A stretch of 63,115 nucleotides of DNA from assembly GCA_017463245.1 (NCBI GenBank), contig JAFTPN010000009.1, positions 1 through 63,115 on the forward strand, in the 5' to 3' direction. Below, in pieces: positions 1 to 63,115 of the stretch. The notes beneath the pieces were generated by a model that saw only the letters and a program-made list of their open reading frames with translations, searched no databases and was not told the DNA's origin. The stretch's first letter is position 1, and the number at the start of each line of letters is the position of its first letter. The stretch comes from Clostridia bacterium. GTDB lineage: Bacteria; Bacillota; Clostridia; Christensenellales; Aristaeellaceae. Made by a program: the position numbers and the translations under genes.

Positions 1-1647
1 GAGAACGGCAAGCTCTACATGCTGCAGACCCGTAACGGCAAGCGTACCGCTCCCGCCGCTCTGAAGATCGCCTGCGACCTGGTGGACGAAGGCATGATCG
101 ACGAGAAGAAGGCCGTGTCCATGATCGATCCCCGTAACCTGGACACCCTGCTGCATCCCCAGTTCGACCCCAAGGCTCTGAAGGCCGCTACCGCCATCGG
201 CAAGGCTCTGCCTGCTTCCCCTGGCGCTGCTGCTGGTAAGATCGTGTTCACCGCTGAGGACGCCAAGGAATGGGCTGCCCGCGGCGAGAAGGTCGTTCTG
301 GTTCGTCTGGAGACCTCTCCCGAAGACATCGAGGGCATGATGGCTGCTCAGGGCATCCTGACCGTGCGCGGCGGCATGACCTCTCACGCTGCCGTTGTGG
401 CTCGTGGCATGGGTACCTGCTGCGTGTCCGGCTGCACCGAGATCAACATGGATGAAGAGAACAAGGTCTTCACCCTGGCTGGCCAGACCTTCCACGAGGG
501 CGACGAACTGTCCCTGGACGGCTCCACCGGCAACATCTACGCTGGCCTGATCCCCACCAAGGACGCCGAGATCGCTGGCGAGTTCGGCCGCATCATGGCT
601 TGGGCTGACCAGTATCGCACCCTGAAGGTTCGCACCAATGCCGACTCTCCCCGCGACGCCATCAAGGCTCGTCAGCTGGGCGCCGAGGGCATCGGCCTGT
701 GCCGTACCGAGCATATGTTCTTCGAGGAAGGCCGTATCGCTTCCTTCCGCGAGATGATCTGCTCTGACACCGTTGAAGAGCGCGAGGCCGCCCTGGCCAA
801 GATCGAGCCCATGCAGCAGGCTGACTTCGAGGGCCTGTACGAGGCCATGGAAGAGCACCCCGTGTGCATCCGCTTCCTGGATCCCCCGCTGCACGAGTTC
901 GTGCCCACCACCGAGGAAGACATTGCCGCTCTGGCCGCCGCTCAGGGCAAGACCGTGCAGCAGATCAAGGACATCATTGCCTCCCTGCACGAGTTCAACC
1001 CCATGATGGGTCACCGTGGCTGCCGTCTGGCTGTGACCTATCCTGAAATCGCCGCCATGCAGACCAAGGCCGTCATCAAGGCTGCTCTGGCTGTGAAGGG
1101 CCGTCATCCCGAGTGGAACATCGTTCCCGAGATCATGATTCCCCTGGTTGGCGATGTGAAGGAACTGAAGTACGTGAAGGCCGTTGTGGTCAAGACCGCT
1201 GACGAAGTCATCGCTGCCTCCGGCACCGAGCTGAAGTACGAAGTCGGCACCATGATCGAGATCCCCCGTGCCTGCCTGACCGCTGACGAAGTGGCTCAGG
1301 AAGCTGAGTTCTTCTGCTTCGGCACCAACGACCTGACCCAGATGACCTTCGGCTTCTCCCGTGACGACGCCGGCAAGTTCCTGAACGCCTACTACGAGGC
1401 CAAGATCTATGAGAACGATCCCTTCGCCAAGCTGGACCAGAATGGCGTTGGCAAGCTGATGGAAATGGCCATCTCCAAGGGCAAGGCCTCTGGCAAGAAC
1501 CTGCACTACGGCATCTGCGGCGAGCACGGCGGCGACCCCGTTTCCGTTGAGTTCTGCCACAAGATCGGCCTGGACTATGTGTCCTGCTCTCCCTTCCGTG
1601 TGCCGATCGCCCGTCTGGCCGCCGCTCAGGCTGCTATCAAGGGCTAA
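1..1647 (+). CDS. ppdK: Pyruvate, phosphate dikinase, C-terminal part (5' end outside window)
   Basis: The reading frame is open from base 1 and encodes the last 548 residues of pyruvate phosphate dikinase, which interconverts pyruvate, ATP and Pi with PEP, AMP and PPi in the cytoplasm. The first residues (YMLQTRNGKRTA) are the end of the ATP-grasp domain. The swivelling phosphohistidine segment follows, with GGMTSHAAVVARGMG carrying the phosphorylated His. The PEP/pyruvate TIM barrel comes last, with GLCRTEHMF, GTMIEIPRA, FGTNDLTQ and CGEHGGDP near the end. Full-length enzymes have about 870-880 residues, so roughly 330 are missing to the left. Codon use is strongly biased (GCT, CGT, AAG), as in highly expressed genes. 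A rho-independent terminator follows the stop. Identification is very secure. Confidence 0.97.
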   Translation, partial: ENGKLYMLQTRNGKRTAPAALKIACDLVDEGMIDEKKAVSMIDPRNLDTLLHPQFDPKALKAATAIGKALPASPGAAAGKIVFTAEDAKEWAARGEKVVLVRLETSPEDIEGMMAAQGILTVRGGMTSHAAVVARGMGTCCVSGCTEINMDEENKVFTLAGQTFHEGDELSLDGSTGNIYAGLIPTKDAEIAGEFGRIMAWADQYRTLKVRTNADSPRDAIKARQLGAEGIGLCRTEHMFFEEGRIASFREMICSDTVEEREAALAKIEPMQQADFEGLYEAMEEHPVCIRFLDPPLHEFVPTTEEDIAALAAAQGKTVQQIKDIIASLHEFNPMMGHRGCRLAVTYPEIAAMQTKAVIKAALAVKGRHPEWNIVPEIMIPLVGDVKELKYVKAVVVKTADEVIAASGTELKYEVGTMIEIPRACLTADEVAQEAEFFCFGTNDLTQMTFGFSRDDAGKFLNAYYEAKIYENDPFAKLDQNGVGKLMEMAISKGKASGKNLHYGICGEHGGDPVSVEFCHKIGLDYVSCSPFRVPIARLAAAQAAIKG

Positions 1648-1688
1648 GATTTCCGCGTAAGCTGATTTCTTAGGCGATAACAAACAAC

Positions 1689-1727
1689 GGCAACCCTTCT
1701 TCCTTCGGGAATAGGGGTTGCCTTTTT
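1689..1727 (+). terminator. Rho-independent terminator of ppdK
   Basis: GGCAACCC pairs with GGGTTGCC across an 18-nt loop, and a run of five T residues follows. It lies about 40 bases after the ppdK stop. Confidence 0.9.
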
Positions 1728-1746
1728 ATTTTCACCTAAGTATAAT
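1718..1746 (+). promoter_or_regulatory. Sigma-A type promoter of the GNAT gene
   Basis: TTGCCT, 17 bases, then a perfect TATAAT at 1741-1746. The -35 box overlaps the 3' arm of the ppdK terminator, so the next gene starts a separate transcript immediately after termination. Confidence 0.6.
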
Positions 1747-1774
1747 GAGAAAAAAGAAAAGGGAGAAATGCCAT

Positions 1775-2287
1775 ATGAGCATTGAGCTGAAAAAGCTGAC
1801 AGCGCATGATGGACGCGATGCGTATGATTTCCTGCAAACGCTGCCCAAGGATGAGAACGGGTTCATCAATAGCGCGGCTGGCATGACGTTTGAGGAGTTT
1901 CGGCATTGGTGCGCCAGGTGCGCTGAAAGTGCAGAGAAAACGGAGATCGAGGATGGCTGGAAGGTGCCGCAGACGACCTATTGGCTTTATGCCGAGGGGA
2001 AGCCTGTGGGTATGGGAAAGATGCGCCATGCCCTGACCGATAGCCTGCGGGTAGCCGGTGGCCACATCGGATATGCCATTGCGCCTGATGCGCGCAATCG
2101 CGGATACGGCAAGCTGCTGCTGAAAGGGATGCTGCGCGAGGCCAGACAGAAGGGGATCGACCGTGTTCTGGTTACGATCCACAACGATAACGTGGCGTCC
2201 ATCCGTGTTGCGCTGGGGTGCGGGGGCGTGATTGAGCAAATCACTGAGGAACGGCACCTGATCTGGTTGGATACCTCTGTGGACTGA
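1775..2287 (+). CDS. GNAT family N-acetyltransferase
   Basis: A 170-residue cytoplasmic protein of the Gcn5-related N-acetyltransferase fold, which transfers acetyl from acetyl-CoA to an amine. The acetyl-CoA pyrophosphate loop is visible as ARNRGYGKLLL near residue 110, preceded by the beta-4 strand HIGYAIAPDA and followed by the asparagine-containing NDNVASIRV helix typical of the family. The start was chosen at MSIELKK because AAGGGAGA lies just upstream; an upstream in-frame ATG falls in the terminator and promoter. It is a single-gene transcript between ppdK and a convergent operon. The substrate cannot be told from sequence. Confidence 0.85.
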   Translation: MSIELKKLTAHDGRDAYDFLQTLPKDENGFINSAAGMTFEEFRHWCARCAESAEKTEIEDGWKVPQTTYWLYAEGKPVGMGKMRHALTDSLRVAGGHIGYAIAPDARNRGYGKLLLKGMLREARQKGIDRVLVTIHNDNVASIRVALGCGGVIEQITEERHLIWLDTSVD

Positions 2288-2298
2288 ACAAAGAAGAA

Positions 2299-2323
2299 CC
2301 CCGTCGAAACAACTTCGACGGGG
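2299..2323 (-). terminator. Terminator of the lgt-recX-HD operon
   Basis: A 10-bp perfect stem (CCCCGTCGAA with TTCGACGGGG) and a 5-nt loop. Read leftwards it is followed by T-rich TTCTTCTTTGTT. It lies just after the HD gene stop and may also terminate the convergent GNAT transcript. Confidence 0.8.
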
Positions 2324-2330
2324 TGAGGAA

Positions 2331-2789
2331 TTAGCGCAATTCTTCAAGGAGCCTGGCATATCGCTGGGCTTCTTTTTCATTGGGCGGCAAGCTGGGGTTG
2401 TGCAGGCAATGGTGCAGCACATCGGCGTCCTTCAGCACCTCGTCGAGAGGGGCTTGCACCTTGTCCTTGTCGCTGTGGTGGGCGATGGCGGAGCAGATGG
2501 CGTCCATTTCCTCCTGGGAGAATTGCCCGGCGCTTTTCATGCAGGTGCGCGCCATGGCGGCGCTGCGTCCGGCATGGTTTTTGCTTTCGCCGGTGGCGTA
2601 GGTGGAGATATCATGGAGCAGCCCGGCCACGGTGGCCAGCTCGGCAGACAGGCCGCGGCGGATGGCCAGCAGGGCGGCATTGCCCGCCACGCCGTAGAGA
2701 TGCACGGCGGCAATGCGGTGCTCCTCGCTGTCGGTGATGGTGTCCAGCAGGCGGTTCACGTAGAGCTGCACACAGGTGATGCGATCCAT
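2331..2789 (-). CDS. HD-domain protein (predicted phosphohydrolase)
   Basis: A 152-residue soluble protein with an HD metal-dependent phosphohydrolase fold. The paired motif LLHDIS near residue 60, an earlier His (HRIAAVHLYG), the later AIAHHSDKD and the DADVLHH segment supply the expected metal ligands. The start at 2789 has GGAGG eight bases upstream. An ATG at 2795 overlaps the recX stop as ATGA but leaves only one base after the Shine-Dalgarno sequence. The gene is last in the lgt / hydrolase / recX operon. The substrate is unknown; small HD proteins of this size often act on nucleotides. Confidence 0.75.
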   Translation of the reverse strand: MDRITCVQLYVNRLLDTITDSEEHRIAAVHLYGVAGNAALLAIRRGLSAELATVAGLLHDISTYATGESKNHAGRSAAMARTCMKSAGQFSQEEMDAICSAIAHHSDKDKVQAPLDEVLKDADVLHHCLHNPSLPPNEKEAQRYARLLEELR

Positions 2790-2791
2790 GG

Positions 2792-3418
2792 TCATTCCTC
2801 CATATCCTGCATAACGTGGCTGATGGCCTCCCGGGCGATGTCCCAGCCATAGCCCCGGCGCGCCAGCATGGCGGTGATGCGCTGGGCGGTCTTGCGGGGA
2901 TCCTCGCCGGGCTTGGCGCGAGCCATGGCTTTTTCCACCAGGGAGATGGCTCCGGCGAGCTGGTCGTCCTCGTCGATGGATTCCAGGGCGGCCTCGGCTT
3001 CGTCGGCGGAGATGCCCTTGCGGCGCAGCTCCTGGGCGATGCGGTTGCGCCCCAGCTTGCGGGCGGAGCGGGCTTCCACCCATTGCTGGGCAAAGTCGGC
3101 ATCGTCCAGCAGGTTTTCGGTTTCCAGCTTGTAGATCACCATTTCCACCGTGCAGGGACGGTAGCCGCAATGGAGCAGCTTGTCCTCGATCTCCTTGCGG
3201 CTGCGGGCGCGGCTGGCCAGGAAGGCCACAGCACGGTCGAGGGCGTGGCGGTACTGGCGCACCATGAGCCAGTTGTCGTATTCCTCGATGTCGATGGGCT
3301 CGCCCTCCTGCAGGGGACGCTCCCGGAAAAGGCTGATGGGGACGAGGATCTCGTCGCTTTCGCTGATGGTGATGCGCATTTTGCCGCGCTCTTTTTTGAT
3401 GGCGGTGATTACTTCCAT
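2792..3418 (-). CDS. recX: Regulatory protein RecX
   Basis: A 208-residue cytoplasmic regulator that binds RecA filaments and limits recombinase activity. The family's three-helix repeats are visible: ALDRAVAFLASRARSRKEIEDKLLHCGY, then YKLETENLLDDADFAQQWVEAR, then GRNRIAQELRRKGI (quoted in part). The region around residues 60-130 carries the usual RKE, L-x-D-D-x-x-F and RKG signatures. The start at 3418 was preferred to an upstream ATG because AAAGGAG lies eight bases ahead of it. The first ten bases overlap the end of the preceding hydrolase gene, which implies translational coupling. An N-terminal stretch of about 50 residues precedes the repeats. Confidence 0.85.
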   Translation of the reverse strand: MEVITAIKKERGKMRITISESDEILVPISLFRERPLQEGEPIDIEEYDNWLMVRQYRHALDRAVAFLASRARSRKEIEDKLLHCGYRPCTVEMVIYKLETENLLDDADFAQQWVEARSARKLGRNRIAQELRRKGISADEAEAALESIDEDDQLAGAISLVEKAMARAKPGEDPRKTAQRITAMLARRGYGWDIAREAISHVMQDMEE

Positions 3419-4575
3419 GCGGGGAACTCCTTTTGCAATGCCCATTGGAGCAGGGCTTTGTTGCTCAGCCCCAGGCGACCTTCCCGGGCTTCGCTGCCGC
3501 CGCCGTTGAGGAAAATGACCTGGCGGCCGGTGCCTTCCTCGATGAATGCGCCGTCTACGCAGCCATAGGCAAAGCCCTGGTGGCCGTAGAGCTTGCGGGG
3601 AGAGATATCGGGGCGGTAGAGAATGACCAGGCCAAGGCCGTAGCGGCGGTCGGGCGCGGCGGTAGGGCCGGTGCAGCTGTGCTGGGTCTTCATCTGCCGG
3701 ATGAGGGCCGGAGAGAAGTACTGCTTGCCCTTGTAGGTGCCGTCGTTTGCGATGACCAGCAGGAGGTTGGACAGGGAGGCGCAGTTGGTATACATAGCTC
3801 CGGCGGTGTGGCCGAAGTGGCGGGTGGGATCGGGCTGGGCAATGCTTCTGCGGCCAAGGCTGGTGATGGTCACATCCTGGCCTTTGCGGTAGGGCAGCAC
3901 CCGGGAAATGGGCATGATGCGGCGTTCCTCCAGCGTGGAGGCATCCAGGGTGGCCTCCATGCCTAGGGGCTGGAAAAGCTTCTGCTGGAAGACTGTTTCC
4001 AGCGACTGGCTGGTGACGGACTCCATCAGGCAGCCCAGCAGACCAAAGCCGAAATTGCAGTAGGACATAGCGTTGCTATGGCTGCGCACGCCCTCGCTGC
4101 GGAGGACGGCGTGAAAGGAATCGCCGTTGTGCAGGGCTTGCTCATAGGCGGGCACGTCCCGCAGGCCGGAGGTGTGGCACAGCAGCTGGCGGATGGTGAT
4201 GCCTTGCAGGGTGGGCTCGTCAGCAGCGTCAGGGAGCAGGGGAGCGATGGGGTCGTCCAGGGCGAAAGCGCCTTCCTCTGCCAGCTTCAGGATCACCAGC
4301 GCGGTGGCCATTTTGGTGATGGAAGCCACGCGGAACAGGGTGTTGCTGTCGGCATGATGTGCCGGATGCTTGATGGAGGTATGAACGGCGGCGAAATCAT
4401 CCCCCTGGCACAACAAAAGCGAAGAGCCCAGCACATGGTGTTTGCAGAGGATGCGCTGGTAGCCCTTCATGTCGATGGGATGGCCGAGGGTGATGTGGCT
4501 CATCTGGCCGCGGGGCGTGGGGGAAATGGGCAACGCGGCGCGGTAGAGCAGGTTGCGGAAATTGGTGGTAGGCAT
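3409..4575 (-). CDS. Serine hydrolase, class C beta-lactamase / penicillin-binding-protein-like
   Basis: A 388-residue protein of the serine beta-lactamase-like superfamily. The nucleophile motif SxxK appears as SITK near residue 84, the second motif YxN as YCNFG near residue 170, and a third HTAG motif takes the place of KTG. No signal peptide is evident, so it is probably cytoplasmic or leaderless, and an esterase or peptidase role is as likely as a wall role. AAGGAG lies five bases before the ATG. It sits between lgt and recX in one operon. Class C-like proteins of this kind are usually not resistance enzymes. Confidence 0.8.
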   Translation of the reverse strand: MPTTNFRNLLYRAALPISPTPRGQMSHITLGHPIDMKGYQRILCKHHVLGSSLLLCQGDDFAAVHTSIKHPAHHADSNTLFRVASITKMATALVILKLAEEGAFALDDPIAPLLPDAADEPTLQGITIRQLLCHTSGLRDVPAYEQALHNGDSFHAVLRSEGVRSHSNAMSYCNFGFGLLGCLMESVTSQSLETVFQQKLFQPLGMEATLDASTLEERRIMPISRVLPYRKGQDVTITSLGRRSIAQPDPTRHFGHTAGAMYTNCASLSNLLLVIANDGTYKGKQYFSPALIRQMKTQHSCTGPTAAPDRRYGLGLVILYRPDISPRKLYGHQGFAYGCVDGAFIEEGTGRQVIFLNGGGSEAREGRLGLSNKALLQWALQKEFPAWK

Positions 4576-4584
4576 AGTGGCTCC

Positions 4585-5538
4585 TTAGGGGCGTTCTTCG
4601 GCAGTATAGACGGTGATGCAGGAAACGATCATGGCCAGGGAGTAGGCGGCGCATTGCAGCGTGGAGGCTTCGATGCCAGTCACCCCTGCCAGCGCCATAT
4701 AGATCGAATAGCCCATGGCCAGAAGGCAGCAGACCAGCATGGGCAGAAAACGCAGCTGCAAAAGGTATTGCTCGCCGCGTAATTTCAACATGCGGAAGGT
4801 GAAAATGCACAGCACGACGGCACAGATGCACAGAGCCAGCACCTGGCTGATGCGGATGGTGGAACCGGCGTAGAGGCTGTCGGTGCGCAGCCCTTCGATG
4901 ATCAGGCGGCCAGCGCCGTAGAGCAGGAAGTACCACAGGCTGAGGTCGCCGGTGCGGTGCATGCGCCTGCGGGTGAGCATCAGCACGATAAAGACGGCCA
5001 GGTTCCACATGGATTCGTAGAAAAAGGTGGCCATGTGCCAGGTGCCGCCGTCGGCGCCGGGGATGAACACGGCGGCGGGGAAGAACTGCCAGGCGGGGGA
5101 GGTGATCTGCACGCCGTAGGCTTCCATGTTGAAGTAGTTGCCCCAGCGGCCAATGGCCTGTGCCAGCGCGAGGCCAGGGGCGATGATATCCGTCAGGGCG
5201 CCCAGGGGCAGCTGGCGCTTGCGGGCAAACAGCACCACAGCGATCAGTCCGCCGATGATGGCGCCGTAGATCGCCAGGCCGCCCTGCCAGACAAACAGCA
5301 CGCTGATGGGGTTGGAGGCGAAGGTCTCCCAGGCGAAAAGCACATAATACAGCCTGGCGCCGATGATACCGAAGGGAACCACCCACAGGGCAAGATCCAC
5401 CACGGTGTCCCTGGGCAGGGCGAGGCGCTTTTCCTCGCGGCTGGCGATCAGCAAGGCCAGACAAATGCCGGTGACGATCAACACACTATACCAGGGAACG
5501 ATGCCGAGAAACAGGCGGCTGGGCGGCGTGGCAAGCAT
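4585..5538 (-). CDS. lgt: Prolipoprotein diacylglyceryl transferase
   Basis: A 317-residue integral membrane enzyme that transfers diacylglycerol from phosphatidylglycerol to the lipobox cysteine of prolipoproteins. The Lgt signature GRWGNYFNMEAYG is at residues 130-142. An HM-TFFYES segment and the late RLIIEGLRTDSL motif match the family's conserved arginines. About seven hydrophobic helices are visible. Length is slightly above the usual 260-300 because of a C-terminal helical extension. AGGAGG precedes the ATG by nine bases. It is the first gene of the leftward operon, driven by a consensus promoter at 5565-5593. Confidence 0.95.
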   Translation of the reverse strand: MLATPPSRLFLGIVPWYSVLIVTGICLALLIASREEKRLALPRDTVVDLALWVVPFGIIGARLYYVLFAWETFASNPISVLFVWQGGLAIYGAIIGGLIAVVLFARKRQLPLGALTDIIAPGLALAQAIGRWGNYFNMEAYGVQITSPAWQFFPAAVFIPGADGGTWHMATFFYESMWNLAVFIVLMLTRRRMHRTGDLSLWYFLLYGAGRLIIEGLRTDSLYAGSTIRISQVLALCICAVVLCIFTFRMLKLRGEQYLLQLRFLPMLVCCLLAMGYSIYMALAGVTGIEASTLQCAAYSLAMIVSCITVYTAEERP

Positions 5539-5564
5539 GGGCGTGTCCCTCCTGAATTTTCTTC

Positions 5565-5593
5565 ATTATAGGGTTTTCCGAAAAGACTGTCAA
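5565..5593 (-). promoter_or_regulatory. Consensus sigma-A promoter of the lgt operon
   Basis: Read leftwards: TTGACA, 17 bases, TATAAT, a full match to the vegetative consensus. It is 27 bases before the lgt start codon. Confidence 0.9.
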
Positions 5594-5691
5594 GCATACA
5601 TGCAGAGGCGTCATCATTGTGATAAAATTAACGCATTTGTATTTTGTCGGGACTTTTTCGCCCGATTTTTGCATTTTTGGGCGAAAAGCCA

Positions 5692-5720
5692 TTGCAAATG
5701 AAAGGGTTTTCATTTATAAT
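5692..5720 (+). promoter_or_regulatory. Sigma-A type promoter of upp-atp operon
   Basis: TTGCAA, 17 bases, TATAAT, about 67 bases before the upp start. It is the only good rightward promoter seen ahead of upp and the ATP synthase genes. Confidence 0.8.
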
Positions 5721-5772
5721 GTGAAAGAATATGGACGCGGAGGCTTATTTGCCTGCTGCTTACCACACATAA

Positions 5773-6417
<645 letters not shown>

Positions 6418-6426
6418 GGTGAAGGT

Positions 6427-6819
6427 ATGAGCTTTCTGAACAAGATCGACCCGAGCATCAAGCGGGATACGCGGTATATCGCCATGGTGGTGGTGCTGCT
6501 CACCGTGCTGATGGAGGCGGTGTTCCTCATCATCGGCAAGTGGGACATGACGGTGCTGTTTGGCGGACTTCTCGGCGCGGCTGTAGCCTTGCTGAATTTC
6601 TTCCTGATGGCCATGACCGTGCAGAATTCCCTTGCCAAAGAGGAGAAGGACGCCAAGGGCGCCATGAAGGTATCCCACTCCATGCGGATGCTGATGCTGG
6701 TGGTGGTGTGTGCTGTGGCCGCGCTGCTGCCCCAGGCATTCAACCTGGCTGCTGTGGTCATTCCGCTGCTGTTCCCCTCCATTGGGGCACGGCTGCACAG
6801 CGTGTTAATGAAGAGTTAA
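6427..6819 (+). CDS. atpI: ATP synthase subunit I (AtpI)
   Basis: A 130-residue membrane protein with four predicted transmembrane helices arranged as two hairpins, separated by a charged loop (AKEEKDAKGAMK). AtpI proteins assist assembly of the c-ring or Mg2+ supply and are encoded first in many atp operons. Sequence conservation in the family is low, so the call rests mainly on topology, length and its position between upp and atpB. It begins nine bases after upp. Confidence 0.8.
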   Translation: MSFLNKIDPSIKRDTRYIAMVVVLLTVLMEAVFLIIGKWDMTVLFGGLLGAAVALLNFFLMAMTVQNSLAKEEKDAKGAMKVSHSMRMLMLVVVCAVAALLPQAFNLAAVVIPLLFPSIGARLHSVLMKS

Positions 6820-6861
6820 TCTGAACGTTTTATCATTGAAATGGAAGGAGGTGAAGGATTG

Positions 6862-7755
6862 GTGAAAAAGCAAGATCACCATTTTCGAGTGGTGGACTGG
6901 CTGCTCATTGCCATGATGATCCTGCCGCTGGTGGCGGGTATGCTGCTGCAGATCCTGACGAAGCCTGCTTCGGAGGGTATCTCCATCACGGGTGCAAGGA
7001 TCTTCCTGGAGATCCCCATGCCGCTGATGCCGCTCCTGATCACCGAGGCACAGATCAACTCCTGGCTGATCATGATCACCATCATCGGCCTGGCGCTGTA
7101 TCTGACCCATGGCATCCGCGCTGGTGTGCAGACGAAGCGGCAGACGGTGGCTGAGTGGATGGTGGAGAAGGTCGAGGGCCTGGTGACAGGCAACATGGAT
7201 CCCGTTTTCCATGCGACCTACGGTCCCTTTGTGGCTGCGATCCTTGCGCTCTCAGCGCTTTCGAGCCTGATGGCCATGCTGGGTCTGTTCCCGCCCACGG
7301 CTGATGTGAACGTGGTGGCAGGCTGGTCCATCCTTGTGTTCATCCTAATCACCAAGAACAAGCTGAAGACCGGCCTGGGCGCCTACCTCAAGGGCTACCT
7401 TTCTCCCATCTTCATCATGCTGCCCATGAACATCATTGGCGAGTTCGCAACGCCCATCTCCATGGCGATGCGTCACTACGGCAACGTGATCTCCGGCACG
7501 GTCATTTCCACGCTGGTGGCAGCAGGCCTGACGGTGGTCAACAATGCTGTTCTGGGCTGGCTGCCCGGCTTCCTGGGCGAGATCCCGCTGCTGCGCGTTG
7601 GCCTTCCGGCGGTGCTGTCGGTGTACTTCGACATCTTCAGCAGCTGCATGCAGGCATTCATTTTCGCGATCCTTACGATACTGAACATCTCCGGCGCCTA
7701 TCCCGGCACCGATGAGATCGAGGCCTTCAAGGCAAGAAAGCAGAAGGCCGCCTGA
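6862..7755 (+). CDS. atpB: F0F1 ATP synthase subunit a
   Basis: The membrane stator subunit a of F0, which forms the ion half-channels against the c-ring. The key arginine is in SMAMRHYGN at about residue 204, on the long helix preceded by GEFATPIS. Six or so hydrophobic helices are present. The start is uncertain. AAGGAGGTG at 6844-6852 sits 11 bases before this GTG and 8 bases before an in-frame TTG at 6859. An ATG at 6841 has no upstream ribosome site and lies on top of the Shine-Dalgarno sequence. Residues before the first helix are more polar than in E. coli. Function is secure. Confidence 0.93.
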   Translation: MKKQDHHFRVVDWLLIAMMILPLVAGMLLQILTKPASEGISITGARIFLEIPMPLMPLLITEAQINSWLIMITIIGLALYLTHGIRAGVQTKRQTVAEWMVEKVEGLVTGNMDPVFHATYGPFVAAILALSALSSLMAMLGLFPPTADVNVVAGWSILVFILITKNKLKTGLGAYLKGYLSPIFIMLPMNIIGEFATPISMAMRHYGNVISGTVISTLVAAGLTVVNNAVLGWLPGFLGEIPLLRVGLPAVLSVYFDIFSSCMQAFIFAILTILNISGAYPGTDEIEAFKARKQKAA

Positions 7756-7812
7756 TCAACGAAATGCAGGCTCGGACGAGCCAACAAAAATAACGAAATG
7801 AGGTATTGAATC

Positions 7813-8100
7813 ATGGAAATCGCAATCGGTATCATTCTTGGCTGCTGCGCGCTGGGCGCTGGTATCTGCATGGGCATTGGTGCTATTGGTCCTGGTGTTG
7901 GCGAAGGTCACGCTGTTGCCAACGCCTGCGAAGCCATCGGCCGTCAGCCTGAGAGCAAGTCCGCTGTGACCTCCACCATGGTCATGGGCTGCGCCATTGC
8001 TGAAACCACCGGTATCTACTCGCTGGTCATTGCCATTCTGCTGATCTTCGTTGCCCCTGGCATCATGGTCAACACCCTGAAGAATGCCATCGGCTTATAA
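7813..8100 (+). CDS. atpE: F0F1 ATP synthase subunit c, Na+-type two-carboxylate binding site
   Basis: A 95-residue two-helix proteolipid forming the rotor ring. Helix 1 has the glycine-rich stretch and GPGVGEG with Glu31. Helix 2 has AIAETTGIYSL with the essential Glu64, then Thr65, Thr66 and Tyr69. In Na+-coupled rings the equivalent site uses Gln32 (or Glu32 in Fusobacterium), Glu65, Ser66 and Tyr70. This protein therefore shows the two-carboxylate variant of the Na+ motif. Na+ coupling is an inference from these residues. It is followed 14 bases later by atpF. Length and hydrophobicity are typical of the family. Confidence 0.95.
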   Translation: MEIAIGIILGCCALGAGICMGIGAIGPGVGEGHAVANACEAIGRQPESKSAVTSTMVMGCAIAETTGIYSLVIAILLIFVAPGIMVNTLKNAIGL

Positions 8101-8114
8101 GTAGGTGAGAGGTA

Positions 8115-8618
8115 ATGCAAGCGCTTGACGTTATTTCTATCAACATTTGGGATATACTGATCTCCCTTGCTAACCTTGGCCTTCTCTTTCTTGCGGTAAA
8201 AAAGTTCCTCTACAAGCCTGTGAAGGACATGATGGCTGCCCGTGAGGAAGCCATTGCTGCCCAGTACCGTGCTGCGGACGAGGCCGAGCAGGCCGCTAAG
8301 GCCGACCAGGCGCTGTATGCCGAGAAGCTCTCCGGCGCGCAGGACGAAGTGGACGCCATGCTGGAGCAGGCTGCCGTGAATGCCAGCCGCCGTGGCGAGC
8401 GCATCGTTGCTGATGCCCAGGACAAGGCCGACGGCATCATCCGCCAGGCGCAGACCGAGGCCGAAATGGAGAAGAAGAAGGCGCAGGCCACCATTCGCCG
8501 CGAGATCACGGACGTGTCCGCTGCCCTGACGGAGAAGCTGCTGGGTCGCGAAATGTCTGCCGACGATCACCGCGCGATGATCGACTCCTTCCTGGATGGG
8601 ATCGGTGAAGAGCAATGA
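8115..8618 (+). CDS. atpF: F0F1 ATP synthase subunit b
   Basis: A 167-residue stator stalk protein. One N-terminal membrane helix (IWDILISLANLGLLFLAVKK) is followed by a long, highly charged alpha-helix rich in Ala, Glu, Lys and Gln that runs to the C-terminus and dimerises along the F1 side. Composition, length and position between atpE and atpH make the assignment firm although primary sequence is poorly conserved in this family. GAGAGGT lies upstream of the ATG. The stop overlaps the atpH start (ATGA), which implies coupled translation. Confidence 0.94.
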   Translation: MQALDVISINIWDILISLANLGLLFLAVKKFLYKPVKDMMAAREEAIAAQYRAADEAEQAAKADQALYAEKLSGAQDEVDAMLEQAAVNASRRGERIVADAQDKADGIIRQAQTEAEMEKKKAQATIRREITDVSAALTEKLLGREMSADDHRAMIDSFLDGIGEEQ

Positions 8619-9141
8619 TCAAGATTAGCAACGAGTACGCCGACGCTCTCTTCTCCCTGGCCATGGATCTCCATGCCGAGGAAGAGACCCTTGGCGCCCT
8701 GCACCTGATCCGCAACAGCTTCCGCCAGGAGCCGGAGGCGCTGGCCATGCTGGCCTCTCCCGCCATTGCCAAGAGCCAGCGGCTCGCCGCGCTGGAGGAG
8801 GCTTTCGGCAGCCATCTGCCTCAGCATGTGATGGGCTATATGCACACCCTGTGCAATAATGGCCACATCCGGGAGTTTGAGGACAGCGTGAAGGCCTACG
8901 AAGAGCTGTACAACAGCGCACGGAAGCTCTCTACTGCTTACGTGACCAGCGCTGTGGCGCTCACCGAGGCGGAGAAGACCCAACTGCAAGCCAAACTGGA
9001 AAAGCGCCTGGGCAGAACCATCTGCCTGGAGTGCGCCATTGACGAGACCCTGCTGGGCGGCCTGGTGGTTCAGGTGGACGGCAAGGTGATCGACGGCAGC
9101 CTGAAGCACAGGCTGCATGAAATCAAGGAAGTGATGAATAG

Positions 9142-9145
<4 letters not shown>
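8615..9145 (+). CDS. atpH: F0F1 ATP synthase subunit delta
   Basis: A 176-residue peripheral stalk subunit linking the top of F1 to subunit b. The N-terminal helical bundle begins with [12 protein letters not shown], matching the family's Y-A-x-A-L-F signature. The C-terminal conserved motif [22 protein letters not shown] includes the invariant G-G and D-x-S-x-x-x-R-L pattern (residues 145-167). Length is exactly that of the family. The gene overlaps atpF and atpA by four bases on each side. Confidence 0.95.
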
Positions 9146-10635
<1,490 letters not shown>

Positions 10636-10640
10636 GCTGA

Positions 10641-11444
10641 ATGGGAGCTAACATCAAAGCCCTCAAAACGCGCATCCGCAGCGTGGACAGCACCCTGCAC
10701 CTGACCCGCGCCATGGGTCTGGTGGCTTCCTCCAAGATCCGCCGTGCCAACGAGGCCATGAACGGCGGCAAGCAGTATGCTGCGGCTTTCGGCAGCGTGG
10801 TCGATCTTCTGACCGCCTGCCCGGAGTGCGCCCACAGTCCCTACATGAAAAAGCCGGAAGGGGAGCGCACCTGCCTGATCGTCATTGCGGGTGACCGCGG
10901 CCTGGCGGGAGGCTACAATGCCAATGTGTTCCGCCTGGTGGCGGAGATGCACTACGACCGCATCGTGCCCATCGGCAAGCGCGCCTGCGACAGGTACAAG
11001 GGGGAGTTCTTCTCCTCGGAGGACTTCAACGGTGTGCAGGCTACGAACATGGCTCGCAAGCTTTGCGCCGCCTACATGGCAGGGGAGTTTGACAAGCTGG
11101 GCATCGTGTCTACCAAGTATGTGAGCATGATGACTCAGGAAGCCATGGTGACCTGGGTGCTTCCCCTGGAACGCCCCGAACAGGCCGAAAAAGTGGCCGC
11201 CGTGTTTGAGCCGGACGAGGAGAGCATCCTGAACACCGCCGTGCCGGACTATGTGGCGGGCATCCTGATGCGCTGCGTGCGCGAGAGCTTCGCCAGCGAG
11301 GTGGCGGCGCGCCGCATGGCCATGGACTCCGCTGGCAAGAACGCCCAGTCCATGATCGATGAATTGCAGCTGCAGTACAACCGTGCGCGCCAGGGCGCCA
11401 TTACCCAGGAGATCACGGAGATCGTGGCTGGCGCAGGCGAATAA
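10641..11444 (+). CDS. atpG: F0F1 ATP synthase subunit gamma
   Basis: A 267-residue central-stalk subunit that rotates inside the alpha3beta3 ring. The N-terminal coiled helix starts IKALKTRIRSVDSTLHLTRAM, and the C-terminal helix carries RRMAMDSAGKNAQSMIDELQLQYNRARQ (quoted in part) with the family's M-x-x-A-x-x-N-A pattern. A Rossmann-like middle domain contains VIAGDRGLAGGYNANV. It is about 20 residues shorter than typical (285-290), with the reduction in the middle domain. The ATG is preceded by GGAGGTGAGCTGA overlapping the end of atpA. Confidence 0.95.
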   Translation: MGANIKALKTRIRSVDSTLHLTRAMGLVASSKIRRANEAMNGGKQYAAAFGSVVDLLTACPECAHSPYMKKPEGERTCLIVIAGDRGLAGGYNANVFRLVAEMHYDRIVPIGKRACDRYKGEFFSSEDFNGVQATNMARKLCAAYMAGEFDKLGIVSTKYVSMMTQEAMVTWVLPLERPEQAEKVAAVFEPDEESILNTAVPDYVAGILMRCVRESFASEVAARRMAMDSAGKNAQSMIDELQLQYNRARQGAITQEITEIVAGAGE

Positions 11445-13129
<1,685 letters not shown>

Positions 13130-13140
13130 ATGGCATAACA

Positions 13141-13169
13141 AAAAGGCAGGCCGCAAGGGTCTGCCTTTT
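13141..13169. terminator. Bidirectional terminator between atpC and degV
   Basis: AAAAGGCAG pairs with CTGCCTTTT across an 11-nt loop. A T-run ends the rightward atp transcript, and T5 ends the leftward degV transcript. Confidence 0.9.
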
Positions 13170-13178
13170 CTTGTGTGA

Positions 13179-14024
13179 TCAGCTGATATACAGCACGCCC
13201 AGCGTGCCGGGGCCGCAATGGCTGGAAATGACGCCGCCAGCGCGGGTGATGTGGATTTCATCAAAATGGTTCAGGTCGGCCAGCTGCTGATGAATGGCGG
13301 CAAGTATGCTCTCGCCGCAGCCGGAATGGGTGATGAACACCCGCCTGGGCTGGGCATGGAGCAAATCGTCCTTCATTTCGGCAACGTATTCTTCCAGCAC
13401 GCGGTTCATGCGGCCGCGATACTTCTTGCCGGGCGCCATGGCGCCATCGGTCACGGCAATGCGGGGATGCAGCCGCAGCGCACCGCCTGCCAGCGCAGCC
13501 AGGCCGGAGCAGCGTCCGCCCCGGTGCAGGTAGGTCAGCGTATCCACCACGAAGCTGGCCTTGATGCAGGGTGTTATGGTTGCAATGTGCTGGGCGATCT
13601 CCTTCAGGGTTTTGCCCGATTGTGCCATTTCGGCGGCCTCGATCACCTGCAGGCCAACGCCGGTGGAAAGACTCTGGGAGTCGATCACACAGATGCGATC
13701 CTCGGCATTCAGCTCGCGGGCGGCCAGGTGCATATTCTGGCAGGTGGCAGACATCTTGGACGATATGGAGAAGCACACGATGTCGCTGCCTGCGTCCAGA
13801 TAGGGCTTGAAGGCGCGGATGCATTCGTCCACCGAGGCGGCAGAGGTTTTCGGCGTGGTCTTGTTCGCGTCAGACCAGGTGTAGATCTCATCAGGGGTGA
13901 TGCTTTGCCCGTCCAGGTATTCCTGATCGCCCAGCAGAATGTGCAGGGGGAGAATATGGACGTCGCAGCGCTTCAGGAGATCGGCCGACAGGTCACAGGT
14001 GCTGTCGGAAATGATCTTGACCAT
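13179..14024 (-). CDS. DegV family fatty-acid-binding protein
   Basis: A 281-residue cytoplasmic protein of the DegV/FakB family, which binds a single fatty acid for phosphorylation by FakA. Family features are IISDSTCDLS at the N-terminus, TTPKTSAASVDE around residues 55-65, SxxLSGT-like SSKMSATCQNMHLAA, VIDSQSLSTGVGLQV near 125, and the C-terminal SSHCGPGTLGV. The start at 14024 was chosen for GGAAGGA just ahead; an upstream ATG at 14099 would add 25 atypical residues. No fakA is in the window. The bound lipid is unknown. Confidence 0.9.
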   Translation of the reverse strand: MVKIISDSTCDLSADLLKRCDVHILPLHILLGDQEYLDGQSITPDEIYTWSDANKTTPKTSAASVDECIRAFKPYLDAGSDIVCFSISSKMSATCQNMHLAARELNAEDRICVIDSQSLSTGVGLQVIEAAEMAQSGKTLKEIAQHIATITPCIKASFVVDTLTYLHRGGRCSGLAALAGGALRLHPRIAVTDGAMAPGKKYRGRMNRVLEEYVAEMKDDLLHAQPRRVFITHSGCGESILAAIHQQLADLNHFDEIHITRAGGVISSHCGPGTLGVLYIS

Positions 14025-14114
14025 GGGATTCCTTCCTTTCCTCCGGGAATAAAACCAGCATACAACAAGTTTGTGAACTGAATTGAAACTTTTGTTCAAT
14101 GTTGGAAAAAAGTG

Positions 14115-14123
14115 TGCTATACT
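14115..14123 (+). promoter_or_regulatory. Extended -10 promoter element ahead of the QueG-like gene
   Basis: TGC followed by TATACT, the extended -10 form, 20 bases before the start codon. No strong -35 box is seen at the usual distance. Confidence 0.45.
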
Positions 14124-14142
14124 GGTGCAGGAGGTGATGGCG

Positions 14143-15009
14143 GTGGATATGATTCAGCGGCTGAGGGAACTGGGCTTTGCCAGGGTGCTGGTGCTGGATG
14201 GCCAGGCGTGCGGTGCGGATGCGCCCACGCTGCTCATGGCGCTGTGGACATACGAGATGGAGGCGAACCCGGCCAAGGATGAGGCGTGGATCCACCCGTA
14301 TTACCGCATATCCCACCGGGCGTACCAGGCGGCGCGCAGCTTTGTGGAGGAATGCCAGGCTGCTGGCATGGAAGCGGCGCTGCGAGATGACATCCGGCTC
14401 AAGCCCATCTTTGCGCGGCTGCCGGGGTTCTCCCAGGGGCGCAACACGCTTTCGTACATCGAGGGCGTGGGCAGCCGCTTTTACGTGAAGACCTTTGCGG
14501 TGCAGCAGCGCTTGGAGCCGACCGTTCACCTGGAAAAAGAGAACCATGGGCTGCATTGCGGTGAATGCAGAAATTGCATGGAGGCCTGCCCTAACCATGC
14601 CATTGCCGAGGATGGCTTTCACATCGAGCGGTGCATCCGCTATTGGATGATGCCTGGCAAGCCTGTGCCGGAGGATGTGCGCGGGGCCATGGGGAACCGC
14701 TTGATCGGCTGCGACGAGTGCCAGCGCTGCTGTCCCCACAATGCCGCGCCCAAGGCTGAGGCAGGGGAGACGGTGCCGCTTATGCGGCTGCTGACGGAGC
14801 ACAAGGCTGTGGCGGAGGAACTCAAGCGTGAAATCGGTGTGAACCTGACCCTGCCGAACCGTTTGCTGGCGCAGGGCTGTATGATCGCCGGAAACAGCGG
14901 GCGGGAGGATCTTCTGCCGGCGCTGGAGGGCTTGCGGGAGCATCCCTCGGAGGCGGTGCGCGTCCATGCGGAATGGGCGGCGGAAAAAATCAAAAATTGC
15001 AAGGATTAA
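14143..15009 (+). CDS. QueG-like 4Fe-4S protein (short epoxyqueuosine-reductase homologue)
   Basis: A 288-residue protein related to epoxyqueuosine reductase QueG. It has GRNTLSYIEGVGSRFY (compare G-x-N-T-L...G-S-x-F in QueG), two cluster motifs (CGECRNCMEACP from residue 139 and CDECQRCCPHN from 190), and a C-terminal HEAT-like GNSGREDLLPALEGL. True QueG has about 380 residues, so roughly 90 N-terminal residues of the cobalamin domain appear reduced. It may be a degenerate or specialised homologue. GTG was taken as the start because GGAGG lies eight bases upstream; an ATG at 14149 is possible. Whether it acts on tRNA is not shown by sequence. Confidence 0.7.
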   Translation: MDMIQRLRELGFARVLVLDGQACGADAPTLLMALWTYEMEANPAKDEAWIHPYYRISHRAYQAARSFVEECQAAGMEAALRDDIRLKPIFARLPGFSQGRNTLSYIEGVGSRFYVKTFAVQQRLEPTVHLEKENHGLHCGECRNCMEACPNHAIAEDGFHIERCIRYWMMPGKPVPEDVRGAMGNRLIGCDECQRCCPHNAAPKAEAGETVPLMRLLTEHKAVAEELKREIGVNLTLPNRLLAQGCMIAGNSGREDLLPALEGLREHPSEAVRVHAEWAAEKIKNCKD

Positions 15010-15032
15010 GAGCCGGATGAACGGCTCTTTTT
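15009..15032 (+). terminator. Terminator of the QueG-like gene
   Basis: AGAGCCG pairs with CGGCTCT across a 6-nt loop, followed by a T5 run. It overlaps the last base of the stop codon. Confidence 0.88.
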
Positions 15033-15033
15033 C

Positions 15034-15062
15034 TTGCAGTTCATGGGGAAATGCGCTATAAT
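15034..15062 (+). promoter_or_regulatory. Sigma-A type promoter of the GH127-like / dus operon
   Basis: TTGCAG, 17 bases, TATAAT, placed directly after the preceding terminator. Confidence 0.75.
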
Positions 15063-15102
15063 GGAAAATGGCTTGATATGTAATGATATGGAGGAAGAAA
15101 CC

Positions 15103-16785
15103 ATGCCCCTGAAGCCGATTTATGAGAAATCCCCCCTGGTGGCGCTGAAGGAACTGCCCCTGCGCCCTGGCCAGGTTCGTGTTGTGAATGAGAAGATGGA
15201 GCAGCTCTACGCGCTGGCCTGTGGCTGTGTGGAGCAGCCTGTGATGTGGGAGGGTCTGTTCCGCCTGGCTTGCGTGCTGAAGTCCAAGCCCATGGAGGAA
15301 GCCGTGGCGGAGAAGATCAGCGCCGCGCTTGCCCAGCAGGGCGAGGACGGTGGCCTGCCCCTGGAGGTGGATGCCTCTGTGGCCGTGATGCGTGCTGCGC
15401 TGGCCATGTATGAATTGGACGCCAAGCGCCCCCTGCTGGAACAGCTGGTGGCCTGGTGCGCCTGGCTGGCTGAAAACTGGGAGGCGGTGCTTTCCTGCGC
15501 TGCGGTTCGCACCCATGCTGCTGACCTGATGGAACTTTTGCAGACGCTCTACCGCGTCACCGGCAAGAAGGCCATCCTGTCCCTGTGCGACAAGCTTCGC
15601 CAGCAGGCCATGGACTGGAGCGGCATTCTGCACACCTTTGCGGTGCAGCGCCCCATGAACCGCGTCACCGCATGGAAGGACATGGAGGCTGGCCTGGAGG
15701 CCGAAGAGGGCAGCGAGGCGGGCTTCTACACCCGGCAGTACCTGACCTGCCACGGCGAATCCCTGGCGGATGGCATGCGCAGCGCAGCGCTGAACGGCCT
15801 GTTCAGCGGCAATGGCATGGAGCTGAGTGCTGCCAAGACCGGCTGGGAGAAGATCAGCCGCTACCATGGCGCTGTGTGCGGCGGCGTGACGGCGGACGAG
15901 ACCATCGGCGGGCGCTCTCCTGCCTGCGCGGTGGATGCCGCCAGCCTGGGCGCCTGGGCGGAGGCCTTTGCCGGTGTGGACTGCGAGGAGACCTGGGCGT
16001 ATGAAGCCATCGAAATCCTGCTGGAAAACGGTCTGCCCGCTGCGCTGAACGGGGATAAGCTGATTCCCTTCCAGCGGGTGAATGGCCTGGCTGCCAACTG
16101 CGGCACTAAGGACTGCTATCACGTCCATGAGGGCGATGAACAGGTGCTGCGTGCCCTGAACCGCCTGTGCCGCGGCTGGGCAAAGGCTGCCAGCTGCGCG
16201 GTGACGGTGAGCGCCAAGGGTCTTTCTGTGAACATGTATATGCCTGGCCGCTATGCTGTGCCCCTGGCCGAGGGCGCCTGTGTGGCGACCATTGCCGACG
16301 GTGTGGTGAAGATCAGCGCGAAGAAGCCTGTGAAGGCTGCTCTGCGCCTGCGTGTGCCTGAGTGGACGGAGGATGCCTGCATCACCGTGAACGACGAGGG
16401 CGGCATGGAAGGCCACGCTGGCAGCTGGCTGACCATCGACCGCACCTGGCAGGATGGCGATGCGGTGAAGGTGGACTTTGCCAAGGCTGTCCGCGTGGGC
16501 AGCGGCCACCATCAGTCTGCTTGCGTGCGCTATGGCGCGCAGGTGATGGCCTATGTTCCCACCGAGGATATGTGGAACGTGGCGCTGTGCGGCGAGCCTG
16601 TGCTGGAGGACGGCCGGGTGTTTGCCCAGGTGAAGCGTGTGCCCGACTGGCGCAAGCGCGGCAGCCTGCCCGCTGATCTGCCTGTGCTGCCCCATGCGGA
16701 AGGGGAGTGCGTGAAGGTGGAGCTGGTGCCTTATGCCCAGGCACCCTGCCGCATTGCCCTGTTCCCCAAGGGTGACGAGGCATGA
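15103..16785 (+). CDS. GH127 / DUF1680-like protein (divergent beta-L-arabinofuranosidase family)
   Basis: A 560-residue soluble protein without signal peptide. The C-terminal beta-sandwich has the pattern of DUF1680/GH127 enzymes: LRLRVPEWTEDACITVNDEGG, then SWLTIDRTWQDGDAVKVDF, then an R-Y-G-A-Q-V segment in place of R-G-P-L-V. The N-terminal half is alpha-helical, consistent with an alpha/alpha barrel, and DGMRSAALNGLFSG resembles the D-G-x-H-A-N-T substrate segment. The paired cysteines that bind zinc in characterised GH127 enzymes are not obvious near VLRALNRL, so catalysis is doubtful. The start is set by GGAGG eight bases upstream. It overlaps dus by four bases. Confidence 0.6.
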   Translation: MPLKPIYEKSPLVALKELPLRPGQVRVVNEKMEQLYALACGCVEQPVMWEGLFRLACVLKSKPMEEAVAEKISAALAQQGEDGGLPLEVDASVAVMRAALAMYELDAKRPLLEQLVAWCAWLAENWEAVLSCAAVRTHAADLMELLQTLYRVTGKKAILSLCDKLRQQAMDWSGILHTFAVQRPMNRVTAWKDMEAGLEAEEGSEAGFYTRQYLTCHGESLADGMRSAALNGLFSGNGMELSAAKTGWEKISRYHGAVCGGVTADETIGGRSPACAVDAASLGAWAEAFAGVDCEETWAYEAIEILLENGLPAALNGDKLIPFQRVNGLAANCGTKDCYHVHEGDEQVLRALNRLCRGWAKAASCAVTVSAKGLSVNMYMPGRYAVPLAEGACVATIADGVVKISAKKPVKAALRLRVPEWTEDACITVNDEGGMEGHAGSWLTIDRTWQDGDAVKVDFAKAVRVGSGHHQSACVRYGAQVMAYVPTEDMWNVALCGEPVLEDGRVFAQVKRVPDWRKRGSLPADLPVLPHAEGECVKVELVPYAQAPCRIALFPKGDEA

Positions 16786-17738
16786 CCACCGTTCGCCTGG
16801 CACCCCTGGCCGGGGTGACGGACTGGCCCTTTCGCCTGCTTTGTTTTGAGCAGGGCTGCGACTGCGCCTACACCGAAATGGTCAGCGCCATGGGCTATCT
16901 GTATGCGCCCAAGGATCAGCCAGCCACGGCTTGCCTGCTGGAGCGCCACCCGGACGAACCCAAACTGATTTTGCAGCTCTTTGGCAAGGAGCCGGACATT
17001 ATGGCTCGCGCTGCGGAGGAGCTGTCCGCCACGGGGCGGTATGAGGGCATCGACATCAACATGGGTTGCCCCGCGCCCAAGATCGCCTGCGCAGGCGAGG
17101 GCAGCGGCCTGCTGCGGACGCCCGACCTGGCGGAGAGCATCATGAAGGAGGTCGTGAAGGCCTCCCGCCTGCCGGTGTCTGTGAAACTGCGCCTGGGCTG
17201 GGACGAGAGCTGCATCAATGTGCTGGACATGGCGTGCCGTGCAGAGGACGCGGGCGTCAGCGAGATCACCGTGCATGGCCGCACCCGCCAGCAGCAGTAT
17301 GCGGGCGAGGCCAACTGGGACTACATCGCCCAGGTGAAGCAGGCGGTCAACATTCCCGTGCTGGGCAATGGCGATATTTTTACCGCCGAGGATGGCCTGC
17401 GCCGCCTGAAGGAAACCGGTGTGGACGGGCTGATGATCGCCCGGGGCGCCATGGGCAATCCCTGGCTGTTCAGCCAGCTGAAGGCGCTGCTTGGCGGCGG
17501 CGAGGCGCATGTGCCCACCGTGCATGACCGCATCGAAATGGTGCTGCGCCATTATGACATGCTGCTGAACTGGAAACCCCGCCGCATTGCGGTGAATGAG
17601 ATGCGCAAGCACATCGGCTGGTATCTGCACGGCATTCGAGGTGCGGCGCAGATGCGGGCGAGGATCAACCTGATCGACGACCCGGAAGAGGTATTTGACG
17701 TGCTGCGGGAATTTGAGCAGCAGGCCTCAGAAGCCTGA
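16782..17738 (+). CDS. dus: tRNA-dihydrouridine synthase
   Basis: A 318-residue FMN-dependent enzyme that reduces uridines in the tRNA D-loop. The TIM-barrel motifs are complete: LAPLAGVTDWPFR at the N-terminus, EMVSAMG, IDINMGCPAPKI with the nearby conserved segment (the catalytic-site Cys is in CAGEGSG), VKLRLGWD, ITVHGRTRQQQYAGEANW, PVLGNGDIF and MIARGAMGNPWLF. Its C-terminal helical domain is full length. It is translationally coupled to the upstream GH127-like gene, an association with no obvious functional link. DusB-type enzymes are the closest by motif. Confidence 0.94.
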   Translation: MTTVRLAPLAGVTDWPFRLLCFEQGCDCAYTEMVSAMGYLYAPKDQPATACLLERHPDEPKLILQLFGKEPDIMARAAEELSATGRYEGIDINMGCPAPKIACAGEGSGLLRTPDLAESIMKEVVKASRLPVSVKLRLGWDESCINVLDMACRAEDAGVSEITVHGRTRQQQYAGEANWDYIAQVKQAVNIPVLGNGDIFTAEDGLRRLKETGVDGLMIARGAMGNPWLFSQLKALLGGGEAHVPTVHDRIEMVLRHYDMLLNWKPRRIAVNEMRKHIGWYLHGIRGAAQMRARINLIDDPEEVFDVLREFEQQASEA

Positions 17739-17792
17739 CGGGATGAAAACAAACTTGCATTTCGTTTGATATCCGTAAAGGAAGTGGTTGAA

Positions 17793-19205
17793 ATGCGTAA
17801 GGCGCTGCGCCTGCTGTTGGCGCTGGTGCTGTGCATGGCGGTTTCCACCGGCGCGCTGGCGGAAATCACCCTGGTGCCGCAGCTGGACGAATGGGACGAC
17901 TCCTTGCCCCTGGACGTGACCCTCTCTGCCGATGTGGCGGTGCATATGCCCTTTGACGATACCCGCTGCGCGCAGCTCAATGCGCTGATGAAGAATCTTT
18001 CGCTGCACCTGAACAGCTCTGTGGCGGAGGGTGAGACCCTTGGCCGGGTTGCGCTGCAGGTGAATGATGCTGATGTGGCGTGGATCACCCAGAAGGAAAA
18101 TGCAGCTGAAACCCAGCTGCGGCTTTCATGGCAGCCGGATGTGACCTACTCGGCAGCGGGAAATGCGCTGGATATGGTGAGCGGCGTTGCCCTGGAGGGC
18201 ATTCCCACTGACAAGCTTTTCTGGCTGGAGGAAGGCCTTGCGCTGGTGAACAACCTGTGTGATGTGTTGAAGGACTATGGCAAATCCTCCAGCATCAAGA
18301 CCAACATCAAGAACATGGGCGTGGCCAGGAAAAAGATCATCTACACCGTGCCGAAAGCCGATGCGGAGTTTTTCTGGGATGCGGTGGCCGACAGCTGTCC
18401 CGATGGCAGCAGCCTGGGCAATCTTCTGGCGGGAATGACTGTCTCCGGCCAGCAGAAGCTGATCGTTTGGCGGGATGCAGACGGTGCGCTGCTCCGCGCT
18501 GAATATGCCGGAAAATGCGGCAAAAGTGCGGATTCCCTGCGGCAGGTGAAGCTGATATGGCGTATGTGCCGCACGGAGGATGCCGTGCGGGATGACATCA
18601 GCCTGAAAACCCCGGCGGTGAAGGGTGCGGATTACAACACGCTGACCCTGACGCGGAATCTGCTGCGAAATGAACACGGCGTTGTGACGCTGGACGGCAA
18701 GTTCAGCTACACGGTGAAGGCTGGCAAGGAGAAGAGCAGTTTTTCTGGCGAAGTCGATTTGACAAGCAAGCCTGATGGCGAAGATACGCTGCTTGCAGGC
18801 TCCATGATGGCGAAGAGCAAACAGCCTGGGGACGACGCTGCTTCCTCCACGGTGGTGAAGCCGGATGTACGCCTGGGTTCTGATGGAAAAACGCCTTTTA
18901 TTTCCGGCAAAGTCCAGGTGCAGGAGCTTTATGACGGACACGTTGTGGAAGACGCGACCATCAGCGTGGAGGTTTCGCCGGGTGTGGAACTGACGTGGGA
19001 TGACGCTGATATCACCGTGGATATGGATGCCATGGACGAGCAGCAGCTGCTGGATATGACACAAGGGCTTTCCGAGGCGGTGGTGCCGCATCTGGTACTT
19101 CTGCCCCAGGAGGACACACTGTATTTATCGGCCGATCTGCCGGAGGACGTTTGGCAGCGGATCGTTGAGGCGGCACAGAGCGTGCCGCCGGAGGAGGTAA
19201 AATGA
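17793..19205 (+). CDS. Exported protein of unknown function (first of three)
   Basis: A 470-residue protein with a clear Sec signal peptide (MRKALRLLLALVLCMAVSTG, cleavage after GALA) and no lipobox cysteine. The mature part is rich in beta-prone, alternating hydrophobic and acidic stretches and contains no motif I recognise. A C-terminal acidic helix (DAMDEQQLLDMTQGLSEAVV) precedes a short tail. The start was chosen at MRKALR because AAGGAAG lies upstream and the signal peptide begins there. It overlaps the next gene by ATGA. Similar size, leader and layout suggest distant paralogy with the two following genes. Confidence 0.75.
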   Translation: MRKALRLLLALVLCMAVSTGALAEITLVPQLDEWDDSLPLDVTLSADVAVHMPFDDTRCAQLNALMKNLSLHLNSSVAEGETLGRVALQVNDADVAWITQKENAAETQLRLSWQPDVTYSAAGNALDMVSGVALEGIPTDKLFWLEEGLALVNNLCDVLKDYGKSSSIKTNIKNMGVARKKIIYTVPKADAEFFWDAVADSCPDGSSLGNLLAGMTVSGQQKLIVWRDADGALLRAEYAGKCGKSADSLRQVKLIWRMCRTEDAVRDDISLKTPAVKGADYNTLTLTRNLLRNEHGVVTLDGKFSYTVKAGKEKSSFSGEVDLTSKPDGEDTLLAGSMMAKSKQPGDDAASSTVVKPDVRLGSDGKTPFISGKVQVQELYDGHVVEDATISVEVSPGVELTWDDADITVDMDAMDEQQLLDMTQGLSEAVVPHLVLLPQEDTLYLSADLPEDVWQRIVEAAQSVPPEEVK

Positions 19206-20704
19206 AAAAGTTTCTTTGCCTGATGATGAGCCTTGTGCTGGTGCTGACCACGGCCACAGCCTTTGCGGCGGTGGAGTATTCCCTGCTGGAAAAGTGGCAG
19301 CGCCAGGTGGACTTTGGCAATGGCGTGAAGGGTACGCTGACGGTGGACGTATCCGGCGAGGCGGACTGGGCGAAGCTGCTGGCACCCCTCAATGGTACGC
19401 CCCTGCAGATCCGCGCTATCCATGCGGATGAGAACTTCCAGTACCGCATCTATGCCGAGGATGGCGAGGAGCTGCTGGGCCTGACCCAGCTGTATGGCTC
19501 TGGCGATGCCATCTACCTCAAGAGCGACCTTCTGCCCGATACCCTGCTGACCCTGGCCACCGGCGGCGACTGGATGGATCGCGTGATGAGCAAGGGGGAG
19601 AACCCCTCGCTGCATTCGGCGGTGATGAACATCCTCAACGTGCCCCAGACCAGCTGGGAGAGCAAGTGGCAGCCCGCGCTGAGCGCCTATGAGGCGGCCA
19701 TTGAGCTGTGGCTGGAGAACTACGCCAGCGCCCCCAGCGTGAAGCGGGGGGAGGACGGCAGCGCCACGGTACTGGTGCGCTATGACATCCCGGCTGATGC
19801 CGTGAAGGCGCAGATCAAGGCGCTGTGGGGCAATGTGCTGCAGGACGCCACCCTGCTGCCCCTGCTGCGCACCCAGATGAACGAGGCACAGCAGGCTGCC
19901 TACCTGAACGAGCACCTGAAGTACCACTACGACAAGGTGATCGACAGCCTGGCGCTGAACGGCAATGTGGTGCTGGAGCGCGAAATGACCGCCAAGGGTG
20001 AAGCTGTGCGCACGGACATGACCTTCCCCCTGGACACGGAAGGCTATACCAACCTGCAGGTGAAGCAGCTGGGCACGACCACCACGGTGGCTCTGACCGG
20101 CGCTGAGCGCAGCCTGGAGCTGGAAATGGCCGAGACCGCCAGCCTGGGCGGCAGCGTGAGCTATCAGGGCAAGATGCGGGTGATCCCCGCTGACAGCACG
20201 CAGAAGGGCGTGGCGGCGGCCTTTACGCTGGTGGAGATCAAGTCCAGCAGCACGGATGAGGACACCCGCAGCCACGACATCACCAACTGGATGCTGAAGC
20301 TGGAGCAGGACGCTGACTATACTGGCGACGGCTGGACGAGCTTCGAGCCCGTGGAAATCAACGCCAAGGTGCACCTGCACAGCAAGGCCATGCAGAACAT
20401 GCCCACCACCATGGAGGTCGAACTGGGTGTGAAGCGCCCTGATGCCGAGCTGGCAGCGGTGCTTTCGCTGAAGACCAGTAGCCCCTGGGTGCTGGACGAT
20501 CTGCCTGTCGAGGGCGCGGTGGATGTGGCCACGCTGACGGAAGAACAGCGCGCGCAGATCTTTACCGACCTGGGCATGAACGGCCTGACCATACTGCTGA
20601 TGCTGAACCAAGAGGCTGTGCCTGTGGTTGAGGCCACGACCACCGACCTGGCGGCGATCCCCCTGCCGGAGACCACGGCCACGGATCTGGAGGCAGCACA
20701 ATGA
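19202..20704 (+). CDS. Exported protein of unknown function (second of three)
   Basis: A 500-residue protein with signal peptide MKKFLCLMMSLVLVLTTATA and an AFA-type cleavage site. The mature region opens with short beta-strand patterns (KGTLTVDVSGEADW, FQYRIYAEDGEELLG) like those of the upstream gene, then a long mixed region ending in an acidic, Thr-rich tail. No transmembrane segment follows the leader, so secretion or wall association is expected. No catalytic motif is recognised. It overlaps its neighbours on both sides by four bases, so the three proteins are probably made in fixed ratio. Confidence 0.75.
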   Translation: MKKFLCLMMSLVLVLTTATAFAAVEYSLLEKWQRQVDFGNGVKGTLTVDVSGEADWAKLLAPLNGTPLQIRAIHADENFQYRIYAEDGEELLGLTQLYGSGDAIYLKSDLLPDTLLTLATGGDWMDRVMSKGENPSLHSAVMNILNVPQTSWESKWQPALSAYEAAIELWLENYASAPSVKRGEDGSATVLVRYDIPADAVKAQIKALWGNVLQDATLLPLLRTQMNEAQQAAYLNEHLKYHYDKVIDSLALNGNVVLEREMTAKGEAVRTDMTFPLDTEGYTNLQVKQLGTTTTVALTGAERSLELEMAETASLGGSVSYQGKMRVIPADSTQKGVAAAFTLVEIKSSSTDEDTRSHDITNWMLKLEQDADYTGDGWTSFEPVEINAKVHLHSKAMQNMPTTMEVELGVKRPDAELAAVLSLKTSSPWVLDDLPVEGAVDVATLTEEQRAQIFTDLGMNGLTILLMLNQEAVPVVEATTTDLAAIPLPETTATDLEAAQ

Positions 20705-22053
20705 TGAAGCGTTTGTGCGCCCTGCTGCTGGCATTGGCGCTGCTGTGCGGCACCGCCCTGGCGGAGGAAGCCTGGGTGGCGGAACTGTCCTGGGAGAGCG
20801 ATTCGGCGGGCATGCTGGCCTGTGCTGAGCTGCTTACAGGCGAAAACGGCACCAAGGCAACATCCTTTGCGGAATCCCTGGCAGAGCTGCTGGACAGCCT
20901 GCGGATCGACGTGCGGGCGCAGGAGGGCGGTGCCTATCTTGGCCTGTCCATGAAGGACGCGGTGCTGATGGACATGACCAGCATCAGCGACTGGCAGGAG
21001 GCGAAGATCCTCTCCAACCTGATGCCGGGGCATTACATCCACGCCACCATCAGCCCAGAGGAAGCTGCGGCCAATCAGGCTGCCTATGAAAAGCTGCTGG
21101 CGCTGGACACCGAGGCTTTCGCCAATGAGTTTACGGCTTTGCTTGCGGCCTGGCTCGATGCGCTGCCGGGCACGGAGGAGAAGGGCTATTTCATGGGCGA
21201 CGCCTATGATGGCGGTGTGCGCCGCGTGACCCGCAGCTTTGACGATGCGCTGGTGGCGCAGTTGGTAGAGCAGCTGATCGACACGGCCAACGCCTGGGGC
21301 ATCGATGATGCGCTGGTGGCGGCCTATCTGGGCGTGGACGGCGCTTTTGAGGCCCTGAAGGGCTGGAACCGTGAGCTGGCCGAAGAAAACCGCTTTGCCT
21401 ATGTGCTGCACGATGTGTACGGCATTGATGGCCGCTATGTGGGTTCCTCGCTGGTGGTGCAGGAAAACGGCGCGCAGGTGATGACCCTGTCCCATGGCGT
21501 GGCGTCCAATGGCCACCGCCTGGTGTGGGGTTATGGCCTGAACGGCGTGAATTACTACGTGCAGGCCGACCTGCTGCAAGCCGAAGCGGAAGAGACGAAG
21601 GAGTTCTCGCTGATGCTGCTGGAGGACACCGCGCACCTGGGCTTCCGCAGCGTGGAGCAAATGGACGAGGCGGTGCGGCTGTGGATCTCCGGCGTGGCTG
21701 GCCAGCAGAACGGAGCCGCCTATGCCGATGTGGAATTGCTGAATCCCGATGCTCCCTTTGCGCTGACCCGCTATGTGCTGGAAGGCGATGTGCAGCCGGA
21801 AGTCAGCGAATTTACGCTGACGATGCAGGCGTATCTGGGTGACGAGGACTATGTGCCCCTGGGCAAGCTGAGGCTGATCACGGTGCAAACCGAGCCTGTG
21901 ACCTGGCAGACCGATGGCCTGACGGCCATGGATGCTGATTCGGCCGAGGATGCCCAGGTGCTGGACGAGCTGATCGAGGAATCCATTCAGGAGATGGCGC
22001 TGACGCTGTTCAAGCTGATTCCCACGCCGCTGCTGACCATGTTCATATTCTAA
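20701..22053 (+). CDS. Exported protein of unknown function (third of three)
   Basis: A 450-residue protein with signal peptide MKRLCALLLALALLCGTALA after an initial Met. The mature sequence is acidic with several Ala-rich helices (YEKLLALDTEAFANEFTALL) and beta stretches, and it ends in a hydrophobic helix, LTLFKLIPTPLLTMFIF, immediately at the C-terminus. The C-terminal pattern (acidic helix, then P-x-L-L) resembles the end of the first protein of the trio. No family is recognised. A GACCGGCGATG hairpin follows the stop. Roles in envelope assembly or surface binding are only guesses. Confidence 0.75.
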   Translation: MMKRLCALLLALALLCGTALAEEAWVAELSWESDSAGMLACAELLTGENGTKATSFAESLAELLDSLRIDVRAQEGGAYLGLSMKDAVLMDMTSISDWQEAKILSNLMPGHYIHATISPEEAAANQAAYEKLLALDTEAFANEFTALLAAWLDALPGTEEKGYFMGDAYDGGVRRVTRSFDDALVAQLVEQLIDTANAWGIDDALVAAYLGVDGAFEALKGWNRELAEENRFAYVLHDVYGIDGRYVGSSLVVQENGAQVMTLSHGVASNGHRLVWGYGLNGVNYYVQADLLQAEAEETKEFSLMLLEDTAHLGFRSVEQMDEAVRLWISGVAGQQNGAAYADVELLNPDAPFALTRYVLEGDVQPEVSEFTLTMQAYLGDEDYVPLGKLRLITVQTEPVTWQTDGLTAMDADSAEDAQVLDELIEESIQEMALTLFKLIPTPLLTMFIF

Positions 22054-22057
22054 AAAA

Positions 22058-22089
22058 AGACCGGCGATGTTGATAGCATCGTCGGTCTT
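22058..22089 (+). terminator. Probable terminator after the exported-protein trio
   Basis: AAGACCGGCGATG pairs with CATCGTCGGTCTT (one mismatch, 7-nt loop). The following GGTTTA is only weakly T-rich. Confidence 0.55.
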
Positions 22090-22115
22090 GGTTTATAAAA
22101 ACCATGGAGGTGTCG

Positions 22116-22292
22116 GAGGCGCCGCAGCGCCTCTGACTGTAATCGTATCCGGCGGCTTTGCCGACGGGGCGGGTCTTTTTTCGCTTTGCGAAAAAAGACC
22201 TTACGCGGAGGAACGGCCGTGGACGGCGCTTGCGCCGAACACAGTGACGGAGCGCAATTCCTCAAAAAAGTGGCTCTGCCACTTTTTTGAGG
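22116..22292. repeat. Cluster of five strong hairpins in a convergent intergenic region
   Basis: Stems at 22116-22133 (GAGGCGC/GCGCCTC), 22150-22163 (CGGC/GCCG), 22172-22200 (13-bp perfect stem, 3-nt loop), 22224-22237 (CGGCGC/GCGCCG) and 22260-22292 (15-bp perfect stem, loop TCT). The last has AAAAAAGTGGC/GCCACTTTTTT and can terminate transcription in both directions, including ispDF. The others have no clear role. The cluster resembles dispersed palindromic intergenic repeats, but only this one copy is in the window. Confidence 0.6.
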
Positions 22293-22295
22293 AGG

Positions 22296-23459
22296 TTAGA
22301 TGTCTTGCACCATACATACCGCCTGGGCGCTGATGCCCTCCTCGCGCCCTTCAAAGGCGAGGCGCTCGGTGGTGGTGGCCTTCACGTTAACGCGGTTCAG
22401 GGGCAGCCCCAGGGCGGCGGCCACGTTCTGGCGCATCTGCGGGATGTGGGGCAGCAGCTTGGGCTTTTGCGCCACGATGGTCACGTCCGCATTGGTGACA
22501 CGGTGGTGGTTCTCCGCCAGCAGGGCGACCACGTGCTCCAGCAGCTTCATGGAGGAAATGCCGCGGTAGCGCTCGTCGGTATCGGGGAAGTGCTTGCCGA
22601 TGTCGCCCATGGCGGTGGCGCCCAGCATGGCGTCCATCAGGGCATGGAGCGCCACATCGGCGTCGCTGTGCCCCAACAGACCCAGCGTGTGAGGGATGTT
22701 CACCCCGCATAGGATCAGGTCGCGGCCTTCCACCAGGCGGTGGACATCGTAGCCCTGGCCAACGCGCAGGGCGGGGAAGGCGGGGAGTTCCTGGAGCATT
22801 GCTTCAGCCATGGCGATATCCTCCGGTGTGGTGAGTTTGATGTTGCGGCGGCTGCCCTCGGTGAGCTGCACGGGTTGGCCGAGGCGCTCCACCAGCGAGG
22901 CGTCGTCCGTGCCCTGGAAGCCCTCTGCCTGGGCGGATAAGTGGGCGCGGCGAATGAGATCCACGGTGAAGGCCTGGGGCGTTTGCACAGCGCGGAGGGT
23001 GGCGCGGTCGGGGGTGCCGGTGACCTGCCAGCTTTCGTCCACCTGCTTGATGGTGTCCACCGCAGGAATGGCCGCCACGCCGCTGCCGCAATTCTCCACG
23101 GCCTCCATGGCGCGGCGGATGGTACCCTCGTCCACAAGGCAGCGGGCGCCATCGTGGATCAGCACCTTGTCGGCATCGGCAGGAAGCGCTTGCAGGCCGT
23201 TCCACACGGAATCCTGCCGGGCCGCGCCGCCGGTGACCACATGGAGCTGGCCATCAAACGCGTGGGAGGCCTCCAGAGCCGCCTGTATGGCTTGCTGATC
23301 CTCCTTGCGGGCAACGACCACCATGCCGCTCACAACGCCTGAAAAGGCCCTTGCAGCCCTGCAAATGACGGGTTCCCCCTGGAGCGCCAGCAGCACCTTG
23401 TTGCAGCCGGCACCCATGCGGGCACCGCTGCCTCCGGCCAGTAGGATCACATACCACAT
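22296..23459 (-). CDS. ispDF: Bifunctional IspD/IspF (MEP isoprenoid pathway)
   Basis: A 387-residue fusion. The N-terminal half (about 1-225) is 2-C-methyl-D-erythritol 4-phosphate cytidylyltransferase, with [30 protein letters not shown] and QTPQAF. The C-terminal half (from about 232) is MECDP synthase IspF, with [39 protein letters not shown] and the C-terminal [14 protein letters not shown]. The two enzymes catalyse non-consecutive steps of the pathway and are fused in several bacterial groups. All metal-binding residues (D-x-H, H) are visible. The stop is immediately followed by the 22260-22292 hairpin. Confidence 0.95.
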
Positions 23460-23474
23460 GGTTCACGCCTCCTG

Positions 23475-23747
23475 TCAGTTGCGCTCGGCGGCCACGCCTT
23501 CATCCTCCTGCAGGATGCGGTACATTTCGCCGGCGTTTTCCTTGCGCACGGTTTCGGCCACGGCCAGGATCTCATAATGCCCATAGCGTTCGCCGAAGCG
23601 GATGGTCATTTTGTCGCCCACCTTCACCTCGGCACCGGGCTTGGCCACCTTGCCGTTCAGGGTCACGCGGCCGCCGGAGCAGGCCTCGTTGGCCACGGTG
23701 CGGCGCTTGATGATGCGGGAGACCTTCAGATATTTGTCCAGTCGCAT
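23475..23747 (-). CDS. rqcP: S4-domain RNA-binding protein (RqcP/YabO type)
   Basis: A 90-residue protein with an N-terminal S4 domain: MRLDKYLKVSRIIKRRTVAN, then GGRVTLNGKVAKPGAEVKVGD. It matches the YabO/RqcP group, which binds 23S rRNA and tRNA on obstructed 50S subunits during ribosome-associated quality control. The B. subtilis neighbourhood spoVT-yabM-yabN-yabO is reproduced here, with hup inserted between yabN and yabO. AGGAGG lies before the start. It has about ten more C-terminal residues than typical homologues. The spacing to ispDF is 15 bases, so they are probably co-transcribed. Confidence 0.88.
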   Translation of the reverse strand: MRLDKYLKVSRIIKRRTVANEACSGGRVTLNGKVAKPGAEVKVGDKMTIRFGERYGHYEILAVAETVRKENAGEMYRILQEDEGVAAERN

Positions 23748-23783
23748 AAATAGCCTCCTGAATAGGGGATGGATAGAAGAAAA

Positions 23784-23805
23784 GCCCGCAGGCGAACCCG
23801 CGGGC
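23784..23805 (-). terminator. Terminator of hup
   Basis: Read leftwards, GCCCGC and GCGGGC form a stem around a 10-nt loop, followed by TTTTCTTC, 18 bases after the hup stop. Confidence 0.8.
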
Positions 23806-23823
23806 GCATGTCCATGCAAAGGC

Positions 23824-24099
23824 TTACTTGTTGACGGAGTCCTTCAGAGCCTTGCCAGCCTTGAAGACGGGAGCCTTGGAGGCTTCGATCTTGATTTCCT
23901 CGCCGGTGCGGGGGTTGCGGGCGGTGCGGGCGGGGCGAGCCTTCACTTCGAAGGAGCCGAAGCCAACGATCTGCACCTTTTCTTCCTTAGCCAGGGACTC
24001 GGTGATCACGTCAACGAAAGCGTTCAGAGCCTTCTCGGCATCCTTCTTGGCAAAGCCGGTCTTGGCGGCCAGGGCAGCGGTCAGTTCAGTCTTGTTCAT
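23824..24099 (-). CDS. hup: DNA-binding protein HU
   Basis: A 91-residue histone-like protein that bends and compacts DNA as a dimer. MNKTELTAALAAKTGFAKKD opens the helical base, VGFGSFEVKARPARTARNPRTGEEI (quoted in part) is the conserved beta arm with the intercalating proline region, and KAPVFKAGKALKDSV closes the fold. Length is that of the family. GGAGGAAATACCC precedes the ATG. The leader contains a short palindrome (CCATGCC/GGCATGG near 24123-24139) that could be an autoregulatory site. It probably has its own transcript because a terminator follows it directly. Confidence 0.97.
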   Translation of the reverse strand: MNKTELTAALAAKTGFAKKDAEKALNAFVDVITESLAKEEKVQIVGFGSFEVKARPARTARNPRTGEEIKIEASKAPVFKAGKALKDSVNK

Positions 24100-24199
24100 G
24101 GGTATTTCCTCCTTGTAATGTTCCATGCCAGGGCATGGGAAGAATATCAGGACGGATGTCCTTGATCGCGGCGGGTTAATTGTTTGCCCGCAAAAGGGG

Positions 24200-25669
24200 T
24201 CAATCTCCGCAACTGTTATGCTGCATGGTTTTGACCTGATTCCAGTATACATCCATTTCGCTCAAAGTCAAGCCCTCCAACGATTTTCCGGCAGAAATTA
24301 TCAGATTTTCCATGGCTGTGAAGCGCGAAATGAACTTTTCGGTGGCATTTTTCAGCAATTCTTCGGCGTCAAGGCCGCAAAGGCGGGTGACATTGACGCA
24401 GGAGAAGAGCAGATCGCCCAGTTCTTCGGCCGGATCGCGGCTGGCAGCAAGCTCGGCTTTGACCTCGTCGGCCTCCTCGTGGATCTTGGGCAGAGCCTCC
24501 AGGGCGGTGTCCCAGTCGAAGCCCACGTTGGCGGCCTTCTTCTGCACCTTGTGGGCGCGCATCAGGGCAGGGAGTCCCTTTGAAACGTCCGCCAGCACCG
24601 AGGCCTGGGAGGTCAGGCCCTTTTCTGCTTTTTTCAGCTTCTCCCAATTGGCAGAAACCTCATCGGCGGTGGCGCACTTGTCGGTGCCGAAAATGTGGGC
24701 GTGGCGGTAGATCATCTTGCGGCAGATGTTGCTGGTCACGTCGCTGATGGTGAAGTCGCCGTGGCTCTTGCCCACATTGGCGTGGAACACCACCTGCAGC
24801 AGCACATCGCCCAATTCATCGGCCAGGTGGTCGATGTCGCCTTCGTCGATGGTGCCAACGGCCTCGTAGGCTTCTTCGATAAGGTACTTCCGCAGGCTCT
24901 CGTGGGTCTGCTCCCGATCCCAGGGGCAGCCGTTGTCGCCCCGGAGAATGTCGAGAATCTCCACCAGGTCGGCAAAGCAGAAGCGCTGGCGGGCAGCCAT
25001 GGGCGCGGCGGGGATGTACACCGCTACGGTGTGGTCGTAGCTGCGCTGGCGATCCAGCTCCATCAGCGGGATGGTCGCAGCCTTGCGGTGGCTCTTCACC
25101 GTGGAGGGGAAGAGGGTGACGGGCATTTCGTCGTCGTAAAGGTCGGTGAGCCAGAGCTTCACCATGCCAGCCAGCACGGGGGAGTCGATCTCTGTGATCA
25201 AAAGGGGCAGGCGGGGGTCATGCTGGGCACTCTCGCAGTTCGTGGCGGGGAGGATGCGCAGACCGGAGGTGTGCACCTGGGCTTCCGGCAGGGCGCTGAG
25301 GTGGGCATCGGCCAGGGACAGGCCAGCCAGGCGAGTGAGCTTGGCCTCCTGGGGCATGACGGCGGACAGCGCGGCCACAGACCCATCGGTGGTGGCATCC
25401 ATGACGGCGTAGGTCACAGGGGCGGCTTCGGCCATGCGCCACAGCTTGCGGGCGATGGCGGCGTGCAACTCGTCGAAATCCCAGAATTCGTCATAGAGGG
25501 CGTCCATGGTGGTGAAGGGGATGTTCTGCTCCATCAGCCAGGCGGCCACGCCGTGCTGCTCGGTGCGGAGCACAAGCTGTTTGGCGCTGCGCAGGGCATC
25601 GGCGGTTTGCAGCGTGAGCAGCTGCGGATCGCCGGGTCCAAGGGAAACAACGGTGATAGTGGGCTTCAT
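24200..25669 (-). CDS. mazG: YabN-type protein: tetrapyrrole methylase-like domain fused to MazG pyrophosphohydrolase
   Basis: A 489-residue fusion. Residues 1-220 resemble an SAM-dependent tetrapyrrole methylase (VVSLGPGDPQLLTLQTADAL at the start). Residues about 235-480 are a tandem MazG nucleoside triphosphate pyrophosphohydrolase: CPWDREQTHESLRKYLIEEAYE (quoted in part) and DELGDVLLQVVFHA give the E-x-x-E...E-x-x-D metal sites, repeated as EEADEVKAEL and EELGDLLFSCVNV. This is the YabN architecture of Firmicutes, which lies next to spoVT and yabM, as here. MazG proteins hydrolyse non-canonical or stress nucleotides. The role of the methylase domain is unknown. Confidence 0.93.
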   Translation of the reverse strand: MKPTITVVSLGPGDPQLLTLQTADALRSAKQLVLRTEQHGVAAWLMEQNIPFTTMDALYDEFWDFDELHAAIARKLWRMAEAAPVTYAVMDATTDGSVAALSAVMPQEAKLTRLAGLSLADAHLSALPEAQVHTSGLRILPATNCESAQHDPRLPLLITEIDSPVLAGMVKLWLTDLYDDEMPVTLFPSTVKSHRKAATIPLMELDRQRSYDHTVAVYIPAAPMAARQRFCFADLVEILDILRGDNGCPWDREQTHESLRKYLIEEAYEAVGTIDEGDIDHLADELGDVLLQVVFHANVGKSHGDFTISDVTSNICRKMIYRHAHIFGTDKCATADEVSANWEKLKKAEKGLTSQASVLADVSKGLPALMRAHKVQKKAANVGFDWDTALEALPKIHEEADEVKAELAASRDPAEELGDLLFSCVNVTRLCGLDAEELLKNATEKFISRFTAMENLIISAGKSLEGLTLSEMDVYWNQVKTMQHNSCGD

Positions 25670-25680
25670 TGGTGGTCACC

Positions 25681-27252
25681 TCAGGCTTTCTTCTTGCGCT
25701 TGAAGGCGCGGAAATCGTTGACGGAAACGGCCTTCACCGCCAGGGCAACGGCGATGTAGACCGCCACGCCGATGGCGATCTCCGCAATGGTCAGCAGGCG
25801 ATGGGTGGGCAGCAGCTCACGCAGGGCAAAGACAACGATGCCCATGGCGGCGGTGGCGATGCCGGGACGCACCACCCAGCCCATCCAGTTGAATTTCATC
25901 TTGCCGTATTTCAGCACGAAATACAAATTGGGAATCATGGACACGGAATAGCACACGATGGACGCGATGGGCGCGCCATGGATGTTGATGCTGGGGATGC
26001 CCACCAGAATGTAGTTCAGAGCGATTTTGCAGGCCACGCCGGCAATGAGCGTATACATGGGGATGCGCTGCTTGTGCAGGCCCTGCAGAATGGAGCTGGT
26101 GGCCTGCACCACCGTGAACAGCACCACCGTGAGGCTGGACATGGAGAGCAGCTGGCTGGAGACTTGCAGCTCGGCGGCGGTGAGGGTCTCCTGATAGAAA
26201 AAGGAAATGATGGGCTTGCTCAGCAGGCTCATGCCGACGGAGCAGGGCAGGCCGATGAGAAAGGCAAAGCGCAGCCCCAGGTCGCTCTGGCGGGCAATGC
26301 CGTCATAATCCTCCAGGGCTTTGGCAGCGGAAATGGCGGGCACCAGGCTCATGGAAATGGACAGCGCCAGGGCGGTGGGAACGTTGATCAGGCGGATCAC
26401 CATGCCGGTGAACAGGCCGTACAGCGGGCGGGCCTGCTCGCGAGCGATGCCAGCATCCATCAGGCGGGAAATGAGCATGGTGGAGTCCACAAACTGCGCC
26501 AGAGGCACGATGCAGGCGCTGATGGTGATGGGGATGGAAATGGCCATCAGCCGCTTGCCAAGGGTGGTGGCGGCCAGGGGCGCTTCATCAGAAAGCTGGG
26601 GAATGCTGCTGAAGGCAGCGCTGCGGCGGAAGTAGAGGATGATCATATACAGGAGCGCCAGAGCTTCCACAATGGTGATGCCCAGCAGCGCTCCGGCAGC
26701 GCCGTGCGCCATGCTGATGCTGCTGCCCATGTACGCCAAGGGCAGGGACACAAACACCTTGCCCACCTGCTCGATCAGCTGGCTGATGGCAGTGGGCACC
26801 ATGTTCTGCTGCCCCTGCATAAAGCCGCGGAAGGCGGAGAGCACGCACACCAGCGCCACGCAGGGGGCAATGACCTGGAAGCCAAGCTGCGCCTGGGGTT
26901 CATCCACCAGAATGGTGAGCTGATGGCTGCCGATGAGCATCACCAGCGTGCAGATGCAGCCCAGGGCGGCCAGCATCCACAGCGCCACGCGGAACACACG
27001 GCGGGCGTTGCGGGGGTCGTCCTTGGCCAGAGCGTGGGACACCATGCGGGAAATGGCCACCGGCAGGCCGGCGGAGGAGACGGTCAACAGAAGATTATAG
27101 GTGGGAAAGACGGACTGGAAAATGCCCAGGCCGTCGGTGCCGATGAGCCAGGTGAGGGGGATGCTGAACAGCACGCCCACCAGCTTGCAGATGATGCCAG
27201 TCATGCCCAGGACGGTCATGCCGCCCACAATGGACTTGGTTTGCTTTGCCAT
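25681..27252 (-). CDS. Lipid II / polysaccharide flippase, MurJ-SpoVB-YabM family
   Basis: A 523-residue membrane protein with about fourteen hydrophobic helices of the MOP/MATE superfamily. It starts GGMTVLGMTGIICKLVGVLF and has the family's PTYNLLLTVSSAGLPVAIS, FRGFMQGQQNMVPTAISQLIEQ and FIIGLP-like segments, with a basic C-terminus (FRAFKRKKKA). In B. subtilis yabM follows spoVT, and the same order holds here across the inserted element's left end. Relatives export lipid-linked peptidoglycan precursors for wall or spore cortex. MAKQTKS was taken as the start because AAGGAAG precedes it. Confidence 0.9.
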   Translation of the reverse strand: MAKQTKSIVGGMTVLGMTGIICKLVGVLFSIPLTWLIGTDGLGIFQSVFPTYNLLLTVSSAGLPVAISRMVSHALAKDDPRNARRVFRVALWMLAALGCICTLVMLIGSHQLTILVDEPQAQLGFQVIAPCVALVCVLSAFRGFMQGQQNMVPTAISQLIEQVGKVFVSLPLAYMGSSISMAHGAAGALLGITIVEALALLYMIILYFRRSAAFSSIPQLSDEAPLAATTLGKRLMAISIPITISACIVPLAQFVDSTMLISRLMDAGIAREQARPLYGLFTGMVIRLINVPTALALSISMSLVPAISAAKALEDYDGIARQSDLGLRFAFLIGLPCSVGMSLLSKPIISFFYQETLTAAELQVSSQLLSMSSLTVVLFTVVQATSSILQGLHKQRIPMYTLIAGVACKIALNYILVGIPSINIHGAPIASIVCYSVSMIPNLYFVLKYGKMKFNWMGWVVRPGIATAAMGIVVFALRELLPTHRLLTIAEIAIGVAVYIAVALAVKAVSVNDFRAFKRKKKA

Positions 27253-27292
27253 ACGATCTTCCTTTGCTTGAGGAAATAATGGTTCAGCTTCT

Positions 27293-27321
27293 ATTATACC
27301 CCCAATGGAGGTGCGGCACAA
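27293..27321 (-). promoter_or_regulatory. Sigma-A type promoter of the flippase-mazG genes
   Basis: Read leftwards: TTGTGC, 17 bases, TATAAT. It lies between the spoVT terminator and the flippase start, so these genes do not depend on spoVT transcription. Confidence 0.65.
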
Positions 27322-27323
27322 GC

Positions 27324-27357
27324 AAAAAATGACCTCCGCGGCAATTTGCGGAGGTCA
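27324..27357 (-). terminator. Terminator at the end of spoVT
   Basis: Read leftwards, TGACCTCCGC and GCGGAGGTCA form a 10-bp stem with an 8-nt loop, followed by a T6 run. It starts 5 bases after the stop codon shared by the recombinase fusion and the original spoVT. Confidence 0.9.
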
Positions 27358-27361
27358 CGGC

Positions 27362-27826
27362 TTATTGTTCCATCTGTCGGCCAACGATGCCAGCGGCGGT
27401 CTCGGCCACCTTGAGCTCCGTGTCGCCCATGCGGGCGCCCTGCTCGCGGCTGAGGAGCAGCACAGCACCAATGGCCTCGCCATCGGCAATGATGGGGGAA
27501 AGCACCTGGGCGGTGTAGCCCTGGGCGTCTTCCTCGTTGGTGATGGCCACGGTTTTGCCGCCCAGGTTGCGGTTGATGGCCACCGTCTGCCGATTGGCAA
27601 TAGCGGTTTCCAGGTCGTGGCTGATGGGCTTGTCCCAGAGCTCCTTCTTGCTCACGCCGCTGGCGGCTACCACCTGGTCGCGATCGACGATGCAGGCAAT
27701 ATGCCCCAGGGAGCGGAAGAGGGACTCGGTGTAGTCCTTGGCGAAGGATTGCATCTCGCCGATGGGGGAATACTTTTTCAGAATGACTTCGCCGTCGCGG
27801 TCGGTATAGATCTCCAGCGGGTCGCC
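27362..27826 (-). pseudogene. spoVT: spoVT 3' part (GAF domain), separated from its 5' part by the element
   Basis: Residues from GDPLEIYTDRDGEVILKKYS to GRQMEQ match SpoVT from residue 31 to the end. They include IACIVDRDQVVAASGVSKKEL and the C-terminal VAETAAGIVGRQMEQ of the GAF domain. The 5' part lies about 20 kb away at 47734-47824. Joining the two at the 9-bp core gives a 184-residue protein, close to the 178 residues of B. subtilis SpoVT. The following genes (yabM, yabN, yabO types) confirm the locus. In the present state this part is translated only as the tail of the recombinase. Confidence 0.92.
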
Positions 27827-29527
27827 GTCACTGATAACATGGACATCGAAAACCTTGTCCTTCTGATTGCGGGCAGATTGGACAATACGGCAGTTCAAGT
27901 TCTCGATGCCCTGATTAAAATTTACGGTGTCCTCCATGGCTTCCGTGCGGATGAGGGTGTCGATGTCAGCTTGCAGCTGGATTTCCAGATGGTTCTCATA
28001 TACATGGATGCGCTGGATGATCAGTTCCAGATCGGTGCGGTCCAGCTTTTCTTTTTCAAGGATATCCTTGAAAACATCGATGGCGGTTTTCGCTGTGCGG
28101 TTCACCTGAATGATGGTGTTGCGCTTGTCGGACAGCATCTGAATCTGCTTTTCAAGGCCGTCGATCTTGCGCAGCAGGTCTTCTTCCATTTCGTCGTAGG
28201 TGGCATCCAGCGCCGCTTCCTGATCCGGGTGCTTCATGATGTCCCTGATGCGTTGGCGCTTGGTAACCTTCAGTTCTTCCTTCAGCTCGTCCTGAAGCTT
28301 GGCCAAATTGTCGGCGGAGATTTCCGTTTCGGCGATATCGTCCGTTTCGCTGGCAAGGTCGGCGTTGAGCCTGTCCAGCATGGCCGAAGAAGAATCCATC
28401 ACCTTCCGCACGTAGATTTTCAGCAGCTCGTCCAGCTTATCCACACGGATGTGATGGCTACTACAGCCCTTGGTGCCCCGGCGGTGGTAGGTGCCGCAGG
28501 TGTACGCGGGCTGCAGGTCGCTGCGGCTCATGGCAAACATGGGGCTGCCGCAATCGCCGCAAGTGAGGAAGCCGGAGTAGAAGTTGTCGTTCTTCTTCAC
28601 GCCCCGGTAATGGCTGGTGGAGCGTTTTTCCCGTAGGGCTTTCGCCATGGCGAAGGTGCGATAGGAGATGATCTCCTGATGGTGATTCTCGATGACGATG
28701 TGCTCGTTGGCATCCAGCTTCACATCCTTGCCGTTGATCTTGGCGCGGGTGTATTTGCGCTGACGGAAGGTGCCGATGTAGAAGTCGTTTTCCAGAATGC
28801 CCTGAATGGATGCGATAGCCCAAACGCGCTTGACTTCCCGCTTGCTCTCGCCGCCCTCGGCCTCTTTGCGCATCTGCTCGCTCATGCGCGGCGTGGGAAT
28901 GCCTTCGTCCGTCAGGTGGTTGGCGATCTTCTTGTAGCCCCAACCTTGCTCGATGTACAGCTTGTAAATCTGCCGTACGATCTCCGCTTCTGTAGGGACG
29001 ATCTCAAACTCTTTCTGCTTATTGACGATGTAGCCATACGGCGCGGCGCAGATCCATTCCCCCTCCTGCTGGCGGTGCTTGATGACGTTCTTCACCTTGC
29101 GGGAGGTGTCGGTGACGGGCATTTCGTTGATGAGGAACTGGAACTGAATCTTCAGCCAGTCGTTATCGTTGGGATAGTCCACGTTTTCTCCGATTGAAAT
29201 AATGCGGACTTTGTTATCACGCAGATCTTCCAGCTCCACCAGACCACGGCTGTTCCGGCGGGAAAAACGGGAAAAGTCCTTGACGATCAAAATTTTGTAG
29301 GTGCGATCCATCAGGCCTTTGCGCATGACTTGGTAGCCTTCCCGCTGCTCAAAAGTATAACCACTGCGGTCACGATCTTCAAAAAAGGTCAGCGTGCTGC
29401 CGGGAAAACGTTCTTTCACGTATTCCTCGATAATGGCCTTCTGGTTTTCGATGGATATGTTATCACGATCCAGCTCGTCATCTACGGAAATACGGGCATA
29501 GCCGGCAATGTTAAAGGTTTCGGTCAA
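27362..29527 (-). CDS. Large serine recombinase fused in frame to the SpoVT GAF domain
   Basis: A 721-residue chimera created by integration. Residues 1-570 are a large serine integrase: the resolvase domain has YARISVDDELDRDNISIENQ (catalytic Ser in the first segment) and FSRFSRRNSRG, the recombinase domain has GYIVNKQKEFEIVPTEAEIV, the zinc ribbon has TCGDCGSPM...YTCGTYHRRG, and a coiled coil follows. At the att core (codons 568-570, GDP) the frame passes into SpoVT: LEIYTDRDGEVILKKYSPIG and ending VAETAAGIVGRQMEQ, the GAF domain of the sporulation regulator. TTG was chosen as start because GGAGG lies eight bases upstream. In the excised circle it would instead end in a 24-residue tail now found at 47651-47725. 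Confidence 0.93.
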   Translation of the reverse strand: MTETFNIAGYARISVDDELDRDNISIENQKAIIEEYVKERFPGSTLTFFEDRDRSGYTFEQREGYQVMRKGLMDRTYKILIVKDFSRFSRRNSRGLVELEDLRDNKVRIISIGENVDYPNDNDWLKIQFQFLINEMPVTDTSRKVKNVIKHRQQEGEWICAAPYGYIVNKQKEFEIVPTEAEIVRQIYKLYIEQGWGYKKIANHLTDEGIPTPRMSEQMRKEAEGGESKREVKRVWAIASIQGILENDFYIGTFRQRKYTRAKINGKDVKLDANEHIVIENHHQEIISYRTFAMAKALREKRSTSHYRGVKKNDNFYSGFLTCGDCGSPMFAMSRSDLQPAYTCGTYHRRGTKGCSSHHIRVDKLDELLKIYVRKVMDSSSAMLDRLNADLASETDDIAETEISADNLAKLQDELKEELKVTKRQRIRDIMKHPDQEAALDATYDEMEEDLLRKIDGLEKQIQMLSDKRNTIIQVNRTAKTAIDVFKDILEKEKLDRTDLELIIQRIHVYENHLEIQLQADIDTLIRTEAMEDTVNFNQGIENLNCRIVQSARNQKDKVFDVHVISDGDPLEIYTDRDGEVILKKYSPIGEMQSFAKDYTESLFRSLGHIACIVDRDQVVAASGVSKKELWDKPISHDLETAIANRQTVAINRNLGGKTVAITNEEDAQGYTAQVLSPIIADGEAIGAVLLLSREQGARMGDTELKVAETAAGIVGRQMEQ
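27818..27839. other. Left attachment site (core plus inner arm)
   Basis: The core CGGGTCGCC (27818-27826) is repeated exactly at 47726-47734. The inner arm GTCACTGATAACA (27827-27839) is the inverted partner, with one mismatch, of TGTTATCTGTGAC at the right end (47714-47726). Confidence 0.88.
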
Positions 29528-29595
29528 TGGGCTCACCTCCTGGGTTCGACAAATTTTCCATGATATCGACAGGTTGTTTATTTAATGCAGATAAT

Positions 29596-29624
29596 ATTGT
29601 ATATCAAAATCATAAGTATTGCAA
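29596..29624 (-). promoter_or_regulatory. Promoter of the recombinase gene
   Basis: Read leftwards: TTGCAA, 17 bases, TACAAT, about 70 bases before the TTG start. Confidence 0.65.
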
Positions 29625-29645
29625 GTACCTATTTGTAAACAAAGA

Positions 29646-29686
29646 AACCGGCAAAGCAGGAACACAATGTATCTGCTTTACCGGTT
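29646..29686 (-). terminator. Terminator of the restriction operon
   Basis: AACCGG-AAAGCAG and CTGCTTT-CCGGTT pair (one asymmetry) around a 13-nt loop. Read leftwards it is followed by TCTTTGTTT. It starts 17 bases after the Mrr-like gene stop. Confidence 0.7.
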
Positions 29687-29702
29687 GGAAATAAGGCATT
29701 AT

Positions 29703-30608
29703 TTACTCTTCTGAACTGTAGAACTCATCAAGAACATAAGTTTTCACAGGCGTAATATACAGTTCATATCGAATCACTAAACGAACCAGTTCATTTCCAT
29801 CAATCAGCGTAATGGGAGAGCCTTCTCTGGATGCTGTTCGGGCGGCATTGGTAAATCTGCCATTCGTGATAAAGACGCCGTAATCTGCTTGATATTTATT
29901 CATGGCTCCCAAGAACTGATTGATTTCAGGCTCTGATACAGGAGCAACGTTATAGCGTTTGCACTGTATGACCACTCTTGTGGTGCGGAAATCATTGGCG
30001 TCAATATGGTAGCCATATCCGTCAATACCGCCGTCGTTGCTGATCTGGACACCCTTTTCTGTGAATTCAACACCCATGCGATTAAGAAGTGCTCGCGAGA
30101 AAGCTTCGAACTTTTTCGGCGACATCTTAGCAATAGAAGCAAGAAGCGTTTCCTTGAAATCATCTTTCAACTTTTCACCGGCTTCCGGTTCTTCTTCGTT
30201 GTCGCCGATATCAGCAGCTTTATTCTTCTTGTTGTTTTTGCTTAATTCTTCCCAATGCTTCTTGGATGGCTCGATGATTTCTTTCTCAACATCCAGTTTT
30301 TCAACGTCAATATACAACCCTTTTTCCGTTAATGTGACAGGCGAAGAATCGGTGTATGTGAGCAAATCATTGAAAAACAGATCCTTAATTGCGAAGTTAA
30401 ACTTGAAGTTGAACTCTTTATAGGTGTTTCCGGTCTTCTTCGATTTCTTCACTATTTCAGCATATTCCGCAATTTGATCATCCAGATCAGCAATACGTTC
30501 CTTGATCTCCGAACGCTCCAACTGACCGCCGGCATCTTGTAGCACTTTCAGAATGGGCTTGATCAGATAAGCGATTCTTTTTTCCGACGGCATTTCCAGT
30601 AACTTCAT
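29703..30608 (-). CDS. Mrr-like restriction endonuclease
   Basis: A 301-residue protein with an N-terminal winged-helix Mrr_N-like region (residues 1-110, containing TYTDSSPVTLTEKG) and a C-terminal PD-(D/E)xK nuclease. The nuclease motif is SNDGGIDGYGY near residue 190, followed by VVIQCKRYN near 213, the D...Q-x-K signature of Mrr and related type IV enzymes that cut methylated DNA. The start was set at MKLLEM because AGAGG is eight bases upstream; a longer start at 30653 lacks a ribosome site. It follows a type III restriction subunit in the same operon and may add cleavage of foreign modified DNA. Confidence 0.87.
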   Translation of the reverse strand: MKLLEMPSEKRIAYLIKPILKVLQDAGGQLERSEIKERIADLDDQIAEYAEIVKKSKKTGNTYKEFNFKFNFAIKDLFFNDLLTYTDSSPVTLTEKGLYIDVEKLDVEKEIIEPSKKHWEELSKNNKKNKAADIGDNEEEPEAGEKLKDDFKETLLASIAKMSPKKFEAFSRALLNRMGVEFTEKGVQISNDGGIDGYGYHIDANDFRTTRVVIQCKRYNVAPVSEPEINQFLGAMNKYQADYGVFITNGRFTNAARTASREGSPITLIDGNELVRLVIRYELYITPVKTYVLDEFYSSEE

Positions 30609-30642
30609 CGCTATTTCCTCTTTGTTTCTATAACATTTTGAG

Positions 30643-33288
30643 TTACGCTTCATATCGCTTCGCCAATTGCAAGAAGGAAGAGTTAGGCATCACCTGTTTA
30701 GAAGGAATGAACAGATACCTCCATTCCTTATATCCATTTGCCTTTCCCCAACGAGTTGCAACCTCGCAGTACTGAATACTACGCTTCTTCTTGGCGATGA
30801 CATCCGGTTCATTCAGCTTATCTTCGCCTTTGACCTCAACGAGATAGATGATATCTTCAGTTTCAACTACAAAGTCTGGCTCATAGCTATGGCCATGATT
30901 GTAGGTGATATTGAACTCTTGCGGTGCAGGACGGAGCCAGTTTTGTACATCGACATCATATTCCAGCACTCGCGCCAGAAGCAGTTCGGGATGGCTGTCA
31001 AACTTTGCCCTATCGAATACACCTTTTTTGATACCATCAAAAAGCACCGATGTGATTTTTTCAGAGTACGCAGAAAAAAGGTTTACTCGCTCAACATAGC
31101 TATAAGACTGCTGCAGGTTATAGTTTCGTGTGCCCACCACTTCTTCTTGCAAAAATCCATTCTCGCAGTAGAAGTGCTGAAGCATTTGCTTGTATATCTT
31201 GTTCCCGATGTCACGCTTGTACATCATAACGATGTTCTGCATGCCATTATCACCATAGCTCGCTGCATAGTGGTCACAAACCTGCGTGATCAACTTGAAC
31301 AGCAAATTAGCGCACTTTTCATAATCAATTTCGGGCTTTTGCCGAAGCTGTTCCAGAATAACTTTCTTCGGATTATACCCTTCGAAATCGATAGCTTCAC
31401 CCTTGATGCGCTGACGATCCTGCATGTCTTCCAGGTTCTGTACAAGGAGTTCGTTCTTGATAGGCACATGGGTAAATTCATCCATATCAAGATCAAAGTC
31501 CATGAATACATACTCTTCAACGCCAGCATCAGTAACTTTAATGCGAGGGATCGGAATAAACTTGCTGACAGCAGCACGATGCGTTTCTTCTGTCTGATGC
31601 AGCAGCCACGCAGCCAACGGCAGCTCGTTCTCCTTAAAAACTTCACCCAAGTCCCTATCTTCAGATACCTTTTTCTTGACCGTTTCTACGATCTGCTGTG
31701 CCTGTGTAGAAGTAACTGTGTGGGCGGGCGTATGCTGAATATGATGTGAAACCTCTGTAGTGATGATTTCAGCAGCCTTCTTTAGCAGATTATCCGTAGT
31801 CTCGCTTTTCGGCAGCTTCGTCTGCTCATAAGCTTTATCAAGCGTAGTATCTAAAAGTGGCTCAATGGATAGCTGCGTATAGGTTGTCTGCTCCGGCAGG
31901 AGTTCTTCGACCATGATAACATTTCCGGCTTTGAAAATGGAATCGCCCCTTTGCGCTTCAGCCAGAATATCATCAAACTTATCGTGGGCGGTCAACATAA
32001 CAGCATCCACATCTCGATCCCCGGTGCGCTCACCGTAGGGCAAACGAAGTCCTCTGCCGACCATTTGCTCACGCAGAATCTTGGATGCAGCAGTACGAAG
32101 CGGCACAATGGTATAAAGGTTGTTTACATCCCAACCTTCCTTCAACATATTAACGTGGATAACGATTTCCACCGGGTTATCCGGATTTTCTACATCAAGG
32201 AGCAGCCGAGTATTAGCCTCTGTCTCGGAGCCTTTCTGCTTAGAGTGAACGATGATAGTCTTATTGCGATATTCGCCATTACGGAACTCATCGGACTTTA
32301 TGAAACTTTCCACCCACGCAGCATGATCGGTATCCTTGCAGACAACGAGCATAAAAGGCTTTACGAGATGCTTATCGTGATTGTCAGCATAAACCTTCAA
32401 TTTGCGCTTGGTGCTTTCGTGGCAGGTGATTCCGTCCAGAATCATCATTTTATCAAGCTGCTCATCGCCGAAATTGTAGAAATCAATATCGGAACGTGTA
32501 ACCGCAAACGGAGTACGAGTATAGCCATCCTCAATGGCCTTGGATAGCGGATACTCAAAGACCACATTCTTGAACGGAACTTGCTTAGTGCCATTAGTCA
32601 CAAGCGGCGTAGCAGTCAGTTCCAGTCCGAGCAAAGGATTTAGCTCATTAAGAGCCTGTGCGCCCTTCTCTGCACGATAATGGTGCGATTCATCCATAAT
32701 AAGCACAAGATCAGGCAGATTGGAAAGGTATTGATAGAACGAGTCACCAATGACCTCGTTCACCTTTTTCATGTTGGCGCCTTCCTTGTTGAACTTATCG
32801 ATATTATATACGAAGATACGAATATCGGATTCAAATAGGGAGATAGTTTTGTCTCGGTAATCATCATCTGTGATAATCTGCGGAGGCGTGCTAAAGCAAC
32901 CAAGTCCCTTAAAGACATACTTGGCGCTATTGAAATCGCTTAAATCCTTTTTCAGTTTATCGTAAATGGTGGTGTTAGGAGCCACGACAAAGAAGTTCTT
33001 GATATTGTGCTGGGTATACAGATAAGCAATGAAAGCGCCCATCAGCCTGGTTTTGCCCACACCGGTAGCCAGCGCAAAAGTCAGCGACATGAAGTCGCGC
33101 TCAAAATCGGAGCAGATCGGATACATAGCGTGAACAGCCCCAAGGGCGGCTTTCAAGTTCATACCCTTGCGGAGCATAACGCTATTAACGATTTCCTCCA
33201 GAATTTTGAGAGACTTTTCCTGCGGTTTGCGTAAGGACATTACGCCGCTGATGTAGTCAGTTGTGTATTGAGGAAAGTAATTATTCAT
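30643..33288 (-). CDS. Type III restriction enzyme, Res subunit (DEAD-box helicase/nuclease)
   Basis: An 881-residue ATP-dependent restriction subunit. Walker A is ALATGVGKTRL near residue 75, the DEAD-like box is MDESHHY at 198-204, followed by LTATP. The helicase C-terminal motif is GRGLRLPYGERTGD. The late region EYDVDVQNWLRPAPQEFNITY...DFVVETEDIIYLVEVKGE contains a PD-(D/E)xK nuclease (D...E-V-K). With the adjacent Mod methyltransferase it should cut unmodified DNA after translocation between two sites. GGAGG lies six bases upstream of the chosen start. It overlaps mod by eight bases. Confidence 0.93.
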   Translation of the reverse strand: MNNYFPQYTTDYISGVMSLRKPQEKSLKILEEIVNSVMLRKGMNLKAALGAVHAMYPICSDFERDFMSLTFALATGVGKTRLMGAFIAYLYTQHNIKNFFVVAPNTTIYDKLKKDLSDFNSAKYVFKGLGCFSTPPQIITDDDYRDKTISLFESDIRIFVYNIDKFNKEGANMKKVNEVIGDSFYQYLSNLPDLVLIMDESHHYRAEKGAQALNELNPLLGLELTATPLVTNGTKQVPFKNVVFEYPLSKAIEDGYTRTPFAVTRSDIDFYNFGDEQLDKMMILDGITCHESTKRKLKVYADNHDKHLVKPFMLVVCKDTDHAAWVESFIKSDEFRNGEYRNKTIIVHSKQKGSETEANTRLLLDVENPDNPVEIVIHVNMLKEGWDVNNLYTIVPLRTAASKILREQMVGRGLRLPYGERTGDRDVDAVMLTAHDKFDDILAEAQRGDSIFKAGNVIMVEELLPEQTTYTQLSIEPLLDTTLDKAYEQTKLPKSETTDNLLKKAAEIITTEVSHHIQHTPAHTVTSTQAQQIVETVKKKVSEDRDLGEVFKENELPLAAWLLHQTEETHRAAVSKFIPIPRIKVTDAGVEEYVFMDFDLDMDEFTHVPIKNELLVQNLEDMQDRQRIKGEAIDFEGYNPKKVILEQLRQKPEIDYEKCANLLFKLITQVCDHYAASYGDNGMQNIVMMYKRDIGNKIYKQMLQHFYCENGFLQEEVVGTRNYNLQQSYSYVERVNLFSAYSEKITSVLFDGIKKGVFDRAKFDSHPELLLARVLEYDVDVQNWLRPAPQEFNITYNHGHSYEPDFVVETEDIIYLVEVKGEDKLNEPDVIAKKKRSIQYCEVATRWGKANGYKEWRYLFIPSKQVMPNSSFLQLAKRYEA

Positions 33289-34966
33289 CGCAATCCTCCT
33301 CATCCCACTCATCGTCATATACCGGCGGATGCACGATGTTCAAATTATAATCAGTCTTGCCAAACTCGCAGCGACTGAGAAGCATCTGCGGGATCTTCTT
33401 GATGGTGATGTTGCTATATACCTTATCCAAACCGCTATCAAAGGAACGGCAGGCAATAATGAGATATTCGCCATCCTCCATGGTATCTTTAATAGAATCC
33501 AGATAGGTGCTGTTAAGGTGGCGCGTGGTCACAAAGAGATAGCTGTTCTCATTGCCTACAGACTGTTTCCAGAACAAGTTGCCATCCGGCTGATAACGGA
33601 AACCTTCGTGTAAAGCAACGGCCGCCGCAAGCATATCAGCATTATATTCCTCGTTGATAACAAATTCGTCAAATAGGTCACGATTGATAAGTGTAGGTGC
33701 CAGTTCATAAAAACGGAATCCACCGCCGCCTTCCCAATATACATCAGCGGAAATACCTGTTTTATCGCCATCGATTACTCTATTCAAACGAGGCTGACAA
33801 AGAATATAGGCCTGTTCACCCATCTCTACACCGACATAGCGGCGATTCATTTTGTGTGCCACGGCAGCAGTTGTACCTGAACCAAGAAAACTATCCAAAA
33901 CAATATCTCCCGGTGCAGAAAAATGTGATAATAATTGCTTGATTAAAATTTCGGGTTTTTTACCTCCTCGAAATTCCGAGCCACCCTCATGACGACAGTT
34001 GCCAAAGCTGGCAGCCAAATCCCAAAATCCGTTAATAGGAACTTCTCGTGTCATAACGCCGCTCTCAAGTTTATCCATCGGAACACCTTGAAAGTATTTT
34101 CCTTTAGTCGCACCTACTTTATTAGGGCCTGTAAAGAAGCGATAGTCATAGCGATCATCACCAATTCCATAGACTTTATAAAGTACGCCATAGCCATCAT
34201 CTTCGTAACGGCCTGTCAAATAGTCACGGAAAAAGCGTCCAGAAGAATTACCATCCAGAATGGTACCGGATGCCCAGATTTCCTTCAGTCCATATTCTGA
34301 CCCTTCTTCTTCGATGATACGGTAATCGCCCTTCGCATAAACCTCTACCTGTTTTCCACCAAGTTCTATTGTTTTAATTGGCTCTGCCGTTGTTTCGATT
34401 CTGTACTTAAACTTTTCATACCCTGCTTCCACTGTTTGTAGCATGGGTTTTGCAAGCGGGGTCTTTCTATATACATGGACTTGTTCAATTTCCTTGTGAA
34501 ACGCCATATCCTGTTTAAGCGTTTTTTCTGGGTAACGCACACGCACATAAATTGTGGTTAAATAATTTGAACGCCCAAAAATCTCGTCAAGGATTGTTTT
34601 TAGATAATGACCCTCGGAATCATCAATTTGACAACAGAAGAACCCATCGTCAGCCAATAATTCACGCAGCATAACTAACCGTGCGTGCATTAATTTAAGC
34701 CAAATACTATGTTCAAGGTTATCATCATAATATTCAAATGCTTCACCTGTGTTATAAGGTGGGTCTATGTATATACATTTCACCTGCCCTGCAAGCCGGG
34801 GCTCTAAAGCTTTCAGTGCCAACAGATTATCACCGTGAATAAGCATATTCTCGGTATCTGGATCAGCGCCAGTATTGGATAGCGCCGCATTCTCAATCAG
34901 CAGACGAGGCTCAATACGAATAGGCTCGTCCTTACCGTACCATGTAAGCTCCAGTTTATTTGCCAT
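33281..34966 (-). CDS. Type III DNA methyltransferase, Mod subunit
   Basis: A 561-residue N6-adenine methyltransferase of the beta class, shown by the motif order. DPPYNTG (motif IV) is at residues 68-74, and the SAM-binding SFLGSGTTA (motif I) comes later at about 359-367. The stretch between them (about 120-330) is the target-recognition domain, here with a repetitive basic and aromatic composition, and it determines the recognised site, which cannot be read from sequence. AGGAGG lies eight bases before the ATG. With Res it forms a type III restriction-modification complex. Confidence 0.93.
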   Translation of the reverse strand: MANKLELTWYGKDEPIRIEPRLLIENAALSNTGADPDTENMLIHGDNLLALKALEPRLAGQVKCIYIDPPYNTGEAFEYYDDNLEHSIWLKLMHARLVMLRELLADDGFFCCQIDDSEGHYLKTILDEIFGRSNYLTTIYVRVRYPEKTLKQDMAFHKEIEQVHVYRKTPLAKPMLQTVEAGYEKFKYRIETTAEPIKTIELGGKQVEVYAKGDYRIIEEEGSEYGLKEIWASGTILDGNSSGRFFRDYLTGRYEDDGYGVLYKVYGIGDDRYDYRFFTGPNKVGATKGKYFQGVPMDKLESGVMTREVPINGFWDLAASFGNCRHEGGSEFRGGKKPEILIKQLLSHFSAPGDIVLDSFLGSGTTAAVAHKMNRRYVGVEMGEQAYILCQPRLNRVIDGDKTGISADVYWEGGGGFRFYELAPTLINRDLFDEFVINEEYNADMLAAAVALHEGFRYQPDGNLFWKQSVGNENSYLFVTTRHLNSTYLDSIKDTMEDGEYLIIACRSFDSGLDKVYSNITIKKIPQMLLSRCEFGKTDYNLNIVHPPVYDDEWDEEDCDE

Positions 34967-35003
34967 GAGGTTATCCTCCTGTGTTCTGTGCAAACTCTTT
35001 TAA

Positions 35004-35555
35004 TCACTTATGTTGTGCAGCTTCTTTTTTCTCTGCACGCCTCAGATTATCATGAATAACAGCTTCGACTGCGTTGCTGTTTTGCAGCACATCGTGTGAA
35101 TCAAATCCGCAGCGAGGGCAGCGGAAGTGGATTTCATAGGTGTCGTGCTGCATTCGCGTATCACACTGCGGACAATGAGCCATCAGATTATCCACGTGCC
35201 ACTTCTTGTTATAGCCCAGTTCCCAAGTCCAGGACCATTTCCACTGGATGAAACGGTCTTCAGTGTATTTTAGGAACTCTGGTTCATTTTCCCGATCCTT
35301 GATCTTTACAATGATCCATAGAACAAGGACGCCCACAGCAATGGCAACCAGAATCCACCAGAGACGCAGCTGCAGATTGAGGAAGCCAATGATCAGCTTC
35401 CACATAAAGCTAATTACAGTTTTCAGCGTGGTGAGGAATTCTTTTTTCTGGATCAAGTCCCAGATCCCAGGCACTCCCAGAAGAATAATTCCACCGCCAA
35501 CAGTTACAACCCAGGGATTTAGAAAGAACTCCTTTACTTTCTGCTTGTTAAGCAT
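35004..35555 (-). CDS. Membrane protein with C-terminal zinc ribbon, unknown function
   Basis: A 183-residue protein with an N-terminal hydrophobic helix (VVTVGGGIILLGVPGIWDLI), a second strong helix (LWWILVAIAVGVLVLWIIV) and a soluble C-terminus bearing a zinc ribbon: CPQCDTRM then CPRCGFDS. It lies between an XRE regulator and the type III mod gene in one operon, overlapping the regulator by a few bases. The association suggests a defence accessory, for example a membrane sensor, but no family function is known to me. An alternative start is at 35561. Confidence 0.65.
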   Translation of the reverse strand: MLNKQKVKEFFLNPWVVTVGGGIILLGVPGIWDLIQKKEFLTTLKTVISFMWKLIIGFLNLQLRLWWILVAIAVGVLVLWIIVKIKDRENEPEFLKYTEDRFIQWKWSWTWELGYNKKWHVDNLMAHCPQCDTRMQHDTYEIHFRCPRCGFDSHDVLQNSNAVEAVIHDNLRRAEKKEAAQHK

Positions 35556-35781
35556 GCCCATTATTCTCCTTTGTTGTGGTTTCAGGCAGGAACTCCATAA
35601 TCTCCCCAATATCGACTTCAAGGGTCGTACAAATCTTATTGAGCACAGCCAGCGTTACTTCCTCGTCCCTGCGCAGGCGGGTCATGGTGTTAGGGGCAAT
35701 ACCGGCTGCTTTGCGCAGATCAGCCTTGCTCATTTTCTTATCGATAAGCAGTTTCCAGAGTTTGTTATACGAGATTGCCAT
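35548..35781 (-). CDS. XRE-family transcriptional regulator (Cro/CI-like)
   Basis: A 77-residue single-domain helix-turn-helix protein: LWKLLIDKKMSKADLRKAAG followed by IAPNTMTRLRRDEEVTLAVLNKIC. This type (short Cro-like protein starting MAISYNKLWKLL) is common on mobile elements of Clostridia and usually represses its own operon. GGAGG lies nine bases upstream of the ATG. It is the first gene ahead of the zinc-ribbon protein, mod, res and Mrr genes, and a perfect 17-bp inverted repeat overlaps the -35 region of its promoter. Confidence 0.88.
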   Translation of the reverse strand: MAISYNKLWKLLIDKKMSKADLRKAAGIAPNTMTRLRRDEEVTLAVLNKICTTLEVDIGEIMEFLPETTTKENNGHA

Positions 35782-35814
35782 GTATTTCGACCTCCGGGTA
35801 TAAACATCGACAAT

Positions 35815-35843
35815 ATTATACAACCAATTGGGCATTTGAGCAA
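35815..35843 (-). promoter_or_regulatory. Promoter of the type III R-M operon
   Basis: Read leftwards: TTGCTC, 17 bases, TATAAT, 34 bases before the XRE start. The -35 box enters the long inverted repeat at 35839-35878. Confidence 0.7.
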
Positions 35844-35878
35844 GAGACTTTCGCAACAGGATGCGAAAGTCTCTTGCT
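35839..35878. repeat. Perfect 17-bp inverted repeat over the R-M promoter
   Basis: AGCAAGAGACTTTCGCA and its exact complement TGCGAAAGTCTCTTGCT are separated by 6 bases. No T-run follows on either strand, so an operator or an insulating hairpin is more likely than a terminator. Confidence 0.7.
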
Positions 35879-35901
35879 TCAAAAGTACATTATGAAACCA
35901 C

Positions 35902-35930
35902 ATGAAAAAGGAGCGGTCGCCCGCTCCTTT
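35902..35930 (-). terminator. Terminator of the mobilization operon
   Basis: AAAGGAGCGG pairs with CCGCTCCTTT around a 4-nt loop. Read leftwards it is followed by a T-rich tail, 10 bases after the small gene's stop. Confidence 0.85.
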
Positions 35931-35939
35931 CGCATTCCA

Positions 35940-36224
35940 TTATCTATCCATCCCCACCGCCCTTTTCGGCGTCTGTGCCCTCGGTGCCCGCTGCGCTGCC
36001 AGCTCTGCACACTTCCTCTTGTTGTAAGCCAGCAGGTCTCTGGTACTCTGGTACAGATCGCCGCCGCCAGAATGGAAGACAGCGACTGTGTACTTCTTCT
36101 CCTTGTATTTCGCATAGAGTTCCTTCAGCCGAGCCTGCACTGCCGGATCGTTCTTTTCGGCGTTGGTCATCCAGACCTCTACAATCTTGGTGTTATCATG
36201 CACTTTCAGTTCCAAATGCTTCAC
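35940..36224 (-). CDS. Small conserved mobilization-associated protein
   Basis: A 94-residue soluble protein: LELKVHDNTKIVEVWMTNAE, then KKYTVAVFHSGGGDLYQSTR and a basic C-terminal helix (LAYNKRKCAELAAQRAPRAQ). From memory, very similar short proteins accompany Pre/Mob relaxases in many clostridial elements, but I know no assigned function. The start overlaps the relaxase stop (ATGA), so the two are translated together. It may be an accessory DNA-binding or relaxosome component; that is inference from position only. Confidence 0.7.
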   Translation of the reverse strand: MKHLELKVHDNTKIVEVWMTNAEKNDPAVQARLKELYAKYKEKKYTVAVFHSGGGDLYQSTRDLLAYNKRKCAELAAQRAPRAQTPKRAVGMDR

Positions 36225-37192
36225 TCTCCTTTGGCAATAGTTTCCACCATTTGCCGGTGATTTATCCGCTGCATTTGTTTAGCTGCTTCCAGAATTTCTG
36301 TAGGAACGAACTCCACCGTGCGCCGCAGTTCTTCATAATCGCTGAGCTGCTGCAGCGTGGCGAGCTTGGTTACGGTGCTCTCCTTGGAATCATCCAGCTG
36401 CTTAAGCAAGACTTCCTTCTCAAGCTTCATTTCCTTGAAAGCGCCATCGTACTTTTTCAGCTTGGTGCGCATCTGCTCCACGCCGGGGATGTAGCGTTTT
36501 AGCAAGCTCTCAATTTCTGCCACCTTCTTGCCCTTGTTGAAGGGTGTGACCTCCGTTAGCAGCTCCATCAGCTTGTCCCGCATGCCGTTCAGATGCACCA
36601 TCTCTTTGAACAGGCGGGTCGGGATGTGCGTGCGCCCGGTCTCGCTGGCGCTTTCGCCGCGTTCAAGTTGCGGATACCGCTGGGACATATGCTTCCAGAA
36701 ATCATCCTGCCAGGCGATCAGCTGCCTGCGGTTGCCAATGATATCCCTGGCGGAAAGCCGGTTATCGCTGGTCAGCGGCACGAATACCAGATGCATGTGG
36801 GGCGTCTTCTCGTCCATGTGAACCACGGCGGAGATGATGTTCTGCTTCCCAATACGCTCCTCCATGAAACGGCAGGCATGGGTGTAGTAGGAGAGGATTT
36901 CTTTCTTCGTTTTCCCCTCGAAAAATTCCGGACTGGCAGCGATCAGTGTGTCAACAAACCGCACGCTGTCCTTGCGGGTGCGGCATTGTGCTGCGACGAT
37001 CCGCTGCTGAATTTCAGCGTAATATTTCTGCATCGGGGTGATGATATGGAAGTTGTCGCTTGTTCTGCTCAGATCAATATCCGGATTGCTGGCGTAGGTT
37101 TCTTTGTTGCGTTCGTGGTGATCTTCGATCTTCTTGGCCGGATAGCCCTGGTGCTTTGCAAACCGAAGAATCGCATACATTCCTTTTTCCAT
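36221..37192 (-). CDS. mobV: MOBV-family relaxase (Pre/Mob plasmid mobilization protein)
   Basis: A 323-residue relaxase. The metal-binding three-His motif is HMDEKTPHMH at about residues 125-134. The N-terminal conserved motif lies at HHERNKETYASNPDIDLSRT, matching the H-x-x-R-x...N-x-D-I-D pattern of Pre/Mob proteins, and the C-terminal half is coiled-coil rich. These enzymes nick oriT and pilot the strand through a host element's conjugation channel. AAGGAA lies upstream of MEKGMY. A matching MOBV oriT-like sequence is not adjacent but lies 6.8 kb to the right, at 43957-43997. Confidence 0.92.
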   Translation of the reverse strand: MEKGMYAILRFAKHQGYPAKKIEDHHERNKETYASNPDIDLSRTSDNFHIITPMQKYYAEIQQRIVAAQCRTRKDSVRFVDTLIAASPEFFEGKTKKEILSYYTHACRFMEERIGKQNIISAVVHMDEKTPHMHLVFVPLTSDNRLSARDIIGNRRQLIAWQDDFWKHMSQRYPQLERGESASETGRTHIPTRLFKEMVHLNGMRDKLMELLTEVTPFNKGKKVAEIESLLKRYIPGVEQMRTKLKKYDGAFKEMKLEKEVLLKQLDDSKESTVTKLATLQQLSDYEELRRTVEFVPTEILEAAKQMQRINHRQMVETIAKGE

Positions 37193-37287
37193 TTTTGTTC
37201 CTTTCTGTGGTAAAGTCGGATTCACCCGCCCGAGCCGCCCGTCACGCCAGAGTGGGCACTTGGGCGGCAGGGGCGGATGATTTGCAG

Positions 37288-38583
37288 TTAGTTCAGATAT
37301 TTGACATGGACGCCGTGGAAGCCACGCTGGTCGCCCATGGCGTGCTTGGAGTAGGTGATGCCGTAGGTGCTTTCATTCTGGCGAAGGAACTGGGTGAAGC
37401 TCTTTTGCGACAGCGGCTTTTCTAAGTTATCGCTGCACCAGTTCTCATAGGCACGGTAGAGGGCGGTGGAACAGGCCACCGTGCCCTTTTCAAGCACGAT
37501 GTAGCCGGTGGATTCCATGAACTGCACCAGGTTATTGCTCTCCGCCACAGCCTCCTGCAAATTCTGCTCCATGCGCGGGCTGACGGTGAACTGATAACCA
37601 TTAGCAATCAGCCGCTGCAAGCCCTCCAAAGCCCAGAGCAGAATTCCGTCCCGTTCAGAACGAAGCTTCTCAATCAGGTAGGGATCGTCCTTACGGTCTG
37701 CCTCGCGCTCCTTGACGGTGATCAGCAGCTGGCGGCGATAAAAGCCGTTGGAGCGATCGTAGAGGGCGTGGAGCGTGCCATTGCCGAAGCAGGCAAACCG
37801 CACATACAGCACGCCTTGAGTGCTTTGCACACCCTTGCGCTCGATATCGATCCGATCTTCCAGAGTCACCATGCTCTTCAGGTGATGTGTCTCCGTCAGC
37901 GCCTCCATGCGCAGGTCATCGTCCACCATCAGCAGCTTGTACTCCAGATCAGCTCGGGCAAAGCGGTCGGTTTCCACCTTCTGAATGCTGCCGGTATTCA
38001 TGTTCTCGCCCAACAGAGAGCGAAGCACCAGCCCCACACGGGACTTGCCTTCGCCGCCTTTGCCGATGAGGATCAGCATTTTCTGCGCCTTGGTGACGGG
38101 CAGCAGCGCATAACCGAAGAACTCCTGCAGGGCAGGAATGTCTTCTGCTTCCAGCAGATCATCCAGAAAGCGCAGCCATTGCACAGGCCGCCCCGCCTCC
38201 GGCAGATAAGCTGCCGGCAGGCGGTTGTGGCAGAATTCCTTCACAGGCTCAAAATGCCCGTCCAGAAAGTAGGTGCCGTTGGCCACATGGATCCTGTCCG
38301 TCTGGACAGGCAGCGGAGCGGCATGGCAGGCCAGCTTGATGGCTTCCAGCAGCTGGGTGGTGCGCTTGGCAAGGCCGGTGGTTACATCGGCGCAGATCAT
38401 GTCGTAGATCTCCCGGCGCAGGGCGTTCTCGTCCTCTACCAGACCATCCACGGTGAACAGCCTGCCGCCGATGCACTTCATGGGATGACGGCTCAGGTAA
38501 TGGTCGGCGAACATCACCTCATTGATGCGGCCTTTGTGATCGAGCCAGTCCGGGTGATCAGGGATTGCGTTCAGTTCCGACAT
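37288..38583 (-). CDS. Phage/plasmid primase-helicase (P4 family, SF3-like helicase)
   Basis: A 431-residue ATPase. Walker A is LILIGKGGEGKSRV with GKGGEGKS at about residues 172-179. Walker B is LLMVDDDLR, and a later conserved segment is YVRFACFGNGT. The N-terminal region (1-150) resembles the D5 N-terminal domain of P4-like primases, and the C-terminus is winged-helix-like. It overlaps the CHC2 primase gene by 13 bases, so the pair probably provides replication of the excised circle. A GC-rich inverted repeat (GCCGCCC/GGGCGGC, 37234-37268) lies after its stop. Confidence 0.87.
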   Translation of the reverse strand: MSELNAIPDHPDWLDHKGRINEVMFADHYLSRHPMKCIGGRLFTVDGLVEDENALRREIYDMICADVTTGLAKRTTQLLEAIKLACHAAPLPVQTDRIHVANGTYFLDGHFEPVKEFCHNRLPAAYLPEAGRPVQWLRFLDDLLEAEDIPALQEFFGYALLPVTKAQKMLILIGKGGEGKSRVGLVLRSLLGENMNTGSIQKVETDRFARADLEYKLLMVDDDLRMEALTETHHLKSMVTLEDRIDIERKGVQSTQGVLYVRFACFGNGTLHALYDRSNGFYRRQLLITVKEREADRKDDPYLIEKLRSERDGILLWALEGLQRLIANGYQFTVSPRMEQNLQEAVAESNNLVQFMESTGYIVLEKGTVACSTALYRAYENWCSDNLEKPLSQKSFTQFLRQNESTYGITYSKHAMGDQRGFHGVHVKYLN

Positions 38584-39155
38584 TTCTTCACCCCCAAGAC
38601 CTTTTCCATCATCGGAATCATCTGCGTCTTTTTGATGTACTTCATAGCAGCTTCAACATCTGCCGAGTGGCCGAAGCTGAGCACATCGGCTACATACTGG
38701 TAGAATTCCAGATACTTGCAAGCTTCCACAAAAAGCAAGTGGAAAGGCTCATCGGGATGCTTGGGAGCATGGTTTTCCTTCATCTGGCGGAGAATGTCAA
38801 TGTTCTTATTGAGCAGGGAGAGAACGTATTCCCGCTCATCCTTCTCCGCACGCTTGGCAGCCTTTTTCACAGCCACCTGTTTCAACGTTTCAGAGGGCGA
38901 CAGTCCAAAATCGGCAGCCAGTTTTTGAGCAGCCTCTCTTGGCGTCAGGTCGAACAGCTTTTCCGTCAGGCTAATCACATCACCCTTGGCCTGACAACCG
39001 AAGCAGTAGTAGTAATCATCGTTCAGCTTCATGCTGGGATGCTTATCCTGGTGGAACAGGCAGCAGCATTTGCCGCTGCGGTCAACGGGGATGCCATAGT
39101 GGGCGGCAGCCTGCGGGACGCTGACTGCCTGTTTAACGTTTTCATAGATCTTCAT
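38571..39155 (-). CDS. CHC2 zinc-finger primase-like protein
   Basis: A 194-residue protein beginning with a DnaG-type CHC2 zinc finger: C32-x2-H35 and C51-x2-C54 within CLFHQDKHPS and YYYCFGCQAKGD. The catalytic TOPRIM domain of DnaG is absent, and the C-terminal half is helical and charged. It therefore supplies template recognition and is paired with the overlapping P4-like helicase. GGAGG lies eight bases before the ATG. The gene is first in the leftward replication and mobilization operon and is divergent from the HTH regulator at 39360. Confidence 0.87.
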   Translation of the reverse strand: MKIYENVKQAVSVPQAAAHYGIPVDRSGKCCCLFHQDKHPSMKLNDDYYYCFGCQAKGDVISLTEKLFDLTPREAAQKLAADFGLSPSETLKQVAVKKAAKRAEKDEREYVLSLLNKNIDILRQMKENHAPKHPDEPFHLLFVEACKYLEFYQYVADVLSFGHSADVEAAMKYIKKTQMIPMMEKVLGVKKCRN

Positions 39156-39275
39156 TGTGGTTTCCTCCTCAAAATGGATTGATGCGCGCTCATCGAGACC
39201 CATTGTAGGAGAGGTGTAGAAGATACGCTTGTATTTCGGCCTATTTGCAAGCAAAATGAAAAAAGCCTCTCTTGA

Positions 39276-39323
39276 CTTGCAAAAATGCAAGAAAGATGGA
39301 ACGAATTAACAGGATGATTCGTT
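39276..39323. promoter_or_regulatory. Divergent control region with two dyads
   Basis: CTTGCA-4-TGCAAG at 39276-39291 and AACGAAT-10-ATTCGTT at 39300-39323 lie between the CHC2 gene and the HTH regulator. A half copy (TTGCAAG) is at 39246-39252. They are likely operators for the adjacent regulator. A weak rightward TTAACA-17-TTATAT is possible at 39306-39334. Confidence 0.5.
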
Positions 39324-39359
39324 ATGTTTTATATACAGAAGAAGTGAGGTGATCTCCCG

Positions 39360-40181
39360 GTGGATGAGATGCATGAATACTTACCCGGCGATTGCCGCGC
39401 CCGGATTCACGACTTGCTGGTGGAAAAGGGGATGACACAGGCACAACTTGCAGCAAAGATTGGCTTGTCAGAAGGCGCTTTCAGCCGATATATGAGCGGC
39501 GAAACAGCAAAGTTTTCAACAGCGAATGTAATCAAAGCAGCCAGAGCTTTGGATGTATCCACCGATTTTATCCTTGGAGAAACAGATATTCCATATAGGA
39601 CCAACTATGATATTGAAGCTCTGGGACTGAGTGCAAAAGCTGCCGAGAAACTGTACACAGGAGAAGTTGACCCGGTAACCGTCAGTCAATTGATCGAGCA
39701 TCCTGAGTTCGCAATATTGGTCAAGCAGATTGCCCAATTCAAGGACGAAACCATTGCTGCAAGTATCGCAGGAATGAACACAATGATCGACAACTTTGGT
39801 AAACTGCTTCAGAATATTGGTGCAAAAAACCCACGCTGGTCACAGGCAGCCAAATCTGCAGAACGAGATATTACTGCATTCAAAATGCCGGAAGGTCAGG
39901 CCGATACAACAGCAATGGAGGCTACCTTCTTGCGCCTTGTCAAAGACTTGCGTGATGGTGCTGATATGTATATTGCGCAAACCCAGAAGCTGACTACCAA
40001 TACGATGAAAACCCTCATGAAGAACCTGCAAAAGCGCGGGACAAAGAATCTGATGAAGATCACTCCAGAGCAAATGGTGGATTCAATTCTGGATACGGCA
40101 GATCCCCGTGTCTTTACAGAGCAGCACAAGGAGGCTCTGCGCATGGCGATGCTGCCGCTGTTTACGAAGTCCACGAAGTAA
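39360..40181 (+). CDS. XRE-family regulator with long C-terminal domain
   Basis: A 273-residue protein. Residues about 15-75 are a helix-turn-helix: LLVEKGMTQAQLAAKIGLSE then GAFSRYMSGETAKFS and VIKAARALDVSTDFILGET. The remaining 190 residues form helices of unknown family, without a visible LexA/CI autoprotease Ser-Lys pair. GTG was taken as the start with GAGG ten bases upstream. It is the only rightward gene in the central part of the element and faces the replication operon, so a role in controlling maintenance or excision is plausible. Confidence 0.82.
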   Translation: MDEMHEYLPGDCRARIHDLLVEKGMTQAQLAAKIGLSEGAFSRYMSGETAKFSTANVIKAARALDVSTDFILGETDIPYRTNYDIEALGLSAKAAEKLYTGEVDPVTVSQLIEHPEFAILVKQIAQFKDETIAASIAGMNTMIDNFGKLLQNIGAKNPRWSQAAKSAERDITAFKMPEGQADTTAMEATFLRLVKDLRDGADMYIAQTQKLTTNTMKTLMKNLQKRGTKNLMKITPEQMVDSILDTADPRVFTEQHKEALRMAMLPLFTKSTK

Positions 40182-40216
40182 CACGAGGCTTGTCGCTGCG
40201 GCGGGTAGGTAATATC

Positions 40217-40340
40217 CCTTTTGTGCCCCCGGCGACGGTGTCGCCTACATACGAAACGGGAGGGTATGCGATCTTTCGATCACACACCCTCCCGTTTCTG
40301 CTGCCAGCAGAAAGAGTTGCGTTATGCCGGACGCTTCCCT
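40217..40340 (+). repeat. Multi-hairpin repeat, copy 1
   Basis: This copy aligns base for base over about 115 bases with copy 2 at 43807. It has a GGCGAC-3-GTCGCC hairpin (40231-40245), a main hairpin with 13-bp outer stem (40253-40265 with 40286-40298) around an inner GATC-4-GATC stem, and GCGT/ACGC (40319-40334). The end that in copy 2 closes the unit and leads into oriT is missing here. Confidence 0.85.
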
Positions 40341-40371
40341 TTTCGCATTTGTCGGTGACTATACAAGAAAG

Positions 40372-40401
40372 AGAGTCTGACGCAATCGAGCGTCAGACTC
40401 T
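40372..40401 (-). terminator. Terminator of the ubiquitin-like operon
   Basis: A 12-bp perfect stem (AGAGTCTGACGC with its complement) and a 6-nt loop. Read leftwards it is followed by CTTTCTTG, and it lies 10 bases after the DUF6527 gene stop. Confidence 0.82.
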
Positions 40402-40410
40402 ACGAAGTGG

Positions 40411-40782
40411 TTATTCCTTTTTGGGATGGATAAATCCCATCAAGCGTTTGAAGAGACTTCGTTTCTTCCGTTTTTCTGCCTTCGGAAGTTCGGAAGAAGT
40501 AGAGGAAAACATATCTGCCCATACCACGTTATTTTTCCGGATCCAGTAGTGGGACTTGCAAGCAAACTGGAAGTTGCCGATAGATGGGTGCAGGGAGATT
40601 GTTTCACCGTCGTATTCAATCCTCCAGAAGTCAGGATCAATGGGAAGGATTACTTTTTCGCCGCAACCGCATGCACACAGATGAACGACCACGTTACAGT
40701 CAAAACATACATATAGTACATCGGACTGAAGTGTTTCCGGTACTCTGTGGACAATCTCAGTTTTAAAGGTCTTCATGCGCAT
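40411..40782 (-). CDS. DUF6527 protein (predicted zinc-binding, ubiquitin-like system component)
   Basis: A 123-residue protein with a cysteine cluster at residues 26, 29, 36, 38 and 40 plus His34 (VCFDC...HLCACGCGEKV), then LPIDPDFWRIEYDGETISLH and an FQFACKSHYWIRKNNVVWA segment with a further Cys and His. I recognise this as the DUF6527 pattern, found next to ThiF/E1-like and multi-ubiquitin genes. A treble-clef or RING-like zinc site is plausible but unproven. The start has GGAGA eight bases upstream and overlaps the E1-like gene by 20 bases. The C-terminus is strongly basic. Confidence 0.8.
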   Translation of the reverse strand: MRMKTFKTEIVHRVPETLQSDVLYVCFDCNVVVHLCACGCGEKVILPIDPDFWRIEYDGETISLHPSIGNFQFACKSHYWIRKNNVVWADMFSSTSSELPKAEKRKKRSLFKRLMGFIHPKKE

Positions 40783-41932
40783 AATTGAACTCTCCATCGT
40801 TTGTGGTATAGACACAGTTCGATGCGCGTACATCGTCGCGATAGAACCCCAGACTCTTCTTCCATTGCATTATTGCGTTGAGAGCACAAAAAGCATTGAG
40901 ATCCGCAGTCTGGATATTGGTCTGGTATAGATCCTGTTCTACTTCGTCGAAAGAGATGTGGGCGTCAACTGCTTGTCTGTTCCCGCTATGTGATACAGTT
41001 GATCGAGCCATGCCAATGAGTGAGGCCTCGGCACGATTGATGCTGATTCCTGTATCGATGAAGGTAATGTTGCGACTGAGCAGATGGTTCACAATGACTT
41101 TCTTGCAAACACCAGAATCCATCGCAAGGAAAACGAAGTCCAGTCCATCCAACTCACACACATTATGCTCATCAAGATGATACGGGTGCGAGTGGATGCA
41201 TCGGTGCATATTGCTGTAGATTCCTTGGAAGTAGTCTGTCTTGAAAGGCTGCTTTTCAAAGACATCTATGCAAGGTGCACCCGGAGCCCTGAAGGCATTG
41301 TGCTGGCAAAAAACATCACCATCAAACAAATGGATCTCTTCGACCGGTGTTTTTGCAACCTGATCCAGCAAGTACGATCCAGTTCCGCCAAGGCCGATGA
41401 TACCGATGCGCAGTCCTTTGAATCTGTCGGTGGCATCCATGATTGCGCCACGAGACGAGTTGGTGTCTGCATAGCATAAAACACTATCATCGGAGCTTAC
41501 GATCCTCTTGAAAGTAGTGGCTGTTGCTGTAGGATCGACAGCCTGTGCTTCAGCGGAGAGGATGCGTATGTATGATGTGAACTTCTGGTAGTTATCCTTG
41601 TATCCGTCTTTGGGTTTATTGGACAGCATCATGTTTACAGGAATGCCAGCGTATTTGTTGTTGATTTGGCTGTGGTATACAGCATCCATACGGACACCAA
41701 TTTTGTGATACGGAACGTTTCCCTGCATATACATGATGTGGTCGTGGGGAGCTCGAACAGTGGTTCCACTCATGTTGAGCTTTGCTACAAGGGTACCGTA
41801 CTGGACAGTACAAGTACTGTCCAGATACGGCACGTGGTAAACGATGGCACAACCCTCGCGAACTTCGAGCTCATAACCTTCGTCCTGAAGACGCTTCAAG
41901 TCAGAATTACGACTTATTACTACATCCGACAT
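40763..41932 (-). CDS. E1-like ThiF-family adenylyltransferase
   Basis: A 389-residue protein. The C-terminal two thirds form an E1/ThiF Rossmann domain with IIGLGGTGSYLLDQVA (nucleotide loop GLGGTGS at 180-186), HLFDGDVFCQHN (the D-x-D that coordinates Mg-ATP) and FVFLAMDSG. The N-terminal about 160 residues are a separate domain, with SNKPKDGYKDNYQKFTSYIR, seen in ThiF proteins of such operons. The family adenylates the C-terminus of a ubiquitin-like protein. The candidate substrate is encoded directly upstream, overlapping by 26 bases. No separate E2 or JAB peptidase is present. Confidence 0.87.
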   Translation of the reverse strand: MSDVVISRNSDLKRLQDEGYELEVREGCAIVYHVPYLDSTCTVQYGTLVAKLNMSGTTVRAPHDHIMYMQGNVPYHKIGVRMDAVYHSQINNKYAGIPVNMMLSNKPKDGYKDNYQKFTSYIRILSAEAQAVDPTATATTFKRIVSSDDSVLCYADTNSSRGAIMDATDRFKGLRIGIIGLGGTGSYLLDQVAKTPVEEIHLFDGDVFCQHNAFRAPGAPCIDVFEKQPFKTDYFQGIYSNMHRCIHSHPYHLDEHNVCELDGLDFVFLAMDSGVCKKVIVNHLLSRNITFIDTGISINRAEASLIGMARSTVSHSGNRQAVDAHISFDEVEQDLYQTNIQTADLNAFCALNAIMQWKKSLGFYRDDVRASNCVYTTNDGEFNYAHEDL

Positions 41933-42287
41933 TGAAGATCATCCCCTTCTTGACATGGACGATGCTGCCTTTCACCATGGTACCCTTACGATTTTCGACG
42001 GGTCCGTTGGAGAAGACTACGGTGTAGATCGTGTTAGCGCTGGTGCTGTTTGCCCCAAAGGCAAGCCGGACAACCTCGTCATAGGAGATCTGGGTGGTTC
42101 CGGCAGGCAGAACCTTATCCATTCCATTGACAATGATGACGATCGGCTCAGTTGGCACCCCGGGCTTGTCAGGCCTGTCCGGTTTTTCCGGAGGCTTGGG
42201 AGGTGCAGGAGGAGTAGGGTGGTCGGGGCGTTCCGGATGAGGATGCTCAACCGGAGGGGAAACGGGTTTCTCATGGTCGTGAAGCAT
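41907..42287 (-). CDS. Ubiquitin-like protein with proline-rich N-terminus (multi-ubiquitin domain type)
   Basis: A 126-residue protein. Residues 1-45 are a Pro/His/Lys-rich linker with PxxP repeats. Residues about 47-121 match one copy of the multi-ubiquitin domain: IVIIVNGMDKVLPAG, ISYDEVVRLAF, a central strand YTVVFSNGP, and the closing KGSIVHVKKGMIFNVG. A short C-terminal tail (CSNKS) follows, with no terminal Gly-Gly, so processing or non-conjugating use would be needed. It is first in the three-gene operon with the E1-like and DUF6527 genes. The exact chemistry is not shown by sequence. Confidence 0.85.
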   Translation of the reverse strand: MLHDHEKPVSPPVEHPHPERPDHPTPPAPPKPPEKPDRPDKPGVPTEPIVIIVNGMDKVLPAGTTQISYDEVVRLAFGANSTSANTIYTVVFSNGPVENRKGTMVKGSIVHVKKGMIFNVGCSNKS

Positions 42288-42388
42288 ATGCCTTCACTCC
42301 TTCCTAAATATATAAATAAAAGGAAAAAGCTCGGCTTTACTTTCCGTTGACAAATCTCGTTATTGCAGGAGAAAACGTTGAAACCTGC

Positions 42389-42417
42389 TTGCGCTTCGTC
42401 AAAAAGTTTGCTACAAT
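42389..42417 (+). promoter_or_regulatory. Rightward promoter with no gene behind it
   Basis: TTGCGC, 17 bases, TACAAT, in the gap between the ubiquitin-like gene and Fic 1. It points towards a terminator 50 bases on, not towards any reading frame. Confidence 0.5.
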
Positions 42418-42423
42418 GGAAGG

Positions 42424-42503
42424 GCCTAACGACCAAAGTGCAAACTTAAGCGCTTTTGTCAACCCGAGGGGACACCGTGACGACATGGTGTCCTTCTCTT
42501 TTT
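42424..42503 (+). ncRNA. Candidate small RNA of about 80 nt
   Basis: The candidate is defined by the promoter at 42389-42417 and a terminator (GGACACC/GGTGTCC stem at 42470-42493, then TTCTCTTTTT). It contains no start codon with a ribosome site. It is antisense to nothing annotated, but lies downstream of Fic 1 on the opposite strand. Confidence 0.4.
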
Positions 42504-42550
42504 GCTTTCATTCTCTTGAATTAATGTAAGCGCGGTAGATAGAACGAAGC

Positions 42551-43624
42551 TCAACTACGCCTTACAAGGTCCAGCAGTTCAACGAAGTAAAATGTTTTAT
42601 TTCGCTTTCGGTCGTCACTTCGAAGAATGCGATTATTCTCGAGTGCATCCAGATAGCGCTTCGCTTGACCCGCAGTAACTCCTAATTTGTCTGCCAGGGA
42701 TATGGAGTTCATTACAGGATGGGTAAACAAACACTCTAAGATTTGGTCAAAGCGTGGGGTGTTAATCACTTCTTGAAGAACTCGTTTCGTTTGCATATAC
42801 AACCTGTTCAGGGAGTCTATGTAATTGATGTGGATGTGTGCTTGTACAACGCATTTTCTAAGGAAGAAACTTATCCATTCATCATAGCTCCCGTTTCTTG
42901 AGGCCGTAAGCATATTGTAGTATACCCGCTTATCCTGGCTGATGGCTTCGCTCATGTAGAAAAGGGGACAGTTGATCACCTTGGCTTTGTACAGATAAAG
43001 ACTGATCAGGAGTCTTCCTACTCGTCCGTTACCATCTTCGAAAGGATGGATGGATTCGAACTGAGAGTGAATAATGGCAGCCTTGATCAACGGGTTTATA
43101 CCGTCGGTCGTATTGTTCATGTAGGCTATCAGCTCATCCATGTATTTTTTCGTTTCCGTGTGCGGAGGCGGTGTGAAGATGAGTGTTCCTACACTGTTGA
43201 CTATTTTGTTGTCTTGTGTCTTATAACGACCAAGGGTCTTTTGCTGCTCCTCTGTTACAATTCCATTCATTATTTGCTTGTGTAGCGATTTGATGAAGGA
43301 ATGCGAGAAGAGGTTATTGCGAAGATAGTCAGAACCATATAGGATGCTTCTTGTATGATTGTTGAACTCGACAATCACTTTATCGTTATTTGGTTGATTC
43401 CTAATTTCATCCTCAAATACATCGCTAATGGTAGTTTGCGTTCCTTCGATATACATGGTTGATTGTGCCTCGCGTTTATGCAGCAGCGGTATCAAGATCT
43501 GGTCAAAGTGGTAGCCGCTAATTTTTGCTTCCAGCACTCCCAAGACCTTTGATGCTTCGAATAGCTCATTGATGAAGCTGTTAGCATTATAGTCATTCAG
43601 CCTTTCGCGGAGAAACTTTAGCAT
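42551..43624 (-). CDS. Fic family protein (predicted AMPylase), class II-like
   Basis: A 357-residue protein with the full Fic active-site motif HPFEDGNGRVGR at residues 193-204. An N-terminal inhibitory motif TMYIEG is at 56-61, matching (S/T)xxxE(G/N), so activity is expected to be self-inhibited until relieved. The C-terminal 90 residues form a winged-helix-like DNA-binding region (SLADKLGVTAGQAKRYLDAL). Fic enzymes transfer AMP or other nucleotide parts to protein targets. AAGGAGG lies six bases before the ATG. It stands alone under its own dyad-containing promoter between the two structured repeats. Confidence 0.9.
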   Translation of the reverse strand: MLKFLRERLNDYNANSFINELFEASKVLGVLEAKISGYHFDQILIPLLHKREAQSTMYIEGTQTTISDVFEDEIRNQPNNDKVIVEFNNHTRSILYGSDYLRNNLFSHSFIKSLHKQIMNGIVTEEQQKTLGRYKTQDNKIVNSVGTLIFTPPPHTETKKYMDELIAYMNNTTDGINPLIKAAIIHSQFESIHPFEDGNGRVGRLLISLYLYKAKVINCPLFYMSEAISQDKRVYYNMLTASRNGSYDEWISFFLRKCVVQAHIHINYIDSLNRLYMQTKRVLQEVINTPRFDQILECLFTHPVMNSISLADKLGVTAGQAKRYLDALENNRILRSDDRKRNKTFYFVELLDLVRRS

Positions 43625-43660
43625 GTGCTTCCTCCTTCCCGATAATTGCTCCACGACTGT

Positions 43661-43694
43661 ATTATATGAGATATATTGTCAAAAGTCAATATAT
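43661..43694 (-). promoter_or_regulatory. Promoter and operator of Fic 1
   Basis: Read leftwards: TTGACT, 17 bases, TATAAT (43661-43689). An 8-bp inverted repeat ATATATTG/CAATATAT (43671-43694) covers the spacer and the -35 box, so a bound repressor would block RNA polymerase. Fic 1 has its own winged-helix segment and could be the repressor. Confidence 0.7.
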
Positions 43695-43695
43695 T

Positions 43696-43724
43696 ACCTG
43701 CATGTTTTTGAAAAAGATGCAGGT
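43696..43724. repeat. 29-bp near-perfect palindrome upstream of Fic 1
   Basis: ACCTGCAT and ATGCAGGT are exact complements. The bases between them (GTTTTTGAAAAAG) are also nearly self-complementary. It is probably a second operator or a terminator. Confidence 0.6.
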
Positions 43725-43806
43725 AACAACAGATTAAACGACCGAAAAACAGCTGTTTTTGCGTTATGAAGCTAATTATCGTTTATTGGTTATATCGCTT
43801 GATATA

Positions 43807-43958
43807 CCTCTTGTGGCCCCCGGCGACGTTGTCGCCTACATACGAAGAGGGAGGGTATGCGATCTTTCGATCACACACCCTCCCTCTTCTGCTGCCGTCA
43901 GAAAAGCGTCGCGTCGCACCGGACGCACCCCCTTTCCGCCGTTAGCGGGCACAAAAGG
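43807..43958 (+). repeat. Multi-hairpin repeat, copy 2 (complete form, abutting oriT)
   Basis: Outer ends CCTCTTGTGG... and GGGCACAAAAGG (43947-43958) can pair. Inside are GGCGAC-3-GTCGCC (43822-43836), the main hairpin (43844-43856 with 43877-43889) and GCGTC/GACGC (43911-43926), then a CCGC-GCGG stem. Relative to copy 1 two main-stem base pairs are changed on both arms, preserving pairing. Confidence 0.85.
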
Positions 43959-43997
43959 TATAACACACTACACTTTCAAACTGAAAGTCGTGTGCCA
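43957..43997 (-). other. MOBV-type origin of transfer (oriT)
   Basis: Read leftwards: CACAC, two bases, ACTTTCA, three bases, TGAAAGT, three bases, then GTGTG followed by TTATAC. This matches the layout of the pMV158 oriT (inverted repeat, then TAGTGTG/TTATAC with the nick at the slash). The predicted nick is on the minus strand between 43964 and 43963. The cognate MOBV relaxase is on the same element. Confidence 0.82.
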
Positions 43998-44093
43998 ACA
44001 GGACGCTCGCACCCCTATTGGATGACCCAGCGCAAAGCCGGCAGAGCCGTCTTTGGAAGCGTGCCATGCGGATAGTCACGCTTCTTTTGCTGG

Positions 44094-45086
44094 TCAGCCC
44101 ACCCGGATGTACGTCTGGTTCCGGCTGGTGGGCTTGTCCGGCATCCCCATCACCACCAGCCCTTTTTCCATGGCTGGGCCGATGTAGAGTTTCCGCAGGT
44201 TCTCCTTGGACTTGAGTCCAAGAGCCGCCATAATCTGTGCAGCGGTATACGGCACGTCGTACTCCATCACATCCAGCAAACGGCGTATCTGTTCAGTCAG
44301 ATACGCATCCTCGCCGGAAACCTGAGTGAGCACCCAATCCAGCGTCAGATTGATCTTGTCCAGCATGAACTCAACAAACTCATCTGACTTACCAACTCTG
44401 TGACAGGCTGCAATAGCCTCGTAGTATTCATCCTGAAACTCATGGATGCGACTCTCCAAGGGGAGGTACTGGAATACGGGATTCCACGCGGATAACAAGG
44501 CCGTCTGCCACAGACGAGCCATACGCCCATTGCCATCGGCAAAAGGATGGATGAACACAAATTCATAATGGAACACAGAAGAAAGAATCAGTGGATGCAC
44601 TGTGTCGGCTGCTCGTCGCATCCAGCCGAAAAGGGATTCCATCTGTTCCGGTACGAGATGCGGCGGCGGTGCCATGAAAATGCATTTGTTGTCCCGAAAA
44701 ACGCCTTCATCTCCCGTGCGGAACATACCTGACTCCTGTACTGTCAGATAGGTCATCACGCCATGCAGGGATTTTAGATCGTCAACAGAATAGGGATCAA
44801 ATTCGCCGATCTGGTCATAAGCCTGATAGGCATTCTTGACCTCCTGGATTTCTTTTTGCGGGCCAAGAACGGTCTTGCCAGCAATAACGCCTTTGACTTC
44901 ATCAAGCGACAAAGAATTGGCCTCAATCGCCAGCGACGAATGTATCGAGCGAATACGATTGTTGCGGCGCAAATGCGGCTTGCTTTCGAAGGTGCGGTAG
45001 TTGCTGATACGTCCCGTCTTTTCGGCGATCTCCGCAACCAGCGTTAGCATTCGATTAGAAATGGTGAATGGCGGTTCGTAAGGCAT
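44094..45086 (-). CDS. Fic family protein (second, Fic/DOC with C-terminal winged helix)
   Basis: A 330-residue protein with the Fic motif HPFADGNGRMAR at residues 180-191 and an upstream regulatory segment SLAIEAN (51-57), close to the inhibitory (S/T)xxxE(G/N) but with Ala after the Glu. The last 70 residues (IRRLLDVMEYDVPYTAAQIM) resemble a winged helix. The start at 45086 has AGAGG nine bases upstream; a GTG at 45095 is too close to it. It is only distantly similar to Fic 1 and has its own promoter. The upstream HTH gene at 45221 may regulate it. Confidence 0.9.
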   Translation of the reverse strand: MPYEPPFTISNRMLTLVAEIAEKTGRISNYRTFESKPHLRRNNRIRSIHSSLAIEANSLSLDEVKGVIAGKTVLGPQKEIQEVKNAYQAYDQIGEFDPYSVDDLKSLHGVMTYLTVQESGMFRTGDEGVFRDNKCIFMAPPPHLVPEQMESLFGWMRRAADTVHPLILSSVFHYEFVFIHPFADGNGRMARLWQTALLSAWNPVFQYLPLESRIHEFQDEYYEAIAACHRVGKSDEFVEFMLDKINLTLDWVLTQVSGEDAYLTEQIRRLLDVMEYDVPYTAAQIMAALGLKSKENLRKLYIGPAMEKGLVVMGMPDKPTSRNQTYIRVG

Positions 45087-45110
45087 AGACTGCACCTCTC
45101 TTTCAACATT

Positions 45111-45139
45111 ATTATAACCATTATAAGCAGAAATAGCAA
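45111..45139 (-). promoter_or_regulatory. Promoter of Fic 2
   Basis: Read leftwards: TTGCTA, 17 bases, TATAAT, about 25 bases before the Fic 2 start. Confidence 0.65.
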
Positions 45140-45220
45140 CATCTTAAGTGTTATCTTGCGTGGTTTCTTGCGTGCTATGTCGCTATTTATTCTATAAATA
45201 TGTATGTAACACCCAAAAAC

Positions 45221-45592
45221 TTATTTGGTCAGTTCCTTCCATGCCGGAAGATTCTCTTTGATAATAGTGTCCATGTCGGATTCTAATTCTTGCTGTTTTG
45301 TTCGCCTGGGCTTACTTGTTTTCTGTTCACAAAGTACTTCTTCAATATTTTTGTACTCAACATTTGTAAATAGGCGCTTGATCTCATCTGTACATTCCAA
45401 TGCTACGCATAGCTTGATCAGCGAAATGAGTGAAATCTGTCCGCTGGTTTCAAATCGTTTAATGCTGCCGTAGCTCACATTGCTTTTTACGCTCAATTCC
45501 TGCTGGGTGATCTTTCGCCGCTTGCGAATACGAGTTAATCGCTCGGCAACGCCCATGATGATTTCTTCAGGTGTTTCCCATACAAAATTCAT
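45221..45592 (-). CDS. XRE-family regulator
   Basis: A 123-residue protein. Residues about 15-80 are a helix-turn-helix (VAERLTRIRKRRKITQQELS, KSNVSYGSIKRFETSGQISL), and the C-terminal 40 residues form a charged helix. Regulators of this shape usually accompany HipA or other toxins, but no HipA gene follows; the next gene leftwards is Fic 2. GGAGG lies five bases before the ATG. A 16-bp perfect palindrome at 45646-45661, 54 bases upstream, is the likely operator. Confidence 0.83.
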   Translation of the reverse strand: MNFVWETPEEIIMGVAERLTRIRKRRKITQQELSVKSNVSYGSIKRFETSGQISLISLIKLCVALECTDEIKRLFTNVEYKNIEEVLCEQKTSKPRRTKQQELESDMDTIIKENLPAWKELTK

Positions 45593-45645
45593 ATGATCCT
45601 CCAATAGATAATATGTGAGTAATTTATACTAATTAGCACGTAAAT

Positions 45646-45661
45646 GGATAATATATTATCC
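45646..45661. promoter_or_regulatory. 16-bp palindromic operator
   Basis: GGATAATATATTATCC is a perfect palindrome. A related half site GATAATAT occurs at 45607-45614, next to the ribosome site of the XRE gene. Autoregulation is likely. The surrounding 329-base gap holds no supported gene. Confidence 0.6.
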
Positions 45662-45873
45662 GTTTAAATATTACTATATGGAGGTCAAATGATCAAGAGG
45701 GACTCTCATACACGATTGGAAATTGCCTATGTGTCACACCCCCTTTGAGAAGTTGTTTAAGATACAAAAAAAGTTCTCAACAAGTGTAAAGAAAAAGTCC
45801 TGCATAAGCATGGAATTTCAGCCTATCATAGCAATGATAACGAAATCCGTTCAACTAAGCTATTCAATGCGCC

Positions 45874-45902
45874 TTGACAAACACACCCATTGGGTGTATT
45901 AT
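45874..45902 (+). promoter_or_regulatory. Promoter of the AbiE-type pair with built-in operator
   Basis: TTGACA, 17 bases, TATTAT. The spacer contains the perfect dyad ACACCCA-T-TGGGTGT (45883-45897), reaching into the -10 box, which fits repression by the antitoxin encoded 20 bases downstream. Confidence 0.8.
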
Positions 45903-45921
45903 CAATTTGTGAGGTGATCGA

Positions 45922-46572
45922 ATGACTATTCGTGAAATGAGAACGCGACTTGGTAATACGCAAAGCGAATTTGCCGCGCGATATAATATTCCTTTCCGTA
46001 CAATTCAAAACTGGGAAGCAGGTGTCCGCAATCCCCCTGACTATATCATTAATTTGTTAGAAGGGCGTGTACGAGCTGATCTTGTCAATCGCAGAACAAC
46101 AACGCTGCCAAAGTATGACCCGCAGAAGCTTGATCTGCCCAAGCGACGCGATTATGTTGGGGCATTTGCCTGGTTAAAGGCAGTGCGTGAAAGTCTTGGT
46201 GAAAGCATTGTCTTTGCGCTGGACGAAGCACTCATGTGCCAAGGCCACTTTGGAGGCCGTAGTGATGAATTTATTGTGTGGGTATATGGAGATGATGCTG
46301 TTACTCGTTTTAACGGCGTAGTTGTCCTTGGCAATCAAGTCAGCCCCTATCATGTGAAGGAAAAGAACGGCTTGCTGTACACCGATTTCAATCGTACCGT
46401 TGCGGACGCATTAGCCAATGAATCTATTCTGGACATGCAAGGCATTACGGAAGCGATCAGCAAGTATTACTATCGTAATGGTGAAAGTCTTGAGGGAATT
46501 ACGGTATCTCCTGAGTACCAATCAAGATTTGAACAATTGGCAGAAGAAGCTATTGACTATTACGGAAATTGA
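45922..46572 (+). CDS. HTH antitoxin-like protein of an AbiE-type pair
   Basis: A 216-residue protein. The N-terminal 55 residues are an XRE-like helix-turn-helix (IREMRTRLGNTQSEFAARYN, IPFRTIQNWEAGVRNPPDYI). The C-terminal domain of about 150 residues is of unknown family and presumably contacts or controls the partner. The gene overlaps no other but ends 15 bases before the nucleotidyltransferase, with its stop inside the leader containing GAGGAGG. Pairing of such a regulator with an AbiEii-like toxin is a recurrent arrangement on clostridial elements. Confidence 0.8.
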   Translation: MTIREMRTRLGNTQSEFAARYNIPFRTIQNWEAGVRNPPDYIINLLEGRVRADLVNRRTTTLPKYDPQKLDLPKRRDYVGAFAWLKAVRESLGESIVFALDEALMCQGHFGGRSDEFIVWVYGDDAVTRFNGVVVLGNQVSPYHVKEKNGLLYTDFNRTVADALANESILDMQGITEAISKYYYRNGESLEGITVSPEYQSRFEQLAEEAIDYYGN

Positions 46573-46586
46573 GGAGGTGGTTTGTG

Positions 46587-47321
46587 ATGATGATTACCGC
46601 AGAAGAAAGATTGATGTATCAGGTTATGAAAGCCATTTATGACAGCGGGATCCCCGTCAGCTTCAAGGGTTCCATGGTGCTGAAGGCTTGTTTGCTTGAA
46701 GCGGGTTATACCGAAGAAACAAGGCACACAGTCGATATTGATGCAAACTGGAATTCAGACACGCCCCCATCCAGCGAACAGATGGTGGAATCCTTGCAAA
46801 ATGCGATTGAAAAGAACGGTATTGATCTGGATGTCAGCCTTTACAGAATGTATGGCGAAGGACGTTCTGCTGGCTTCGAACTGACGGATAAAGGCACAGA
46901 TGAAGTGCTTTTCTCGATGGATATTGATGTGAATCGCCCAATACCGCAAACAAAAATGTATGAGGTAGAAGGCTTTCATTTCCGTGGCGTAGCGCCTGCA
47001 CAGATGATCGCCGATAAGCTCTCGGCAGTATCAAGCGATAAGGTGTTCCGCAGAGTGAAGGATGTTGTTGACTTATACTACTTATCAAAGGTGTTTGATT
47101 TTGATAAGGAAGCCTCCCTGCAAGCACTGAAAAGCAGCAACAGGGAGCTTGGCGATTTCAACGGATTTCTTCATAGGCGCAGCGAATTGCAGCACTCATA
47201 TGAGAAATTCCGCTTTGCCGGTGATGTGGACAAACCGCAATTCGAGGATGTGTACCGTGCTGTAAAAACGTATATTAAGTCTGTGCTTCCCAAAGAGAAG
47301 AACAGAGACTTGGAACGATAA
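46587..47321 (+). CDS. Nucleotidyltransferase, AbiEii/AbiGii toxin family
   Basis: A 244-residue DNA polymerase beta-like nucleotidyltransferase. VSFKGSMVLKACLLE supplies the G-S motif, RHTVDIDANW the catalytic D-x-D, and MDIDVNRPIPQT the third acidic strand; FHFRGVAPAQMIADKLSA with the conserved Lys follows. AbiEii proteins act as toxins that modify tRNA or other nucleotides and cause abortive phage infection. The chosen ATG has GGAGG nine bases upstream; GTG at 46584 is an alternative. A strong terminator follows. Confidence 0.87.
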   Translation: MMITAEERLMYQVMKAIYDSGIPVSFKGSMVLKACLLEAGYTEETRHTVDIDANWNSDTPPSSEQMVESLQNAIEKNGIDLDVSLYRMYGEGRSAGFELTDKGTDEVLFSMDIDVNRPIPQTKMYEVEGFHFRGVAPAQMIADKLSAVSSDKVFRRVKDVVDLYYLSKVFDFDKEASLQALKSSNRELGDFNGFLHRRSELQHSYEKFRFAGDVDKPQFEDVYRAVKTYIKSVLPKEKNRDLER

Positions 47322-47338
47322 ATACTCTTCATTACAGC

Positions 47339-47377
47339 AGCGCCCGACAGATTTTCTCTGTCAGGCGCTGGTTTTTT
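47339..47377 (+). terminator. Terminator of the AbiE-type pair
   Basis: AGCGCC-GACAG pairs with CTGTC-GGCGCT around a 7-nt loop, then a T6 run. It meets the end of the leftward small gene. Confidence 0.85.
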
Positions 47378-47627
47378 ATTTCATTTCCTCCGGCAGTTCA
47401 TACCGTGTCACCGCCTGCAGATACCGTTTCGGATCGCCCTCCACAATCAGCTCCACATAGGCAGCGGGATCATTATAGATCAGATAATCCAGTTCCGACC
47501 GTTGGTACATATTCTCCGCCTCGACTTGCTCCACCTTCGTGCAATCGATAGAGAGGATATGTCCATCCTTCAGCCAGGCATCCACGCAGCCAGTGTCCAT
47601 GTTGTAATAGCAAGCGTACATTTCCAT
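47376..47627 (-). CDS. Small protein of unknown function (DUF6061-like)
   Basis: An 83-residue protein: MYACYYNMDTGCVDAWLKDG, HILSIDCTKVEQVEAE, then YLIYNDPAAYVELIVEGDPK. It resembles a short family on clostridial mobile elements that I associate with DUF6061, though this is from memory. GGGGG lies eight bases before the ATG. In the excised circle this gene would follow the recombinase stop by 23 bases in the same orientation, which makes it a candidate partner, for instance a directionality factor; that is speculation from position. Confidence 0.65.
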   Translation of the reverse strand: MEMYACYYNMDTGCVDAWLKDGHILSIDCTKVEQVEAENMYQRSELDYLIYNDPAAYVELIVEGDPKRYLQAVTRYELPEEMK

Positions 47628-47650
47628 TGTCTGTTCCCCCTTTTGTGCAA

Positions 47651-47824
47651 TTACCATCCAGCCCTTTTCCCCAGATCACTCATCGCAAAGCAAAACCTCT
47701 CCCACGCTTTCCCTGTTATCTGTGACGGGTCGCCCTCCCGAATACGTAGGGTGCGGCGGATCTCTTTGGGGATGACCACGCGGCCAAGTTCGTCGATTCT
47801 GCGCACAATGCCGGTTGCTCGCAC
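47651..47824 (-). pseudogene. spoVT: spoVT 5' part (AbrB-type DNA-binding domain) fused to the recombinase's native tail
   Basis: A 57-codon frame. Residues 1-33 are the SpoVT N-terminus (VRATGIVRRIDELGRVVIPK, then EIRRTLRIREGDP), the swapped-hairpin AbrB/MazE DNA-binding domain. At the core the frame continues for 24 residues (SQITGKAWERFC...KRAGW), which is the C-terminus the recombinase would have in the circular element. The GTG start has AAGGGAGG eight bases upstream. Whether this isolated DNA-binding domain folds or represses anything is unknown. The natural partner, the GAF domain, is at 27362-27826. Confidence 0.9.
47714..47734. other. Right attachment site (core plus inner arm)
   Basis: The core CGGGTCGCC is at 47726-47734 and the inner arm TGTTATCTGTGAC at 47714-47726. 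With the left arm this gives an attP of two 13-bp inverted arms (12 matches) around 8 bases. The rejoined attB reads GAG-GGCGACCCG-CTG in spoVT. Confidence 0.88.
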
Positions 47825-47859
47825 GTTGGTTGCCTCCCTTTAGATTGTCTTTTCAACCA

Positions 47860-47888
47860 TAGTATGGTGGGGGATTGGGCGATTATCC
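47860..47888 (-). promoter_or_regulatory. Possible sigma-G (forespore) promoter of spoVT
   Basis: Read leftwards: GGATA, 17 bases, CATACTA. This fits the sigma-F/G pattern (GMATR, about 18 bases, CATnnTA) with one -35 mismatch. spoVT is sigma-G dependent in B. subtilis. No vegetative consensus is seen here. Confidence 0.5.
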
Positions 47889-47941
47889 CGGCAGATGGTG
47901 GAAATGTTGGCAGCGGCAGGGGAGAAAAGGGCATAGGAAAA

Positions 47942-47967
47942 GGCCGCTGTGTTTCCACAGCGGCCTC
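47942..47967 (-). terminator. Terminator of the sugar-binding protein gene
   Basis: AGGCCGCTGTG pairs exactly with CACAGCGGCCT around a 4-nt loop. Read leftwards it is followed by TTTTCC. Confidence 0.88.
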
Positions 47968-47999
47968 GATTATCTGTTGAGGATAATCAACTGTTGCGA

Positions 48000-49355
48000 T
48001 TACTGAGCGGCAACGCCGTTGTAGGTATCGCAAGCAGCCTGCCAAGCGGGCATGCCAGCCTCGACCAGAGCGGCGGGATCGCCACCGGCCAGACCCCACA
48101 GCAGGGAGTTACCCAGCACGTCGTTGGAGGTGCCCAGAGCGTTCACCATGTTCACGCGGACAGACTCAACTTCACGCAGCATGGCATAGGTCTCGTCCAC
48201 AGCGCGGTCGTCGGTGTAGTTGTACTTGTTGCCGATCCAGTTGTCATCGTCTTCATAGCCGGGGGTGGGGTTGGTCCACAGGTCATAGAAGAAAGCGATC
48301 TTCTGGACTTCCTCAGCGGTGTAGCAGGAGGGGATCAGGGTCACGTTCTCAGAAGCAACGTGGATGTACTGGTCGCCTTCGTTGGGCACGGGGAAGGCCA
48401 CGCAGCCCCACTCGTCTTCCATGTCAGCCATTTCGGAGTTGTCGTTGTAGCCGCCGTAGGTCTGATAGACGTAGAAGGCGAACTCGCCGTTCTTCCAAGC
48501 CTGCTTGTACCAGTCCCAAGCAGCATCGGTGGGGGTGTGCTTCCAGTAGTTGGCCTGGATGGTCTTGCCCCAGTTCATGGCTTCGATAGCAGCCTCGCTG
48601 CCCATGGTGGGCTCCAGCTTGCCTTCTTCGTTCACGGAGAAGTAAGCGCCGCCGTTGCCGAACACGGCCAGGTTGTACATGTCGTCGCCGGAGCCGCCAA
48701 CGCCGTAGATGTCGATCACGCCGTCGTTATCGGTGTCCAGGGTGGTCTTCTTCAGCAGATCTTCCCAGGCAGCCCAGGTCCAGGTGCCAGCAGCCTGCAT
48801 GTCGTAGATGGTCTCGTAGTCGATGCCAGCGTCAGCCAGGATGCGCTTGTTGAAGTACACGCAGCCACGGGGCTCGGTCACGCCGGTGGACACGCCGTAC
48901 ACGGCGTCGCCCTTGGTGTAGGTGGTGATGGTGGACTGGTTCCACTTCTCAGCGGTGAACTCATAGTTCCAGTCAGCGGCCATGCCGTTGGCGATCAGAG
49001 AAGCAACCTTGCCGGGCTCGACGATGTAGGCGTTCAGAGTGCCGTCGGGAGCGGAGTTGAAGTTGATCATAACTTCAGCGCAGGTGCCCCAGTCGCCGCC
49101 CTGGATCTGCTGCACCTTAACATTGTAGGTGGACTCGATCCAATCGCGATAGTCGTAAGTGGCCTGCTCTTCTTCAGAGGGCTCGGCCTTGCGGGCGCCG
49201 TCGCCAGACCAGTAGTCGTAGATGGTGATGGTGGTGGGTTCGGCCTGGATCATTTCGGTAACGACCTCAGGATAACCTTCGGGAGCTTCAGCCAGAGCGG
49301 CGATGTTCGCAAAGAGCATCAGGCCAGCCAGAAGCAGGGCAACCAGTTTCTTCAT
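48000..49355 (-). CDS. Extracellular solute-binding protein of a carbohydrate ABC transporter
   Basis: A 451-residue protein with Sec signal peptide MKKLVALLLAGLMLFANIAA, cleaved near ALAE. There is no lipobox cysteine, which is unusual for a Gram-positive binding protein; it may be released or held by the permeases. The mature part has the family-1 layout: ITIYDYWSGDG, a middle YGVSTGVTEPRGCVYFNKRI with AGIDYE, and DTDNDGVIDIYG, an EF-hand-like calcium loop. It follows two permease genes but has its own promoter, so it can be made in excess. The sugar is unknown. Confidence 0.88.
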   Translation of the reverse strand: MKKLVALLLAGLMLFANIAALAEAPEGYPEVVTEMIQAEPTTITIYDYWSGDGARKAEPSEEEQATYDYRDWIESTYNVKVQQIQGGDWGTCAEVMINFNSAPDGTLNAYIVEPGKVASLIANGMAADWNYEFTAEKWNQSTITTYTKGDAVYGVSTGVTEPRGCVYFNKRILADAGIDYETIYDMQAAGTWTWAAWEDLLKKTTLDTDNDGVIDIYGVGGSGDDMYNLAVFGNGGAYFSVNEEGKLEPTMGSEAAIEAMNWGKTIQANYWKHTPTDAAWDWYKQAWKNGEFAFYVYQTYGGYNDNSEMADMEDEWGCVAFPVPNEGDQYIHVASENVTLIPSCYTAEEVQKIAFFYDLWTNPTPGYEDDDNWIGNKYNYTDDRAVDETYAMLREVESVRVNMVNALGTSNDVLGNSLLWGLAGGDPAALVEAGMPAWQAACDTYNGVAAQ

Positions 49356-49455
49356 AATGGGTTCCTCCTTTTTTATTTCTATATAAGTGCTTTGTTTTGC
49401 AACAGCACTTATACAGTTACAAAGAAATGTGTGCGTTTCCCGCAGCTACTCGACC

Positions 49456-49509
49456 ATTATACACCAAGTATTTGAAAATGACAAGTCATTTTTATGTATA
49501 TTTGGTGTA
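49456..49509 (-). promoter_or_regulatory. Promoter and nested dyads of the binding-protein gene
   Basis: Read leftwards: TTGTCA, 17 bases, TATAAT (49456-49484). AATGAC-2-GTCATT (49477-49490) covers the -35 box, and outer half sites ACACCAA (49461-49467) and TTGGTGT (49502-49508) are inverted around it. This suggests control by one dimeric and possibly one looping regulator. Confidence 0.7.
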
Positions 49510-49524
49510 TTCATGGCCAGATTG

Positions 49525-50535
49525 TTATTCCTTGCTGCCGGTCATAGCCAGGGACTGAACAAAGGTCTTCTGGGTGAAGCAGTAGAGGATGATCAGCGGG
49601 ATGCAGCAGATCAGCACGCCGATGGAGATCAGCTGCTGCTGACGGCCGACGGGAACCACCACGGCCACGCTGGCATCAGCAGAGAAGTAGCGGCTCATGC
49701 GGCTGACGATGGAGCTGAGCTCCACAGAGTACAGCTTGTAGGTGCTCAGGAAGTTGCGGGAGTAGAACAGATCCGTCCACTGCCACACGAAGGAGAACAG
49801 GAAGCAGCTGGCGATGGTGGGCATGGCGTCGGGCAGCATGATCTGCGTGAAGGTACGCAGGGTGCTGCAGCCGTCCACGCGGGCAGCCTCTTCCAGGGAG
49901 TCGGGCACGTTCTTGAAGTACTGACGCAGCATGTAGATATACAGGCCGTTCTTCAAGCCCATGCAGGTGAGGCTCATCAGCGCATAGGGCAGCATGGAGG
50001 TACGCAGGTTGATGGGGCCGCCGGTGAGCGCCTTGAAAATGCCAAAGATGTCGAAGTTGGCAAAGCTCATGTACAGGGAGGTCTGGATGGTGGTGGGGGG
50101 AACGATGATCAGCAGCACCACGCAGGCAAACCAGAACTTCTTGAGCGGGAACTCAAACCGGGCAAAGCCATAGGCCACGAAGGTGCAGGAAATGACCTGC
50201 AGCACCGACACGACCAGCGAGATCCACAGCGTGTTGACCATGGAGGTGGGGAAGCCGGTGAGGTTGAACACATGCTGGAAGTTCTCGGTGGTCAGGTGGC
50301 GGGGAACCAGCACGATGGTGGAATCGTACAGGTCCTTTTCCTCCATGAAGGCCGTGGAAAAGCGGATCAGCATGGGCTGGATGATCATGAAGCACAGGCC
50401 GAACATCAGCAGGGCGCGCACAATGGAAATGCAGATCTGCTTGGTGCGGCGCTGGAGCAGGTAGCCTTCGCTGCGGCGGTTACGATCCCAGAAGGACTTA
50501 TTCTTGCCGATAAAAACGGTATTGTTTTTACTCAT
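49525..50535 (-). CDS. Carbohydrate ABC transporter permease (MalG-like), pair B
   Basis: A 336-residue membrane protein with six main hydrophobic helices. The EAA loop that contacts the ATPase is EEAARVDGCSTLRTFTQIML followed by P. It opens with a basic cytoplasmic segment (RNRRSEGYLLQRR). It is last in the long leftward operon, overlapping the preceding permease by eight bases, and its stop faces the separate promoter of the binding-protein gene. With the 50528 permease it forms the second heterodimeric channel of the operon. Confidence 0.9.
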   Translation of the reverse strand: MSKNNTVFIGKNKSFWDRNRRSEGYLLQRRTKQICISIVRALLMFGLCFMIIQPMLIRFSTAFMEEKDLYDSTIVLVPRHLTTENFQHVFNLTGFPTSMVNTLWISLVVSVLQVISCTFVAYGFARFEFPLKKFWFACVVLLIIVPPTTIQTSLYMSFANFDIFGIFKALTGGPINLRTSMLPYALMSLTCMGLKNGLYIYMLRQYFKNVPDSLEEAARVDGCSTLRTFTQIMLPDAMPTIASCFLFSFVWQWTDLFYSRNFLSTYKLYSVELSSIVSRMSRYFSADASVAVVVPVGRQQQLISIGVLICCIPLIILYCFTQKTFVQSLAMTGSKE

Positions 50536-51511
50536 AAGACTTCACCGCCTTGGTAATGATGAAGGAGCTGATGCCGATGAAGGCAAGAGCAATGCCGAAG
50601 TACATCCAGCTCATGGCAGCAGAGATGCCGAACTTGAAGTCCTGATAGGTGACCTGGTAGATCAGCTCCATCACCTTGTTATCGTTCTTCATGAAGAAGT
50701 CGATGATGGTGTAGATGCAGTTCACCAGCAGCAGGGGAGAAACCATGGGGAAGGTGATCTTCCAGAAGGACTCCCACGCGGAGCAGCCCTCCACATCAGC
50801 CGCCTCGTACAGGGAGGGGGAGATGGACTGCAGGCCGGACAGGAACACGATGATCTGGATGCCGGAGGCCATGACGATATCGTAGATGGAGTCGATCATG
50901 GTAAAGACGACCTCGAACACCTGATTGCCCACGCCGGAAACGGAGAGCAGCTGCTGCAGCGCCTCGGAGATGTTCACGCCGGAGGAACCTTCCATGGCCT
51001 CGGCCATGCCGGACATCATGTCGTAGAACTCGTTCTGATGCTCGATGCCGGGCAGAACGCCGGAGGAGAGGATGACGGGCAGGAAGAAGATGGCGCGGCA
51101 CAGGGTGCGTCCCTTGAAATCCTGGTTGAGGATCACGGCCACCACAAAGCTGATGACCAGCGTTGCGATGGTGTTGATGATCATCTGGCCAACTTCTTCT
51201 AACAGATACTCGTTGTACTCGGGGTCAACCAGCAGGGCATGCTTGAAGTTGTTGATGCCCACAAAGGACTGGGCATAGCCCTGACCGGGAACCAGGGTAA
51301 CATCGTTGAAAGAGAAGATGAAGGACTCCACCAACGGCCTGCACATGAAGACCAGGAAACCGATGATGAAGGGAAGGATGAACAGGGTGCCGGTGCGGGC
51401 GTTGCGGGCGCGCATGGTGCGGAAGGTGGAATTGCCGGGGATGTAGATCTTCAGGGCATCGAGAATGCCGTCGTACCAATGCTCGCGGATGCCGTTATTC
51501 TGTACTGCCAT
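50528..51511 (-). CDS. Carbohydrate ABC transporter permease (MalF-like), pair B
   Basis: A 327-residue membrane protein. The EAA motif is YEAADVEGCSAWESFWKITF followed by P. An extended periplasmic-side loop between helices 3 and 4 (GIEHQNEFYDMMSGMAEAME and beyond) carries about 60 extra residues not usual in small MalF-like permeases. Six helices are visible. It starts four bases after the DUF5696 gene ends. The loop may contact the binding protein at 48000. Confidence 0.9.
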   Translation of the reverse strand: MAVQNNGIREHWYDGILDALKIYIPGNSTFRTMRARNARTGTLFILPFIIGFLVFMCRPLVESFIFSFNDVTLVPGQGYAQSFVGINNFKHALLVDPEYNEYLLEEVGQMIINTIATLVISFVVAVILNQDFKGRTLCRAIFFLPVILSSGVLPGIEHQNEFYDMMSGMAEAMEGSSGVNISEALQQLLSVSGVGNQVFEVVFTMIDSIYDIVMASGIQIIVFLSGLQSISPSLYEAADVEGCSAWESFWKITFPMVSPLLLVNCIYTIIDFFMKNDNKVMELIYQVTYQDFKFGISAAMSWMYFGIALAFIGISSFIITKAVKSYE

Positions 51512-51514
51512 GGA

Positions 51515-54079
51515 TTACTGCCCCCTTTCCACAGCATAGCCGCGTGCGGGAACGGTGATGCCGTTCTCGGTGCAGGCGCTGCTGCCGTAATTAACGTAGA
51601 CCTTGGTGCCGTCCGCATAACCGGTAACGGTGAGGAAATCGCTCAGCTGCTCGTGGGACACGATGCGCTGCTGGTTCAGGCCAGCGGCATCCTGCTGATA
51701 CTGGGTGATGAGCTCGGCGGCTTCGTCAGCCCAGGCAGCATAGTTGGAGCCGAACAGGGTGGAGTGGGTGGTATCCTGCAGCACCTTGGCATCCTCAGCC
51801 ATGAAGGTGAAGTTCAGGCCGCTGCCGTATTCCACGCACTTGAGGAACTCCTGCACATAGTCGCCAGCCAGGTTCAGGGCATCGCCGGTGTAGTCCTTCA
51901 TGCCATGGAGTGCGATCTGATAGAAAGGCACAGTCTGGTCGATGAGGGAATACTTGGTGCCGGTGAGATCCATGTCGGTAATGATGTCGGCATAGGGAAC
52001 GGCATAGTCGTTACCCATCTTGATCATGACCTTCTGGCCAGCTTCCTTGGCCTCCTGCATGGTCTCGATGTTCAGGGCCTTGACCTGCTCGCGGGTGGTG
52101 GTGTTCTTCGGATTGTAGTCAGCGCTCAGCAGGCTGCCGATATCGCGGAAGGAAGCACCATAGGCATTCACATCAGCCAGAGTCTGAATCATGTTGCTGG
52201 CATTATCCTTGGCATAGTCGGGACGAACCAGATAGTACTGGTCGAGCCAGTCGGCCTCCTGGTAATGCACGATGTCGTAGGGGTAGAGGGCGATCTGCTC
52301 GCGGGTGGTGTAGCGGGCAGCATCGGTGAAGGCAAGGAAGCCGTCCAGCACGTTGCTGTCGTAAGCGAAGCAGTTCACACCGTCGAAGAACAGCGGTACG
52401 CCGCTGCTGTTGGCGGTGGCGATGAGCTTCTGCATGGCGCTCTTGCCGCCCAGCTCGCGCAGGATATTCACGCGGGTGAACACCTGCTGGGTGATGCCGC
52501 CGTTGGCCCAGCCAGCGAAGCGGACATTCAGGTTCTTCACGCCCTTGCCGGTCATGTCAAGGATGATATCCTCGGCCTGCTGGAAGGAGGTGGTGGCGAC
52601 CACGGAATCGATGGGGAGGCCGAACTTCACGACCGTCTTGTCGATGGCACCCACCAGCTCAACAGAGACGGGCACCTCTTCAGAAGCGGTGGCATCTGCC
52701 AGAGCGGGAATGGAAGTGCGCAGGTAATCACCATAGGCGTTGGCCATGTCAACATAGCTGCCGCTGTCGATGAAGCGATAGCGGTGCACGATGGTATCGT
52801 TGGGAACTTCCTTCTCGAACATGAACACCATCTGTGCCGTTTTGGCGGAAACGCTGTACATGTCGCTGTGCAGAACATTATACTTGGCGCACAGCCAGTT
52901 GTAGCTGTTGTAGCGCAGGCTGATATCGGCCTGCACGCCGCCGTAGGAGGTGGGGCCTTCCATCAGGCAGAGGAAGGAGCCGCCGTTCTTGGACATACCG
53001 AACACCGGGAAGGTGTTGCGGGTCTCGCTGACAACGGATTCGCGCATGGAGGCGTAGTCCCAGCCGTACATGTTGGCGTAGTAGTTGTTCTGCTGGAGCT
53101 TGCCGTTGTTGAAGTTGATGATGGCGCCGCCGCCCTCGGGGATGAACATGAAGCCTTCATCTTCAAGACCGGCTGCACCGAACATGGGCAAGGGAGTGAC
53201 ATAGGTGATGGGATAATCAGCCTTGTAGCGGATAGCGTCGTAGGGCACTTCCATCACGAAGTCAGCACCGTCCAGGCGGTAGACCAGCGCCACATTGAAC
53301 ACGGCGCCGGAGTTGTCCTTGGTGCCGGCAACAAGCTGCTTGTCGATCTCGAAATCTTCCTGAGAGTAGTTGGCCTCAGCGAAGTAATCCTGGATCTTCT
53401 TCTTGTTGTTTTCCGAGGTTTCGCTCTTAAGGATGTACAGCGCCTGCTCCGTTACAGAGGGATACATGGCGATGATCTCGTCCTTATTCTTCTTGGAGTC
53501 CAGCTTTTCAGGCTCGTAGAGAGTGTAGTTGCTCTTGACCTTCTTCTGGGTGGACTTCTTCATCTGCTCGCAGAAAGCGTCGAAGCGTTCCTTGGTGATG
53601 GCGGTGGGGATCAGGTAAGTCTTTTCGATCTTACCGATGGCGTATTCCACGCGGACGGAGCCATCGTCCTGCTGGTCGATGGTGTAGTTGCCGCCCTCGA
53701 TGGAATACTTGTAGTTGTTCATGTCCACCACGCCAGCGGAGGTAGCATAGGTAAGGATCAGGGTCGCCTGCAGGTTCTCCTTGTTGGCAGAAACGGCAAC
53801 GGGATCCTTGTCCGCGTTGGCGGGGTTGGACAGCCATTCACGGCCGGTGGCCTTTTCCGTGACCTTGAAATGGGTGGTGGAGGGATCCAGCTCGAAGAGC
53901 AGATGGTCGTTCTCCATGGTCACGGCCTTGGTGTCACCCTCGTAGAAATGGATGGTGGGGTCAAGGGCGTGAGTATTCTCTTCAGCAGCGAAGAGCGGGA
54001 TGATAACGAATACGGTCAGCACGGCAAGAAGTGCCAGCGTGATGACCCAGGGAAGCAAGCGCAAAATGAACTTTTTCAT
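51515..54079 (-). CDS. DUF5696 protein, membrane-anchored extracytoplasmic
   Basis: An 854-residue protein with one N-terminal membrane helix (LLPWVITLALLAVLTVFVII) and a large outer part. An N-terminal beta region (HLLFELDPSTTHFKVTEKAT, GREWLSNP) resembles a carbohydrate-active beta-sandwich. Residues about 430-760 look like a TIM-barrel (NLNVRFAGWANGG, PLFFDGVNCFAYDSN, GASFRDIGSLLSADY, KVMIKMGNDYAVPYAD), as in glycoside hydrolase-like DUF5696 proteins known from Firmicute sugar-transport operons. No enzyme activity is established for the family that I know of. A glycan-processing role is inferred. Confidence 0.8.
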   Translation of the reverse strand: MKKFILRLLPWVITLALLAVLTVFVIIPLFAAEENTHALDPTIHFYEGDTKAVTMENDHLLFELDPSTTHFKVTEKATGREWLSNPANADKDPVAVSANKENLQATLILTYATSAGVVDMNNYKYSIEGGNYTIDQQDDGSVRVEYAIGKIEKTYLIPTAITKERFDAFCEQMKKSTQKKVKSNYTLYEPEKLDSKKNKDEIIAMYPSVTEQALYILKSETSENNKKKIQDYFAEANYSQEDFEIDKQLVAGTKDNSGAVFNVALVYRLDGADFVMEVPYDAIRYKADYPITYVTPLPMFGAAGLEDEGFMFIPEGGGAIINFNNGKLQQNNYYANMYGWDYASMRESVVSETRNTFPVFGMSKNGGSFLCLMEGPTSYGGVQADISLRYNSYNWLCAKYNVLHSDMYSVSAKTAQMVFMFEKEVPNDTIVHRYRFIDSGSYVDMANAYGDYLRTSIPALADATASEEVPVSVELVGAIDKTVVKFGLPIDSVVATTSFQQAEDIILDMTGKGVKNLNVRFAGWANGGITQQVFTRVNILRELGGKSAMQKLIATANSSGVPLFFDGVNCFAYDSNVLDGFLAFTDAARYTTREQIALYPYDIVHYQEADWLDQYYLVRPDYAKDNASNMIQTLADVNAYGASFRDIGSLLSADYNPKNTTTREQVKALNIETMQEAKEAGQKVMIKMGNDYAVPYADIITDMDLTGTKYSLIDQTVPFYQIALHGMKDYTGDALNLAGDYVQEFLKCVEYGSGLNFTFMAEDAKVLQDTTHSTLFGSNYAAWADEAAELITQYQQDAAGLNQQRIVSHEQLSDFLTVTGYADGTKVYVNYGSSACTENGITVPARGYAVERGQ

Positions 54080-54093
54080 CTTTTACCCCCTCC

Positions 54094-54771
54094 TTAATAC
54101 AAGCGGAAAGCGATCTCGCGGTACAGCGAGATGAAATAAGTCGCTGCATCGCCCAGAAGGCTGAAGAATACAAGAAGCAGGAAGATGATAACCAGCGCTG
54201 CAACCACGGTGACGATCAGGAAAATGAAGGTCTTGCCGGGGGTGTAATCGTGCACCTGCATCAGGCCGACGAACACCAGGGCAACGCACCAGGCGCTGGA
54301 GAAGCTCATCAGCACGGTGTAGAAGGCGGCCTCGTCGGCAGCGATAATGTTGCTGACGAACACCAGGGGCAGCTGGATCAGCGTATAGGGCACAAGGGCA
54401 TAGCACATGGCCATGTAGATATCGCTGAAGCGACCCTTACCATCGAACAGGGTGGTGAGGCACCAGTTGCCCAGGCACAGGATCAGGAAGGGGAGCAGCA
54501 GGGAGGCTGCCTGCTCGAAGATATTGATGTACTGCAGGGGCGCATTGATGAACTGGAAGTTGGTGAACAGCAGCTGCACAATGCGGGTGATGAGGAAAAG
54601 CACCAGATAGGTGGTGGCGGCAGCAATGGTGCCGCGCTTTTCATGCACCAGATCCCAGAAGCCATCAAAGGGATGGAACAGCACATACTTGGCATACTTC
54701 ATGGACTCAACGTAGCGGTTCCACTTGTCCTTGCGGGCGCTGGACTTACTTAGAGACTTGGTTGCGCTCAT
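54094..54771 (-). CDS. YIP1-family membrane protein
   Basis: A 225-residue protein with a short basic N-terminus and five hydrophobic helices (for example TYLVLFLITRIVQLLFTNFQ and the C-terminal LVIIFLLLVFFSLLGDAATY). FHPFDGFWDLVHEKRGT and the helix pattern match the Yip1 superfamily, whose bacterial members accompany sugar permeases and DUF5696 proteins but have no assigned job. The start overlaps the end of the NHL/TPR gene by 26 bases, and the next gene begins 14 bases after it, so it is firmly inside the operon. Confidence 0.8.
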   Translation of the reverse strand: MSATKSLSKSSARKDKWNRYVESMKYAKYVLFHPFDGFWDLVHEKRGTIAAATTYLVLFLITRIVQLLFTNFQFINAPLQYINIFEQAASLLLPFLILCLGNWCLTTLFDGKGRFSDIYMAMCYALVPYTLIQLPLVFVSNIIAADEAAFYTVLMSFSSAWCVALVFVGLMQVHDYTPGKTFIFLIVTVVAALVIIFLLLVFFSLLGDAATYFISLYREIAFRLY

Positions 54772-56269
54772 ATGCTTCCACCTCCATTCTCATCTTTTTG
54801 ATCGAACGACGCACCAGCGGGATGATCATCACAGCCACAAGGACAATGACCATCCACAGGATGTTTTCTTCCACCCAGATCTTACGGTAGAGGCGGAAGG
54901 CGCGGCCGTAGTTCTCACGGTCGTGAGCCATTTCAAAATACTCCATGGCTTCCACGAAATGTTCCTGACGCATCAGGGCGCGGCCGATGCCGATGAAGGC
55001 CAGGTTGTAGTTGGCGTTCATCTTCAGCACATCTTCCCACTTTTCAGCGGAGCCATCGTAGTCACCCTTGAGGTAGGCGGCGCTGGCATCGTAGATGAGG
55101 TTGCCATACTCGGTGGGGGTGAACACGGTGATGCTGCCTTCGTTCTGGTCAAGAACCAGCAGGTCATTCCCCATGTGGTCGATGGCGATGGCGGAGTTGA
55201 AGGTGCCGTCGCTGTTGCCGGTGGTGCCGAAAGCCCACAGCATGATGCCCTGAGAATCGTAACCGAAGAGGCGGCCACGGGTCTGGTCGAGGGCGACGTA
55301 GATCTCGTTTTCATCCAGCACGGTGATGTCCACCAGCTTGGAGGGGCCGAGGGTCACGGAGGCTTCGATCCAGTACAGATCGCCGATGGGGGGATAGCGG
55401 TCGTTCTTGATGAGGATATCGTTGCCGATGCCGTTCAGGCGGCGGATGGGCTGCGCCGCATCCCAAAGCAGATCATACTCATCAAAGGTGGTGTTGGTGG
55501 CATAGATGAAGGAATCCTTATCCATGTAGATGTTGGCATACTCGGTGGGAACAAAGGACTCCTGCTGGGCGCGCTGCTCCTTGGTGGAGAAGTACATCTT
55601 CCAGATATAGTCGAAGAAGTTGTAGGTTACCTTGTTGGCGCCCACAAAGCCGGTAAAGGAGCCATCGGCCTCAAACTTTACCAGACCCTTGTTCACATTG
55701 GTAGCCAGAACGAACACGCGGCCGGATACGTCCACCACGAGCTTGGCAGGCATGAAGCTCAGGCTTTGGTCGAAGGTGGCGTCGCTGGGCTTGGTGTAGT
55801 CCTGAATGAAGTTCAGATCCTTGTCCACCATGACCACACGGCCATTGTAGGTATCAGCCACATAGATGTTCTCGGATTCGTCAACGTAAACATCGTAGGG
55901 CTGGTTGAAGGTAGCGGGTTCGCAGCCCTGAATGGTATCGATGATACGAACCAGGGAGAAAACATTGTCCTCGCTGCGGGTCAGGTGCAGAATGCGGTTG
56001 TTGTTGGTATCGCACACATACACGTCGCGGTTGCGGACAAACATGCTCTGGGGCTTTTTCATCAGGGTTTCAAGCCCCAGTTCGGCGCCATAGATTACCT
56101 GGTCAACACGGTAGGCGTCGGCAGACTCGCGGACATCTCCCCAATAGTCGTAGTTGTATGTATACGTTGTGGGATAGCCGTCGTCCGCGGCCTGGGCGGT
56201 GTTGACATTGATTGAAGCAAACATGATAACGGTCATGATCAGCGCTAAGAGCCGGTGCATCACCTTCAC
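54746..56269 (-). CDS. NHL beta-propeller protein with TPR-like segment and C-terminal membrane helix
   Basis: A 507-residue protein with a signal peptide (LLALIMTVIMFASINVNTAQ, then AADD). A six-bladed NHL-type propeller follows, with repeats such as VYVCDTNNNRILHL, IYVADTYNGRVVMVDKDLNF and LLVLDQNEGSITVFTP. A TPR-like region (YLKGDYDGSAEKWEDVLKMN, AFIGIGRALMRQEHFVEAME) comes next, then one membrane helix (ILWMVIVLVAVMIIPLV). GTG was preferred as the start with GGAGG nine bases upstream; ATG at 56275 is only three bases from it. Likely a membrane-tethered sugar-sensing or assembly scaffold; that is inference. Confidence 0.82.
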   Translation of the reverse strand: MKVMHRLLALIMTVIMFASINVNTAQAADDGYPTTYTYNYDYWGDVRESADAYRVDQVIYGAELGLETLMKKPQSMFVRNRDVYVCDTNNNRILHLTRSEDNVFSLVRIIDTIQGCEPATFNQPYDVYVDESENIYVADTYNGRVVMVDKDLNFIQDYTKPSDATFDQSLSFMPAKLVVDVSGRVFVLATNVNKGLVKFEADGSFTGFVGANKVTYNFFDYIWKMYFSTKEQRAQQESFVPTEYANIYMDKDSFIYATNTTFDEYDLLWDAAQPIRRLNGIGNDILIKNDRYPPIGDLYWIEASVTLGPSKLVDITVLDENEIYVALDQTRGRLFGYDSQGIMLWAFGTTGNSDGTFNSAIAIDHMGNDLLVLDQNEGSITVFTPTEYGNLIYDASAAYLKGDYDGSAEKWEDVLKMNANYNLAFIGIGRALMRQEHFVEAMEYFEMAHDRENYGRAFRLYRKIWVEENILWMVIVLVAVMIIPLVRRSIKKMRMEVEAYERNQVSK

Positions 56270-56328
56270 GGTCATTCCCCTCCTGTTCTGAATGATGTAG
56301 GATAGCCAATCTTGGTTTGCCGTGGAAA

Positions 56329-57537
56329 TTAGTCCTTGATACCGGAGCTTGCCATGGTTTCCAGGATTTGGCTCTGGCTCAGAATGAAAATCAGGATGGG
56401 AACAGCCATGACCACAACGGTAACTGCCGCCGCCTGACCGGTACGTGCAATACCGCCTGCCTGAATCTGCTGCAGGGCGTAGACCAGGGTCTTTTTCGCC
56501 TCGGAGTAGATCACGGTGGCAGCGCTGTTGTTCCACAGGCTCTGCACGGAGAAGATGATCACCGTGAGCCAGGCGGGCTTCACGTTGGGCATCACGATGC
56601 TCCAGAAGATGCGGAACTCGCCGGCGCCGTCAATGTGGGCGGCCTCGATCAGGGCGGTGGGCAGGCCCTCCATGAACTGCTTCATCATGAACAGACCGAT
56701 GGGAGCAGCGAAGGCGGGCAGCAGCAGCGCCCAGTAGGTGTCGATCATGCCCAGCTTGGACATAATCACATAGTTCGGGATGCCGGTGACGTAGCCGGAG
56801 AACATCAGCGCGGTGGTGACCACGTTGAAGAAGAACTTGCCGCCGGGGAAGTCATACTTGGCCAGCACGAAGGCCGCCATGGAGGCGATGATCAGATGGC
56901 CGAAGGTGCCAACGGCGGTGATGAACACCGTGTTGGTGATGTAGCGGCTGAAGGGAACCCAGCTCTGGCCCATGGTGACGATCAGGTCGGAGAAGTTATC
57001 CAGCGTGGGGTGCTGGGGGAAGACCGTGGGCGGGAAGCGGAACAATTCGTCCAGGGGCTTCAGGGCGGAGCTGACGGCGAAGACCAGGGGGAAAGCCATC
57101 AGGCAGGCCACGGCAGCCAGCATCAGGTAGATGCCGATGTCGCCGCCGATGGAGCGGTTGGGGTGGCGGCGCTTGATGAGGTGCTTCTTGGGCTTCACGA
57201 TGCGCTCGCCACGCATTTCGGCCAGGCGGTGCAGTTCATCAGCGCGGCTGCGGACGAGGGGCTTGTTGTCCCACAGCTTATCCATGTTGTGGTACACCTT
57301 CAGGCCGTTGGTCAGCATGAAGACATACTCGTTGCCGTCCTTCATCTTCACGGTGATGGTGGAGGACATGCCGCCGTTACGGACGTTCTTGAGGACTTCC
57401 ATTTCGGCATAGGGGAGTTCCAGGGGCAGCTTGTTGCAGCGGAAGCGAGCGTGCTGCTGCTCGGAAATCAGCTCGCCGCGGTACTTCTTGCCTTTGTAGA
57501 GGAGGGTACCGCTGGATTTGATCATCACTTCACTCAT
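56329..57537 (-). CDS. Carbohydrate ABC transporter permease (MalG-like) with N-terminal PH/GRAM-like domain, pair A
   Basis: A 402-residue protein. Residues about 130-402 are a normal six-helix permease with EAA loop EAAHIDGAGEFRIFWSIVMP. Residues 1-125 are extra: SSGTLLYKGKKYRGELISEQ, RCNKLPLELPYAEMEVLKNV and STITVKMKDGNEYVFMLTNG alternate as beta strands like a bacterial PH or GRAM domain, then a basic linker (KPKKHLIKRRHPN) leads to the first helix. Typical MalG-like permeases have 270-300 residues. The added domain is cytoplasmic by topology and could bind lipid or regulate the shared ATPase. Confidence 0.87.
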   Translation of the reverse strand: MSEVMIKSSGTLLYKGKKYRGELISEQQHARFRCNKLPLELPYAEMEVLKNVRNGGMSSTITVKMKDGNEYVFMLTNGLKVYHNMDKLWDNKPLVRSRADELHRLAEMRGERIVKPKKHLIKRRHPNRSIGGDIGIYLMLAAVACLMAFPLVFAVSSALKPLDELFRFPPTVFPQHPTLDNFSDLIVTMGQSWVPFSRYITNTVFITAVGTFGHLIIASMAAFVLAKYDFPGGKFFFNVVTTALMFSGYVTGIPNYVIMSKLGMIDTYWALLLPAFAAPIGLFMMKQFMEGLPTALIEAAHIDGAGEFRIFWSIVMPNVKPAWLTVIIFSVQSLWNNSAATVIYSEAKKTLVYALQQIQAGGIARTGQAAAVTVVVMAVPILIFILSQSQILETMASSGIKD

Positions 57538-57538
57538 A

Positions 57539-58492
57539 TCAGGTACCCACCTTTTCCAATGCGGCAGAAATTGCTTTCTTGCACAGAATCATGACCAGGA
57601 ACAGCAGCGTGGCGATGGCGGAAGCATAGCCCATTTCGAAGCGGCTGAAGCCATAGTCGAACAAGTGTGTCACAACGGTGCGGGCGGCGTAGTCCGTGGA
57701 GGGGAAGCCAGCCAGGGCGCGGGGCACGTCGCACACGTTGAAGGCGGAGGTGATGGACATAACCGCGCCGAAGAGCAGCATGGGCTTCATGCTGGGCAGG
57801 GTGATGTGATACAGCTCCTGCCAGCGGTTACGCACGCCATCCACATAGCCAGCCTCGTACATGCTCTTGTCGATGCCCTGGAAGCCGGCCACGAAGGACA
57901 GGAAGCCGGTGCCCATGCTCATCCACAGGATGACGAAGATCAATACGGGCATGATGTACTTGGGATCGGTGAGCCAGAGCAGGGGAGCATCGATGAAGCC
58001 CAGGTTCAGCAGGATGGAGTTCAGGTAGCCGTAGGCGTCGCCGCGGAAGATGATGGAGAAGATCGAGTACGCGTTGCCAGCAATACTGGGGGCGTAGAAG
58101 ATCACCACGGCGATGGCGCGCAGCCACTTGGGCAGCTCGTTGATGAACCAGGCGAACAGGAACGAGAGAATGTAGCCCACGGGGCCGGTGATCACAGCGA
58201 TGACGAAGGTGTTCTTGATGGAGGTAAGGAAGACCTCGTCCTGCAGGATCAGGTTGATGTAGTTCTGGAAGCCAACGAAACGGGCGGGCTCCAGAATGTT
58301 GTAGTAGGTGAAGCCATACACGATGGAGGTGCAGATGGGAAGAATGAAGAAGGTGAAGAACAGTATGGCGTAGGGCGCCAGGAACAGGTAGCACACCTTC
58401 ATACGCTTCGCCTTGCCCAGACCATACTTGAACTGGTTGGACTTCATGCTAAGGTAGCGGCTGGCGAATCCAGGCTGAGTGGTGGTACTCAT
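57539..58492 (-). CDS. Carbohydrate ABC transporter permease (MalF-like), pair A
   Basis: A 317-residue membrane protein with six hydrophobic helices and an EAA loop (YEAGYVDGVRNRWQELYHIT, then LPSMKP). Its N-terminal SNQFKYGLGKAKRMKVCYLF is the usual basic lead into helix 1. It overlaps the large binding-protein gene by four bases (ATGA), and the PH-fused partner permease begins two bases after its stop. Together they form the first channel of the operon, paired with the 976-residue binding protein. Confidence 0.92.
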   Translation of the reverse strand: MSTTTQPGFASRYLSMKSNQFKYGLGKAKRMKVCYLFLAPYAILFFTFFILPICTSIVYGFTYYNILEPARFVGFQNYINLILQDEVFLTSIKNTFVIAVITGPVGYILSFLFAWFINELPKWLRAIAVVIFYAPSIAGNAYSIFSIIFRGDAYGYLNSILLNLGFIDAPLLWLTDPKYIMPVLIFVILWMSMGTGFLSFVAGFQGIDKSMYEAGYVDGVRNRWQELYHITLPSMKPMLLFGAVMSITSAFNVCDVPRALAGFPSTDYAARTVVTHLFDYGFSRFEMGYASAIATLLFLVMILCKKAISAALEKVGT

Positions 58493-61419
58493 TTCGTTTC
58501 CTCCTCTCCATAAAGATCTGCGTAGAGCGGCAAGTTGAATTCCTTGCGCTTGATGTCGATTTCCTCGTTAATGGTACGGGTGTAGGTCAGCAGGGTCTCG
58601 CGGGGATCGTCCTTGTCGTTGATGACCTTGCGGATGGCGTTGGTCATGTGACGGGTGGTGGAGTAGCCGCCGGCGATCTCGGGGAAGCCGACGCCCCACT
58701 TCTGCTGTTCCTTCAGCACGGTGAGCTGCTCGGTGGACCAGGCCAGCTGATCGAGCGCCTCGGTGTTGGCGGTGGCATAGCGGGCGGAGGAACCCAGCAC
58801 GCTTTCCATTTCGCGGCCGAAGCGGACCTGAGAATCAGCGGAGACCCACCACTTCATGAACTCCCAGGCGTTCTTCTTCACGGTCTCGTCGTCGGTGGCG
58901 ATCATCATGCAGCACAGGCCGTTGGCGTGGCAGCTGCGGTCGATGGTGCCATCAGCCTGCAGGGTTCCGGGATAGAGGGCGAAGTCCCACAGGCCGCGGA
59001 TCTCGGGAGCGGAAACGGCCAGGGTGTTGTACAGGCTGTACTGGCCAACGCCGATGGGCATTTCGCCGGAACGGAAGCGGCTCACAAAGTCGAACACGGT
59101 GGGCAGGCCGTAGTCGTTATACAGGCTGGTGTACAGCTCGAAGGCAGCCACGCCAGCCTCGCTGTCGATCACGGTGCGGGTCTTGCTATCATTATAGATA
59201 GCGCCGCCGTTCTGGTAGATCAGAGCGTTGAAGCCAGACATATCCACGTTGGAGATATCCGGGAAGGGAACGCCCACGGACATGTTGTTGCCCTGAATGG
59301 TGGGCAGCATGGCGATCAGGTCGTCCCAGGTCTGGGGAACTTCAAGTCCCAGGTCGGCCAGCACGTCTTCGCGGTAGAACAGCACGGAGAAGAGCTGAGT
59401 CTCGGGCAGACCGAAGACGCCCTTGTGGGTGCCGTTGTCGTAGGTGAGGGGATCCAGCGCACTCTGGTAGAAGGACTTGGTGACCTCTTCGAAGTCCTCG
59501 AACTGGGTCAGGTCTTCCACGGCGTTACGCATGGCGTAGTTCACGGCGAACCAGCCATCAACGCTCAGCACCACGTCGGGGCCGATGCCAGCCATAACGG
59601 CGTTGAGGATGGCGTCGGGCGCCACCAGCTGCACATTGACCTTGATGCCGCTCTGGCTGGTGAAGGTGTCGTCGATCATGGTCTTCAGCACGGTGGACTG
59701 GTCACGGCCGGTCACCAGCCAGACTTCGATCACGTCCTCGGCGTTCTCGTCATAAACATCGCCCAGGGAGTTGTAGTCAACGAAGAAGGAAGCCACGCAG
59801 GCGCGAACTTCGTGAACGATGCTGGTGAAGAAGTTGGCGCGCTTCACATCGGGCTGAGCCTTTTCGCCGGTGATGATGATCTGGTCAACGTCCAGCTTGG
59901 ACTCGGCCATGTTCTGCATGGCGGTACCCAGGCTGGTGATGTTGTCCTTGAAGTTGGAGAAGGACTGGGTGATGCGCTCGTGGCGATCAACGAACTGCTC
60001 CAGCTGCACGGCCAGCGTCTGCGCGGTGGCAACGCGGTCGTTCTTCTGGCCGGTAAGCTGCACGGTGTCGTCCACCAGCTTGTACAGGCGCTTGCTCTCC
60101 AGATCCATGGCTTCCATGACCTCAGGATAAACCTTGGGGATGTTGTAGTCGCGGAAGCGGTCGGGGGAGACGCCGGTCAGCACCAGCACCTTGCGGTAGA
60201 TCTGGTTGAGGCGGTAGATGGAATCCTCCATGCTCTTGAGGATACCGCCCATTTCGCCCAGGGTGACCTCAAGGCGGATGGTGTGCTTGCCAGCATTAAG
60301 ATAGAAGCGATAGGGATTGCCAGCCTCGTCTGCCAGGGTGCGGAGCTGCCACTCGGTATCATAGGCGAAGGAGACGGAGGACATATCCTCAAAGGGAACC
60401 TGGCCGTCCAGATAAACGGTACGGCAGGACAGGCCGCCGCGCTGATAGGTCTGGCGAGCCTTGACGGAAATGTTGTAGTAGCCGTCTTCGGGCACTTCAA
60501 AATCCCACTCGATCCACTGGCCGGAGGTGTTCCACGGATCGCCGCCGATATAGTTCAGCACGGTGTGGTACACATCGTAGGGAACGGTGGAGGGAGAGGC
60601 ATGGTCGTAGCGGGCATACAAAGAGGGAGAAGAACGCGTCTCGGCGTCTTCACCTTCGATGGTCAGCTGCCACTTCTGCGCTTCGTCAGACATGGTGACC
60701 TGGGGCTGGGCGGCCAGGTAGTCCTCGTAGGACTGGTAGCCGGTAACAGGCACCAGAGCCAGGCTGCGGACGATCACAGGCTCGTTCACAGCCTTGAGGG
60801 AGAGCTTGTTCTCGCCCTGGGCGAAATAGAACTGGTAGGGTTCCGTTTCATAGCCCATGTCATCGCGGAAGAAGGCAGTCTGATATTCGTACTTCTCCAT
60901 CTGGGAGGGACGGATGTCGTTGCCCTGGTTGTCCTGGCGCACTTCGCCCGCATCGATCCACAGGCGGGAGAAGCGCAGGGTGTCCGCGCCGGCGAAGGGC
61001 AGCACATCGTTGATGTACACTTCGCGCTCCACGTCCACACCACGGGACTCGACGGTGAGGTACTCCATCTGCACGGCATACATACCCTCCTGGGGAACGT
61101 TCACCGTCCAGGTGGTATAGTCGTTGTCGGCGGTGTAGACCTCGGCTGCGCCGGAGGCGTCCTGCTGCAGCTTGCCATCGCCCTCGAACGCAGCAATATC
61201 GACCTGGATCGCCTCGGTGCCCTGGCTGACGGCTGCATGAGCCTGCAGATAGGCCTCGTAGGTATCTTCACGGCCGATACCGGTAACGTCGGTGGTCAGG
61301 TCTGTGCCTTCGTACTTGTGGTGGAAATCCTGCGCACCCTGATTCAGCAACATGACTGCAGCAATCACGATTGCCGCAACCAGAATGCCGACAAGAATAC
61401 GCCACATTTTTTTCCGCAT
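58489..61419 (-). CDS. Large solute-binding protein with N-terminal carbohydrate-binding-like domains
   Basis: A 976-residue protein anchored by an N-terminal helix (ILVGILVAAIVIAAVMLL). Residues about 90-400 hold two beta-sandwich domains of the carbohydrate-binding module kind: YTTWTVNVPQEGMYAVQMEY...FYFAQGENKLSLKAV, then YYNISVKARQTYQRGG...YRFYLNAGKHTIRLEV. A helical linker (400-520) leads to an ABC solute-binding domain (VIEVWLVTGRDQSTVLKTMI, DVVLSVDGWFAVNYAM, FGLPETQLFSVLFYREDVLA). Ordinary binding proteins have 400-550 residues, so this is a fused capture-and-deliver protein. It is first in the operon. Glycan identity is unknown. Confidence 0.85.
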   Translation of the reverse strand: MRKKMWRILVGILVAAIVIAAVMLLNQGAQDFHHKYEGTDLTTDVTGIGREDTYEAYLQAHAAVSQGTEAIQVDIAAFEGDGKLQQDASGAAEVYTADNDYTTWTVNVPQEGMYAVQMEYLTVESRGVDVEREVYINDVLPFAGADTLRFSRLWIDAGEVRQDNQGNDIRPSQMEKYEYQTAFFRDDMGYETEPYQFYFAQGENKLSLKAVNEPVIVRSLALVPVTGYQSYEDYLAAQPQVTMSDEAQKWQLTIEGEDAETRSSPSLYARYDHASPSTVPYDVYHTVLNYIGGDPWNTSGQWIEWDFEVPEDGYYNISVKARQTYQRGGLSCRTVYLDGQVPFEDMSSVSFAYDTEWQLRTLADEAGNPYRFYLNAGKHTIRLEVTLGEMGGILKSMEDSIYRLNQIYRKVLVLTGVSPDRFRDYNIPKVYPEVMEAMDLESKRLYKLVDDTVQLTGQKNDRVATAQTLAVQLEQFVDRHERITQSFSNFKDNITSLGTAMQNMAESKLDVDQIIITGEKAQPDVKRANFFTSIVHEVRACVASFFVDYNSLGDVYDENAEDVIEVWLVTGRDQSTVLKTMIDDTFTSQSGIKVNVQLVAPDAILNAVMAGIGPDVVLSVDGWFAVNYAMRNAVEDLTQFEDFEEVTKSFYQSALDPLTYDNGTHKGVFGLPETQLFSVLFYREDVLADLGLEVPQTWDDLIAMLPTIQGNNMSVGVPFPDISNVDMSGFNALIYQNGGAIYNDSKTRTVIDSEAGVAAFELYTSLYNDYGLPTVFDFVSRFRSGEMPIGVGQYSLYNTLAVSAPEIRGLWDFALYPGTLQADGTIDRSCHANGLCCMMIATDDETVKKNAWEFMKWWVSADSQVRFGREMESVLGSSARYATANTEALDQLAWSTEQLTVLKEQQKWGVGFPEIAGGYSTTRHMTNAIRKVINDKDDPRETLLTYTRTINEEIDIKRKEFNLPLYADLYGEEETK

Positions 61420-61492
61420 AAGCTCGCCACTCCTGTTGCATTGATGTTTCCATCAAATTGATAGAACGGTGTATTTAAACACGCCATATAAT

Positions 61493-61530
61493 GCCAACCC
61501 CCGTTATCCTGCACAGGGACGGGGGTTGGC
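61493..61530 (-). other. Strong stem-loop in the operon leader
   Basis: An 11-bp perfect stem (GCCAACCCCCG with its complement) and a 16-nt loop lie between promoter and first gene. No T-run follows, so an mRNA stabiliser or protein site is likelier than an attenuator. A second small dyad TTGATG-4-CATCAA is at 61441-61456. Confidence 0.6.
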
Positions 61531-61552
61531 ACCACACAGCTAATGTATATTT

Positions 61553-61581
61553 ATTATAGGTTTTCAAGATATATCTGTCAA
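61553..61581 (-). promoter_or_regulatory. Consensus promoter of the long sugar operon
   Basis: Read leftwards: TTGACA, 17 bases, TATAAT, a perfect match, 134 bases before the binding-protein start. Confidence 0.88.
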
Positions 61582-62113
61582 GAACGCGGCGCAGTTTTTA
61601 TAAGTATTTAACATAATCGTCACCTAACAAGTTGTTAACTGGCAAGGAAGGTTTTAATGTAAATCCTTTCAATGAAAACGGTATGAAAATACGTTGGAAA
61701 CCATTTCAGATGCTGTTCGTTTCTTGGCAAAAGGAAGTGATTGTTTGGACAAAAGTATGCTTTCGGAGACAGAAAGTGCTGAAATTGCCGAAAATGCTGG
61801 CTTTCGACAATGTGCGGCAAAAACCGACCGTGGTACGGTTTTTGAAAGAAAACAAGCAATGCCGAGATTTGGGCACGGATGATATGTTTCAGCGGGAAGA
61901 AATGCAAAAGCGACTCTTGGTCGGTTTTGGCAAATAATGACCAATAAATGTTTACTTTTGAATAAAAACAGGCGAATCGACGAAATGTGAATAAAATACG
62001 CAGAATATGAATAAATTATTACAAGAATATTGAATGAATGGAAGGATAGAGTACAATATGTGATCAATTCCAACAAAATGTCCATTATCCTCAAATCGTG
62101 CGGCAATTTGTGC
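61582..62113. other. AT-rich intergenic region, no supported gene
   Basis: Short reading frames here (for example 61632-61937 and 61694-61882 on the plus strand) lack ribosome sites and recognisable protein features. AAAAACCG/CGGTTTTT near 61819-61843 could be a terminator stem. It probably holds binding sites for the adjacent AraC regulator, but I could not define a repeated motif. Confidence 0.5.
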
Positions 62114-62142
62114 TTGAAGGAGAAAACAAAATATGATAAAAT
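62114..62142 (+). promoter_or_regulatory. Promoter of the AraC regulator
   Basis: TTGAAG, 17 bases, TAAAAT. An overlapping TATGAT at 62132-62137 is an alternative -10 box. Confidence 0.55.
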
Positions 62143-62182
62143 AAATGCACAAAGACTATCATCCGCAAATGAGGGATGCAGC

Positions 62183-63115
62183 ATGAAGAAGCAACGTTTG
62201 ATCACACCGCAGAACCGGAGCATGTTTGAATCCGGCTATCGGGTGATGCAGGGCGAGCAGGAGTTTGTGACCTACCGGGAGAACAGCACCATCCGCGTTT
62301 GGTATGGCGCTGTGCCGGACAGCTACAGCGAGCATATGCATTCCTCTGTGGAAGTGATCCTGCCGCACCAGGGCGAGTGCCTGTGCACCATCAACGGTGT
62401 GGAGTACACCGTGCGGGATACGGAGGTCATGTTCATTCCGCCGGATACGCCTCACACGCTGAGCATGGGCGAAGGCAGCGCCCGCAACCTGATCCTGTTT
62501 GACCTGGAAGCGCTGGCTGGGCTGCGGGGCTTCTCCGCCATTCAGCCCATGGCGCAGGACGTGATCCACCTGACGCAGGAATCCTCGGTGTGCAGCGAGG
62601 TGCGCACCCTGCTGTTTGAAATGACGGATCAGTATTACGCCAGGCCGCAGCTGATCAACCTGATCTGCTATGCGTACCTCCTGCGGATCTATGTGCTGAT
62701 GGGCACGGAATACCTCTCCGAGCACACCGATGCACCGGAGGTCACCCAGCGCCGGGAGGATAATTCCTGGGGCGCCATCAACCGTGTGGTGGAGTACATC
62801 AACAAGTGCTACGCCGAGCCCATTACCCTGGACAGCATCGCCAGCGTGGCGGGCTTCTCCAAGTATTATTTTTCCCGGCTGTTTACCAAGTACACCGGTA
62901 CGTCCTTCTCGCAGTATCTTCTGCGCAAGCGTATTGCGGTGGCCTCGCACCTGTTGTGCAACACCAGCCTGCCCATTGTGCAGGTGTCCATGCAGTCGGG
63001 CTTCAGCAGCCTGAGCACCTTCAACCGGACGTTCAAGGAGATCCACGGCTGCACGCCCACCGAGTACCGGGCGATTTATGAGAAGACCCAGCCCATGGAG
63101 CATCAGCACGAATAA
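62183..63115 (+). CDS. AraC family transcriptional regulator
   Basis: A 310-residue regulator. The N-terminal cupin (YSEHMHSSVEVILPHQGECL, YTVRDTEVMFIPPDTPHTLS) supplies a ligand pocket with the usual H-x-H-x...E and P-x-x-P-H features. The C-terminal AraC domain has two helix-turn-helix motifs: ITLDSIASVAGFSKYYFSRLF and LPIVQVSMQSGFSSLSTFNR, ending FKEIHGCTPTEYR. GAGGG is seven bases before the chosen ATG; the frame is open further upstream without a ribosome site. It is divergent from the sugar-uptake operon and its likely activator. The gene is complete and its stop is the last codon of the window. Confidence 0.92.
   Translation: MKKQRLITPQNRSMFESGYRVMQGEQEFVTYRENSTIRVWYGAVPDSYSEHMHSSVEVILPHQGECLCTINGVEYTVRDTEVMFIPPDTPHTLSMGEGSARNLILFDLEALAGLRGFSAIQPMAQDVIHLTQESSVCSEVRTLLFEMTDQYYARPQLINLICYAYLLRIYVLMGTEYLSEHTDAPEVTQRREDNSWGAINRVVEYINKCYAEPITLDSIASVAGFSKYYFSRLFTKYTGTSFSQYLLRKRIAVASHLLCNTSLPIVQVSMQSGFSSLSTFNRTFKEIHGCTPTEYRAIYEKTQPMEHQHE

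Follow-up and report, generated by a model that had tools for sequence, protein, structure and literature searches.

In the window, by which we mean the whole 63,115-nucleotide stretch analysed, the sporulation gene spoVT is split at codons 31–33 by a 19.9-kb element, and the sequence reads as an in-frame swap of gene ends. The features of the locus are as follows (promoters are assigned from motif matches rather than from mapped transcription starts).

27362..29536, minus strand: recombinase–SpoVT_C fusion, 724 aa (Pfam, NCBIfam; solved relatives SPbeta SprA/YokA and SpoVT)
27818..47734, minus strand: integrated element including both core copies, one of which belongs to spoVT (core and both junctions read directly)
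27818..27826, minus strand: core GGCGACCCG at the recombinase/SpoVT_C junction
27827..27840, minus strand: left arm of the attP dyad, ATGTTATCAGTGAC, encoding the last element-encoded residues of the recombinase
29588..29601, minus strand: att half-site copy over the −10 of the recombinase promoter, TACAATATTATCTG (motif match)
29596..29624, minus strand: recombinase promoter TTGCAA-N17-TACAAT, sigma-A type (motif match)
29703..34993, minus strand: defence cargo, comprising an Mrr-like nuclease and a type III restriction subunit with methyltransferase (Pfam, PADLOC)
35940..36224, minus strand: 'small94', candidate recombination directionality factor, likely start TTG 36215 (co-occurrence, size, place, promoter)
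36221..37225, minus strand: Mob_Pre relaxase (Pfam)
36238..36267, minus strand: small94 promoter, sigma-F type (forespore), GGATA-N15-GTGGAAACTA (motif match)
37288..39290, minus strand: D5/DUF5906 primase-helicase and CHC2 zinc-finger protein, replication (Pfam; PHROG DNA primase)
40411..42287, minus strand: DUF6527 protein, DUF6791-ThiF (E1-like) protein and multi-ubiquitin-like protein (Pfam, NCBIfam; weak PADLOC E1-E2)
42551..45095, minus strand: two Fic proteins (Pfam; PADLOC SoFic)
45922..47321, plus strand: HTH protein and AbiEii-type nucleotidyltransferase (Pfam; PADLOC AbiEii for the second protein)
47376..47657, minus strand: DUF6061 small protein, directly behind the tailed SpoVT N-terminal part and downstream of the spoVT promoter (Pfam; in 7/34 edges)
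47651..47824, minus strand: SpoVT codons 1–33, 24-residue tail and stop (tail compared in 34 edges)
47714..47725, minus strand: right arm of the attP dyad, TCACAGATAACA, forming the first tail codons
47860..47888, minus strand: spoVT promoter GGATA-N17-CATACTA, sigma-F/G type (motif; identical in L020)

The core CGGGTCGCC occurs at 27818–27826 and at 47726–47734, and on the minus strand both copies read GGC GAC CCG (Gly-Asp-Pro), with first bases 27826 and 47734. With GTG 47824 as the spoVT start, this GDP makes up codons 31–33, after which the 5′ part of the gene runs on in frame for 24 residues (SQITGKAWERFCFAMSDLGKRAGW) to a stop. At the other edge, the fusion consists of an element part (27827–29536, 570 aa) with the complete domain set of a large serine recombinase (Resolvase, Recombinase and Zn_ribbon_recom in Pfam) and a host SpoVT part (27362–27826), with SpoVT_C at residues 594–723. 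The initial annotation had placed two spoVT parts with a common core at opposite edges of an element, with recombination at the first base of the Gly codon preserving frame and yielding a recombinase–GAF fusion and a SpoVT DNA-binding part with a 24-residue tail; reading both junctions bears this out to the base. The 184-residue SpoVT it predicted on rejoining agrees with the intact protein of genome G030, whose length equals the sum of the 33 N-terminal and 151 C-terminal residues.

The core 9-mer alone is common, occurring at 26 places in the window's genome. A chance origin of the junction is excluded by the attP dyad described below, by full-length SpoVT in genus relatives and by the same junction in dozens of genomes. 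A comparison with uninterrupted relatives, proposed in the initial annotation, found full-length SpoVT above the model cut-off in nine out of 17 same-genus relatives, the other eight giving short AbrB-type matches only. A refuting condition it named, another intact spoVT, was looked for in the window's genome (90.8% complete) and not found, as the only other spore_V_T match there is a single 96-aa AbrB-type frame. The locus resembles a sporulation gene-intervening element, a comparison that the initial annotation had rightly offered as a lead, in that a sporulation gene is split at a site-specific core and the element itself encodes a site-specific recombinase adjoining one junction.

When joined, the two attP arms form a dyad in which 19 of 25 positions are complementary around CGAC (the next best centre reaches 9/25), whereas the best symmetry of attB is 11/25 and off-centre; an attP dyad around a central dinucleotide, differing from attB, is characteristic of large serine recombinases. 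The dyad sits within the 3′ end of the recombinase gene and in the spoVT reading frame, and integration therefore swaps C-termini: the conserved tail would end the recombinase of the circle, and the SpoVT GAF domain would replace it on integration. Across 34 edges (L142 being left out as a duplicate of L043), tail codons 1–8 are conserved as DNA (pN/pS 1.25) and codons 9–24 as protein (pN/pS 0.29). An att half-site motif is present in 34 of the 61 recombinase upstream regions, and the copy over the −10 in the window is a candidate autoregulatory operator, through which the recombinase probably represses itself.

This arrangement is not confined to the window. In 78 of the best 80 recombinases retained from public genomes, the reading frame continues into a SpoVT C-domain; L135 (a fragment) and L136–L138 (25–28% identity) were dropped, having no usable recombinase frame. 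Cultured strains that carry such an element include Agathobaculum butyriciproducens DSM 100391 (L074), Butyricicoccus pullicaecorum DSM 23266 (L099) and Oscillibacter valericigenes An411 (L087). The initial annotation had named, as a refutation of its reading, any relatives whose recombinase has a GAF domain at its natural C-terminus. Such relatives do exist but do not refute it, since these 78 likewise lie within spoVT and owe their GAF domain to fusion with the SpoVT of the respective host; that test proved unworkable, while the reading of the sequence stood in every detail tested. Fused genomes make up at least nine of 396 in the window's order, among the matches listed (down to E 1.8e-40), and 21 of 150 in another sampled family, or 21 of its 128 genomes with SpoVT_C. 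Reading the frames of G572, G519 and G568 confirmed that they are fusions, and G596, with an intact SpoVT inside a long 586-aa frame, was counted as not fused.

Recombinase and SpoVT_C identities are barely correlated (rho 0.11, 3081 pairs): one example pair combines 0.94 recombinase with 0.42 SpoVT_C identity, another 0.76 with 0.91. Such uncoupled divergence indicates that the family moves horizontally, and the spoVT element belongs to this widespread family, whose cargo varies. Its relaxase comes without a conjugation apparatus, as in integrative and mobilisable elements (no transfer genes were found among 18 window proteins scanned). Vertical inheritance of the split state was rejected as a general rule, given that close recombinases mostly sit in hosts with far more diverged SpoVT_C; in 451 pairs with recombinase dS < 0.9, SpoVT_C dS was also < 0.9 in 148. 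It could apply to L112/L118, L114/L121/L127 and L105/L110, whose recombinase and SpoVT_C dS are similar, and cargo is partly common in the compared pairs L112/L118, L105/L110 and L114/L127. The split SpoVT_C is strongly constrained (dN 0.003, dS 0.26–0.28 between the window and genus-mates), with no decay in the split state seen in this dN/dS comparison, although the constraint may reflect just a recent insertion.

The sole wide companion of the recombinase is small94, a protein of 90 residues found in at least 28 of 30 fused genomes versus 2 of 516 others among the matches listed. In the sampled family it occurs in 19/21 fused versus 1/129 other genomes (Fisher 7e-21) and in the window's order in 9/9 versus 1/387 among the matches listed (Fisher 2e-17), values that are not true probabilities as the genomes are related. 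Start codons could be located in 63 of the 87 loci, so that counts of upstream features use 57–63 loci rather than 87; small94 accompanies the recombinase in 46 of the 57 loci having at least 600 bp upstream, as a small co-encoded protein of the kind expected of a recombination directionality factor (RDF). It has no match in Pfam, NCBIfam or PHROG, its best PDB sequence match is at E 0.034, and its predicted structure is of middling confidence (pLDDT 75, pTM 0.47). Lack of likeness to a known RDF is weak evidence, because the RDFs of the different recombinases compared in the study of yin all differ (PMC10747680). From its co-occurrence, size, place and promoter, we regard small94 as the candidate directionality factor of the recombinase. 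The DUF6061 protein was considered for the same role and rejected, being present at only seven of 34 edges.

The promoter of small94 points to the forespore. Scored on a 13-position consensus which we take to be that of sigma-F, with a scheme devised after sight of these regions and hence not blind, small94 upstreams reach at least 11/13 in 39 of 46 elements (shuffled mean 6.9, highest 13) and at least 12/13 in 23 (shuffled mean 0.7, highest 3); the element sequences are related, so the shuffles overstate independence. As controls, recombinase upstreams and random element windows reach 12 in 1/61 and 0/93 cases, and the looser 11 in 7/61 and 7.5%. Against shuffles, the z value is 11.5 for sigma-F, 5.5 for sigma-G, 1.5 for sigma-E and −0.1 for sigma-K. 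A model-free alignment of the same regions gave two blocks, G.ATAAa and GaGgAAAaTA. Strict expressions for sigma-F/G (which demanded CATA.TA), sigma-E, sigma-K and sigma-A matched 0–1 of 38 small94 upstreams.

The interrupted gene is likewise linked to this compartment. In C. difficile, spoVT acts in the forespore under the control of sigma-F and sigma-G, and a spoVT mutant is reported to form no heat-resistant spores (PMC3789822). The spoVT promoter of the window is identical to that of genus-mate L020, whose spoVT is intact, and the strict motif is found at seven of 33 edges and in 11 of 28 intact genes. Carrier hosts have a sigG-model match in 13/13 cases (five over the cut-off), spoIVA in 12/13 and a sigF-model match in 34/34, none over the cut-off; in five of the 34, the sigF model gives a single match at E 1e-40, possibly sigG.

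One assembly, G030, holds both intact and split spoVT, on two contigs that are identical over 141 bases and diverge right after GGCGACCC, though it could be a strain mixture. The attP junction itself was found neither in 78 mostly fused genomes (junction-protein search) nor in 400 genomes searched with a pattern that would match 2685 of the 2822 known arm combinations. Two patterns, the first matching 1298/2822 combinations exactly, also gave none in viral contigs, and phages and plasmids yielded partial matches only; no circle was therefore seen in any assembly set. It is from the forespore-type promoter of small94 and the two states in G030 that we infer removal of the element during sporulation.

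We propose the following cycle. The large serine recombinase would integrate the element at spoVT codons 31–33, exchanging C-termini, so that the GAF domain of the host's SpoVT closes the integrated recombinase, while SpoVT itself keeps 33 residues and gains the tail. During growth the gene would stay interrupted, with the recombinase made from its sigma-A-type promoter and probably self-repressed. During sporulation, forespore sigma-F would turn on small94, which together with the recombinase would excise the element from the forespore chromosome, restoring spoVT before it is needed. The excised circle would remain in the spore, and after germination sigma-A activity would supply tailed recombinase without small94, re-integrating the circle. 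The model builds on the site, frame, att dyad, recurrence, mobility, conserved tail, promoters (as motifs) and companion gene read from the DNA; excision, the role of small94, autorepression, compartment and re-integration are what it adds, and on balance we think it probably right. More tentatively, and with somewhat less confidence than doubt, this may amount to a germ-line programme of excision and re-integration in each spore cycle, in which the recombinase C-terminus, GAF in the integrated and tail in the circular form, records the state of the DNA and determines which way recombination runs.

The alternative that survives best, which we judge unlikely though deserving of serious weight, is a plain mobile element for which spoVT simply makes a handy attB. 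Excision would then be limited to transfer or a response to damage, the carrier would sporulate poorly or not at all, and small94 would do something else. The patchy distribution, horizontal transfer, varied cargo with a relaxase, sigma-A-type recombinase promoter and the failure to see a circle in the 78 and 400 genomes would all fit. However, the forespore-type small94 promoter is kept across elements with unrelated cargo, which makes this reading hard to sustain, and a permanent spoVT block should be costly to gut spore-formers given the C. difficile mutant phenotype, yet 21 of the 128 SpoVT_C genomes of one family are carriers. Alternatively, the recombinase–GAF fusion could itself be the selected product, the GAF domain gating the recombinase by a SpoVT-sensed ligand whatever becomes of SpoVT. 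Fusion in frame at 78 of the best 80 loci kept is compatible with this, as is a report that a directionality factor fused to a serine integrase favours the reverse reaction (PMC5737554); but each host supplies its own GAF, and a single ancestral position of attP is enough to put every fusion in frame, so that selection need not be involved, leaving this reading improbable. Excision in the mother cell with retention in the forespore, as in skin and SPbeta, has the precedents on its side, these being mother-cell events (PMC4191935, PMC5025042) or concerning a mother-cell regulator (PMC5595907), but is highly improbable for a gene that acts in the forespore in C. difficile (PMC3789822) and a small94 upstream without sigma-E or sigma-K signal (z 1.5 and −0.1, where sigma-F gives 11.5).

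If forespore excision by small94 is correct, sporulation-linked DNA rearrangement would reach a forespore regulator and take in many gut clostridia, whose sporulation serves transmission between hosts, and the germ-line/soma logic of skin and SPbeta would be reversed. The elements also carry defence genes between gut bacteria, and their many serine recombinases, for which att sites can be read and a candidate directionality factor exists, could serve as tools.

Among known systems, the skin element in sigK of C. difficile (recombinase CD1231, RDF CD1234) is similar in splitting a sporulation regulator and in having a large serine recombinase made in all cells, vegetative and of both compartments, with a small RDF whose cell-type-specific expression fixes where excision occurs (PMC5025042). 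It differs in that its RDF belongs to the terminal mother cell, where sigma-E and SpoIIID control it, as opposed to a sigma-F-type promoter in the spore lineage, and, as far as that account extends, swapping of ends goes unmentioned (PMC5025042). SPbeta, whose integrase is the best-scoring solved relative of our recombinase (9dxh, 9dxd), interrupts spsM and shares a serine recombinase (SprA, with SprB), inverted repeats at the att sites and departure of a mobile element during sporulation, but its target gene is another, and it is excised in the mother cell only and retained in the spore genome (PMC4191935). The gin element in gerE of B. cereus likewise has a 9-bp common core, an inverted repeat at the element site without a symmetric attB, and no phage-related genes (as in the scanned window ORFs, apart from primase-type matches), whereas gerE acts in the mother cell and no recombinase–GAF fusion is known to be described for gin (PMC5595907). 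The yin element in yabG of C. botulinum is also clostridial and prophage-like, with a recombinase and candidate RDF, but is described as unique to its strain and its target gene is under sigma-K (PMC10747680). A phage paper names merely an AbrB/MazE/SpoVT-family protein (PMC6669507). The target genes sigK, spsM, gerE and yabG act in the mother cell, a trait that does not formally define sporulation gene-intervening elements, and spoVT, as a forespore gene in C. difficile, is set apart from sigK, spsM and gerE. Each sporulation excision described above either takes place in the mother cell alone or involves a mother-cell gene; excision in the forespore would be the opposite. In mycobacteriophage BPs, unlike in the spoVT element, the protein altered by integration is reportedly the repressor and the integrase a tyrosine recombinase. 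The integration-dependent immunity of BPs nonetheless offers a parallel, its attachment site lying where integration changes a phage protein (PMC4557955), and the spoVT element would provide a natural example of an integrase that has its own C-terminus rewritten by integration.

The 19.9-kb element, as read directly in the window, splits the forespore regulator gene spoVT between two minus-strand copies of GGCGACCCG, the core 9-mer. The features concerned are:

27818-27826, minus strand, left core copy
29588-29601, att half-site copy covering the recombinase's -10 element
35940-36224, small94, candidate recombination directionality factor (RDF)
40411-42287, operon-like cargo set
47726-47734, minus strand, right core copy

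Upstream of the right copy lie spoVT codons 1-33 (SpoVT_N), preceded by a promoter, GGATA-N17-CATACTA, that is the same in the genus-mate L020, whose spoVT is intact; past the core, the reading frame adds 24 residues (the tail) and then stops. At the left junction, 570 element-encoded residues of a large serine recombinase are followed in frame by SpoVT codon 31 to the end (SpoVT_C). The initial annotation had claimed an in-frame swap of gene ends, and the frame match is indeed exact at both junctions. Against L019 and L020, the window's genus-mates, SpoVT_C gives dN 0.003 and dS 0.26-0.28; the split part stays under strong constraint, which recent insertion would explain as well.

The window element belongs to a family of spoVT-splitting elements. 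Among 396 genomes from the window's order, a SpoVT model picked out this fusion in at least nine, a lower bound counted among matches down to E 1.8e-40; G049, in a set of 100 relatives, also carries a recombinase-SpoVT_C fusion. Querying species genomes with the element-encoded portion of the recombinase gave 187 relatives; among the best 80 of these, 78 run in frame into the SpoVT C-terminal domain, one lies on a contig (L111) that, like L133, stops at the core, and one (L094) continues into different sequence. In the last 140 bases of L094, the recombinase frame departs at the core, and what follows is neither SpoVT_C nor the usual tail. Near-full-length relatives on viral contigs (recombinase identity 52-58%) were fused to the SpoVT C-domain in three of four cases, the fourth contig ending at the core. 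In the family of a Pseudoflavonifractor isolate, SpoVT_C occurs in 128 of 150 genomes and is fused in 21 of these 128, and no second SpoVT_C was seen in any of the 21. The opposite edge (SpoVT_N plus tail) was present in 40 of 45 carrier genomes searched; the edge of G469 contains a stop, and that of G472 is weak. Where both edges share a contig, 26 of 27 genomes have them in the expected order, at spacings of 6.8 to about 80 kb; chromosome-sized contigs carry both in G551 (40 kb element) and G593 (15.6 kb). We found no report of an element in spoVT in the literature searched (mostly titles and abstract starts; subscription papers and preprints were outside its scope).

Several loci are unusual. 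In G483, the one exception to the expected edge order, contig C23 (L169-L170) carries SpoVT_N-tail and small94 downstream of the recombinase-SpoVT_C fusion, in the same orientation and 18.5 kb apart; given this order, and no terminal overlap at six k-mer sizes, the arrangement is not a standard insertion, nor is it simply a circle. Contig C2 of G465 has two tails (42995, 58607) upstream of a single recombinase at 123473, apparently tandem elements within one spoVT. In Pseudoflavonifractor MSJ-30, a degenerate second copy of the SpoVT start (L175, 2623-2706), perhaps a trace of an earlier event, precedes the split spoVT by about 0.6 kb. A SpoVT_N-tail edge was found at 815466-815552 of NZ_AP023416.1 (Vescimonas fastidiosa), and thus the split spoVT start of this strain is on a replicon of 861 kb that is recorded as a plasmid.

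In genome G030, contig C6 carries intact spoVT and contig C115 carries SpoVT_N plus tail; the two have exactly 141 terminal bases in common and part after GGCGACCC, so the assembler met both forms, which could stem either from excision or from mixed strains. Neither the recombinase end nor small94 was found in that assembly, and searches by junction protein and patterns found the circle (attP junction) in none of the assemblies or viral contigs covered.

Recombinase identity and SpoVT_C identity are nearly uncorrelated (rho 0.11; 79 loci, 3081 pairs), and host lineages, taken as the eight SpoVT_C clusters of three or more, need seven changes on the SpoVT_C tree versus 12 on the recombinase tree (FastTree); the elements move between hosts. 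Cargo is not common to the family: in stretches upstream of other recombinases, small94 alone of the 19 window genes recurs widely, the next commonest recurring in six. The set at 40411-42287 encodes a multi-ubiquitin-like protein, a DUF6791-ThiF (E1-like) protein and a DUF6527 protein; because its PADLOC E1-E2 matches are weak only, it is possibly a little-described ubiquitin-like system.

Where the sequence reaches 600 bp or more upstream of the recombinase, small94 is found there at 46 of 57 loci; where it reaches 3 kb or more, at 33 of 39. Per genome, it occurs in 19/21 fused versus 1/129 other genomes of the Pseudoflavonifractor-isolate family sample, and in 9/9 versus 1/387 in the window's order (both Fisher-tested). 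The two unfused carriers look like relics: in G500 the recombinase lies outside spoVT and has a frame break, and in G245 a broken small94 (C11; L190, 2072-2308) precedes an intact spoVT by 1.2 kb, the picture that imprecise loss of an element would give. Pfam, NCBIfam and PHROGs gave no match to the protein; AlphaFold2 models it in the order strand-strand-helix-strand-helix, with intermediate local (pLDDT) and overall (pTM) confidence.

The sigma-F consensus is GYWTA-N15/16-GGNRANAHTW. Aligned without a motif model, small94 upstream regions show, besides the ribosome-binding site, two strongest conserved blocks, G.ATAAa and GaGgAAAaTA, which fit that consensus; the spacer between has diverged, the blocks have not. 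The common sigma-F spacing is given as 15 nt (PMC5942855). Sigma-F scores of at least 11 of 13 occur in 39/46 small94 upstreams (shuffled mean 6.9, maximum 13) and of at least 12 in 23/46 (0.7, maximum 3), a contrast inflated by kinship of the sequences; at the latter threshold, recombinase upstreams gave 1/61 and random element windows 0/93. Across 38 loci, promoter-model z was 11.5 for F, 5.5 for G, -1.9 for A, 1.5 for E and -0.1 for K, only sigma-G, which overlaps sigma-F, also rising. The small94 promoter is thus sigma-F-type, and we infer its sigma factor from this. sigG is a standard forespore target, and in all 13 host sigG upstream regions read, one or other of the two forespore models gave candidate sites; this scoring had no shuffle control. 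The G214 site reads GCATA...AGGAAAAATAACGG.

Recombinase upstream regions have the consensus TTGCaa-17-TACAATATTATCTGTAA, with TACAAT in 42/61, a sigma-A-like pair in 37/61 and a longer TACAAT-half-site motif in 34/61; in several of the 19 without TACAAT, another gene closely precedes the recombinase. In the window and relatives, an att half-site copy covers the -10, often with mirrored GATA 22 bases on, and is likely an autoregulatory operator: since ATATTATCTGT in the promoter looks like the attP half-site (ATGTTATCAGTGA and its mirror), self-repression through recombinase binding at this promoter is probable.

In the window, the joined attP arms, ATGTTATCAGTGACGG-CGAC-CCGTCACAGATAACA, form a dyad centred on GA (19/25 positions complementary), which places attP within the coding 3' end of the recombinase gene. 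Integration exchanges the tail at the recombinase's end for the GAF domain of the host. Comparison of 34 edges shows conservation at the DNA level for tail codons 1-8 (pN/pS 1.25) and at the protein level for codons 9-24 (pN/pS 0.29), the rough consensus being SQxTxxxWExFCFxMxDLAKRxGW and the length 24-28 residues in 33; selection could act via the recombinase or via the SpoVT_N-tail peptide, which sequence does not separate.

With the recombinase made from a sigma-A-type promoter and small94, the candidate RDF, from a sigma-F-type one, excision would be limited to the forespore, the compartment where, by the C. difficile example, spoVT acts. The forespore element would then have to persist as a circle and re-integrate, or else vanish from spores. 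On the circle, the recombinase gene would be whole, carrying the tail that belongs to it as well as a vegetative promoter, which fits re-integration at germination. Among carriers and relatives checked, sigG was matched in 13/13 (five over the cut-off), spoIVA in 12/13 and the sigF model in 34/34 (no match exceeded the cut-off; 29 genomes had at least two hits).

The att site resembles that of gin in gerE, for which symmetry is likewise reported at the element site but not at attB (PMC5595907); the attB of spoVT has no centred symmetry. In C. difficile skin, every cell is reported to make the recombinase, and an RDF under sigma-E control limits excision to the mother cell (PMC5025042), whereas the candidate RDF of the spoVT element has a sigma-F-type promoter.
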